From positions 1 to 44,975 of the IMG/VR virus record IMGVR_UViG_3300020442_003370: a stretch of DNA of 44,975 bases. The stretch is one strand, 5' to 3'. This DNA is from a virus. The position numbers were made by a program, and so were the translations under genes. This document shows, piece by piece, positions 1 to 44,975 of this stretch. The notes below the pieces were generated by a model. It saw only the letters and a program-made list of their open reading frames with translations, was not told the DNA's origin and did no database searches. The stretch's first letter is position 1. Each line of letters opens with the position of its first letter.

Positions 1-1
1 C

Positions 2-109
2 TCAGAATACCTCGGAGACCCTATCATCACCATTGCTAATCATTCGCCTCTCAGTGTCATACAGGGGCACTTGACAAAGTATCAGAAACATGATACAATA
101 ACCTTGTAG
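2..109 (+). CDS. C-terminal end of an upstream gene (partial)
   Basis: A reading frame enters from the left edge and runs 35 codons to a TAG at 107-109. The peptide contains EYLGDPIITIANHSPLSVIQ and looks more protein-like than the other two forward frames, which stop at position 39 and near position 74. I do not recognise the family. It would end about 35 bases before the next gene. It is called only on composition and frame length, so it may be chance. Confidence 0.35.
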   Translation, partial: SEYLGDPIITIANHSPLSVIQGHLTKYQKHDTITL

Positions 110-143
110 AGGTTCAGAAACCCTCCTAGTATCTTCAAGACTT

Positions 144-347
144 ATGCAGTACCTTATCTACGATGATTCTCAGTCCCTCAGAGGAACTTTCAACAGTATC
201 TACGACCTGGAAAGGTACATCGATGGGGTTCGGAATGACCTGGGAGATGCATACCCAAACACTCCGAGAATGTCGCCCTTTGATTATATCAAACATATCA
301 AATGGTCTTGGGAATGTGTTGACAACTATGTGACCAGTGATGTATAA
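144..347 (+). CDS. Small hypothetical protein, 67 aa
   Basis: Starts with MQYLIYDDSQSL and ends with NYVTSDV. It is rich in acidic and aromatic residues, with no membrane segment, signal peptide or recognisable catalytic motif. The amino-acid mix and a probable helical stretch around residues 20-34 look like a real small phage protein. No clear Shine-Dalgarno sequence precedes the ATG. The antisense frame over the same bases looks less protein-like. It is followed by the longest gene-poor gap in the window (348-537). Function unknown. Confidence 0.55.
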   Translation: MQYLIYDDSQSLRGTFNSIYDLERYIDGVRNDLGDAYPNTPRMSPFDYIKHIKWSWECVDNYVTSDV

Positions 348-537
348 TAGGAGAGTAATCGGAGGCACTATGTAACACTTAGCGGACAGTTGTTAAATGT
401 TATCGGGGCAGTAAAATTAGCCCCCTTAAATATAAAAAACGGCCACTACCCTAACCTACAAAGGTTCCCCAGAGCGATCGATATATTATTTTGTAAAAGT
501 TTTCCACAGGTTTCAAAAAATTTTCTGAGGTAAAAAA
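348..537 (+). other. 190-base intergenic gap with a GGGGC/GCCCC hairpin
   Basis: This gap holds no ORF of note. Bases 405-409 (GGGGC) can pair with 420-424 (GCCCC) around a 10-base loop, but no T-tract follows, so terminator function is doubtful. A TTTTCCACA nonamer lies at 500-508, similar to DnaA boxes of cyanobacteria. The bases just before 538 read CTGAGGTAAAAAA, giving a GAGG ribosome-binding site for the next gene. A promoter is likely here, but no exact NATAAATA is present; the nearest match is CTTAAATA around 425. Confidence 0.4.
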
Positions 538-756
538 ATGGACTCTAAGACCCGCATAGAGAGACAAGACACACGTGTATGGGCATTGGAGAGTTTAATA
601 CAGAAAGAAGCGTTTCTAGACCCTCGGATGTATGCGTGTGCAGACTATTATGCATCATCGTATGCTTCTCAGGTATTAGATGATCTATATACACTATGGG
701 TTGAGTGGAAGAACGATAATCCCACAGATAATCCACAAGTCAGAAACCGCCTATAG
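538..756 (+). CDS. Small hypothetical protein, 72 aa
   Basis: Starts MDSKTRIERQDTRVWALES and ends PTDNPQVRNRL. A good GAGG ribosome-binding site sits about 9 bases upstream of the ATG. The sequence is charged and aromatic-rich and probably helical (LDDLYTLWVEWKND near residues 48-61), without membrane segments. Family not recognised. It heads a run of small, closely packed genes (538-1154) leading into the first large structural gene, so it is probably cotranscribed with them. Coding is supported by the ribosome-binding site, packing and composition only. Confidence 0.6.
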   Translation: MDSKTRIERQDTRVWALESLIQKEAFLDPRMYACADYYASSYASQVLDDLYTLWVEWKNDNPTDNPQVRNRL

Positions 757-760
757 AGAT

Positions 761-925
761 ATGTCCCATAGATTCACAACCAGACTGGAAGAAGATGATT
801 TCGGTGATTTAATCCTCACGATTCCTTACGAGGTATGTGAAGAACTGGGATGGGATATTGGGACAGAATTAGATTATGATATTGAAGATGGTACATTTAC
901 ATTAAGGAAAGCAGAGGATGAGTGA
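761..925 (+). CDS. AbrB/MazE-like small protein, 54 aa
   Basis: The start at 761 (MSHRFTTRLEEDDFGDLIL) was chosen over an in-frame ATG at 680. The longer form would overlap the previous gene by 77 bases and add sequence unrelated to the domain. The protein reads as one SpoVT/AbrB-type swapped-hairpin domain: a short strand, then DLILTIPYEVCEELGW (the typical 'L.IP..v...lgw..G' pattern), then GTELDYDIEDGTFTLRK. Such domains usually bind DNA as dimers in transition-state regulators or as antitoxins. No toxin partner is visible nearby. It is acidic, which is unusual for a DNA binder. It overlaps the next gene by 8 bases, suggesting translational coupling. Confidence 0.65.
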   Translation: MSHRFTTRLEEDDFGDLILTIPYEVCEELGWDIGTELDYDIEDGTFTLRKAEDE

Positions 926-1154
926 AGAATTAGTTGAGGTATCTGCAGAACAAATTGCATTATCCCTAACAAACATTAATGAGTGTCTCTTAGCACTCGG
1001 GAAGCGCCTACAAGAGGTGGAAAAGTACATGACCGAGTTACCCACGCCAGCAAAGACTTATTACAAACCAGAGGGGTATGAGGACTATCTGAACTTAAAA
1101 GAAAACTTTGATGAAATCTATAGGAGGATTAGGGAGTTAGAAAATGGGGTGTAA
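918..1154 (+). CDS. Small coiled-coil protein, 78 aa
   Basis: Begins MSEELVEVSAEQIALSLTNI. It has two probable helices, around residues 10-40 (ALSLTNINECLLALGKRLQEVEKYM) split from a C-terminal helix (NLKENFDEIYRRIRELENGV) by a proline- and tyrosine-rich turn. Heptad-like spacing suggests a helical hairpin or oligomer. It overlaps the previous gene by 8 bases and the next by 11, so translation is probably coupled along 761-4038. Function is not recognised; an assembly factor or minor structural part for the downstream protein is possible, from position only. Confidence 0.6.
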   Translation: MSEELVEVSAEQIALSLTNINECLLALGKRLQEVEKYMTELPTPAKTYYKPEGYEDYLNLKENFDEIYRRIRELENGV

Positions 1155-4038
1155 GACAAATCAGTTTACTGATCAATGTGACGATAACCATTGTTATAAC
1201 TCTGTTCCAGCAGCAGGTACAGCAGGAGCAGTAGAATTCGAGTACGAAGAATATCCTAGGGCATTCCTCCGCGATCCACAGCAAACGAATAATTATAATA
1301 TTCCTGCAAGGGATGATGATGCTGTTATGTACGAATCTTTTAGAGTTTCGTATGACACTTCTTTAGGAGCGCCGCCTGCTATTTGTGGGATGTATACTAA
1401 AGCAGATCAATGTACACTTAATTTTGGCAGAGCTAATTTTAACACTAGTACATTAGCATTTAATTATACTCCTAACGAGTTATCGTTTGATTTTCAGTAT
1501 TCTGATACTTGGTTTTCTTATCTTTATGATACGTCTGATGAAGCAGGGCATATTGGAAAGGCAGCATATTATCTGGAGACGCGCCGAGGAACCACTACTA
1601 CTACACCTTCTGGCGGTACACCAAGTTCAAGTACTGATGATGGAGTAAGATGTATTCCTTGTACAAACTTTACTTGTAGTCCTGCCAAAACCACATTAAG
1701 TTATTCTGGTGTAGAAGATCTAACAGGTGATTCGGATTGTCCTCATCCAACACTATTTGCTATTGATACTGAGTCACTTAAAGTTGCATTTAGTTATAAT
1801 CAGTTTTCGAGTCAATTACCTAATGGTGTTTTAGACTTTGAGGTTAGTTTTGATGGTGTAACTTATGCTGATGCATGGGACGCAGCAGAAGAAAGCGGTA
1901 TTGAGTACACCTCAAGTCAAAATCCTTGGTCAAATACTGGTGAAGGTGATGCAGGATTTTCTGATTTTGAAATTTTTGACATTAATGACGGTGCAAATGC
2001 AGTAGATTTGCGAATAAAATTTAGAATTGAGTCTATTTTTGATGATTCTGGTGCAGTAGTTGTGTACAATGGCACTAAATGGGTTGCAGCAGAGATATTA
2101 AATCCTGGAACAGGGTTCTCTGTAGGTCAAGTATTTGCTTTATCGACGCCAGTTCGTTTAGCAGATAACTCTGTAGTCAATTTAACACTTAATTTAAAGA
2201 TTACGTCTGTTGGTCCTGTATCAGTTTTGTCTGGTGGTGACCCTCAAGACATCATGAGAGCAGGTGATACACTCAATGGACATAGAATTACCCGCACTTT
2301 TCACACTGAAGTCGGTGAATTTCCGTATCATGTAGCGTATCTTGACGGAAATGGTAATGATTTTGTAAAAGATACACAATATACCTCTAGTAGAAACCAC
2401 ATTATTACCGCAAAAGCGGGTTATGGCATTGCAGATCGTGCAATGATGGTTGGTTTATACGAATTTTTGGATAAATCTCTACAATTTGTCACGGGAGATA
2501 TCAATGAAGACGCTCCAGATGTCTTTAATACTGTGCGTCCTCCAGTTGCATTCATTTCTGTCAATGAAAATGGCGGAATTTCAGATATAAACATTGATTC
2601 TGGTGTCTTTAGTTTTAATGATGAGAGTCTTGGTGAGTTAAATACGGATTCTCAGTTGTCTGGATATACTTCTGGAGATGATATTGCAACTTCTGGTGGT
2701 ACTGGAAGCGGATTAACAGTAAATCTAAATGTAAGTGAGATATTTGATGATGGTGGAAATCAAATTATTGATCGTATTGCAAACGTAACAGTACATACTC
2801 CTGGTTCTGGGTACACTGTTGGTGATAAAATTACTATTTCGGGTGGTTCTGCAAAAATTCAAGTGTTAGAAGTCACTAATGGTGGTGCTAATTTGGACAA
2901 ACTAGATGGACCACCTATTTTAGAGGTTAATAATCCAAATGATAATGAGACTGGACTATCAAATAAGTCTACAGATGATGGAAATCCAGAATTTGTTTTC
3001 AAACTTAGTCCTAGTAAACTAAAATTTGAAATGGTTACAAAGGATGGTGGTGCTGATGTTGAAATTATCTCAGAAAATGGTGGAAATAATGTTCCAGCAA
3101 TCGTAAAAGGTGACTTTACTGGTGGAGTGTTAACTTCTGTAGAAATTGTTAAGGCAGGTAAGGGATATAGTGCTGCAACAAGACCTCAATTGGTTATTGA
3201 CAACCTTTACGAGGAGGTAACTGATACTGTCAAAAATGAAGGGTACAGGGATAATCTAGTAGATGAGTTTCAAGGCATCTTAAAAGACCTTCCAGATGGT
3301 GGTCTGACCGCTTCTCCACAGGATTTGCAAGCAATTTCAGACTCTTATGATCAAGTTCCTAAGACACGAGATGAAAAAAAGAAAACTCCTCCTATGGATA
3401 TCAAACTTGATCCTGATAGAGATAGACTACATCAACGTAGTCAGCGTAAATTAAGTAAAGATGTTACAGATCCATTAAAAAATTCTATTGTTCCAGAATA
3501 TGATTTATCATATTTGAAAAATGTTCCCATTACTTCCGATTATAAAAAAGTTATTAGAGAGGATAAAAAAAGAAGTCAGAACACGGTACTTCAAAATATT
3601 GATGATATTACACAAGAGAGACTTCCTGAGGTAGTATCATTTCAAGAATCTAAAGTTGAAAGTAATGTTGGTAGTTTTTCAGAGTTGCCAACAGCAACAG
3701 CAGGTACTAAATACCTTATGAGGCAATATCGACCCGACCCCGCTAAAGTTAAAAAAATTACCGTTACTTTAGGTTGTACACCTGTTAATATTGGAACATC
3801 TCATTTTGTGTGTAATCAACCAACAGAACAAACAGATACTGACACTGGTGTGATTACAGATGATGATGGAAATACTACTCAAACAACTCAAGTGTTTACA
3901 ATGGGTACAGTTATACAGGGTCCTGGTTGCCAACCATGGAGTGCAAGTGGTACAATGACTATCTGGCATGATCTTAGCAGAGATGCCAGAACTGTTGTAC
4001 GAGCAGCTCAAGCATACGGTAATCCTTACGCAGTATAA
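1144..4038 (+). CDS. Large virion structural protein beside the spike gene, 964 aa
   Basis: Starts MGCKTNQFTDQCDDNHCYNS inside the end of the previous gene. The first 220 residues contain many cysteines (CDDNHC near 12-17, CGMYTKADQC near 82-91, CIPCTNFTC near 168-176), unusual for a phage cytoplasmic protein. The middle carries two GSGY-type beta units (GSGYTVGDKITISGG near residue 555 and GKGYSAATRPQLVIDN near 675). Residues about 720-850 are charged and probably helical. The C-terminus is beta-rich (KKITVTLGCTPVNIGTSH). It sits 3 bases upstream of the PAAR gene and just before gp25/gp6, the place where T4 relatives encode hub and spike parts. No lysozyme motif was seen. I infer a baseplate or spike-associated role; the exact family is not recognised. 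Confidence 0.7.
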   Translation: MGCKTNQFTDQCDDNHCYNSVPAAGTAGAVEFEYEEYPRAFLRDPQQTNNYNIPARDDDAVMYESFRVSYDTSLGAPPAICGMYTKADQCTLNFGRANFNTSTLAFNYTPNELSFDFQYSDTWFSYLYDTSDEAGHIGKAAYYLETRRGTTTTTPSGGTPSSSTDDGVRCIPCTNFTCSPAKTTLSYSGVEDLTGDSDCPHPTLFAIDTESLKVAFSYNQFSSQLPNGVLDFEVSFDGVTYADAWDAAEESGIEYTSSQNPWSNTGEGDAGFSDFEIFDINDGANAVDLRIKFRIESIFDDSGAVVVYNGTKWVAAEILNPGTGFSVGQVFALSTPVRLADNSVVNLTLNLKITSVGPVSVLSGGDPQDIMRAGDTLNGHRITRTFHTEVGEFPYHVAYLDGNGNDFVKDTQYTSSRNHIITAKAGYGIADRAMMVGLYEFLDKSLQFVTGDINEDAPDVFNTVRPPVAFISVNENGGISDINIDSGVFSFNDESLGELNTDSQLSGYTSGDDIATSGGTGSGLTVNLNVSEIFDDGGNQIIDRIANVTVHTPGSGYTVGDKITISGGSAKIQVLEVTNGGANLDKLDGPPILEVNNPNDNETGLSNKSTDDGNPEFVFKLSPSKLKFEMVTKDGGADVEIISENGGNNVPAIVKGDFTGGVLTSVEIVKAGKGYSAATRPQLVIDNLYEEVTDTVKNEGYRDNLVDEFQGILKDLPDGGLTASPQDLQAISDSYDQVPKTRDEKKKTPPMDIKLDPDRDRLHQRSQRKLSKDVTDPLKNSIVPEYDLSYLKNVPITSDYKKVIREDKKRSQNTVLQNIDDITQERLPEVVSFQESKVESNVGSFSELPTATAGTKYLMRQYRPDPAKVKKITVTLGCTPVNIGTSHFVCNQPTEQTDTDTGVITDDDGNTTQTTQVFTMGTVIQGPGCQPWSASGTMTIWHDLSRDARTVVRAAQAYGNPYAV

Positions 4039-4041
4039 AAA

Positions 4042-4599
4042 ATGGCAGGACCAGCAGCATTATATATGGGTAGTTGTAGTGGACACGGAGCAGGTTCTGG
4101 GTCCACTCACCATCCAGGACTTGGTGGAGGTGTTCTACCAGGATGTGTAATGCCACCATTAGATCCGAAGATTGTGCCAAAATCTGTTGGTCTTATGAAT
4201 GCAACTACATTATGGCCGCCAACACCGCAAAGGTCTGTTACCGAGTTGGCAAGAACTGTTAGAATTAATAATATTGGTCCCATCTTAGATCAAGATATAT
4301 TAGTTCCACATCCAACACCTACTACACATCAGGTAAACTATACTGGCATTCCTAAAGTATGTTCACCAGGCACTGTGACTAATCCTGCATTTTGGTGTAC
4401 AATTGGTACTGCAGGGGGGCGTGAACCCACTGTGGGGCACTCTCGTAAACTGTTTGCTACCGTCAAGACTGTTTTTATTAATGGTCGTCGTGCAGGTACA
4501 TTTGGAGATCCTTTTGGGGATTTCAGTGTGGCATTTCCATGCACCTCTGTGGTGACTGGATCTAGCCCAAACGTTTTTATTGGACTTATTAGAGGTTAA
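4042..4599 (+). CDS. PAAR-like central spike tip protein (gp5.4-type), 185 aa
   Basis: PAAR proteins form the metal-binding cone that caps the cell-puncturing spike of contractile tails. The C-terminal half shows the family pattern: TVGHSRKLF, then TVFINGRRAGTFGDPFGD, then a Cys, then VVTGSSPNVFIGL, matching the usual 'v.iNG.pa.r.GD ... v..Gs..V.i.g'. The N-terminus is Gly/His-rich (SCSGHGAGSGSTHHPGLGGG) and, with conserved-looking Cys and His residues, could take part in metal binding. At 185 aa it is about twice the length of T4 gp5.4. It follows the 964-aa protein by 3 bases and precedes a small basic protein and gp25, which fits a spike and baseplate cluster. Confidence 0.75.
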   Translation: MAGPAALYMGSCSGHGAGSGSTHHPGLGGGVLPGCVMPPLDPKIVPKSVGLMNATTLWPPTPQRSVTELARTVRINNIGPILDQDILVPHPTPTTHQVNYTGIPKVCSPGTVTNPAFWCTIGTAGGREPTVGHSRKLFATVKTVFINGRRAGTFGDPFGDFSVAFPCTSVVTGSSPNVFIGLIRG

Positions 4600-4601
4600 T
4601 T

Positions 4602-4748
4602 ATGGCAAAAATGAAAAAGTCGCTCACAGGCGGCAACATGATCGAAACGACTCCCAAAAAAACTCGTCAGGGGTCTGGACAACATACTAAATATGCTTCC
4701 ACTAGCAGGAATAATGCTAAGAAGCGTTATCGTGGACAAGGGCGATAA
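4602..4748 (+). CDS. Small very basic protein, 48 aa
   Basis: Reads MAKMKKSLTGGNMIETTPKK and continues with TRQGSGQHTKY and a C-terminus SRNNAKKRYRGQGR. It starts 2 bases after the PAAR stop. More than a quarter of its residues are Lys or Arg, and it is probably disordered. Similar short Lys/Arg-rich proteins ending in a KKRYRGQG-like tail occur at this place in T4-like cyanophages, from memory of the group. The function is unknown; nucleic-acid or acidic-surface binding is only a guess. Its TAA stop lies inside the late-promoter octamer for gp25. Confidence 0.7.
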   Translation: MAKMKKSLTGGNMIETTPKKTRQGSGQHTKYASTSRNNAKKRYRGQGR

Positions 4749-4751
4749 ATA
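4744..4751 (+). promoter_or_regulatory. Late promoter octamer GATAAATA before gp25
   Basis: This is an exact match to NATAAATA, the T4-type late motif used in cyanophages (gp55-like sigma with the sliding clamp). It lies 26 bases before the gp25 ATG and overlaps the TAA of the 48-aa gene, so the start of a new late transcript is built into the end of the preceding gene. Confidence 0.75.
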
Positions 4752-4777
4752 TATTTGTATAAAGTCCTGACAGGGAG

Positions 4778-5197
4778 ATGACATTAAAAACTATAGGTGG
4801 GTCTAATTTTACCAAATCAAAAAGTTTTTTTGATTTTTCGATAAATTTTTCTAAAAATCCTTTTACCGATGATCTCTCTGTCGTGAAAAATGATAACTCC
4901 ATCAAACAAGCAGTTAAGAATTTAATCATGACTGCTCCTGGAGAAAAACCGTTTCAACCGCTAGTTGGTTCTTCCGTAACTAATCTTTTATTTGAACCTT
5001 TGGATGGATTCACCGCAGATTCAATAAAAGATGAAATTGTGACAACAATTAATCAATTTGAACCAAGAGTGAGACTTACTAATTGCAATGTTACGCCAAT
5101 TTTTGAAAGTAATAAATTAAATGTATCAATTGAATATCAGATAGTTGGTTTACCTATTGTTGAAACAATAGAATTTGTTTTACAGAGACCAGAGTAA
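4778..5197 (+). CDS. 25: Baseplate wedge protein gp25, 139 aa
   Basis: gp25 is a small wedge protein that joins the inner baseplate to the first sheath ring in contractile tails. Family signatures visible are PGEKPFQPLVGSSVTNLLFE (residues about 54-73) and the conserved INQFEPRVRL (near 87-96), followed by beta strands ending in IEYQIVGLPIVETIEFVLQR. The length fits T4 gp25 (132 aa). The family looks like lysozyme only in older annotation; no catalytic role is implied. AGGGAG directly precedes the ATG, a close-set ribosome-binding site. Its stop overlaps the gp6 start as TAATG. A late promoter lies just upstream. Confidence 0.9.
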   Translation: MTLKTIGGSNFTKSKSFFDFSINFSKNPFTDDLSVVKNDNSIKQAVKNLIMTAPGEKPFQPLVGSSVTNLLFEPLDGFTADSIKDEIVTTINQFEPRVRLTNCNVTPIFESNKLNVSIEYQIVGLPIVETIEFVLQRPE

Positions 5198-7224
5198 TGC
5201 AACCAAATAACTTAACAGCATTAGATTTTGAAGATATTAAATCTTCAATCAAGTCATATTTGAGGACTCGAACGGAGTTTAGTGACTATGATTTTGATGG
5301 GTCATCCCTATCATATTTAATTGATCTACTAGCATACAACACTTATTACACCTCATTTAATGCAAACATGGCATTGAATGAGTCGTTTTTACCTTCTGCA
5401 ACAGTAAGAGATAATGTAGTCAATATTGCTAAGTTATTGAACTATGTTCCAAGATCCATAAAAAGTTCTATGGGTTGTATAAAACTTAGTGTACAAACTA
5501 ATTTAGTTAATGGGACATATCCAACAACAGCAACTTTAAAGAAAGGTTCTACAGCTTCTGGAGGTTCTTATATTTGGAATATTTTATCTGATATTACCAC
5601 AAGTGTAAATCAAACTACTGGTATTGCAGAATTTGATAATGTAACTATTTACGAAGGGTCTTTAGTTACATTTTCGTATATTGTTAATACGTTTGCAAAA
5701 CAAACATATAAAATTCCTTCTGAAGATGCTGATATTTCAACATTAGTAGTAAAGGTGAGACCAAATGAGTCTTCAACTCAATTTGATCTTTATAGTCGTG
5801 AACAAACTGTAACAAATTTAACACCAACAACAAGAGCATATTTTTTATCTGAAACTGAAGATATGCGATATGAGATTAGATTTGGTGATGATAGTGTTGG
5901 TAGAGCAGTAAAAGATGGCGAAGTTATTGATCTTGAATATTTGGTTACTTCTGGTTCAGAAGGAAATCAAGTTAGTCTTTTTTCCTTTATCGGTAGGATT
6001 GTAGATAGTAACAATGCAACATATACATCTACTGTTGAACTTACTGTAAAACAAAAGTCTCAACAAGGTGATGTTGCAGAAACTGTGGAGTCTATTAAAT
6101 ATAATGCCCCAAGATATTATGCTGCTCAATATAGAGCAGTAACTGCTCAAGATTATGCAATTATTACTAGAAATATTTACGATAATGCAGAATCTGTGGT
6201 TGCATATGGGGGAGATTCTTTAAATCCTCCTGTATATGGAAAGGTTTACGTTGTAATTAAAACAAAAACAGGATCAAATCTTAATGATGCTACTAAAAAG
6301 CAAATTGCTGCCGATTTAAGACCTTATGCAATGGCATCTATTGATCCTGTTGTTGTTGATCCCGATGATGTTTATATTAATGTGAATGTATTTGCGTTGT
6401 ATGATACTGGTTGTGGATCTAATGCTTCTGAAATTGAAAGTGATATTAATACTGCGATTAAAGATTGGGGAATTCAAACTAAAATTAACAACTTTAACTC
6501 CACTTTTAGAGCATCACAATTAGAAAAAGCAATTACCCTTTCTAATAAGTGTGTTACAGATACATCTCTTCAAACAACAATTTTAAAATATATTAAACCA
6601 AATACCAATCAAACCAACACATACTGTATTGCTACTGGATCTAATCTTTATAATAGTGCTCCAAGTCAAGATAGTGGTGATGGTACATGTAAAAAGGAAC
6701 CTGTTTTAGTTTCGGGAACTTTTAGGACTGCTGATAGACCAGGTGTTGATCAACAATTTGAAGATGATGGATACGGCAATCTTAGAACATTTTACAATAC
6801 TGGTATTCGTAAGATTTATACAAATGATAATGCAGGAACAGTAAATTATGATACTGGTGAAGTTTGTTTTGGTCCAGTTAATATCATTTCAACGGGCACA
6901 AATGTTCTTCCAACTGGATCTGTAAATGTGACTGATGATTCTACAGGAATTGGTGATGTTGCAGATGAAACTTTATTGCCAACAGGTCTTCAAATTCCTA
7001 CAGTATTCATACCAGCCAACAATTCTACTATCCCTGCTACTACTCCTGGAACAATCATCAATGTAATCGCACCAAACATTACAGTCGCTCCAGTTGGCAC
7101 TATTGTCCCTCCCACAATCCCTCTAAATAGTTTGACACCAACGGATTTCAATGTAACTCCTGTAGTTCTTGATATTCCCACAATTTCAAACGCTGGTTCA
7201 ATCAACGATTCTAGTTGCTTTTAA
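5197..7224 (+). CDS. 6: Baseplate wedge protein gp6 (Baseplate_J-like), 675 aa
   Basis: gp6 forms the continuous inner ring of wedges in T4-type baseplates and partners gp25 and gp7. The N-terminus has the typical helical start LDFEDIKSSIKSYLRTRTEF, then SYLIDLLAYNTYY, NESFLPSATVRDNV and IAKLLNYVPRS. The middle has the Baseplate_J-type pattern APRYYAAQYRAVTAQDYAII, then PPVYGKVYVVIKTKTG. The length is close to T4 gp6 (660 aa). The start overlaps the gp25 stop by one base (TAATG), indicating coupled translation. The last 85 residues (about 590-675) are low-complexity, rich in Pro, Thr, Val and Ile, and end in Cys-Phe, unlike the rest of the protein. Confidence 0.92.
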   Translation: MQPNNLTALDFEDIKSSIKSYLRTRTEFSDYDFDGSSLSYLIDLLAYNTYYTSFNANMALNESFLPSATVRDNVVNIAKLLNYVPRSIKSSMGCIKLSVQTNLVNGTYPTTATLKKGSTASGGSYIWNILSDITTSVNQTTGIAEFDNVTIYEGSLVTFSYIVNTFAKQTYKIPSEDADISTLVVKVRPNESSTQFDLYSREQTVTNLTPTTRAYFLSETEDMRYEIRFGDDSVGRAVKDGEVIDLEYLVTSGSEGNQVSLFSFIGRIVDSNNATYTSTVELTVKQKSQQGDVAETVESIKYNAPRYYAAQYRAVTAQDYAIITRNIYDNAESVVAYGGDSLNPPVYGKVYVVIKTKTGSNLNDATKKQIAADLRPYAMASIDPVVVDPDDVYINVNVFALYDTGCGSNASEIESDINTAIKDWGIQTKINNFNSTFRASQLEKAITLSNKCVTDTSLQTTILKYIKPNTNQTNTYCIATGSNLYNSAPSQDSGDGTCKKEPVLVSGTFRTADRPGVDQQFEDDGYGNLRTFYNTGIRKIYTNDNAGTVNYDTGEVCFGPVNIISTGTNVLPTGSVNVTDDSTGIGDVADETLLPTGLQIPTVFIPANNSTIPATTPGTIINVIAPNITVAPVGTIVPPTIPLNSLTPTDFNVTPVVLDIPTISNAGSINDSSCF

Positions 7225-7230
7225 AGTTAG

Positions 7231-10200
7231 ATGAATATTAATAAGGTCTCCCAGTCTATTGCCGCTCAGTCTCCTGAGTTCTTAAGGACAGAATATCCTC
7301 TGTTCAATAAGTTTATTGAGTATTATTATAGGTCTCAAGAAAAGACTGGTCTTGGTCAAAATATTATTAATAATTTTCTTCAATATCTTGATATTGATAA
7401 ACTGGATATTAATATTTTAGATGGTTCTACTAAAGTTGTAGAAGCAATTGATAAAGATAGTGACACTATTATTGTTGAGAGTGTTGATAATTTTTTAGAC
7501 ACTAATGGATCTATTTTAATTGGTGATGAAGTAATTTATTACGAAAGTACAACATCTTCTCCGAATATTTCTTTAAATCCTGGTATTTCTTACGATCAGG
7601 TAAAATTGAAATGGACGGGTCTTGCTCAAATTTGGGATTCCTTTAACGGAACTGCGAATAGATTTCCTCTTACATCGCAATCTTCCCCCATTTCTCCACC
7701 TACAGCACAACACTTGATTGTTAGTCTCTATGGAGAAGTCCTGAGACCTAATATTGACTATACTATTGAAGAAAACAATATTGTATTTACAACGGCACCA
7801 AGAGGTAGGATTACTGGTGATGATCCATCTTCCACATATATTACATTCTTGAGTGGTTTTATTGAAAATACAATCGTTGCCATTGATGATATTTCAGCAT
7901 CTTTTGGTGATAATGTAACTGAATTTAAAATTCGTAAGAATGGTGAGGACTATGAACCAATCGCTGATGAATATATTTTAGCAGTATATGATAATACTCT
8001 TCTTAAACCCAAGGTAGATTTTTTCATTGATGGAAATACCTTAATTTTTGAAACAGCACCTTTGAATGGACGAAGCTTGTCTTTGTATTCTATTGAAGCT
8101 CCTATTCCTAGTTTTGGATCTGGTGCAGTTGGATACTCTCGCATCAGTTCTGATGGAGAATTGACTTCCATTCAAATTTCTAAAACTGGTTCTGGTTATC
8201 AATATAAGTATCCCCCAAGAGTTTCTATTACCAGTGAGAATGGATCTGGTGCTGCAGCAGATGCACTAGTAAATGGTGTTAAAAATTCTATTTTATTAGA
8301 TGGTGGTAAAGGATATAGTGATACTAATCCCCCAACAGTAGAAATTGAATCTCCTACTAGTTCGGGTTCTATTAAATCTGAACTAAAGGCCGTTGTTACC
8401 AACGGTGTTGTTTCGAGTCTTCAAATTGAAAGTTCTGGAAGTGGATATACTTTCACACCTAGAGTGACATTCAAACAACCTGGAGGGGCAAAACTTGGGA
8501 ATGTAACACTTACTAGTGGTAGTATTTCTGGTAGTATTTCCGTTACAAACGGTGGTCAAGGATATACTACTGTTCCTGAAGTATATGTCGATGAACCAAC
8601 TGGAACCAACCCAGTAAAAGCTGTATTGACTGCAGTTTTAACCGATGGTGTAGTTACTTCTGTTACCATCACTAATCCTGGTCAAGGTTATACTACCACT
8701 CCTAGAGTTGCTATCATTGATCCTGTTGGTGCTCAGGTCTTAGAAACGAATGTTGACAGTAGTGGGCGAGTTACGTCTATTGAACTTCTTAGTGGTGGAT
8801 CTGGATATGATGATATTCCTTCTGTGTATATTGTTGGTGGTGACGGAACTGGTGCAACTGCTGTTGCTTCTGTTTTTAATGGTAAAATTACTGATATTAA
8901 CATCACTAATTTTGGATCAGGATATTCTCAAGCAAATCCACCAACAGTTATCATTCAAGATCCTCCACAAGCGAGAGCATCTGTTGAAATTGGATTGAAT
9001 GAGGTTACTGGATTTAAAATTTTTAAATCTGGAACTGGTTATGAAAAAGCAAAGTTTATTGGATGTGCCAGGGCAGCAAGCGGCATTATTGAATATACTG
9101 AAAGTGGAAATGCAGTATTTTCTAATAATACTACCGCATCTGCAGTATCTGCAGATGCAGAGATTAAATGTTTAGATTCTTTATTTGTCAAAAGACTTTT
9201 AGACAAATATACGGAACAATTCCTTCCAGATGTTCCTGAACTTGATTACAAAAAAATTGATGTACGAAATGCAATTAAATCTGTAAAAGATTTTTATTCA
9301 TCTAAAGGCACTTCTTTTAGTATTGCATATTTATTTAAACTTCTTTATGGTGAACAAGTAACAGTTTCTTATCCAAAAGATCAAATTACAAAACCATCTG
9401 CAGCAACTTGGTCTATTGATACTATTCTTCGTGCAACTTTAGTTAGTGGCAATCCTGCAAATATTAAAGACGGTCTGTTAACTCAAGAAGAAAATATTGC
9501 AGATCCCAATGTAAAGGCGGCTAGTGCTTTAATTGAAAATTACATCGCAATCAAAACATCGGAGACTGATATTTACGAGTTAGTTCTTTCCGAAGAAACT
9601 ATCACAGGCACATTTATTGTGCCTTATAAAACAAAACTCGCAGAACCACTTGATACAGTTGAAAGTATTATCACTGTAGACTCGACTATTGGTTGGCCTG
9701 AGAGAAATGGTGAGTTTATTATTGGTGGAACTGAAGTAATTCAATACAAAGAAAAATCTCTTAACCAGTTTATTGAGTGTACTCGTTCTGTTAATGGCGT
9801 TACAGAAGATTGGGATTCTGCAACTGAAGTTACTTCAAATTTAGTCGTATATGTTAATAAAGGAACTTCCGAAGAAGTCGTTTTGAATATTGTTGGTATT
9901 GTTGATGCTCAACAAACAACATTAACTAATACGGGATCATACTATCTTTCTGGAGATAAACTTACAGTATCTAAACTTGGTGGTACATCGGTAAAACCTG
10001 AGTTGACCACATGGTTGTATAATGTCAAAAAACTTTTAGAAGTAGATAATATTACTTTCGGAGGTGTAAATAATCAATCTGCTACGGTAACTTGTGAAAA
10101 TTCTCATGGTTTGTTAGTTGGAGATCAGGTTACCATTTATGGTGCAAATCCGATTGTATACAATGGAACTTTCTTAGTCACATCCAGAGATAGTTCTACA

Positions 10201-13200
10201 GTATTCCAATATCAATTACCTCAACCAGCAGAAGTTGCACCTCAAGGCAATATTTTGGTTTCCGTTGACCTTAACAAAGGCAAATCTGATAATAGTGCAG
10301 TTTTGAATTCTATTGGTCCTTATACAACCAATATTCAAAATTCGTTCTTTAACGATAATTATGTTTATGTTGCATCTACAGGTATTCCTAACTATAAAAT
10401 TGGTCCTTTCCCAGGATCCGCACTTTTACCAGGAAATCAACGTAAACTCAATAGATTCCCTCTTGATCCACAAACAATTTCTGTAAAAAATCAAATTGCT
10501 CCTGGACCTATTGGCACTTGGATTAATGGTACTTCTATTTGGTCGTACAAATCCACGAGTACAAAAACTTTTGGACCGATTACATCAATTGACATCCTTA
10601 ATGCAGGATCTGATTATGATGCATCTTCTCCTCCAACGATTAATATCGAAGGTGGTGGTGGATCTGGTGCTACTGGAGCAGTCACTGTAAACGGTTCTAT
10701 TACCGAAATTATCGTAAATGAGGGTGGTAGTGGATATACATCTTCTCCTCTGGTTTCTATTGTTGGTGGTGGTGGATCTGGTGCTGCAGCAACTGCAATT
10801 GTTACCAAAGGTGTTGTTTCTAGTATTCTTATGAATACTGGAGGTACAGGTTATACTTCTCAACCAACTATTACTATTGTCGGCGGTGGTGGAACTGGTG
10901 CAACAGCAACTGCTTCTGTTAGAGGTCCCGTAAAATCTGTTAGCATTACTAATGGAGGCGAATCTTATACATCTGAACCAAGTGTAACTCTTAGTTCTGG
11001 ATCAGGTGCAGTTGCACAGGCAATTGTAAGCAATGGAAGAATTATATCTGTTGCGATTATTTCTGCAGGTAGTGGATATACTACTGCTCCTGAGGTTTCT
11101 ATTCAAGGTGATGGTTTTGGTGCAGTTGCTCGTGCCACAATTGATACTGATGGTGAAAATGCTGGAAGAGTAACTGGCATTGAGATTATCAACAGAGGTA
11201 TTGATTATATTCAAGGTACAACATTAATCAATCTTACTTCTGTTGGATCTGGTGCAGTATTTAAACCAAATGTTTTTAAATGGACTTATAATCTTCAGGA
11301 AACTACAGAAATTGATTCTGCAAAAGGATCTGTATTCACTGGTTTTAATACCCAATATGGTGGTGAATATGCTCATATTTCAAATCCTCAAAGATTGAGA
11401 TATATTCTTGGAGATAATCTTTTTCAAAATACTAACGATGAAATTTTAGAGCAATCTGATCAGATCGAACACTCTCCTATTATTGGCTGGGCATTTGACG
11501 GAAATCCGATTTATGGACCTTATGGATATTCAGATCCAACTAATCAATCGTCTAATATTATCAAATTAAATAGTTCTTATAGATTAAAACTAAATTTGGT
11601 TGTAGATGTAATTACTAATCCAAATCCAGTTAGAACTGCAGGTCCTTTATTGTCAGATGAACCTGCTGGTAAGTTTATTGAGGATTATGAATATTCTTTT
11701 GGTTTGGGCGATCTTGATCAGTATAATGGTCGTTTTTGTAAAACACCAGATTTCCCTGATGGTAGATATTGTTACTTTATAACCATTGACAATACTGAAG
11801 CTGGTAATTCAGTATTCCCTTATGTAATTGGTCCGAGTTTTAATTCTATTGTAGATTCTTGGAATTTGAATAAAGATGCAATTCAACAGAATATTCCTAC
11901 TGGTGTTGTAAGATATCGTGATCCGTATGAAAATGTTGATATTGATGTTGAAAGGGCACCTAACGTCTCATCAAATGCGTTAACAACAGAAGATGGAGAC
12001 ATCTTACTTTTTGATATTGAAGATGAAAATAGAGATGGTGTAATTGATGCGGCTGAAGCTGCTGACCCAGATCAAATATTTGAAGAATCTCCTCTTCAAT
12101 TGTTTGATTATTTCCCTAAAGTTAAGTTTGATTCTAAAGTTGATATTGAAGTTGAAACAACTACAAAATTTGAAGATGCATCTGTAAGTGGATTTATTAT
12201 TGAAGATGCAGGAAAGAGCTATCAGGTAAATGATATCCTTGTTTTTGATAATGAAGATACTGATGGAAGTGGTGTCTCTGCCAGAGTTTCTAGAATCAAA
12301 GGTGAGAGCGTTAGTTCTTACACATTTGAAACTGTAGAAGATAAGTTCTATGGCGTATTAACAACATCCGATCCTCATAATATGATTGTTGGGGATACTG
12401 CTTATATTAGTTATCTTCCTATTATGGATGAAACTAATAAAACCTTTGTAGTTAGACAACTTAAAGGTGTAGAAGAAATTGTTATTAGTCAGACAGGATC
12501 TGGTTATGATGCTCAAATTCCACCCACAATTATTATTGATGGAGATGGAGAATCTGCAGAATTAAAGGCTAAAGTATCTAGCACTGGTTCAATTACTGAA
12601 GTGGATATTATTAATGCTGGATCTGGTTATACAAAAGATCCTCGCGTAATTTTATCTCACCCTCAGGTGTTCAAAAAGGCAAATTATTATGTTGCTTTGG
12701 TTGAACATGAAAATTATGTAAAAATTAATGATATTTTTGTCAATGATGACAAAGAAGTTTTCTTCTGTGGTAAAACTTTAGATTCTTCAAGCAATGAAGT
12801 TGCCTTTATTTCCAAATTCTCCGAACTTGGTGTAAAAGAGTGGGAAAGAACTCTCGAAAGTTTAGTTGGAGAAACTTATACCGAATTCTTAAAGTTAGAT
12901 GTAAGTGGGAATAATATTTGGGTTGTTGGACAAAATAAACCAAATATTGTATCACTTTCTGCATACAATCCTGATATCATTCTTGCAAAGTATGTACAAG
13001 CTGCTGATGGATTGAGTGCAACGCTAAGTTTCCAGAAAGGATACTCTGGAATTTCTGGTTCTACCCGAGCCGACAATGTTAGTACTATTGCCAAATATTC
13101 TGATAGTAGATATATTATTGGCGGATATACAAATACGAACTCTGCAAATCCTCAGGATGCTTTCATTGCTTCTATTGACTCAACTGGCGATTTTGCTGCA

Positions 13201-16200
13201 AAGAGAAAAATTGCATCCGCTTCTGGATCAGAAAAAATTACAGATCTTATCGTATTGAATGATGCTGTATACTTTGTTATGGAGACTGCTACATCTGATG
13301 GTAATGCAGATTCAAAAGTTGCTTTTGGTAAAGCATTGATCGGTACATCTGCAATTGATGTCCAATGGATCAAAGAAATCAACAATACCGTATATTCTTT
13401 TAGAAATACTAGTTTAGTAGTAGATGAATTTGATGAATTTTATATTAGTGCTACCTTAGCACTTAAGTCTGATAATAATACCAAAAATAGTTTCTGGATT
13501 GGTAAGTTAGATACTGATGGCGATTTAATTTGGAATTACAGATATGTAACTCCATCTGGCAGTAATATCGATCTTGCTTCTAAAGCGAACATTGATATTT
13601 TTGGTGACTTAAATATTGCTTATACTAGGACTGATAGTACGACAAATCAAAAAACTGTCGATACTGTAAGAATTGGTTATGACGGAAAACTGAAAAAGCA
13701 TACAAATCACAATTTCAATAAAAACAATATCGAAGGTATTACAGTAAATTCTATCACAGTAGATAATTCTGGCGATCCTTACATTTTTGGTCAAACTCAA
13801 TGGAACAGAAATGAAGTTCTTTGTGAATTTGCAAGCGATGCTACCGATAAAACAGGTCATTATACACTTTCTACACTAAGTGCTACTGGTAGTGATGCTG
13901 TAAAATATGAGGGTGGATATGCTAAGATCTTCGGTAAAGATGCTACTGCTGGTCGTCTTTTAACAGTAGACACGATTAGTGCTGCAGATGCATCCAGAAC
14001 AGAGGGCACATACGCTATTAGTGCTTCTGACTATACAACCGATGCATCTGGTACAGGTGCGACATTTAGTGTTGTTGTAGATGGTACTGGTGCAGCAACT
14101 ATTACGATCACTAATCCTGGATCTGGATATGCTGTAGATGAAACTTTTACTATTACAGATGCAAATCTTGGTGGTGGAGGAGGTGCTTCTCTTACATTTG
14201 ATGCTGCCACAGTTTCTGCTGTAGACGATTGGGTAAATGGTGCAATTAAAGTAGTTGGTACTGATCTCGGTACAAAACTAGATGGAGATTTTACTATTGA
14301 GTTTATGCTGCATAAAGATGCAGATGAAACCAATGATCACTCTCAAACTGAGCAAACTCTTATTGCCATTGGTGATGCATCAGACTCTACTGGTGGTCTT
14401 TGGATGTATTATGACATTGGCAATGGTAAGTTGGAATTAATTGTTACGAATAATTCAAATACAATTAATAGTGCATCTACACCACTGGCATCTACTCAAA
14501 CTACAATGTTTGCTGATGATAGTTGGCAATTTATTGGTCTCAAAAAAGAAGGTGATGTATTTACAGCATATGTAAATGGCATTTCTGTAATCAGCAGTAC
14601 TATTACTAATACAGATTTTGAAGATAAGGATCTTCATTTTGGTAATATTCCTGGTAGAGATGGAACTGCAGGATCATTCCGATATAATGAACAGGGTCAA
14701 TTCTATATCGACAATCTCAGAATTAGAAATAGAGCAGTAACCCCAGACGTTCCTTCTGATGTCACTGCAGTTCCTCCAACTAATACATTTGCACTTGCTT
14801 ATGATTGGACTGATGATGATTGGTTTACTGATTATGTTAAGAGGTATGATTATATTGATTATGTTGGTTGGGGATTAAAAACGGATAAAGATTCTGATTC
14901 TGATAGACTTGGTGATCAAGGAACACAAACAAATACAAATGTCGGTTTTGTTAGAACTGCAATCACTCCTGTAACAGGGTCTATTCTTACAGTTACTAAT
15001 ACTGGATTTACTCTTGGTAGTGCTGGTCTTCAAGGATTGGATTTTGAAGATGCTAACATTTCGATGTCTCAAGATTCTGAAACATTAACATATTCTTCTG
15101 ATGAGTGGAGTTCTAGAACAGCAACTGTTCCTTCTCCAGGATCCAGAAAACTTAAAATTTCTGCAGGTGTGAAGAATCGTTACTATATGAAGGTAACATC
15201 GACCAGTAAAGTTGATAATATTCAAGAATTGACAATTAATCAGGATTTTAACTTTACAGTCGGATCTAAATTGGTGCTTAACAATACCTCTGGTTCTTTT
15301 GTTAATAGTGGTTATGTTCTTCGTGTGGATAATACCGACAACAAAGTTTATTTGGCAGTAAATAATAACTCTTGGTCTAATGATTTAAACACGGGTCGTT
15401 TATCAACCGCTCAGTTCGATGAATCTAGCTCATATGGAATTGTAGGCAAACAACCAAATGATATTAACGTAATTACTGATTATATCTTTGCGGATAAAGT
15501 TAATACTACCCCAGGAACATTTGATTTTGATCTTGCCGATTATAATTTAGATAAAACTGCAGCCACTACAGGAAATGGAGATCTTGACGAGTTTGCAACA
15601 TTTAAATCTTTTAACATTAATCATTATAGTGTTAGAATTGTTGAAATTTCTGGATCTTCTGCGTTTATCCCAGGATCTGTAATTGATATTACATCTGCCG
15701 ATATTTCTTTTAATGCTGCTAAATCCACAGCAAGAATTACTAATTTAACTGGTGTAACTAAGATTACGCTAATTTCTACTTTAGATAAAATCTTACAAGC
15801 AACTGCTGTTTCAAATACAGATGAAGTTTATGTAATTACTGGAAAGAGGCATTATCTTTCTGTAGGTGATAACATTTTTGTAGATGGTAATCCAACTAGA
15901 CAAGTTGGCAGTATTGCATATGATGAATATGATGGATCTTTTGTTGTTGATACTGTTGTAAGTAACAAAGAATTTATTTACAAATTACCTGCGACAGCAG
16001 TGTCTGATCCCACAACAACTCCTGGTGATGTTAGTATTTTTGCTAAATCGCCCGTATTAAAGATGTATTACGGACATCAATATCTTTTTGATGTATCTCA
16101 TTCATCGATGTTGGGATCTAATATTTCTTTCTCTAAAGATAATCTTTACAAATTAGAATATTCCTTCAACTCTATTGATCGAGTTGGAACTCCTGGAGTT

Positions 16201-19200
16201 ACTGCAGAAGGTCAACCTACTCCAACAGTAAAATTAAAAGTTGATAGGGAATTTGTTACTAATATTTCATATTACTTTGATCCTTCTAGAACTGGTGCAG
16301 ATTCTCCCATTGATACAAGTAGTTATCTTGATATTGTGGATTCACCTTATTTGGGGACATTTACTATCACAGGAGTTGATGGTGCTACGATTACCCAAGG
16401 ACCAAACGTATTTAAATTCCTTCTTGCAAATGAACCAGAAGCCAATGCAAATATTACAAAAACTTCTTATACGACAAGTTCTAAAAAAGCAGTTGGTGCA
16501 ATTGGAGACATAAGATTAGTTAATTCAGGTGGATTCTATTCCAAGTTGCCAGTTATTACAAATATTCAATCATCTAGAAAAATTGAAAGAGTTCAAATTA
16601 ATGAACCTGGAACAGAGTATGCTGTAGGTACATATAATTCGGTTCCAATCAAAGGGGATGGTGAAGGAGGATTTGTTTCTATTACTGTTGCTGATGGTAC
16701 AGATAGTGAGGGAGAAACTATTCCTGGACAAATTCAAGAGGTGTCAATTACTTCTCCTGGAAAGGGATACACCACTGCTTCTATCGATATTGAATCCATT
16801 GAAGGTATCCTTGGACCTGGATTAACTGGATCTGGTGCTGAGATTGAAGTTGTTATTCCCGCTTTTGGATCTGGTGCTGTTATCTTTGCTAAAGGTGATA
16901 ATGTTGGTAAGATTAAAAAACTTAAGAACAATAATTTTGGTTATGACTATACACATGACTATACTCTTCGTCCTGAGATTACATTCCCAATCAATGCACA
17001 GTTAACATCTACCAGTATTCTTGATAGTATCACTGTTACTGACCCTGGTTCTGGATATTCTCAAGCACCTTCTGTAGAAATTACAGGTGGCGGTGGATCT
17101 GGTGCTATTGCTGAAGCAACTATTAAAAATGGTAGAATTGACACTATTGAGATCAAAGATCCTGGTGCAGGATATTCTTCTGCTCCAAATGTTAGACTTA
17201 AATCTTCATTTAATTATGTTGTTAACCTTGATTTGGGTTTACTTCAGTTTGCTTTTCCCCATGGAATTACTAATGGATCTGAAGTTACCTTAAACGTTAT
17301 TGATACTGGAGATGGTACAGAGTTTCCTTTAGCATCTGGTGCTATTGGTAGATTAAATGCAACTACAACATATTTTGCTATTACAGGTGCTGCAAATTCT
17401 CTAGAGAATGATCAAATGAAACTCGCCATCACTGCAGCAAATGCTGAATTGGGTGATGCTATTGCTTTTGTTAATGCTGGAACTGGTAGGCAGCAAGTAT
17501 TGACAGAATCTTTTGGTGCAGCTGCCACTGCAAATGTAATTACTTCGACATTCTTAGAAGGTGAACAGGTCTATCAGGGTGAATCCTTAGATCTTTCTAC
17601 TGCTACTGGTTATGTTTCTACTAATCAAGGTTGGCAAATTGGTCCTAGAATTTTGAAGATTGTAAATTATGAAGGCAATTTTGTTGAAGGTGAAAGTGTA
17701 ACAGGTGTTATTTCTAAGTCTTCTGGTGTTATTAGTAATGTTAATATTGCAAAGGGCGTTCTAGAAATTGGATCTATAACAAAAACTACGGGACAATTCA
17801 TTGATGATGTTGGTAAACCTTCTGAAATTATTCAGAAGATTCAAGACTCTTATTATTATCAAGACTTCTCTTATGCGATTAGATCTTCTGTTTCTATTGG
17901 AGACTGGAAAGATATCCTTGTTAAGAATGTTCATCCCGCATCCTTTAAAGTTTTTGGTGAACTTAATTTGGAGGAATATGGTTATACTGCAAATAAAGAA
18001 ATTGATTTTGAACTTACAAAGTCTGTAGAACTTGCAAGAAATGCAATTGTTCCTAATATTCAAAATTTTGCTTTAGCCGAACCAATTTATTCTGAGTTTA
18101 ATAATACTGAAGTTCTTTTCCGTCAGAAAAAACTTACTTCTTCAGAAAACATTCTGACTTCAGTTGTCCAAAGATTGGATGATATTTCTAATCTATTTGA
18201 TGGTGTTAAAAAGCAATTCCCACTTACCGTTGATAATGGAAATAATGTTATTGCAAATGCAAATCAACTTTTGATTGTTCTTAATGGTGTTGCACAAACT
18301 CCAAATACTTCTTTTGAAGTTCAGGGAGATTCTATTATTTTCTCCGAACCACCACAACCTCCTGCAAGTATAAAATATGTAAACATTGGAGTTTCTCAGA
18401 TAGCTACAAAGACGTTATCATTCACATTTACTAGTGGTCCTTTCCCCATCATTGGTAATAGTATAGTTGGTGTTGTCTCTGGTGCTCGTCTTACTGTAAC
18501 TTCTGTTATTGGTAATGATGCATCTGGTTTTGTTACTGAAGGAACATTCCAGATAAATGAGCAGTGTCAAGTTGGGGCAACAGGATTCTCAGGAACACTT
18601 TCTGCTATTACAGATGTTGTAAACAGTGGATTATTTACTTTTAATGAACAAGTCACAAATCTCACTGGAAATACTGCAAAGGTAGAAGTTGTAAACCTCG
18701 AAACGGGTCAAGAGACACCAGTTGCAAAACTTCGTTATAGTATTGGTGCTGCTACAACATCTATTGAAGTTGTATCCTCAACATCTAATACAGATGCTCC
18801 TGTTGCTACAGGAACATTTACTTTGAATGAGAATTATCAAATCGGTTCTGAAATTGTAACAGTTACATCTGTAACTAATGGGTCGGAATCAACAACAATA
18901 GTTGTAACAAGAGGTGTACTTGGAACTGCATCTGTATCTCATCAAGAAGATGCTCCAGTTTATTCTACTGAGATTGAAATTACTAACTCTCTTACATTGA
19001 GTAAAACTGCTGGTACATATCAGTCTACTCCTGGATTATATGATATTCAGTTAGATGATTATATTATTGGTGCTCAATCTGGAGTTGTTGCTCGTGTTAC
19101 TTCTACTAGTGCATATCAAGATCCTACAACTAATGAATTTATTGAGCAAGTCAACATTTCTGCTGGTTCATCTTTCTTTGGTTTACTTTTCAACCGTTTA

Positions 19201-22200
19201 GCATCTGTTACTTATCCTAATGCTATTCTGGACGATATTTCAAAATCTCAGATATCTATCGTCGATTTTGACGATAATCAAACAGCATTTAACACCGATT
19301 TTCCGTCTAGCGAATCTATTAGTAATAATATTATTGTATATGATGGAGAAAGTGGTGACTTACAAGATGATGAATTTATCAGAAACTATAAAATTGAATA
19401 TGGTTCTGAGGTGGGTGGTAATTTCACTGATAGTGAAGATGTTACTGTTAGAAAATTAACATTTACGGATTCTGTTGGAACTGGATTCTTTGCTGAGGGA
19501 CATGTCATCAGAACTGAAGATACTAAAGCATATGTTGTTGGATACAATCAAGCAACTAAGACTGTATATCTGGGTAAAATTGGTCGTTGTTTATCCACAG
19601 GTGAAGATTACTTTGATATTACTTTTAATGGAGATGCAGAACTTGATACTGCTCAGAAAAAGTTTGGCACATCTTCACTTGTTCTAGATGGAACTGGTGA
19701 TTATCTCTCCATCCCAACTTCCACTGAACTTGGACTTGGTTCTGCTGATTTTACTATTGAAGCTTGGATTCGTCCTGCAAACGTAAGTGGTGCTAAAGCA
19801 ATCATCGACTTTAGAACCACTGGAACTGAAGTTTCTCCATATCTGTATTTGGATGGTGCAAATCTGAAGTATTTTGTAAATGGTTCTGTTGCGATTACTG
19901 GCACGGCAACTCTTGCCGCAAATACTTGGTATCATGTCACTGTTTCTAGAACAAGTTCAGTCACTAAGATGTTTGTTGGTGGTGTACAAGATGGAAGTAA
20001 TTATTCTGACTCGAATAATTATGGCACTACAAAACCAATTAGAATTGGTGCAACAGTTGTTCCTGGTGACTTCTTTAATGGACATATTGATGAGGTTAGA
20101 GTTTCGGATACTGCTCGTTATACGGCACCATTTACTGCATCCACTCACATGTTCCAAGGTGATAGCAACACCGTTATGTTATTGCATTTTGATGGTGCTG
20201 ATGAGCAAACCTATACTGAAGATTGGTCTGGTGGAGAGTCTTTAACAAATAATGAAGAGTTTAACAATGATGCAATTCTTGCAACATATAATGCAAATGA
20301 TCAAGTTGCACCTGTAACTGGATTTGATGGCAAGACTCACAGATATTATGATGCTGCAAATCTGATTATCGCTAACAAAGACTTTGTTGCTAAAGAAGCA
20401 GTCTATCTGTTAACTCAGCAATATCCTTCTTTGGTTATTCCTGGCGGTAACGTAAATTGTGAAGATGATGTTCGTGACATCTTAGATGCAATTGTTGAGG
20501 ATATGCGTAATGGTTCTAATAGTCATATTTGGGATGCTTCTGCTCTCTATGTCGATAGAACTGCAAATCCCATTACTATCAGTTATGTTGACACTGAAGT
20601 TACAGAAACTGTTTGGGCATACGATAAGGTCAAAGAAATTCTTCAATATATCATCAACAATGTGCTTTGGACAGTTCAGGGTAGTCATGGTTTAACTCAG
20701 TTTACCGATTCCACCTTAACTGACTCCGATAATAATACATACACCACATTTACTCCGACTGCAGCAACATATGATGCGGCAACAGGTGATCTTGTTCTGA
20801 CTATTGGAACCAACTCTCTTACAACATCTTCTTTGGTTGCATTAGAGCGTGATTCCATCACATTTACTTGTGCAGATGATGGTAATGATCGTGAAATTGC
20901 TTACCCAGATAAAGGTAATGCAACTGCATATGATAAAGTTCTTGCGGTGAAGGCAAGAACTAGCACCACTATTACTGTAAATGTTGGTGCTTCTCCTGTT
21001 GGTCAGCGTTACGCTCACACATTTGTTAGTGCTACTGCAAATGCTGTTAAGGTTCTGAATTACACCACAGGTGATTGTGCTGATGTTTATTCTACCATCA
21101 GCAACCTGCTGGATATCCTTACAGATACTTTAGAGCAAGCAGATCTCGTCACCCCTGTAGATCATCTTGCAACCATCACTAAAGTTCAACCAGCAAGAGA
21201 ATTCCAAGGCGGAACAGTTGATGCATTTGACGAATTAACATTCACAACTTCATATCATAATTCTACAGATAATATTCTTTATGCAAATCAACTTGATACG
21301 GATTCTCAATACAGATTTAGAGATGCTGCAAATCTGATTAGAGCAAATACCTCTGTTATTGTAGATAAAGCAGCATATGACATGATTCAGAGGTATCCTG
21401 ATCTGTCAAATGATATGCCCAGAAACACTGATGGAAGTGGTGCAGGTACTCTAAGGTGTAAGACTGATCTTGGACTTATTGTTGAAGCAATTGCTAAAGA
21501 CATTGAATTTGGTGGCAACAAGAATACAGTTAGAGCTGCTAAGTTCTATGTTGATAATAAAAATGAACTGCAGTATATCAGACTTCAAGTCTGGCAATCT
21601 GTTTATGCACATGACAGACTTGGTGTATATTTAAAGCAGGCAATCACTGGTGATTTAACCTATGATAATACAGATAATATTATTACTGGTGACTGGGGTA
21701 TTACAAATGATGCTGGTGGTTGTGCAAATGTCAAGACAGCAATTGATACTTTAATTACGACTATCAACGATATTATTGCTCCTACTAATAATGATTTTAA
21801 TATCGGTGGAGATAGACTCTACTTCAATAGAGAGTTTATTGCCGAAGAGATTGCTGGTCGTAGCGGACAGTTGGGTTTACTTGGTGCAGAACTTCAATAT
21901 ACCATTGTCAGTGGTACATTCTCTGCAACAACATATGATATTACTGACTATCAGCAATATTTGGAGGACTTTATTATTGCTGCAATTTCTGATCTTCAAA
22001 CGGGTGGCAACAATAGTTCCATTGCTCAAATGGAGAAGTTCTTGAGTTCAAATAAAAAAATTATTACTATTGATGAAGAACTTTATGCATTCTTCTTCGC
22101 ACACGAATCTCTTAAGACTCTTAGTGAAAAGGCAATAAAGAATTTGCTTTATAGTAATGGTGATAGTGTATCTGGAGATCAATATGCGGCAGTTTATACC

Positions 22201-25200
22201 AATAACGTTGCATACAGAGATACTGAATCTCCTAGTGACATTGATGAGGTTTGGTATAGAATGCGAGATCTTATTGATTTTGGATTAGAAACATTATTCC
22301 CAGGTGGTCTTGAAGCAAGAAGTGCTGTTAAGAATATTCTGTTCAATAAAAACTATTATAAGAATGAAATTTCATCCCTTGTCAATAGTCAGTTTGGATC
22401 TAATTCTTGGACTTATGATTCATTTATTGATGATGTCATCAATAACATTGAATATGATTATTTGACATCTAATACAGTTGATACTCAGACTGCATATACA
22501 CTTACTTTTAGTGCTTTTAGTGGTGAATTTGTTGTTGGTGAAACCGTTACTGGTGGCAGTACAACAGCAACTGTTCTTTATACTTCCGAATCTAAAATGG
22601 TTATTGGAAGTCTTAGTGGAACATTATTTACCGATGAAACAAGTCTTACTGCTCCTTCTGGTGCTACAGCAACAATTGCTGTTGGTGGCGTTACCACAGC
22701 ACATGAATGGTACAATAATTTTAGTAATGTAAAAACGATTGAGAATGCAAGAACACTTTCTTCTTTGGTTGAAGGATCTGTAGACAATACTAATCTCTGG
22801 ACTCTTCCTGAGCAGTTTGACTCAAATTGGACAACTAATCTAACTACAGTTACTGCTAATAATGGATTTAGTCCTGAAAATACAAAGACCGCTGAAAAGA
22901 TTGTAGTCACTGAGACTACAGGTCAGCATTATATTGAAAGATCTTATAACTTGACAGCATACACCACTTTTGATTCTAATGGTGTTCGTTTCGATAGTGA
23001 CTCGACTAGATTTGACGCTGGTTCAAATAATTCTATACAAACATTCACTGCCTCTATGTTTGTTAAGGCAGCACAATATGACAATATTCAAATGCAGGTT
23101 CTTTTAGATACTGGTGCTGCATTTGCTAAATTCTCTATGAGTTTGACCACAGGTGTAGTACAAAATCTTTTCCAAGAAAAAGATAATAGAGTTGTTGATT
23201 TTAGTTATGACAGTACAACCGATGATAGTAGAGCAGCGGGAACATATGCAGTTTCTGCAGCTTCTGGTAGCATATCTGGTACTGGTGCAGGATTTAATGT
23301 TGTAGTATCTTCTGATGGAACTCCAACAATAACACTAACCTCTGCGGGTATTAATTATGCTGTTGGTGAAACAATTACAATTTCAGGTTTTAATATTGGT
23401 GGTGGCGCTGATGTTGTTCTTACAGTAACAGAAGTTGACGCTCCTGCCATGACAGTCTCTGGTTTTGGTGCAATTCCAATTGGTGGTGGTTGGTATAGAG
23501 TATACATTACTTCTAGTTTCGGATTTGGTTTTGGTGCTCTCAAAACTAGACTTAATGTTCTTAGTAATAATGGTGCAGTTCTCGACTTTACTGGTGTTGA
23601 TAATGATACCAAAATTAATCCTGGAAATAATCCTGGAACTTATAGTTACTTTGGTGGTGGTCAGGGTAGATCTGCTGATGTTGGAAATGGTAAGTATGTT
23701 GTTGCTTCTCCATATCAAACATATAACGGACAATCTAGAGCGGGTGTTGCTCGTATTTACGATTTAGATGGTACAAATGAAATTTTACTTACTCCATCCA
23801 CTTCTAGATCTAATGCATATTTTGGATGGTCTGTAGCTGTTGGTAGCAACAAAATCGCAATTGGTGCTTATAGAGATGGTGTTGCCGCTTCAAATTCTGG
23901 TGCAGTTTATATTTACGATTTGGATGGATCTAATGAAATTCAAATCGATGTATCTGATGTTCCTGGTGAAACTGCTAGCACTTATGATTACTTTGGATTT
24001 GACGTTGCTATTGCTAATGATTTAGTCTTTGTTGGATGTCCATATTATGATGGTAGTGGCAGAGTTAACGATGGTGCTGTATTTGTTTTTGATACAATGG
24101 GAAGTTATGTAAGAACAATTCAAGCATCTGATAGAACAAATTATGATTATTTTGGATATTCAGTTGCAGCTAGTAATACAAAAGTTGTTATTGGTTCTCC
24201 TTATGACGATGATAATAGTGCCTCTGCTTCGGGTTCTATCTATATCTTCGATCATGACGGAACAAATCAAGTGAAAGCATATGCAGCAACACCAGTAGCT
24301 AATGAATACTTTGGTATGGTTGTTGACACTGATGGAAATAATATTGTTGTTGGTGCTCCTTATGCAGATAGAAATGGTTTGACTAATTCTGGTGCTGCCT
24401 TTATTCTTGATATGGACGGTACAAATCCAATTGATCTTACTGCACCTTCAGGAAGGCGATCTTCATACGATTACTATGGATGGTCTGTTTCTATTCGTGA
24501 TGGTAAAGTTGCAGTTGGTGCAAGATATGATGAAGTTAATATTAGTTCTCAAGGTGTTGTTTATCTTTATGATGATGATGGAACAAATGAGCAAGAAATT
24601 GTTGCGTTTGATGGTGCTAGCAATGACTACTTTGGTTCTACTGTAATTCTCTTTAATGATCAACTTTATGCTACTGCAGAAAGAGATAATTTTGGTAGAG
24701 GTTCTGCATATATTATTGATATTAGTGGTGGTTCTGGCATTTTTGCTTGGGGTGCTAAACTCACAAATAAACCAATTGGAACTTATACATCAGTTCTTGG
24801 AAGATCTTTCTATACTAATACTGAATATACCATCAAAACATTTACTATTGAACGCTTGTTAGATTATATTGAAAGAGCACTCTCTAATAATTTGGTAAGT
24901 CCCTCCACCTCATCTAGTTTCTATAAGTTCTATGATTCTGCAGTATCTTCAAATTACAATGTAAACACTGCTATGTCTTTAGTTAGATATAGTTTAGAAA
25001 TAATTAATGAACAACTTGGAGACAGTGAATATTATACAAATATTACAGAAAATAATGCATTGCCTGTACTTGTTCAGAGTAGTAGCACAACCAGTTACTC
25101 CAGTGGATATACACCCTCTGGATCAGGTTCTTCAGTAACTTCTACATTAACAAAATTCTATGGTGATCGTGACATTCCTGTTGGAATTAGTGGCGAAGTG

Positions 25201-27141
25201 GTTCAATCGGACTATATCTATTCTATTGATACTGATACCTCTTCAGAAATTCAGAAATTGACTCTTAACGAAGCAAAGGTTGTTAAGGCATATAAGAGAT
25301 TCAGAATTGATGGTGTTATTACAGATGGACCATTCACTATGAATGAATCTGTATCTAAACAAGGAGATGCTGCAGTAACTGGTGTGGTTTATGCTTTCTA
25401 TGAAGATGCTAATTATAAGTATCTTGACGTTGCTGTAACTGCAGGGACCTGGGCAGTAACTGATACTATTGTTGGAGCAGAAAATACAACTACTGCTCAA
25501 ATAAGTGCAATTGAGAATCGTTTGCATGTAATTGATCTTATCGGAACATTTGAGAATGATATTCCGTTTAAATCATATACAAGTGATGAGACTGCAGAAC
25601 CAGTTTCCTCAACCAAAAATGACGCTGCTGTTACTGATAACACAGGTGGAACTCTAACAGTTGACACTGAAACTCTTTCGGGATCTTTTGAAACCACATC
25701 TGTTGTTTATCCAAGTTCTTCTAGAGAGTATTTGGAAGTTGTAAAATACGATGGACTCGATATCAATGTTGGTGATAAAGTTGCATCGATAGGTCATGTT
25801 AGATTAACTGTTACTGTTGATGCTCAATTGGATTCTTTCACCGCTGGAAATAGATTATATAGAATTGTGAATGGCGGACAAGATACTGGTAATTACGGTA
25901 TTATTACAGAATATGATTCCAGCAATAATTACATTTACTATGTTCCTGTTTTAGGTACAATTGGGTCTAGTGATGATGTTGGAGATTATGGGGTTAGTGG
26001 CGAAAGTTTAGTTGGCGAAGCAGAAATTACAGCAAAAACTACAATTGCTGGTGCAGCATCTGCTCGTGTTCAACTCGTTCAAGATTCCTCACTCAACAAA
26101 AAAATATATCTTAGTGATGTTAAAGGTACTTTCTCTTCAAGAGATGGTCTTAGGGGACCAGATAATTATAGATCTGCAGTTGTAAATAAAGAATTGATGA
26201 GGGCTAGAGTCAAGAGATTCTTTAAAGGATTTGACGGAACTCAAACCACATTTGATTTAACTACTGGAAATGGTACGCAATACTTACCCGATCCAGATGG
26301 TCATATGATGATTTTTGTTAATGGTATCCTTCAACCACCAGGTGCGTCTGCTGCATATACTGCATTCTCTGATAAGATTCAATTTAGCGAACCACCAGAA
26401 CTGGGAGCATCGTTTACAGGATTCTACCTGGGTAAACTGAGACAATTGGATGATATTGGATTTGAATTTGATTCTTTACGCCAATCCTTTAACCTCAAGC
26501 GTAATGATGTATTCTATTCATTAACACTTACTGAGGGTGTTCAGTCTAGTGTTATCAGACCTGAAAATAATATTATTGTTTCTATTAATGGAGTTCTTCA
26601 AGAACCTGGTGTTGGTTTTGAAATTGTTGGTTCTAGAATTATCTTCTCGGAAATTCCTAGATTTGGATCTACTTTCGTAGCGTTCTCTTATGTTGGATCT
26701 GAAGCAGACGTTGATTCTGATGAGGTTGTCCCTCCAGTTGAGGCGGGAGACTTTTTAGAGATTGAAGGTGAAGTCTCTGAGAGAGAAGTTGCTGTTATTG
26801 AATCTTCAAATTCTTTGATCACATACGATTATCTAGGATCGGTATTTGGACAAAATGCAAATGCAACTGCTAATTTGACAAATGGATTTATTGAAAAAGT
26901 TAGTGTTACTTCACCTGGATCTGGATATACTTCTAGACCTGTTGTGAGATTAGATTCTATTTCTGGATTTGATGGTCAAGTAAAAGCACTCATTGGTGTT
27001 GCTGGAGTAACTATTACAAATCCTGGTAGTGGATATCAAAATCCAGATGTTGATATTGAAACAACTGTTCCTGATGATTGGACTGCACCAAATCTTGCCG
27101 ATTATGGTGAGGAGGTAATTGATCCTGAAGTAATCTCATAA
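7231..27141 (+). CDS. Giant mosaic baseplate/fibre protein in the gp7 position, 6636 aa
   Basis: A single frame of 6636 codons starts 6 bases after gp6, where T4 encodes wedge protein gp7 (1032 aa). Residues 1-60 (PEFLRTEYPLFNKFIEYYYR) and 652-720 (VKDFYSSKGTSFSIAYLFKL, YGEQVTVSYP) resemble the conserved core of large cyanophage structural proteins found at this site. Accessory modules follow: GSGY repeats (296-615, 1117-1347 and scattered), a YHYH-like domain (about 1355-1560), a propeller-like region (about 1824-2200), LamG-like domains (2329-2505, 4127-4327), helical repeats (4370-5080), a seven-blade FG-GAP propeller (5473-5850) and NGVLQ-type repeats (from 136, 220, 3647, 6329 and 6408). 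No signal peptide or membrane segment was seen. I infer a very long peripheral baseplate or fibre component that may contact host glycans. The frame is intact throughout; the exact family is uncertain. Confidence 0.85.
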   Translation: MNINKVSQSIAAQSPEFLRTEYPLFNKFIEYYYRSQEKTGLGQNIINNFLQYLDIDKLDINILDGSTKVVEAIDKDSDTIIVESVDNFLDTNGSILIGDEVIYYESTTSSPNISLNPGISYDQVKLKWTGLAQIWDSFNGTANRFPLTSQSSPISPPTAQHLIVSLYGEVLRPNIDYTIEENNIVFTTAPRGRITGDDPSSTYITFLSGFIENTIVAIDDISASFGDNVTEFKIRKNGEDYEPIADEYILAVYDNTLLKPKVDFFIDGNTLIFETAPLNGRSLSLYSIEAPIPSFGSGAVGYSRISSDGELTSIQISKTGSGYQYKYPPRVSITSENGSGAAADALVNGVKNSILLDGGKGYSDTNPPTVEIESPTSSGSIKSELKAVVTNGVVSSLQIESSGSGYTFTPRVTFKQPGGAKLGNVTLTSGSISGSISVTNGGQGYTTVPEVYVDEPTGTNPVKAVLTAVLTDGVVTSVTITNPGQGYTTTPRVAIIDPVGAQVLETNVDSSGRVTSIELLSGGSGYDDIPSVYIVGGDGTGATAVASVFNGKITDINITNFGSGYSQANPPTVIIQDPPQARASVEIGLNEVTGFKIFKSGTGYEKAKFIGCARAASGIIEYTESGNAVFSNNTTASAVSADAEIKCLDSLFVKRLLDKYTEQFLPDVPELDYKKIDVRNAIKSVKDFYSSKGTSFSIAYLFKLLYGEQVTVSYPKDQITKPSAATWSIDTILRATLVSGNPANIKDGLLTQEENIADPNVKAASALIENYIAIKTSETDIYELVLSEETITGTFIVPYKTKLAEPLDTVESIITVDSTIGWPERNGEFIIGGTEVIQYKEKSLNQFIECTRSVNGVTEDWDSATEVTSNLVVYVNKGTSEEVVLNIVGIVDAQQTTLTNTGSYYLSGDKLTVSKLGGTSVKPELTTWLYNVKKLLEVDNITFGGVNNQSATVTCENSHGLLVGDQVTIYGANPIVYNGTFLVTSRDSSTVFQYQLPQPAEVAPQGNILVSVDLNKGKSDNSAVLNSIGPYTTNIQNSFFNDNYVYVASTGIPNYKIGPFPGSALLPGNQRKLNRFPLDPQTISVKNQIAPGPIGTWINGTSIWSYKSTSTKTFGPITSIDILNAGSDYDASSPPTINIEGGGGSGATGAVTVNGSITEIIVNEGGSGYTSSPLVSIVGGGGSGAAATAIVTKGVVSSILMNTGGTGYTSQPTITIVGGGGTGATATASVRGPVKSVSITNGGESYTSEPSVTLSSGSGAVAQAIVSNGRIISVAIISAGSGYTTAPEVSIQGDGFGAVARATIDTDGENAGRVTGIEIINRGIDYIQGTTLINLTSVGSGAVFKPNVFKWTYNLQETTEIDSAKGSVFTGFNTQYGGEYAHISNPQRLRYILGDNLFQNTNDEILEQSDQIEHSPIIGWAFDGNPIYGPYGYSDPTNQSSNIIKLNSSYRLKLNLVVDVITNPNPVRTAGPLLSDEPAGKFIEDYEYSFGLGDLDQYNGRFCKTPDFPDGRYCYFITIDNTEAGNSVFPYVIGPSFNSIVDSWNLNKDAIQQNIPTGVVRYRDPYENVDIDVERAPNVSSNALTTEDGDILLFDIEDENRDGVIDAAEAADPDQIFEESPLQLFDYFPKVKFDSKVDIEVETTTKFEDASVSGFIIEDAGKSYQVNDILVFDNEDTDGSGVSARVSRIKGESVSSYTFETVEDKFYGVLTTSDPHNMIVGDTAYISYLPIMDETNKTFVVRQLKGVEEIVISQTGSGYDAQIPPTIIIDGDGESAELKAKVSSTGSITEVDIINAGSGYTKDPRVILSHPQVFKKANYYVALVEHENYVKINDIFVNDDKEVFFCGKTLDSSSNEVAFISKFSELGVKEWERTLESLVGETYTEFLKLDVSGNNIWVVGQNKPNIVSLSAYNPDIILAKYVQAADGLSATLSFQKGYSGISGSTRADNVSTIAKYSDSRYIIGGYTNTNSANPQDAFIASIDSTGDFAAKRKIASASGSEKITDLIVLNDAVYFVMETATSDGNADSKVAFGKALIGTSAIDVQWIKEINNTVYSFRNTSLVVDEFDEFYISATLALKSDNNTKNSFWIGKLDTDGDLIWNYRYVTPSGSNIDLASKANIDIFGDLNIAYTRTDSTTNQKTVDTVRIGYDGKLKKHTNHNFNKNNIEGITVNSITVDNSGDPYIFGQTQWNRNEVLCEFASDATDKTGHYTLSTLSATGSDAVKYEGGYAKIFGKDATAGRLLTVDTISAADASRTEGTYAISASDYTTDASGTGATFSVVVDGTGAATITITNPGSGYAVDETFTITDANLGGGGGASLTFDAATVSAVDDWVNGAIKVVGTDLGTKLDGDFTIEFMLHKDADETNDHSQTEQTLIAIGDASDSTGGLWMYYDIGNGKLELIVTNNSNTINSASTPLASTQTTMFADDSWQFIGLKKEGDVFTAYVNGISVISSTITNTDFEDKDLHFGNIPGRDGTAGSFRYNEQGQFYIDNLRIRNRAVTPDVPSDVTAVPPTNTFALAYDWTDDDWFTDYVKRYDYIDYVGWGLKTDKDSDSDRLGDQGTQTNTNVGFVRTAITPVTGSILTVTNTGFTLGSAGLQGLDFEDANISMSQDSETLTYSSDEWSSRTATVPSPGSRKLKISAGVKNRYYMKVTSTSKVDNIQELTINQDFNFTVGSKLVLNNTSGSFVNSGYVLRVDNTDNKVYLAVNNNSWSNDLNTGRLSTAQFDESSSYGIVGKQPNDINVITDYIFADKVNTTPGTFDFDLADYNLDKTAATTGNGDLDEFATFKSFNINHYSVRIVEISGSSAFIPGSVIDITSADISFNAAKSTARITNLTGVTKITLISTLDKILQATAVSNTDEVYVITGKRHYLSVGDNIFVDGNPTRQVGSIAYDEYDGSFVVDTVVSNKEFIYKLPATAVSDPTTTPGDVSIFAKSPVLKMYYGHQYLFDVSHSSMLGSNISFSKDNLYKLEYSFNSIDRVGTPGVTAEGQPTPTVKLKVDREFVTNISYYFDPSRTGADSPIDTSSYLDIVDSPYLGTFTITGVDGATITQGPNVFKFLLANEPEANANITKTSYTTSSKKAVGAIGDIRLVNSGGFYSKLPVITNIQSSRKIERVQINEPGTEYAVGTYNSVPIKGDGEGGFVSITVADGTDSEGETIPGQIQEVSITSPGKGYTTASIDIESIEGILGPGLTGSGAEIEVVIPAFGSGAVIFAKGDNVGKIKKLKNNNFGYDYTHDYTLRPEITFPINAQLTSTSILDSITVTDPGSGYSQAPSVEITGGGGSGAIAEATIKNGRIDTIEIKDPGAGYSSAPNVRLKSSFNYVVNLDLGLLQFAFPHGITNGSEVTLNVIDTGDGTEFPLASGAIGRLNATTTYFAITGAANSLENDQMKLAITAANAELGDAIAFVNAGTGRQQVLTESFGAAATANVITSTFLEGEQVYQGESLDLSTATGYVSTNQGWQIGPRILKIVNYEGNFVEGESVTGVISKSSGVISNVNIAKGVLEIGSITKTTGQFIDDVGKPSEIIQKIQDSYYYQDFSYAIRSSVSIGDWKDILVKNVHPASFKVFGELNLEEYGYTANKEIDFELTKSVELARNAIVPNIQNFALAEPIYSEFNNTEVLFRQKKLTSSENILTSVVQRLDDISNLFDGVKKQFPLTVDNGNNVIANANQLLIVLNGVAQTPNTSFEVQGDSIIFSEPPQPPASIKYVNIGVSQIATKTLSFTFTSGPFPIIGNSIVGVVSGARLTVTSVIGNDASGFVTEGTFQINEQCQVGATGFSGTLSAITDVVNSGLFTFNEQVTNLTGNTAKVEVVNLETGQETPVAKLRYSIGAATTSIEVVSSTSNTDAPVATGTFTLNENYQIGSEIVTVTSVTNGSESTTIVVTRGVLGTASVSHQEDAPVYSTEIEITNSLTLSKTAGTYQSTPGLYDIQLDDYIIGAQSGVVARVTSTSAYQDPTTNEFIEQVNISAGSSFFGLLFNRLASVTYPNAILDDISKSQISIVDFDDNQTAFNTDFPSSESISNNIIVYDGESGDLQDDEFIRNYKIEYGSEVGGNFTDSEDVTVRKLTFTDSVGTGFFAEGHVIRTEDTKAYVVGYNQATKTVYLGKIGRCLSTGEDYFDITFNGDAELDTAQKKFGTSSLVLDGTGDYLSIPTSTELGLGSADFTIEAWIRPANVSGAKAIIDFRTTGTEVSPYLYLDGANLKYFVNGSVAITGTATLAANTWYHVTVSRTSSVTKMFVGGVQDGSNYSDSNNYGTTKPIRIGATVVPGDFFNGHIDEVRVSDTARYTAPFTASTHMFQGDSNTVMLLHFDGADEQTYTEDWSGGESLTNNEEFNNDAILATYNANDQVAPVTGFDGKTHRYYDAANLIIANKDFVAKEAVYLLTQQYPSLVIPGGNVNCEDDVRDILDAIVEDMRNGSNSHIWDASALYVDRTANPITISYVDTEVTETVWAYDKVKEILQYIINNVLWTVQGSHGLTQFTDSTLTDSDNNTYTTFTPTAATYDAATGDLVLTIGTNSLTTSSLVALERDSITFTCADDGNDREIAYPDKGNATAYDKVLAVKARTSTTITVNVGASPVGQRYAHTFVSATANAVKVLNYTTGDCADVYSTISNLLDILTDTLEQADLVTPVDHLATITKVQPAREFQGGTVDAFDELTFTTSYHNSTDNILYANQLDTDSQYRFRDAANLIRANTSVIVDKAAYDMIQRYPDLSNDMPRNTDGSGAGTLRCKTDLGLIVEAIAKDIEFGGNKNTVRAAKFYVDNKNELQYIRLQVWQSVYAHDRLGVYLKQAITGDLTYDNTDNIITGDWGITNDAGGCANVKTAIDTLITTINDIIAPTNNDFNIGGDRLYFNREFIAEEIAGRSGQLGLLGAELQYTIVSGTFSATTYDITDYQQYLEDFIIAAISDLQTGGNNSSIAQMEKFLSSNKKIITIDEELYAFFFAHESLKTLSEKAIKNLLYSNGDSVSGDQYAAVYTNNVAYRDTESPSDIDEVWYRMRDLIDFGLETLFPGGLEARSAVKNILFNKNYYKNEISSLVNSQFGSNSWTYDSFIDDVINNIEYDYLTSNTVDTQTAYTLTFSAFSGEFVVGETVTGGSTTATVLYTSESKMVIGSLSGTLFTDETSLTAPSGATATIAVGGVTTAHEWYNNFSNVKTIENARTLSSLVEGSVDNTNLWTLPEQFDSNWTTNLTTVTANNGFSPENTKTAEKIVVTETTGQHYIERSYNLTAYTTFDSNGVRFDSDSTRFDAGSNNSIQTFTASMFVKAAQYDNIQMQVLLDTGAAFAKFSMSLTTGVVQNLFQEKDNRVVDFSYDSTTDDSRAAGTYAVSAASGSISGTGAGFNVVVSSDGTPTITLTSAGINYAVGETITISGFNIGGGADVVLTVTEVDAPAMTVSGFGAIPIGGGWYRVYITSSFGFGFGALKTRLNVLSNNGAVLDFTGVDNDTKINPGNNPGTYSYFGGGQGRSADVGNGKYVVASPYQTYNGQSRAGVARIYDLDGTNEILLTPSTSRSNAYFGWSVAVGSNKIAIGAYRDGVAASNSGAVYIYDLDGSNEIQIDVSDVPGETASTYDYFGFDVAIANDLVFVGCPYYDGSGRVNDGAVFVFDTMGSYVRTIQASDRTNYDYFGYSVAASNTKVVIGSPYDDDNSASASGSIYIFDHDGTNQVKAYAATPVANEYFGMVVDTDGNNIVVGAPYADRNGLTNSGAAFILDMDGTNPIDLTAPSGRRSSYDYYGWSVSIRDGKVAVGARYDEVNISSQGVVYLYDDDGTNEQEIVAFDGASNDYFGSTVILFNDQLYATAERDNFGRGSAYIIDISGGSGIFAWGAKLTNKPIGTYTSVLGRSFYTNTEYTIKTFTIERLLDYIERALSNNLVSPSTSSSFYKFYDSAVSSNYNVNTAMSLVRYSLEIINEQLGDSEYYTNITENNALPVLVQSSSTTSYSSGYTPSGSGSSVTSTLTKFYGDRDIPVGISGEVVQSDYIYSIDTDTSSEIQKLTLNEAKVVKAYKRFRIDGVITDGPFTMNESVSKQGDAAVTGVVYAFYEDANYKYLDVAVTAGTWAVTDTIVGAENTTTAQISAIENRLHVIDLIGTFENDIPFKSYTSDETAEPVSSTKNDAAVTDNTGGTLTVDTETLSGSFETTSVVYPSSSREYLEVVKYDGLDINVGDKVASIGHVRLTVTVDAQLDSFTAGNRLYRIVNGGQDTGNYGIITEYDSSNNYIYYVPVLGTIGSSDDVGDYGVSGESLVGEAEITAKTTIAGAASARVQLVQDSSLNKKIYLSDVKGTFSSRDGLRGPDNYRSAVVNKELMRARVKRFFKGFDGTQTTFDLTTGNGTQYLPDPDGHMMIFVNGILQPPGASAAYTAFSDKIQFSEPPELGASFTGFYLGKLRQLDDIGFEFDSLRQSFNLKRNDVFYSLTLTEGVQSSVIRPENNIIVSINGVLQEPGVGFEIVGSRIIFSEIPRFGSTFVAFSYVGSEADVDSDEVVPPVEAGDFLEIEGEVSEREVAVIESSNSLITYDYLGSVFGQNANATANLTNGFIEKVSVTSPGSGYTSRPVVRLDSISGFDGQVKALIGVAGVTITNPGSGYQNPDVDIETTVPDDWTAPNLADYGEEVIDPEVIS
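8116..9075 (+). repeat. GSGY beta-repeat block 1 in the giant protein
   Basis: There are eight units of about 35-45 residues, each with a 'GxGY..xPP.V.I' turn followed by 'G.GA.A.A.v.nG.vtsi.i...G'. The turns read GSGYQYKYPP, GKGYSDTNPP, GSGYTFTP, GQGYTTVP, GQGYTTTP, GSGYDDIP, GSGYSQANPP and GTGYEKAK. The block lies between two segments of the conserved core, so it looks like an insertion expanded by tandem duplication. Confidence 0.85.
10579..11271 (+). repeat. GSGY beta-repeat block 2 in the giant protein
   Basis: There are six units with turns GSDYDASSPP, GSGYTSSP, GTGYTSQP, GESYTSEP, GSGYTTAP and GIDYIQGT. Several units end in GGGGSGA or GGGGTGA, encoded by near-identical GGTGGTGGTGG-type runs. 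The block sits between WSYKSTSTKTFGPITSIDIL and the YHYH-like core, so it appears to split that cassette. Confidence 0.85.
11330..11850 (+). other. YHYH-like domain in the giant protein
   Basis: The hallmark HSPIIGWAFDGNPIYGPYGY ends at residue 1433 and is followed about 60 residues later by LDQYNGRFCKTPDFPDGRYC and YFITIDN, the standard end of YHYH domains. The position where the family carries its Y-H-Y-H motif appears to read YAHI (residues 1380-1383), so the naming motif is degenerate. The role of the domain in virions is not established. Confidence 0.7.
12690..13840 (+). other. Beta-propeller-like (SBBP/delta-60 type) region in the giant protein
   Basis: There are repeating blades of the kind 'i.vd..g.iyv.G.t......aflsKld.dG...W.r': EVFFCGKTLDSSSNEVAFIS, SRYIIGGYTNTNSANPQDAF, EFYISATLALKSDNNTKNSF followed by WIGKLDTDGDLIWNYRY, and DPYIFGQTQWN. 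Blade borders are irregular, so the blade number cannot be fixed by eye. Confidence 0.55.
14215..14745 (+). other. LamG/concanavalin-like domain 1 in the giant protein
   Basis: Shows the LamG order: DGDFTIEFMLHKDAD, then LIAIGDASDS, then LELIVTNNSNTI, then DDSWQFIGLKKEGDVFTAYV followed by NGISVIS, and finally GQFYIDNLRIRNRAV. Such jelly-roll domains often bind sugars. It follows directly on a GGGGGA-type module (13966-14214). Confidence 0.7.
19609..20211 (+). other. LamG/concanavalin-like domain 2 in the giant protein
   Basis: A near-textbook LamG domain: FGTSSLVLDGTGDYLSIP, then GSADFTIEAWIRPANVSGAK, then NTWYHVTVSRTSSVTKMFVG, then HIDEVRVSDTARYTAPF, and the closing LLHFDGADE. It is a much better family match than the first copy, suggesting independent acquisition rather than recent duplication. 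Confidence 0.85.
20338..22450 (+). repeat. Helical repeat region in the giant protein
   Basis: Copy 1 has YYDAANLIIANKDFVAKEAV and DDVRDILDAIVEDMRNGSN. Copy 2 (from about 21307) has RFRDAANLIRANTSVIVDKA and LIVEAIAKDIEFGGNKN. Copy 3 (from about 21802) has LYFNREFIAEEIAGRS and FIIAAISDLQTGGNNSS. A weaker fourth lies near 22330. Copies 1 and 2 share an identical 19-base stretch (20350-20368 and 21322-21340). A beta module with HTFVSATANAV separates copies 1 and 2. Helix-rich segments stand out in an otherwise beta-rich protein. Confidence 0.7.
23641..24740 (+). repeat. Seven FG-GAP-type blades: integrin-like beta-propeller in the giant protein
   Basis: There are seven consecutive units, each beginning with a 'Y-(F/Y)-G-x-x-V' motif at residues 5473, 5530, 5587, 5640, 5693, 5748 and 5800 (spacing 57, 57, 53, 53, 55, 52). 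Each has the form YFGWSVAVGSNKIAIGAYRD, then SGAVYIYDLDGSNE. DxDG-like loops (DLDG, DHDG, DMDG, DDDG) recur between blades and may bind calcium. Seven blades is the closed-propeller number for this family. Confidence 0.8.
26200..26700 (+). repeat. Tandem NGVLQ-type repeats near the C-terminus of the giant protein
   Basis: Two tandem units have the pattern 'FDG..TtFdL ... i.VsiNGvlQ.Pg..f......I.Fse.P..gs.f..f': FKGFDGTQTTFDL with MIFVNGILQPPGA and IQFSEPPELG, then FDSLRQSFNLKRN with IIVSINGVLQEPGVGF and IIFSEIPRFG. Related units occur at about 7636 and 7888 and at about 18170 in the same protein. Confidence 0.75.
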
Positions 27142-27144
27142 ATA
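27137..27144 (+). promoter_or_regulatory. Late promoter octamer CATAAATA before the 406-aa fibre gene
   Basis: Exact NATAAATA match, 20 bases before the ATG at 27165. It contains the TAA stop (27139-27141) of the giant gene, the same stop-in-promoter layout as at 4744. Confidence 0.75.
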
Positions 27145-27164
27145 ACTAAAAAATGTAGCGAGTA

Positions 27165-28385
27165 ATGGCTAAACAATCCCTAAACATTGGCACTGTTGCT
27201 AATGATAATACAGGTGACACTCTGAGAAGTGGTGGTGATAAAATCAATGACAATTTTAATGAATTGTATGATGCCCTTGGAAATGGCACTTCTCTCAGAG
27301 TAGATACCGATAATGCTGCTACTGGTCAGGTACTTAAATTTAATGGTACAATTTTTGAACCTGCCAATTACAATTCATTGACATCCTCTTTGGACACTAA
27401 TGATAATAATATTGTTTCTTCTTCTAATAGAAACATTAGTATTGTTCCTAATGGAACAGGGGATGTTCGTATTATCGCAGGATCTCAAACCGCTACTTTT
27501 GATGGTGCTACGGGAAATGTAGATATTGGATCTACAATTTCTTACAAAAATGAATATACTGCACTAGGAAATGCTCCTGCTGCAGCAACTTATCCTGGAT
27601 ATTTCTTTACGGTTGATGGTGATGACAATCCATATGTAAATATCAATATTACTGCTGGTGGTGTTGGTGATACTAGAGCAAAACTTCTCACTGAATATTC
27701 AAGTATTGACGATCTTTCCGATGTTGATATTACCACTAATACACCGACCAGTAATCAAGTCCTGAAGTGGAATGGAACTACCTTTGTACCTGGAGATGAT
27801 AATTCTGGAGCAGCATTGCAAAATGTATTTGCTTCAGTTGCTGGAGATACTGGAACTACAACGGCAAACTCTGTTACTGATACTCTGACGATTGCTGGTG
27901 GAAATGATATTGTAACTTCTGTTTCTGGAGATACAGTCACAGTTGCATTTAATGGAACTTTAACTACAACATTTGCAGCATTAACTGACACTGATGTTCC
28001 CTCTATCACTCAAGGGGATTCTTTGTATTGGAATGGTACTGATTGGGTTGTAACTCGCAGTCCAATGACTTGGTGGGATCTTGGCGCAAATGGTAGTAAT
28101 CATTATACATTTAGTGGTCCTGGATTTTCTGCAGCAACAGACGACCCAACACTTTATGTCATGAGAGGCATGACATATGCATTTGATAATACTGCTAATG
28201 GTGTTGCTCATCCATTCCGCATTCAAGAGACCACAGGATTATCAGGTACGGCATATACAACTGGTCAATCTGGCAGTGGTAGTAGCGTTTTATATTGGAC
28301 AGTTCCAATGAACGCTCCAAATGTTCTTTATTATCAATGCACTGTTCATGCACTTATGAACGGAACTATTAACGTATTAAATTAA
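27165..28385 (+). CDS. Fibre-like virion protein with C-terminal cupredoxin-like domain, 406 aa
   Basis: The N-terminus (SLNIGTVANDNTGDTLRSGG, DKINDNFNELYDALG) is a module shared by many phage fibre and baseplate-attached proteins. The middle carries 'LsDVd...p...q.LkWNGt.fvp' units (DLSDVDITTNTPTSNQVLKW; DSLYWNGTDWVV). Residues about 305-406 read as a cupredoxin fold: HYTFSGPGF, RGMTYAFDN, HPFRIQ, YWTVPMNAPNVLYYQCTVHA and ending in MNGTINVL. The probable ligands are His349, Cys392, His395 and Met398, a C-x2-H-x2-M pattern like type 1 copper proteins. No signal peptide. It has its own late promoter and ends 5 bases before the next gene. I infer a minor fibre or decoration protein; copper binding is untested. 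Confidence 0.75.
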   Translation: MAKQSLNIGTVANDNTGDTLRSGGDKINDNFNELYDALGNGTSLRVDTDNAATGQVLKFNGTIFEPANYNSLTSSLDTNDNNIVSSSNRNISIVPNGTGDVRIIAGSQTATFDGATGNVDIGSTISYKNEYTALGNAPAAATYPGYFFTVDGDDNPYVNINITAGGVGDTRAKLLTEYSSIDDLSDVDITTNTPTSNQVLKWNGTTFVPGDDNSGAALQNVFASVAGDTGTTTANSVTDTLTIAGGNDIVTSVSGDTVTVAFNGTLTTTFAALTDTDVPSITQGDSLYWNGTDWVVTRSPMTWWDLGANGSNHYTFSGPGFSAATDDPTLYVMRGMTYAFDNTANGVAHPFRIQETTGLSGTAYTTGQSGSGSSVLYWTVPMNAPNVLYYQCTVHALMNGTINVLN

Positions 28386-28390
28386 TATAA

Positions 28391-31300
28391 ATGACTAGAC
28401 AAGTTCCTGGATCGGGTGCCGTCACCAAACCAATTTTTGATGAAACTTTTGGTGTTCGTGCCGTACAAGTAATAAATGGTGGTACGGGATATGATCCTGC
28501 AGATCCACCAAGATTGACAGTAACTGGTTGTGGAACACCAGATGTCGAAGCGTTATTGTATCCAATTATTGACGCTGACTCGGGAAAAATTATCCATGTT
28601 CGCGTCCTTGAGAGGGGTAAAGGATATGATCCATTACGACTTCGGTTTTTTCCAGAGCAAGAAACACCAAATGTTGTAAATTCTTTTGATATTAATAGAA
28701 TTTGGCAGAGTCATCCAAATTCATTGATGAGGGGTACTTTTCAAACTACAACAGATAGACTTCGCCTTGAATCTGACAATCACCCCAAACCTACATGGAC
28801 ACAGATAGAAGCAGCTCCTGGCGGTGGACCTCTTGTAGATCGTTCATTTGATCAGGTATTTATTTATCGTGGTGGTAAAGATGTTCCACATCCACAAACT
28901 AGAGCAGAGCAAAATAATAAAGTTATTGGCATTTTAGCAAACGGAGGATTATTACATACTCCTGAGTGGGGCACAATTGGTAATGCACCAACAAACTTTG
29001 CAATTGATTCGGTAAAATATGATTATGTAAAAACAAATAGTGTATATGATACCGTCATTGATAGTAATATTCAGTATTATCATTCTAGTAAAACTCTTGA
29101 TGAATTTAAACTCGATAATGGAGTTTTTGAATGGGGTAAGTTTAAGGAATTTACTTGGAATGTAAAAGTAGAAATTGGGAATGTAGTTTTAAATGTAGAG
29201 AATGTTGATGAGACTCTTGGCGTAATCTCTGTTGGTAGAACTATTGATGAAATTGGTGGTAATGCTACAGGAGAAATTTCTAAAGTAGTAAGAAATGGTG
29301 ATGGTGTAGTCATAAGAGTTTATTTGCGAGAAGTATCAACAGGATCCACTTTTGTAGATACTGATAGATGTCTTGGTTCTACAGGATTTACTTTTACCAT
29401 TGCATCTGATCCCGTTACTTTTAATGCATATTATATTGATTTTGGTGCAGATGCCGCAAAATTTGGTAATTTTACTCCTGGCACATTTTATTTTGCCCCA
29501 GAAAATATTCAAGTAAAAAGAAATTATCTAATTAAATTTAATCAATCAGATTCTAGTAATACTGGTGGCGGTGGTCATCCAATTCAATTCAGTACAACTG
29601 CTGATGGAACTCATAATGATGTTCCTGGATCGATTTACTATACCAGTAGTGGTACTTCTGCAGCTCCTGCTGCCGATTATGAAAATGAATATGCACCAAT
29701 ATTCATAATGAATGCGGATGAAACTAGTAGAATTTATTACTACTGTAAAAATCATCCAAATATGTCGGGTGCTGATGGGGATGAGGGATACATGACTCTC
29801 AGCACAGACACTACTGCTGAGACTTTATCAAATAACTATTATGTTGAAAACTATTACGGATCTGGAGAAACTTTAGATTACAGTCGCCATACTGATGGAC
29901 ACTCAAAAATCATTGGCGTATCATATGATGGTTATCCAATCTATGGTCCTTATGGATATAACTCAAGTGGAAATGTTGCTAGAGAAGTTTCTTCTTTTCG
30001 ACTCAGAACCACTGCAGAACTTCCTGGTGCAAGACCTCAGGTAAATACCGTTTCGACAGTTACTTATGCAGTAACAGTTTCTAACGGTGAATTTTTATTT
30101 GATGGATCTAGACCAAATTTCATCTCATTAGATAGAGGCAAAACATACATCTTTGATCAAGATGATTCTTCTAATGATGGAGAGTTTTTACTATTTTCAG
30201 AAACTAATGATGGGTGGCACAGCACAGGAAATGCTGGAGATATTGGTAATACTTCTTACTTGTTTGAATTGGGGGTTACATATTTTCTTGATGGATCTGA
30301 AGTCTCAACATATGCAGCATATATTGCTGGATTTAATGCAGCAACACAAAGAGAAATAAAAATTGTAGTTCCAGCAACTGCACCATCAACTTTATATATT
30401 TTTGCATATCAAACTAATAGTCTTGGTTTGAGAACTGTGCAAATTGGATATCTTCTTGGAGATTTGGTTCAAGATTATATCTACGATTCTAATGTTGGAA
30501 CACTTGATGCATATAATGGTAAGTTCTCAGTAACTCCAGACTATCCAAACGGTACATATGCATATTTCATGACTGAGGATAGTAATGGTAATCCAGTCTA
30601 TCCATATATTATTGGTCCAAAGTTTTATGGAACTCCGCTATTTGAAGGTGATGTAGTTCCTTCACTTCCAACAGATTTCCCTAGTGGTGCTGCTGGAGAA
30701 GTAGTTATTTCTGATACTGGAACAATTTCTTACGTCAAAATGACTAAGAATGGTGACAATTATTATGGTCCAACAAAAGCCAGAATTATAGGTGGTGAAG
30801 GCACTGGTGCGACTGGATCTTCGACTGTTCAAAGTGTAACTGGATTAACTTTGTTAAATTCTGGTAGAAATTATGCGAGTGCTCCTACAGTCATATTTGA
30901 AGGTGGTGGGGGTCAAGATGCACAAGGTTCTGCTAAAATTGATACTACTGGAAAAGTTACTTCAATTACTGTCGCAGATGGTGGAGAATTTTATCAAGAA
31001 CCGCCCTTTGTTCTTTTAACTGGTGGTGGTGGAATTGGTGCAAAAGCGGTTGCTGAAATTGATCAAGGATCAATCACTAGTATTACAGTTACTGAACAGG
31101 GTGAGGGATATACTTCTGCACCGAATGTTATATTTACTCGATTAGTCAATCTCAAGCGTAAAACTAGAGCTCGTCAGGCTAATAATGCATCAAACATTTA
31201 TTTGACAGGTCTTACTAAGAGTACAACTACTTCAGATACAGAAATTTTTGTAAAAAGTACATCTTCTTTTCCTGGATCTGGAGAATTTATTCTGGATTAC

Positions 31301-32533
31301 GAAACAATTGCATACACTTCAAAGACTGATCAAAAATTTGCAGGACTCACTCGTGGTGTAAATTTCAATTATGATCAAAGAGTAATTTTAGATGATAATG
31401 ATGTTGATTCGGAAGGTGTTTCTAATTACGAGTTTAATGTAGGCGATAGAATTATTCGTAGAGTTGAGAGTGCTAATAATAAGATTGCTAAAGTATATGA
31501 CTGGAATCCTAATACTAGAGAATTGCTTTTAACTTTTGAAATTGATGAATTGGCATTTATTGATGGTGGCATTCCATCTACAGAAGATGCTACAGTTCAA
31601 TTTGATGCTGGTGTAGCAAATAGTTCTGGTGCAACTGACAATCCACATACTCTGATTACTGTAACTGGAGAATCAATTACATTATTGAGTGATCCTATTA
31701 CAATTTTAGAGAATAGAACTTTTGAAGATGATGATGAAAATGATGGTGCTGGTGATGGTATTCCTGATCTAATTAACACAGGAACAACATATGCTGGTCA
31801 AATTAATTTAGATGGTGGCATTTATAATTCTCTTTATGGTATTGAGGCTACACAAGGTGGAACAAATACTACATTACTGCAACTTGGCGATAGTATTAAA
31901 GATGCCAGATCTGTATATGCAAATATTTCTTCTGCGGGAGGACTGAGCGAAGGTAGAGAACACAATGCTATTGTAAATCTTAAATTGGATGTTAATGATG
32001 GCAATGGTCAAAACTTTAGTGTTAATGAAGTTGTAGTTGGTGATGTTTCTGGTATTAGAGGAACTGTAGTTTCTTGGGATTCTATTACAAAGACTCTTCA
32101 ACTGAAAGACATCGTTCCATATAATACAGGAAATGTTAACGTTGGTGAGTCTGGATATTTGTACAAATTCTCTGAAAATAGTACTGTTGTTGATGTTTAC
32201 ATTCAAAATGCAGGAACTAACTATTCAGCAACACCTACTATGACGTTTGAGGATATTGGAGATATTAGAGCAACTGGTACAGTAGTTATGACATCTGCTG
32301 GTGACCAAGTTGATTCTATTAATATTACAAATGGTGGATATGGATATGTACAATCTGTAGATGTTTCGTATGATCTTCATCCAGAACTTACATTCACAAA
32401 TGATGCATCGGATACTACTGGATCTGGTGTTGTTGGATATGCAATTTTGGGTGGAGAAAAGGTCACTGGTAATAATGGAGCATCGTATAGAATCAAATCA
32501 ATTGAGTATCTGTCAACTGTTCGCTCTAAATGA
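28391..32533 (+). CDS. Fibre-like structural protein with cupredoxin-like, YHYH-like and GSGY modules, 1380 aa
   Basis: Begins MTRQVPGSGAVTKPIFDETF with a GTGYDPADPPRLTV turn. A cupredoxin-like domain lies at about residues 350-475: NAYYIDFG, FTPGTFYFAPENIQVKRNYL, GGGGHPIQFSTTADGTHN and IYYYCKNHPNMSG, with likely ligands His396, Cys452, His455 and Met458. A YHYH-like domain follows (IIGVSYDGYPIYGPYGY, ending at residue 523, and LDAYNGKFSVTPDYPNGTYA near 705). Between these lies a second cupredoxin-like unit without ligands (about 557-680). GSGY-type units occupy about 770-915, then an 'EIFVKSTSSFPGSGEFILDY' module, and GSGY-like units recur near the C-terminus. It starts 5 bases after the previous stop. 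Probably a peripheral baseplate or fibre protein; the whole-protein family is not recognised. Confidence 0.72.
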   Translation: MTRQVPGSGAVTKPIFDETFGVRAVQVINGGTGYDPADPPRLTVTGCGTPDVEALLYPIIDADSGKIIHVRVLERGKGYDPLRLRFFPEQETPNVVNSFDINRIWQSHPNSLMRGTFQTTTDRLRLESDNHPKPTWTQIEAAPGGGPLVDRSFDQVFIYRGGKDVPHPQTRAEQNNKVIGILANGGLLHTPEWGTIGNAPTNFAIDSVKYDYVKTNSVYDTVIDSNIQYYHSSKTLDEFKLDNGVFEWGKFKEFTWNVKVEIGNVVLNVENVDETLGVISVGRTIDEIGGNATGEISKVVRNGDGVVIRVYLREVSTGSTFVDTDRCLGSTGFTFTIASDPVTFNAYYIDFGADAAKFGNFTPGTFYFAPENIQVKRNYLIKFNQSDSSNTGGGGHPIQFSTTADGTHNDVPGSIYYTSSGTSAAPAADYENEYAPIFIMNADETSRIYYYCKNHPNMSGADGDEGYMTLSTDTTAETLSNNYYVENYYGSGETLDYSRHTDGHSKIIGVSYDGYPIYGPYGYNSSGNVAREVSSFRLRTTAELPGARPQVNTVSTVTYAVTVSNGEFLFDGSRPNFISLDRGKTYIFDQDDSSNDGEFLLFSETNDGWHSTGNAGDIGNTSYLFELGVTYFLDGSEVSTYAAYIAGFNAATQREIKIVVPATAPSTLYIFAYQTNSLGLRTVQIGYLLGDLVQDYIYDSNVGTLDAYNGKFSVTPDYPNGTYAYFMTEDSNGNPVYPYIIGPKFYGTPLFEGDVVPSLPTDFPSGAAGEVVISDTGTISYVKMTKNGDNYYGPTKARIIGGEGTGATGSSTVQSVTGLTLLNSGRNYASAPTVIFEGGGGQDAQGSAKIDTTGKVTSITVADGGEFYQEPPFVLLTGGGGIGAKAVAEIDQGSITSITVTEQGEGYTSAPNVIFTRLVNLKRKTRARQANNASNIYLTGLTKSTTTSDTEIFVKSTSSFPGSGEFILDYETIAYTSKTDQKFAGLTRGVNFNYDQRVILDDNDVDSEGVSNYEFNVGDRIIRRVESANNKIAKVYDWNPNTRELLLTFEIDELAFIDGGIPSTEDATVQFDAGVANSSGATDNPHTLITVTGESITLLSDPITILENRTFEDDDENDGAGDGIPDLINTGTTYAGQINLDGGIYNSLYGIEATQGGTNTTLLQLGDSIKDARSVYANISSAGGLSEGREHNAIVNLKLDVNDGNGQNFSVNEVVVGDVSGIRGTVVSWDSITKTLQLKDIVPYNTGNVNVGESGYLYKFSENSTVVDVYIQNAGTNYSATPTMTFEDIGDIRATGTVVMTSAGDQVDSINITNGGYGYVQSVDVSYDLHPELTFTNDASDTTGSGVVGYAILGGEKVTGNNGASYRIKSIEYLSTVRSK

Positions 32534-32534
32534 T

Positions 32535-32542
32535 CATAAATA
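32535..32542 (+). promoter_or_regulatory. Late promoter octamer CATAAATA before gp8
   Basis: Exact NATAAATA match beginning one base after the TGA of the 1380-aa gene and ending 26 bases before the gp8 ATG. The motif-to-start spacing equals that of the gp25 promoter. Confidence 0.75.
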
Positions 32543-32568
32543 GACAAGAGGACAATAGTACCTAAGAG

Positions 32569-34101
32569 ATGGCAGCCCTACTAACTGATCAATTTAGAAT
32601 TTTTTCTGCGAAAAAATTCATTAAAGCACTTGAAGGTCCTGATGCAACGCAGAGTGATTCTGATGCAGGAACGAATAGAGATAGACTCTATGTCTTTATT
32701 GGGAGACCCCAATCATGGGATAATGAGAATTCGCCTCCTCAGGCGGTAGACTCATTTTCAGAATTTTCCAATTCTTATGATGATATGATCTCTTTAAAGA
32801 GAGTTCTTGCAGCGGACACTGTTCAAGTTGTTCGTCGTATTGATTGGACTTCTCCAGAAGACACTACGGGTGGTCTGGGTTTTACCTATGACATGTATCG
32901 TCATGATTACTCCCCTAGTAAAACTGCTGCCTCTGGTGCCACTAAATTATATGATGCCGATTTTTATGTTGTAAACTCTCAATATCAAGTTTACAAGTGC
33001 ATTTACAATGGTACTTCTCCTTCTGATCCCAATGGTAAACCCTCTACCATTGAACCTACTGGTACTTCCACTTCTATTATTACAACTGGTGATGGGTATC
33101 GTTGGAAATATATGTATACAATCCCTGTTGCATCTGTCTTAAAGTTTTTCTCTAATGACTATATGCCAGTTTTTACTAATGATTCAGTAAAAACAAACGC
33201 TGTTGGTGGTGAAATTGATACGGTTGTTATTAGTGCTGCAGGATCTGGTTATAATAACGGCACTTATGATAATGTCGCCATTAATGGTGATGGTACTGGT
33301 GGTCGTGTTTCTATTGTTGTTGATGGTGGTAAAATTACTTCCGCTACAGTAACATCTGGTGGTACGGGTTACACATTTGGTCAAATTAGTATTAGTTCTA
33401 TTACTGGTATTGGAACTGGAACTAGTGCAGAAGTTGACGTAATTATTCCTCCTCCAAATGGACATGGTTATGAATCTTCCGTCGAACTCGGTGCTTTCCG
33501 AGTAATGATTAATGCAAAACTTTCTTACGATGAGGGTGCAGGAGACTTTCCTATTGATAACGACTATCGTCGTATCGGATTAGTAACGAATCCTCTTAAG
33601 TTTGGAACTTCGGAACTTATTTCGGATTTGACAGTATCTGCTACAAAAGCAGTTATTTTCTCTCCAACTTTTCAGGGGAACTATGTTCCTGATGAAATTA
33701 TCACTCAAACTCGTGTTGTTGGTGGTACGAATGTTACTGCTCGCGCAAGAGTTATTTCTTGGAATGCAACAACCAAAGTTCTAAAATATTATCAAAACTC
33801 TGTTGATGGCATTTTTCCTGAAGTTACAGGTACTCAAAATGAATTTGATGGTTCTAATGTCATTAGTGGTGCAACTTCTGGTTCATCTGGACAACCAGAT
33901 GTAAATTTTCCAGCAGTTCCCAACTCTTCTTCTAGAACTATTAACAACACTGAATATGATTTGGGTATGAGATTTACTAGTGGTTATGCAAAAGCAGAAA
34001 TTGAACCAAACAGCGGTCAGATTGTTTATATAGATAATAGAAGAGCAATCAGTCGTGCAAACGACCAGGTAGAAGACATCAAAATTGTAATCGAGTTCTA
34101 A
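32569..34101 (+). CDS. 8: Baseplate wedge protein gp8, 510 aa
   Basis: gp8 is a wedge protein that, with gp7 and gp10, builds the outer wedge in T4. Family features are the start MAALLTDQFRIFSAKKFIKA, the LYVFIGRPQSWDNENSPPQA segment, VVRRIDWTSPEDTTGG, YDADFYVVNSQYQVYKCIYN, GDGYRWKYMYTIP and the late VYIDNRRAISRANDQVEDI followed by KIVIEF. T4 gp8 is 334 aa. Part of the extra length here is a block at about residues 213-297 with GSGYNNGTYDNVAINGDGTG and GTGYTFGQISISS, a GSGY beta insert like those in the giant protein. It has its own late promoter, and its stop overlaps the next start as TAATG. Confidence 0.9.
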   Translation: MAALLTDQFRIFSAKKFIKALEGPDATQSDSDAGTNRDRLYVFIGRPQSWDNENSPPQAVDSFSEFSNSYDDMISLKRVLAADTVQVVRRIDWTSPEDTTGGLGFTYDMYRHDYSPSKTAASGATKLYDADFYVVNSQYQVYKCIYNGTSPSDPNGKPSTIEPTGTSTSIITTGDGYRWKYMYTIPVASVLKFFSNDYMPVFTNDSVKTNAVGGEIDTVVISAAGSGYNNGTYDNVAINGDGTGGRVSIVVDGGKITSATVTSGGTGYTFGQISISSITGIGTGTSAEVDVIIPPPNGHGYESSVELGAFRVMINAKLSYDEGAGDFPIDNDYRRIGLVTNPLKFGTSELISDLTVSATKAVIFSPTFQGNYVPDEIITQTRVVGGTNVTARARVISWNATTKVLKYYQNSVDGIFPEVTGTQNEFDGSNVISGATSGSSGQPDVNFPAVPNSSSRTINNTEYDLGMRFTSGYAKAEIEPNSGQIVYIDNRRAISRANDQVEDIKIVIEF

Positions 34102-37100
34102 TGGCACAAAATACTAATCTCAACGTCACACCTTATTACGACGATTTCGATAAAGATAAGAATTTTTATCGAGTATTGTTCCGTCCTGGATTTCCGATTC
34201 AGGCAAGAGAACTTAGTACCATGCAGAGTATTCTGCAAAATCAGGTAGAGGGCATTGGAACGCACCTCTTTAAGGATGGTGCAATGGTAATTCCTGGTCA
34301 AGTTGGATATGACTTGGATGTACAAGCAGTATTGGTTCAGGAATCGTTCTTGGGTAGTGATGTTGAGACTTATAGAACTCAATTAACAGGAACAATTATT
34401 GAAGGTCTAACTACAGGTGTTAAAGCAAAAGTTTTATATAGTATTTCTGCTTCTGAATCTGAAAAGGGATATATTACCTTTTATGTAAAATATATTGATT
34501 CGGGAGACACCACATCTGCAACTGGACTTAAGACTTTTCAAATTAACGAACAGTTGATTACCGATAAAGAAATTACATTTGGGTCTACCCTTATTGAAAT
34601 CGGTACACCTTTTGCTCAACTTCTTCCTGTTAATGCGACGGCAATCGGATCTACTGCATATATCAGTGAAGGTGTATACTATATTCGTGGTCATTTTGTC
34701 AATGTTCCTTCAAGTTATCTTATTCTTGATCAATATGGCAGCAATCCTTCATATAGAGTTGGTTTAGATATCCTCGAATCTATTGTAACTCCTGAAGATG
34801 ATGAATCTTTAAATGATAATGCTGCAGGAACTTCCAATTATTCTGCTCCTGGTGCTCATAGATTTAAAATTCAAACTCAATTTGTAAAACGATTAATTGA
34901 TGATGAGGCAGATAAAGATTTTATCGAACTTCTCAGAATCAATAAGAGTAGAATTGAAAATTATGTTGAAAGAACAGAGTACAGTGAACTTGAAAAGTCG
35001 CTAGCTCGTAGAACATATGAGGAGTCTGGTGACTATGTAGTTGACACATTTGATGTCAAAGCTCGTGAGCATCTTAATGATGGATTTAACAACGGTGTAT
35101 ATAATTCTGGAGAGGAATCTCAAGACGGAAATACTGCTACTGATGATAAATTAGCGATTGAAATTTCTCCTGGTAAAGCATATATTAGAGGATATCGAAC
35201 GGAGTTTATTACACCTCAATATGTTGATGTAGATAAACCCAGAGATTTTGAAACTCGTCAAAACGGTATTGTTAATTTTAACCTTGGTAATTTTGTAAAG
35301 GTATATGATATTCATGGTTGGCCAGAAGTTTCTGGTGATGGTGTTACTGATTCATATCAAATTTTGAATTTGTATGATGACTGGTCTGCAAATGCAACAA
35401 GTGCAGTTAAGTCTGGTGCTAATCGTATTGGAAGATGTAGAGTTGTTCAACTTCAAAAATCTAGTACTGCTTTAGCTGCAACATCACCCTTTGGAACTAC
35501 ACCATCAGTAACTGGTGGTGTGTATAATCTGCATTTTATGGATGTGCAGATGTTCACTGTATTGAATATTGGTAGTCCAGAGACATATACTGCAGGAACC
35601 AAGATTGTTGGTAAGACATCTAATGCTTCTGGTTATATTGCAGACACGGGTAATAATACACATTATATTTACTTGGAGCATGTTAATGGAGTGTTTTCTA
35701 ATGGAGAAAAACTTCAGATTAATGGTAGAGATGTTGGTACATTGCAGGCAGCACATACCTATCAATTAACAGATGTAAAATCTGCATTTGGTCTCGATAG
35801 TGGTAGTAATGTAAGATTTGGTTGTAACTGGATTCTCAATGACTCTAGACCTATTGAAGCATCTACAGTAGAAATTGATGAGACTACTGGAGATATTCTT
35901 ACTGTAGATACTATTGGTGCTGCAGATGCTTCTAGATCTGCTGGTTCATATAATATTTCTACCACTGGTGTAACCACTGATGGATCAGGATCTGGCGCTA
36001 CATTTACTATCGTAGTTGATGGATCTGGTGCAGCTACTATTACTGTAACTGCAGGTGGTAGTGGATATGTTATAGATGAAACTATTACCGTTGCTGACGC
36101 TCAACTTGGTGGCGGTGGCGGTGCAGCATTGACATTTGATGTCTCTACAGTTGGTAGAGAAGACTTAACTGGTTTCCGCACAAGATTTGAAAAAGATCTG
36201 AGACCTGGTGATGTAATTACGCCAACAATCTCAGATGTTGAGGGTAATAATACCGTTCGTGTTAAAAGAGTTGATCCAACCAATATTGGAACAACTACAT
36301 CCAATAAGAGAACTGGCGTTTTAGATGGAGATGTAATTTTTAATTATGCTGATCAGATTGCTAGACTTGAAAATACTTTAAAAGTTGGTACTGTTTCTGC
36401 AGGTGAATTTGGTGAGATGGTGAGGATGCGTCCTTTCGTTTTCCAAAAAGATTATCAAAATGGAGAACTTTCTTTTGATCTTCCTGAGGACACAATGAAG
36501 TCTTTAGAAGACGAATCCTTCTTTGTCTTTAGAAATTTTGCATCCAAAACAGTAACTTCTGGTTCAATTACATTTACTTTACCAGAAACAGAATCTTTTG
36601 CTGCATTATCTTCAGATCATTATATTTTGACAATTATTGATAATGGTAGTTCTACTGTCTATTCTAATGGTCAAAATGTTGACGTTGATGCTGAAGTAGA
36701 TGCTGGCAATTTAACAACTTCTTTTGGTTCTGATAACCAGTCATTCTCTATCAGCGGTCTTACTAATGTCGCAACAGTAACTCTTACTGCACTTATTTCT
36801 AAAAATACTGTTTCTAGAAAAATTAAAACTGCATCTAAGATGAAGTCTCTTAAAGTCTTTAAGACGACTGAGGATGTTGATACACAACCAACAGGTCTTA
36901 CTTATAGTGCTCTCTATGGAACCAGAGTTGAAGATTTAGATATTTCCTTTGGTGTTAATGATGTCTATAATGTTCATGCAATCTATGAATCATTTGATGA
37001 TAATGATGCATCTTCTCCATATGTTGTTCTTACTGAATCGGTATTCTTCGCTGCAAGCACACTGATTGTAGGTAAAACTTCTGGTGCTAGAGGTAGAGTA

Positions 37101-40100
37101 ATTTCTTTCTCTAACTCTGATTTGAAACTTTACTATGTTGCTTTAAATGAAATTCCTTTCATCACAGGTGAAACTATTGATGGTGAGAATAGTGCTGGTG
37201 ATGCTATTACGGGTATTATTGATGACGGTGATTCATCTATTTTTGCTGGAAGTAAAGTAATTACTGATCAATTTGAATTAGAACCAGGTCAAAGAACTAA
37301 TTTTTATGATGTATCCAAACTTGTTCGTTTGCCTTCTACAGTTGCACCTACAAGAAGATTGCTTGTAATTTTTGACTTCTTTATTCATGAAGCATCTGGA
37401 GATTATTTCTCTGCCGAATCTTATAGCGGTATTAAGTATAAAGAGATTCCTAATTATAAATTAGATGGGTCTATTAAATATATTAGAGATCAAATTGATT
37501 TTCGCCCTGCAGTCAAAGAACTTAGAAACGGTCAAGGCACGGTAAGTTCTCCATATTTTGTAAACTGTACTACTTTTGATTTTGTTTCAAGGGTATTTGA
37601 TTCTGCAGGTGGTAGTGGAGGTGCTACAATCTTTGATATCATGGAAGTAGATTCCTCATTTAGAGCAGATTATTCTTGGTATCTACCTAGACTTGATAGA
37701 TTGTATCTTTCTCACGATGGAGAACTTAAAATATCTAAAGGTGTATCTGGTTATTACTTGATTCCACCACCAAAGATTGAAAATGCCATGCTTTTGGCAA
37801 CTATTGAATACAAACCATATGTATTTGATCCAGAAAGAGATGTTTTGATTAATACTGAAGTTATTCGTCGTTATACGATGAAAGACATCGGGGATCTTGA
37901 GCAAAGACTCACTCATGTTGAGTATTATACATCTTTGTCGATGCTTGAATCTCAGGCAGAAAATACTAAAACTTATGACGAGAATGGTTTTGATCGTCTG
38001 AAAAATGGTTATGTTGTAGATGATTTTACTGATCATACTACTGGAGATGTTTTAAGTCCAGACTATAAGTGTTCTTTGGACTTTAGAGAGGGTCAACTTC
38101 GTCCTCAGCATTACACAACTAATGTGGCACTTCAGTATAACGCTGATGATTCTACAAATGTAGTTAAAACTGATGGTAATGTTGTGATGCTCCCCTATGA
38201 GCAAGTCGCAGTCATTACTCAACCTTATGCATCTAGATCTGAAAATGTTAACCCATTCAATGTTTTTACATTCATTGGTCGGATTGATTTGACTCCTGCG
38301 TCTGATGACTGGGTTGATATTGAGCGTCTTCCTGCAAGAGTTGAAAATGTAGAGGGTGACTTCTCTTCAGTTTCTAGAGATCTGAATGTAGATCAGAATG
38401 GATTTGCTCCTATTCAGTGGGGTTCTTGGCAGACTAACTGGACTGGTGAAACATTAACTTCATCTTCGTCATTCCAGTCTAGATCTGGTACATATGGAGT
38501 TGGTCGTCAGTTGGGTCGTGCTGGTCACGGTCAGCGTCGTCAAGGTCTTTTCTACCTGCATGAGCGTCGTACTTTCCGTGTAGTAAATAACCAAGCACGT
38601 CAAGGTATTCGTACAAGGGTTGTACCTAAGATTGAACGCAAGTCTTTAGGTGATACTGTACTTTCTAGAAGTGCTATTCCTTGGATTCGCTCTAGAAACA
38701 TTGGTTTTAATGTGGACAGAATGAAGCCCCGTACTAGATTCTATGCATTCTTTGATGGTGTGAATGTCAGTAATTACATTACACCTAAGGTCATTGAGAT
38801 TGTTAAAAACTCCACATCCGATTCTAGAACAAACGAAACACCTTTTGTTGTTGGAGAAACTGTAACAGGTCAAACTTCTGGATGTCAACTGAAAGTTGTA
38901 GCACCCAATGATGGATATAAAACAAATCCATATGGAAAGGGAACTGAAGCACTTCCAACTTCATATTCTTCTCAGACTGCATATCTCAATCATGATATCA
39001 CAGCAATTTCCGAAAATATCTCTCCCGATTATTTTGGAAATATGCAGGTAGGTGAAATCCTAGTTGGTCAAACTTCTGGTGCAAGAGCAGTTGTTTCGGA
39101 TCGTCGTTTGCTAACAGATAATGTTGGTAATATTCAGGGCACATTTTTTGTACCTTCTCCCAAAAATGATGCTAATCCTCGTTGGTCAACTGGCACTCGT
39201 TCATTTAGATTTACAACATCAGAAACCAATAGTAGAACTCCTGGCACCGTAGATTCTTCTGCAGATACTACTTATTCTGCAAGTGGTACTTTACAAACAG
39301 TTAGGGAAAATATTCTGGCAATCCGAAATGCTGAGATTGTTAGGGATACTGTTTCTGAAGATAGAGTTGTTCAAACAACTAGAACTGAGACACGTCAGAT
39401 TGGTTGGTACGATCCTCTGGCACAATCCTTTATCCTTGAAGAGGAAGGTGGTATTTTCCTCAGTTCTGTTGATGTGTTCTTTAGAACCAAAGATGACAAT
39501 ATTCCAATTTCTATGCAAATTAGAACAATGGAAAACGGTTATCCAACAAAAACTATTCTTCCATTCTCTGATACTACGATTACTCCAGATGATGTAGAGA
39601 TTTCTGAAAGTGCTGCTGTTCCTACAAGATTCACATTTAAAGCACCTGTTTATATTAAGTCTTCGGTTGAATATTGCTTTGTTCTTTTGTCTGACTCTAA
39701 TGAATATCAAGTCTGGATTTCCAGAATGGGTGATGTAGATGTAACTGGAACTAGAACAATTTCCGAACAACCATATGCTGGTGTTCTGTTTAAATCTCAG
39801 AACGCATCTACCTGGACAGCTGATCAATATGAAGATTTGAAGTTTACTGTATATCGCGCAAACTTCACTCAAACTAGTGGAACTGTTGTTCTTAATAATA
39901 CCCCTCAGGGTAAAGGTAACAATGGTATTCATCGTTTAATTGATAATCCAATTCAAACAATTAAACCTAAACTTGTGTTATCTACAGCTCCTGCTGCAAC
40001 TCAATACACATTTACTGTTGGTGCTCGTATTTTACAAGAAACATCTGGTTCGGAAGCAACGGTAGTCTCTACTACAACCTCTTCTTCTGCTGCAGATACA

Positions 40101-41720
40101 ATTACAGTCAACGATGTTGATGGCACTTGGTTGGCGGGTACATCCAGCACATATCGAATTAGATCTTCTGAAGCACTTGCAACTTTGGTTGTTGGTAACG
40201 TATCTGGAAGTCTTGAGGTTGGTGATGTTGTTACTGGTGCAACTTCTGGATCAGTCGGTATTGTTAAGACCTGGGATGGTTCTGCCAATCTGGTTCTCCA
40301 TTATATTACTGGTGCATTCACTGACACTGAAACTCTGAACGAGACAGGAGGTTGGACTGCAACTGTCACATCTTCTACTGAAAGTGGTGATTCTTTCGGA
40401 GCATATCTACCCAGTGCTCCTACATATGCAAATGATGAAAAAGAAATTCTTATCTTTCATAGAAATCATGGTATGCATCATAGGGCAAATAATGTTCAAA
40501 TTGAAGGTGTCATTTCCGAAGTTGCTCCAACAACTCTGACCAGTGCTTTAGCGGCAGCAGCAACTTCTATCTCCGTAGATGCTGCATCTTCTTTCCATAC
40601 AGTTGTCAATGGTTCGGCAATTAGTGACGCGAATCCTGGTTATATTAAAATTGGTGATGAGATTATTCAATACAATGCAGTTTCTAGTGATGGTAAGACG
40701 ATTACTGTTGCTACAGGTGGTAGAGGTGCAAGCAATACTGATGATGTTACTCATGCATCTGGTGCCGTTGTAGAATGTTACAACCTTGATGGTCTTCCTC
40801 TTATTGACATTAATAAGACACACACAAGTCTCGAATGTCCTTGGATGGATACATATATGCTTCAAATGCAAGGTGTAGCAAACAATGGTATTCGTGCGGG
40901 TGGTAATCAAGTTTTTGCAACACAAAATATTCAGTTTGAAACTTTGACACCAACTGTTTCTGTGATGAATCTTCCCGAAACTGATATCACTGCCAGAATT
41001 AATACTACAACAGCAACTTCTGTTGGTGATGGTGGCGGTGAAGGTGGATCTTCTCCACGAGATCAATCATCGTTCATCAATGATGGAACCTATACTCCTA
41101 TCACTCTTAATGATTTAAACTTCTTCCCCAATCCTAAGATGGTTGCATCTTCTGTAAATGAAAATGCAAAACTTGATGGTGAAAAGTCATTAACACTGTT
41201 GGTTGATCTTTCTACTGAGAAATCAACTCTCTCTCCTGTTGTTGATCTTGACAGATGCTCTTTGATTACAACTACAAATAGAATCAATGAGTGGCCTGGT
41301 GGTTCTTCTCCTTATGGTCAGCAAGGTGAAATTGATCGTACACAGGATGTTTCAAAACTTCCAATTGGCGATCAAAATGATTGTGTATATATTACAAGAC
41401 TTGCTCGTTTGATTAGAGATTCTAGATCTTTAAGAGTTGATTTCCAGATGTCTCGTCCACCTGAAGCAGATGTAAGAATTTACTACAGAGCATTCAGCAC
41501 TGGAACTAATGACGATATTGATTCTATTGGTTGGACGCAAATGGAAAAACCCTTACAATATGACTCTTCACCAAACGAAGAGATTCTTTGGAAAGATTAT
41601 TACTATGAGGTCAGTGGTTTGAACTTCAATGCATTCCAGTTGAAGATTGTCCTAAGATCCTCTAGTCAAGCAAAAGTTCCACTAATTGCCGATCTTCGTG
41701 CCATCGCTCTTGCAACCTAA
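34101..41720 (+). CDS. DUF4815-type large virion structural protein, 2539 aa
   Basis: The N-terminus (NLNVTPYYDDFDKDKNFYRV; FRPGFPIQARELSTMQSILQ; GTHLFKDGAMVIPG) matches the DUF4815 family of T4-like marine phages, usually annotated as a structural or tail-fibre protein. Later hallmarks are YKEIPNYKLDGSIKYIRDQI (about 1113-1132), IGWYDPLAQSFILEEEGGIF (about 1765-1785) and IPISMQIRTMENGYPTK. Accessory modules include a GSGATFTIVVDGSGAATITV unit (about 600-690, also in the giant protein), several 'GE.v.G.TSGa.a.V' hairpins (GETVTGQTSGCQ, GEILVGQTSGARAVV, GDVVTGATSGSV) and an 'IKIGDEIIQYNAVSSDG' module. It is coupled to gp8 and to the next gene by TAATG overlaps. It occupies the gp9/gp10 position of T4, but homology to those proteins cannot be shown by eye. 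Confidence 0.8.
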   Translation: MAQNTNLNVTPYYDDFDKDKNFYRVLFRPGFPIQARELSTMQSILQNQVEGIGTHLFKDGAMVIPGQVGYDLDVQAVLVQESFLGSDVETYRTQLTGTIIEGLTTGVKAKVLYSISASESEKGYITFYVKYIDSGDTTSATGLKTFQINEQLITDKEITFGSTLIEIGTPFAQLLPVNATAIGSTAYISEGVYYIRGHFVNVPSSYLILDQYGSNPSYRVGLDILESIVTPEDDESLNDNAAGTSNYSAPGAHRFKIQTQFVKRLIDDEADKDFIELLRINKSRIENYVERTEYSELEKSLARRTYEESGDYVVDTFDVKAREHLNDGFNNGVYNSGEESQDGNTATDDKLAIEISPGKAYIRGYRTEFITPQYVDVDKPRDFETRQNGIVNFNLGNFVKVYDIHGWPEVSGDGVTDSYQILNLYDDWSANATSAVKSGANRIGRCRVVQLQKSSTALAATSPFGTTPSVTGGVYNLHFMDVQMFTVLNIGSPETYTAGTKIVGKTSNASGYIADTGNNTHYIYLEHVNGVFSNGEKLQINGRDVGTLQAAHTYQLTDVKSAFGLDSGSNVRFGCNWILNDSRPIEASTVEIDETTGDILTVDTIGAADASRSAGSYNISTTGVTTDGSGSGATFTIVVDGSGAATITVTAGGSGYVIDETITVADAQLGGGGGAALTFDVSTVGREDLTGFRTRFEKDLRPGDVITPTISDVEGNNTVRVKRVDPTNIGTTTSNKRTGVLDGDVIFNYADQIARLENTLKVGTVSAGEFGEMVRMRPFVFQKDYQNGELSFDLPEDTMKSLEDESFFVFRNFASKTVTSGSITFTLPETESFAALSSDHYILTIIDNGSSTVYSNGQNVDVDAEVDAGNLTTSFGSDNQSFSISGLTNVATVTLTALISKNTVSRKIKTASKMKSLKVFKTTEDVDTQPTGLTYSALYGTRVEDLDISFGVNDVYNVHAIYESFDDNDASSPYVVLTESVFFAASTLIVGKTSGARGRVISFSNSDLKLYYVALNEIPFITGETIDGENSAGDAITGIIDDGDSSIFAGSKVITDQFELEPGQRTNFYDVSKLVRLPSTVAPTRRLLVIFDFFIHEASGDYFSAESYSGIKYKEIPNYKLDGSIKYIRDQIDFRPAVKELRNGQGTVSSPYFVNCTTFDFVSRVFDSAGGSGGATIFDIMEVDSSFRADYSWYLPRLDRLYLSHDGELKISKGVSGYYLIPPPKIENAMLLATIEYKPYVFDPERDVLINTEVIRRYTMKDIGDLEQRLTHVEYYTSLSMLESQAENTKTYDENGFDRLKNGYVVDDFTDHTTGDVLSPDYKCSLDFREGQLRPQHYTTNVALQYNADDSTNVVKTDGNVVMLPYEQVAVITQPYASRSENVNPFNVFTFIGRIDLTPASDDWVDIERLPARVENVEGDFSSVSRDLNVDQNGFAPIQWGSWQTNWTGETLTSSSSFQSRSGTYGVGRQLGRAGHGQRRQGLFYLHERRTFRVVNNQARQGIRTRVVPKIERKSLGDTVLSRSAIPWIRSRNIGFNVDRMKPRTRFYAFFDGVNVSNYITPKVIEIVKNSTSDSRTNETPFVVGETVTGQTSGCQLKVVAPNDGYKTNPYGKGTEALPTSYSSQTAYLNHDITAISENISPDYFGNMQVGEILVGQTSGARAVVSDRRLLTDNVGNIQGTFFVPSPKNDANPRWSTGTRSFRFTTSETNSRTPGTVDSSADTTYSASGTLQTVRENILAIRNAEIVRDTVSEDRVVQTTRTETRQIGWYDPLAQSFILEEEGGIFLSSVDVFFRTKDDNIPISMQIRTMENGYPTKTILPFSDTTITPDDVEISESAAVPTRFTFKAPVYIKSSVEYCFVLLSDSNEYQVWISRMGDVDVTGTRTISEQPYAGVLFKSQNASTWTADQYEDLKFTVYRANFTQTSGTVVLNNTPQGKGNNGIHRLIDNPIQTIKPKLVLSTAPAATQYTFTVGARILQETSGSEATVVSTTTSSSAADTITVNDVDGTWLAGTSSTYRIRSSEALATLVVGNVSGSLEVGDVVTGATSGSVGIVKTWDGSANLVLHYITGAFTDTETLNETGGWTATVTSSTESGDSFGAYLPSAPTYANDEKEILIFHRNHGMHHRANNVQIEGVISEVAPTTLTSALAAAATSISVDAASSFHTVVNGSAISDANPGYIKIGDEIIQYNAVSSDGKTITVATGGRGASNTDDVTHASGAVVECYNLDGLPLIDINKTHTSLECPWMDTYMLQMQGVANNGIRAGGNQVFATQNIQFETLTPTVSVMNLPETDITARINTTTATSVGDGGGEGGSSPRDQSSFINDGTYTPITLNDLNFFPNPKMVASSVNENAKLDGEKSLTLLVDLSTEKSTLSPVVDLDRCSLITTTNRINEWPGGSSPYGQQGEIDRTQDVSKLPIGDQNDCVYITRLARLIRDSRSLRVDFQMSRPPEADVRIYYRAFSTGTNDDIDSIGWTQMEKPLQYDSSPNEEILWKDYYYEVSGLNFNAFQLKIVLRSSSQAKVPLIADLRAIALAT

Positions 41721-41974
41721 TGAATGATTTTGAAAACCTGATTCCAGTAGAAGGAAAGGAGGGACTCTATAGAGATCCCTCCTCAAATGCCATTGTTTGT
41801 GGTAATAATGACGAATATGATAAATATATGGCATCTTACAATAGACGCCAAAAAGAAAAGATTGAGAAAGAGGCTTTACAAAATGAAGTTTCTCAGTTAA
41901 AATCTGAAATGAGTGATATCAAGTCACTTTTACTAACGTTAGTCCAGAATCAAAGTAAACATTATGACGATTGA
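41720..41974 (+). CDS. Small coiled-coil protein, 84 aa
   Basis: Begins MNDFENLIPVEGKEGLYRDP; residues 1-35 look like a compact beta segment (SNAIVCGNNDEYDKYM). Residues about 40-80 (RRQKEKIEKEALQNEVSQLK; MSDIKSLLLTLVQNQSK) are a heptad-rich helix likely to oligomerise. Its start overlaps the previous stop by one base (TAATG), so it should be made with the 2539-aa protein. Size, coiled coil and position next to long fibre-like proteins recall fibre-assembly chaperones such as T4 gp57A, but there is no sequence match I can claim. Confidence 0.65.
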   Translation: MNDFENLIPVEGKEGLYRDPSSNAIVCGNNDEYDKYMASYNRRQKEKIEKEALQNEVSQLKSEMSDIKSLLLTLVQNQSKHYDD

Positions 41975-42182
41975 ACAAGTCTCCCAAACTGATATGCTCT
42001 CTCAATTTAGAGAGCGTTTTTCTGCATTAGTTGAAGAGAATCAAAAACTCGCAGCGAAGATCAAAGAAAATGAAGTAACAGCACTAAAACTTCAGGGTGC
42101 TATTGAAGCGTTGGAATATTACAATCCAGAAACTATGTCGGCACCACCAGAAGAAGAGGTTGATGAATCTAATGTAGAGTGA
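41964..42182 (+). CDS. Small coiled-coil protein, 72 aa
   Basis: Starts MTIEQVSQTDMLSQFRERFS, 11 bases before the previous gene ends. Residues about 10-50 form one continuous helix with coiled-coil character (ALVEENQKLAAKIKENEVTA; LKLQGAIEALEYY), then an acidic tail PPEEEVDESNVE. It is the last gene before the terminator at 42188. It pairs with the previous small gene in a coupled unit; a scaffold or chaperone role is inference from shape and place only. Confidence 0.65.
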   Translation: MTIEQVSQTDMLSQFRERFSALVEENQKLAAKIKENEVTALKLQGAIEALEYYNPETMSAPPEEEVDESNVE

Positions 42183-42187
42183 TTTTA

Positions 42188-42213
42188 AAGAGAGGGGTTA
42201 CACCCCTCTTTTA
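42188..42213 (+). terminator. Rho-independent terminator
   Basis: The left arm 42188-42197 (AAGAGAGGGG) pairs with the right arm 42203-42212 (CCCCTCTTTT) over 10 positions, one of them a G-T wobble, around the loop TTACA. The TTTT end of the right arm serves as the U-tract. It closes the structural transcript 6 bases after the 72-aa gene and separates it from the halogenase. Confidence 0.85.
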
Positions 42214-42238
42214 TGTAATTAATTGAATCGTATTAACT

Positions 42239-43690
42239 ATGACAAAAGATTTTATTGTTCTTGGTGGAGGTAATTCTGGATATATTTCGGCATTGATATT
42301 AAAATCAAGATTTCCAGAAACTAAAGTCGGAATCGTAGAATCTGAAAGAATGGGTATCATTGGTGTTGGAGAAGGATCTACAGAACATTGGAGCAACTTT
42401 TTGAAAGTCTGTGATATAGATCCTATTGATATGATTCGATATTGTGGTGCTACTTATAAATTAGCAATCCATTACAAAAATTGGAAAAAGACTGATTATT
42501 TTCATATGGTTAGTGAAACCTACAGTGAACCATATGATGATTATTCTTGCATTTATGCGAAATTGATATCTGAAAATAAAGATCCAAAAGAACTATTAGA
42601 TTCTTGGTTTTTAGAAAGTCGGTTTCCTAAGGTTAGTGTTGATAGTGGATTAATCTTGTCTAATCAATTTCATTTTGATACCAATAAATTAAATGAATAT
42701 TTAAGAAAAACTTGTATAAGAAAAGGTATTGAGATTAATAGAGACGATATTATTGATATCAAGATCAATGAAGAAAGTGGAAATATTGTATCTCTAAAAT
42801 CCAAAGATAAAGAATATCATTCTAATTTTTTTATTGACTGTTCTGGATTCAGATCAGAAATTATGAAAAAAAGATTAGGTGTAAAATGGGTATCATATGA
42901 TAAATATTTTCTTATGAATTCCGCTTTAGCATTTCAAACGGAAGGGGAAGATATTATTGACTGTTACACTACAGCAGAAGCAAGAGATTATGGGTGGACT
43001 TGGAAAATTCCAACTCAAACTAGAACTGGAAATGGATATGTGTATTCGGATTTGTTTGCAACTGAAGAAATGATACGTGATGAAATACAGAAAAATTATG
43101 GAGATGTTGATATTACAAAAAAAGTAAAATTTAACCCTGGTAGACTTGAAACTTTCTGGTATAAAAATTGTATATCTGTTGGTTTGGCAAGTAATTTTAT
43201 AGAACCTTTGGAAGCAACATCTCTTACCAGTGTAATACAACAGATGTTTTGTTTTACTGCAACATACCCAAGTAAAGATATTGATAGATTTAATAGTTCT
43301 GTGAAAAACATATTTGATGATATAGTTGACTATGTTTTAATGCATTATATCTGTGACAGAAATGATACTCCTTTTTGGAAGTATTGTAAAAATAACCTGG
43401 TTTTAACAGAAAGTCTTAGAGATAAAATTGAATCTTGGAAAAACAGATTACCACAAAGAAATGAATTTGGACCTGTTCCTTGGCGAATGTTTAAATGCTC
43501 CAATTATATTATGGCAATGTATGGGCTTGGGTTATTTAATACCGCAAAAATAGGTGAAGAATATGACATTATGATGGGTTCAGGAAGGAAGAAAATACTC
43601 GATGATAATTTACGACAGATAAAAAATTATGAGAATAATGTCGAAACGGTCTCTCATAGAGAAGCATTGTTGAAACATACCTTTTTTTAA
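42239..43690 (+). CDS. Flavin-dependent halogenase (tryptophan-halogenase family, VirX1-like), 483 aa
   Basis: These enzymes use reduced FAD, O2 and halide to make a hypohalous acid that halogenates an aromatic substrate. The FAD-binding GGGNSG is at residues 9-14 and IGVGEGSTEH at 41-50. The probable catalytic lysine is Lys74 in GATYKLAIHY, aligning with PrnA Lys79. The diagnostic WxWxIP is present as WTWKIP (253-258). Glu325 in FIEPLEATSL corresponds to PrnA Glu346, with Ala in place of the next Ser. All key residues are present, so it is probably active. The best-known cyanophage homologue, VirX1, prefers iodide; substrate and halide cannot be read here. It lies between a terminator and a late promoter, with no clear ribosome-binding site or late motif of its own. 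Confidence 0.92.
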   Translation: MTKDFIVLGGGNSGYISALILKSRFPETKVGIVESERMGIIGVGEGSTEHWSNFLKVCDIDPIDMIRYCGATYKLAIHYKNWKKTDYFHMVSETYSEPYDDYSCIYAKLISENKDPKELLDSWFLESRFPKVSVDSGLILSNQFHFDTNKLNEYLRKTCIRKGIEINRDDIIDIKINEESGNIVSLKSKDKEYHSNFFIDCSGFRSEIMKKRLGVKWVSYDKYFLMNSALAFQTEGEDIIDCYTTAEARDYGWTWKIPTQTRTGNGYVYSDLFATEEMIRDEIQKNYGDVDITKKVKFNPGRLETFWYKNCISVGLASNFIEPLEATSLTSVIQQMFCFTATYPSKDIDRFNSSVKNIFDDIVDYVLMHYICDRNDTPFWKYCKNNLVLTESLRDKIESWKNRLPQRNEFGPVPWRMFKCSNYIMAMYGLGLFNTAKIGEEYDIMMGSGRKKILDDNLRQIKNYENNVETVSHREALLKHTFF

Positions 43691-43693
43691 TGG

Positions 43694-43701
43694 CATAAAT
43701 A
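43694..43701 (+). promoter_or_regulatory. Late promoter octamer CATAAATA before the last fibre gene
   Basis: Exact NATAAATA match three bases after the halogenase stop, 36 bases before the ATG at 43738. It makes the fibre gene a separate late transcription unit. Confidence 0.7.
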
Positions 43702-43737
43702 ACTCAGAAGCATAATCTCTTAGAGTTGTCGTAAACA

Positions 43738-44975
43738 ATGGCAAATAGAATTCAGTTAAGACGTGGTGGTGCTCAAGAGTGGTCCAACTCTAACCCCATC
43801 CTTGCCCAAGGAGAATTGGGAATCGAACTTGATACGGGTCGTATTAAGATTGGAGATGGTGTTCAAGGATGGAATACTCTGGGGTATGAGCGTCCTCTTG
43901 AATCAACTTCAAACACAGCAAACAGTCTTGTGCAGCGTGATGCTGACGGTAACTTTGCGGCAGCGACAATTACTGCAACATTAATTGGTAATGCTTCTAC
44001 CTCTTCTAGATTATCTTCTTCCAGACAAATTCAATTAAGTGGGGATGTTTCTGGTTCCGAACTTTTTGATGGTTCTCAGAACATCAATATTACAACTACT
44101 TTAGGATTACAATCTGGTCTTGATCATTATGATGGTACAGATGCACCTACAGGCACTTATACAAAAGTAACTGTAGATGCTAAAGGTATTGTAACTGCAG
44201 CATCCAATCCAACAACATTGGGTGCATATGGATTAGCAGGTAATGTTGAAGATGCTGATCCTGCAAATTGTTCTGCACAACCATATAGTTTAGATCTTCA
44301 AGCAGTTGCAGATCTATCAACTACTGGTTTTATTAGTAGGACTTCTACAAATGTAATGACCACCCGCACTATTGGGGGTGTCTCTGGAAAAATTGTTGTT
44401 AATAATGGAGATGGTGTATCTGGTGCTCCTCTCATAGATCTTGCAACTACAACAGTTGTTGATGGCGATTATAATACCGAATCACTCACATCAGTATCTG
44501 CTGCTGGATCTAATAGTGAACCCTATGGTACGGAAACTGTAAATGCTGTTAAATTTTCTGTTGATGATAGAGGTCGTCTGACATCTGCAACAAATGTACC
44601 TATTGCTACAGCAACTGAAGGTAGTAAGTATGCTAGCTATGGTGCGGGTACAGCATATTCTAGATATGATATTATCGAGAATGCATCAAAAGTCTATCAA
44701 GCGTATCAGGCAATTAGTGCTGGTGCTGGCGCTCCTACTCATTCCAGCGGCGATAATGGAGGTTGGCGCTACCTCGCGGCTGCGGCAACAGAGCAGAAGG
44801 GACTGGCTTCCTTTGCACAGGAAGATTTCGATGTTGACGGCAACGGGCACGTCACCATCGCCGCATTAGGTGTAGATAACACACAATTACAAAATAATCG
44901 TATTGGTTTCGCTGACGGTAATACCGTAGAGAATTTTGAACTTGATCAAGAACTAACTGCAACTACTGGTTACAG
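43738..44975 (+). CDS. Tail fibre protein, 3' end outside the window
   Basis: The frame is open from the ATG at 43738 to the window edge, 412 codons with no stop. The N-terminus RIQLRRGGAQEWSNSNPILA, then GELGIELDTGRIKIGDG and WNTL, is the Mtd-N-like attachment module found in many phage fibres and receptor-binding proteins. Next come fibre-shaft type beta segments (IQLSGDVSGSELFDGSQNIN; VTVDAKGIVTAASNPTTLGA; AVKFSVDDRGRLTSATN). From about residue 300 the style changes (YSRYDIIENASKVYQAYQAI; GGWRYLAAAATEQKGLASFA; NGHVTIAALGVDNTQLQNN), with markedly higher GC at about 44700-44870. It has its own late promoter. It is probably a host-recognition fibre. Confidence 0.85.
   Translation, partial: MANRIQLRRGGAQEWSNSNPILAQGELGIELDTGRIKIGDGVQGWNTLGYERPLESTSNTANSLVQRDADGNFAAATITATLIGNASTSSRLSSSRQIQLSGDVSGSELFDGSQNINITTTLGLQSGLDHYDGTDAPTGTYTKVTVDAKGIVTAASNPTTLGAYGLAGNVEDADPANCSAQPYSLDLQAVADLSTTGFISRTSTNVMTTRTIGGVSGKIVVNNGDGVSGAPLIDLATTTVVDGDYNTESLTSVSAAGSNSEPYGTETVNAVKFSVDDRGRLTSATNVPIATATEGSKYASYGAGTAYSRYDIIENASKVYQAYQAISAGAGAPTHSSGDNGGWRYLAAAATEQKGLASFAQEDFDVDGNGHVTIAALGVDNTQLQNNRIGFADGNTVENFELDQELTATTGY

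Follow-up and report, generated by a model that had tools for sequence, protein, structure and literature searches.

What does a single reading frame that fills 44% of a 44,975-base virus record encode, and how did it come to be so long? The record, analyzed here over its whole length (the window), carries tail-cluster genes of a T4-like marine cyanophage. After a PAAR-like protein come gp25, gp6 and the giant gene, then a connector of the gp9/10 type, a YHYH wedge protein and gp8; beyond them lie a protein of the DUF4815/VrlC type, a tryptophan halogenase and a tail protein whose N-terminus is of the Mtd type. Our analyses argue, with fairly good confidence, that the giant protein is a gp7-type wedge protein of such a phage, remodeled into a peripheral, module-displaying baseplate arm made of one ~713-kDa chain. 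The giant gene and its assigned neighbors are as follows:

4778-5197, + strand: gp25 (with gp6, PHROG 261 and 219; PF21379)
5197-7224, + strand: gp6 (with gp25, PHROG 261 and 219; PF21379)
7231-27141, + strand: giant gp7-type baseplate wedge gene (open reading frame; PHROG 701; orthologs after gp6 in ~300 phages)
27165-28385, + strand: gp9/10-type connector (PHROG 677, 708 and 438, PF07880 and YHYH for the downstream trio)
28391-32533, + strand: YHYH wedge protein, 1380 aa (second of the trio)
32569-34101, + strand: gp8 (third of the trio)

The existence of the giant frame is confirmed. It starts with ATG and runs for 6,636 codons without a stop, encoding 713 kDa (ORF listing), so that a sequence-only reading of this DNA, which had claimed one frame of that length and coordinates, a product of about 700 kDa and a size more than six times that of T4 gp7 (1,032 aa), was accurate on each count. 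The protein has a pI of 4.4 and 16 cysteines. At the base composition of the window, the chance of 6,636 stop-free codons is ~1e-214, and codon-position GC is uniform throughout the gene and similar to that of the adjacent genes. Ratios of pN/pS, calculated per 300 codons over the aligned parts, are 0.15-0.43 versus S-CAM22 and 0.20-0.63 versus S-MbCM100, and the protein is under purifying selection in all parts aligned with these two phages. The frame contains no internal stop in any of 20 annotated phage relatives (the P-SSM5 copy is truncated by the end of its record), and of 80 environmental contigs, 79 keep it open to the end of the available DNA, over up to 4,381 codons. A search for tandem DNA repeats found none. 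An assembly or sequencing artefact, to which a stop in the frame of the remaining contig might be taken to point, is next to impossible and was rejected on the stop-free odds, the open frames of relatives and contigs, and the purifying selection. In that single contig (L051), the stop may reflect faulty assembly or a disrupted gene.

The place of the gene after gp6 had led the earlier reading to liken it to T4 gp7 from position alone. The order gp25, gp6, giant is present in the window and in every relative read, T4 gp7 (5hx2, 5iv5) likewise follows gp6, and the likeness now extends to sequence homology, which lies in a core found in the giant as separate blocks:

7231-7590, + strand: N-terminal core segment, residues 1-120 (BLAST: P-HM1, S-RSM4, S-CAM7, P-SSM5, S-CREM2, phiM7)
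9034-10056, + strand: gp7 core, residues 602-942, with PF23786 at 661-720 (Pfam, PDB profile, hhalign)
17833-18033, + strand: second gp7 core piece, residues 3535-3601, motif VHPA (phiM7 and S-CREM2 ends; T4 gp7 864-889)

When a profile of residues 596-960 and their relatives was compared with all PDB sequences, T4-type gp7 was the sole family matched (E 3e-5), and hhalign aligned the giant core with T4 gp7 at T4 residues 730-787 (E 2.3e-6). Residues 1-120 alone gave no signal against T4 gp7; residues 9-125 of the phiM7 protein align with T4 gp7 643-761 (hhalign E 2.5e-5), and giant residues ~5-720 correspond to T4 gp7 643-790. For the second piece (residues 3535-3601), the counterparts in short relatives are terminal: the final 65 residues in phiM7 gp7, and likewise the end of the S-CREM2 version. 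Its alignment with T4 gp7 864-889 (~860-890; E 8e-4) is short (26 columns) and weak by itself. A Foldseek search of predicted residues 1-960 against 350,542 chains ranked T4 gp7 first and second, at a nonsignificant best E of 0.019 and a TM of 0.07. The two T4 gp7 core pieces are collinear in the giant, blocks 1-120 and 602-942 are joined directly in short relatives, and the same collinear blocks occur throughout a size ladder from 1,006 to 7,351 aa. Collinearity and the joined blocks of the short relatives thus point to growth by insertions in a small core, with ~2,900 residues appended beyond residue ~3600, the ancestral C-terminus of gp7. From these comparisons, we infer that the giant is a remodeled gp7. 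T4 gp7, at less than a sixth of its length, lacks counterparts of the inserted modules and the extension, and no counterpart of T4 gp7 residues 1-640 was found in the giant. The gene order also differs: 6, 7, 8 in T4, whereas in the window two further tail genes lie between the giant and gp8.

The giant belongs to a known family. Its first 4.8 kb of DNA has matches in 321 phage records (best P-SSM7, 79.5%), nearly all of them named cyanophages or phages of Synechococcus or Prochlorococcus, and the first 1,000 residues of the protein, used as a query, retrieved 479 records, 290 of them with query coverage of 80% or more. A giant gene after gp6 is present in about 300 sequenced cyanophages, with measured lengths of 1,937-7,351 aa: P-TIM40 7,351; P-SSM4 7,312; P-SSM7 7,124; ACG-2014d 6,817; S-SZBM1 6,619; S-TIM4 6,603; S-RIM50 6,405; S-RIM2 6,378; S-CAM22 6,273; S-CAM8 6,167; syn9 6,076; S-MbCM100 6,064; P-HM2 4,454; P-HM1 4,446; S-CAM7 4,314; S-RSM4 3,515; S-PM2 3,048; and S-CREM2 1,937. 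The version in the Sinorhizobium phage phiM7 has 1,006 aa. The size of the giant is therefore not new, and the unusualness implied earlier is not supported. PHROG 701 is the family that describes the protein, and its cyanophage members (such as P-SSM7 PSSM7_090, P-SSM4 gp7, S-CAM22 C350210_079 and S-SZBM1_208) share the core and the place after gp6. The closest named relatives of the giant-bearing phage are P-SSM7 and S-CAM22, whose giants are 73-81% identical to the window protein over long stretches. Cyanophage giants are annotated as "baseplate wedge initiator," "virion structural protein" or giant gp7, some records thus already naming the gene gp7, and the core homology strengthens this identity. 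Across S-CAM22, S-MbCM100 and S-RIM50, the gp7 label falls variously on the upstream 964-aa ORF, the giant, or the downstream 1380-aa ORF. The annotation in S-MbCM100 and S-CAM22 of a 964-aa or 1380-aa neighbor as gp7 was rejected, as Pfam shows no gp7 core in these proteins and the giant has it.

Orthologs have also been detected in virus particles. Table 1 of PMC9146016 lists S-SZBM1_208, a "baseplate wedge initiator" of 6,619 aa and 724.2 kDa, for which particles purified with CsCl yielded 71 peptides (13.5% coverage); in the genome record this gene adjoins gp6 and sits in the gp8 cluster. The short S-CREM2 version yielded 91 unique peptides (PMC10665884). The table entry supports the claim that the giant is a virion gene and answers much of what the virion mass spectrometry proposed earlier was to establish, apart from representation along the whole chain: at 13.5% coverage, the published peptides might miss the C-terminal part of the S-SZBM1 ortholog.

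Between and after the core pieces lie modules of several kinds:

8188-9042, + strand: glycine-rich G-x-G-Y beta repeats, one of several blocks (motif positions 320-601; predicted beta strands)
11350-11793, + strand: YHYH domain, residues 1374-1521 (PF14240, E 4.7e-30)
18166-18357, + strand: fiber-type beta domain, residues 3646-3709, first module past the ancestral C-terminus (profile match)
19687-20118, + strand: LamG lectin-like domain, residues 4153-4296 (PF13385, E 2.1e-23)
20329-21180, + strand: phycobiliprotein-fold repeat 1, residues 4367-4650, split by a beta unit; Cys4410, Cys4616 (helA profile; PF00502; repeat alignment A4 versus PDB)
20752-21042, + strand: ~95-aa beta unit, residues 4508-4604 (iterated HMM search)
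21286-21795, + strand: phycobiliprotein-fold repeat 2, residues 4686-4855; Cys4743, Cys4831 (AlphaFold, Foldseek, hhalign)
21796-22320, + strand: phycobiliprotein-fold repeat 3, residues 4856-5030, no cysteines (helA profile; AlphaFold)
22315-22515, + strand: fourth repeat, partial and weak, residues 5029-5095 (helA profile, 17 bits)
23617-24729, + strand: FG-GAP array, six repeats, propeller-like, residues 5463-5833 (PF14312, E 8e-50)
24727-27138, + strand: conserved C-terminal region, residues 5833-6636 (BLAST 32-77% identity; conservation profile)

Together with the gp7 core, these bear out the claim of at least seven module types, and several binding heads, as also proposed, are plausible from the predicted LamG, FG-GAP and fiber-type domains. 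The fiber-type domain matches, by profile, the tail fiber gp28 of cyanophage P-SCSP1u (8i4m, E 5.7e-4), and similar stretches occur elsewhere in the giants. Conservation over 13 giants is high up to residue ~4150 and again from ~6000; residues ~4150-5830 are the most variable, with whole modules gained or lost and copy numbers differing between close relatives. The window-specific stretch at 5463-5833, between the conserved parts, is the FG-GAP array, which is missing in 12 aligned giants and has relatives in 20 of 50,697 phage records, including a structural protein of S-TIM5. Copy numbers of the beta unit and of the repeats differ as well: the window has one copy of the ~95-aa beta unit and P-SSM7 and P-SSM4 have ~14 matched stretches, and thus beta-unit copy number accounts for much of the length difference among giants. 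The module block at residues 4201-4800 (window 19831-21630) was likely exchanged recently, because its dS versus S-CAM22 is lowered (0.51-0.64, versus ~0.8-1.4 over most of the gene).

In a peripheral arm of this kind, the core pieces at ~5-720 and 3535-3601 would probably hold the protein in the wedge alongside gp6, gp25 and gp8, as is the case in T4, and by analogy with T4 there may be six copies per baseplate. The modules gained between and after the core (glycine-rich beta repeats, YHYH, fiber-type, LamG, phycobiliprotein-fold, FG-GAP and the conserved C-terminal region) would be displayed outward and may serve in host attachment. Alternatively, the chain could be a precursor, translated whole, with cleavage during assembly separating a gp7-like part (up to residue ~3700) from at least one fiber or adhesin part derived from the extension. 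An ancestral C-terminus at ~3600 would be in keeping with this, since the extension could then work unjoined, and repeats similar to those of the extension occur in separate tail proteins of S-PM2 and S-RSM4. Against it stand the continuous frame in all phages read and the single 724-kDa entry in the virion proteome (PMC9146016), an entry that is itself silent on cleavage, and we consider cleavage unlikely. The single-chain wedge arm thus remains the preferred reading.

The giant family and its size being known, what is new is the presence in a tail protein of phycobiliprotein-fold repeats, of which we found no earlier report in the open-access literature searched; nor were phycobiliprotein domains in phage particles reported there. 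Residues 4367-5095 very probably share common descent with the phycobiliproteins (phycocyanin, phycoerythrin and allophycocyanin). Pfam gave a borderline Phycobilisome (PF00502) match in the giant, and we then assembled 46 helical-repeat copies drawn from 14 giants (alignment A4) for comparison with the PDB. The resulting profile matched 117 sequences at E up to 10 (best 1.2e-4), and among the 60 matches listed all but one are phycobiliproteins, the lone exception being a designed repeat protein that scores by adding up many sub-threshold repeats. A reversed profile of 24 repeat copies had zero matches in the PDB. A template-free AlphaFold2 run on residues 4686-5030 produced a confident model (pLDDT 88.6, pTM 0.86), for which the best 50 of 350,542 PDB chains in Foldseek were all phycobiliproteins, with a probability of 1.00, TM by target of 0.56-0.73 and, for this predicted structure as query, E values of just 0.013-0.17. 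By hhalign, a full-length repeat profile matched a phycocyanin-type profile at E 2.7e-9 over 137-146 columns, with one repeat subfamily alone reaching 1.3e-8 and beta subunits alone as target 1.5e-5; the reversed control gave 0.23 and eight column shuffles 0.54-0.94. The phycocyanin-type profile itself consists entirely of sequences from cyanobacterial genomes. As regards the N-terminal helical hairpin by which phycobiliproteins form alpha-beta dimers, the sequence alignments begin near phycocyanin residue 33-38, and the Foldseek alignments, reported without residue ranges, span 151-167 columns. The profile comparisons did not discriminate between the alpha and beta types of phycobiliprotein for the repeats.

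Convergence of helical bundles without common descent would fit the identity of merely 13-21% and a PDB Foldseek E of 0.013 at best. However, sequence profile and predicted fold, with all of the 50 best PDB matches in it, indicate one family, the reversed and shuffled controls fail, the cysteine-x-x-Asp motif aligns, and tblastn matches to one repeat are confined to cyanophages (358 of 358 phage records, partly in proteins annotated as tail fibers). Convergence is accordingly quite improbable, and on common descent the likeliest origin of the repeats would be a captured host antenna gene.

Whether such repeats still carry pigment is a separate matter. Cys4743 aligns with the bilin cysteine 82/84 by profile alignment, as does Cys4410 by repeat alignment. 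Most phage repeats retain this cysteine and the Asp at +3 (26 and 29 of 31 full copies, respectively); unlike phycobiliproteins, they lie in tandem inside a virion protein and have mostly lost the Arg at +2. The second cysteine tentatively corresponds to phycocyanin Cys153, an assignment that is tentative because it was aligned by the combined profile only. These correspondences would suit captured pigment-binding domains that bind bilins covalently, with the bilin enzymes of the phage and its T-type lyase, CpeT, loading them; in such a putative pigmented tail, the baseplate or fibers might serve in light sensing or be shielded from light. CpeT is frequent in the myoviruses compared (15 of 21) and bilin reductases are occasional (7 of 21), in each case including phages with few or no repeats; however, CpeT also has host-directed explanations (PMC10452541). 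Two of the four window repeats (3 and 4) lack the bilin-position cysteine, and over the copies the two cysteines tend to be present or absent as a pair (31 with both, 12 with the first only, 2 with the second only, 16 with neither; a p-value for this is inexact because the repeat copies are related), as expected of a disulfide. Such pairing is consistent with a disulfide, as an extracellular protein might have, and would be consistent with two sites for pigment as well; of these we favor the disulfide.

The distribution of the repeats bears on the same question. They are present in 17 of 23 phages (a genome-wide search of 21, plus P-SSM2 and P-SSP7) and absent genome-wide from S-CREM2, P-SSM5, phiM7, T4, P-SSM2 and P-SSP7. 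P-HM2, a phage that fails to adsorb in darkness, has the repeats and P-SSP7, which does infect in darkness, lacks them (PMC7112961), a contrast that would suit light sensing but involves a handful of phages and proves nothing. S-PM2, whose gp7 is without repeats, was dropped as a counter-example to a role in light because the genome-wide search placed 13 matches in two further large proteins of this phage. Taken together, covalent bilin binding is very unlikely; were it true, a light-sensing tail would help explain the light-only attachment of some cyanophages. The likeliest present role of the repeats would be structural or adhesive, with the paired cysteines as a disulfide.

The giant family thus suggests how a ~1,000-aa wedge protein of the T4 type became a module-swapping chain of up to 7,351 aa in widespread marine cyanophages, the size ladder showing a route by insertions into a small split core and an appended arm. 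To judge from the repeats, an antenna fold of the host may have become part of the virion proper, beyond carriage as a metabolic gene. Pigmented or not, they would clearly exemplify how a light-harvesting fold can be turned into a component of a phage tail, and they bear on the targets of the cyanophage CpeT and bilin enzymes and on the light control of attachment in some cyanophages.

The same repeats occur in large tail-fiber proteins of S-PM2, S-RSM4 and P-HM1/P-HM2, but there in separate tail genes and not in gp7: in S-PM2 p091 (record L177, 28492-37001) and at 166-170 kb in S-PM2, at 81-84 kb in P-HM2, and at 102-103 and 170-173 kb in S-RSM4. In the window itself, a tryptophan halogenase-like flavoprotein (42239-43690; PF04820, E 3e-96) lies amid the tail-structure cluster, and it is followed at 43738-44973 by a tail or structural protein, truncated at the window end, whose N-terminal domain is of the major-tropism-determinant kind (PF18454, E 4.6e-14).
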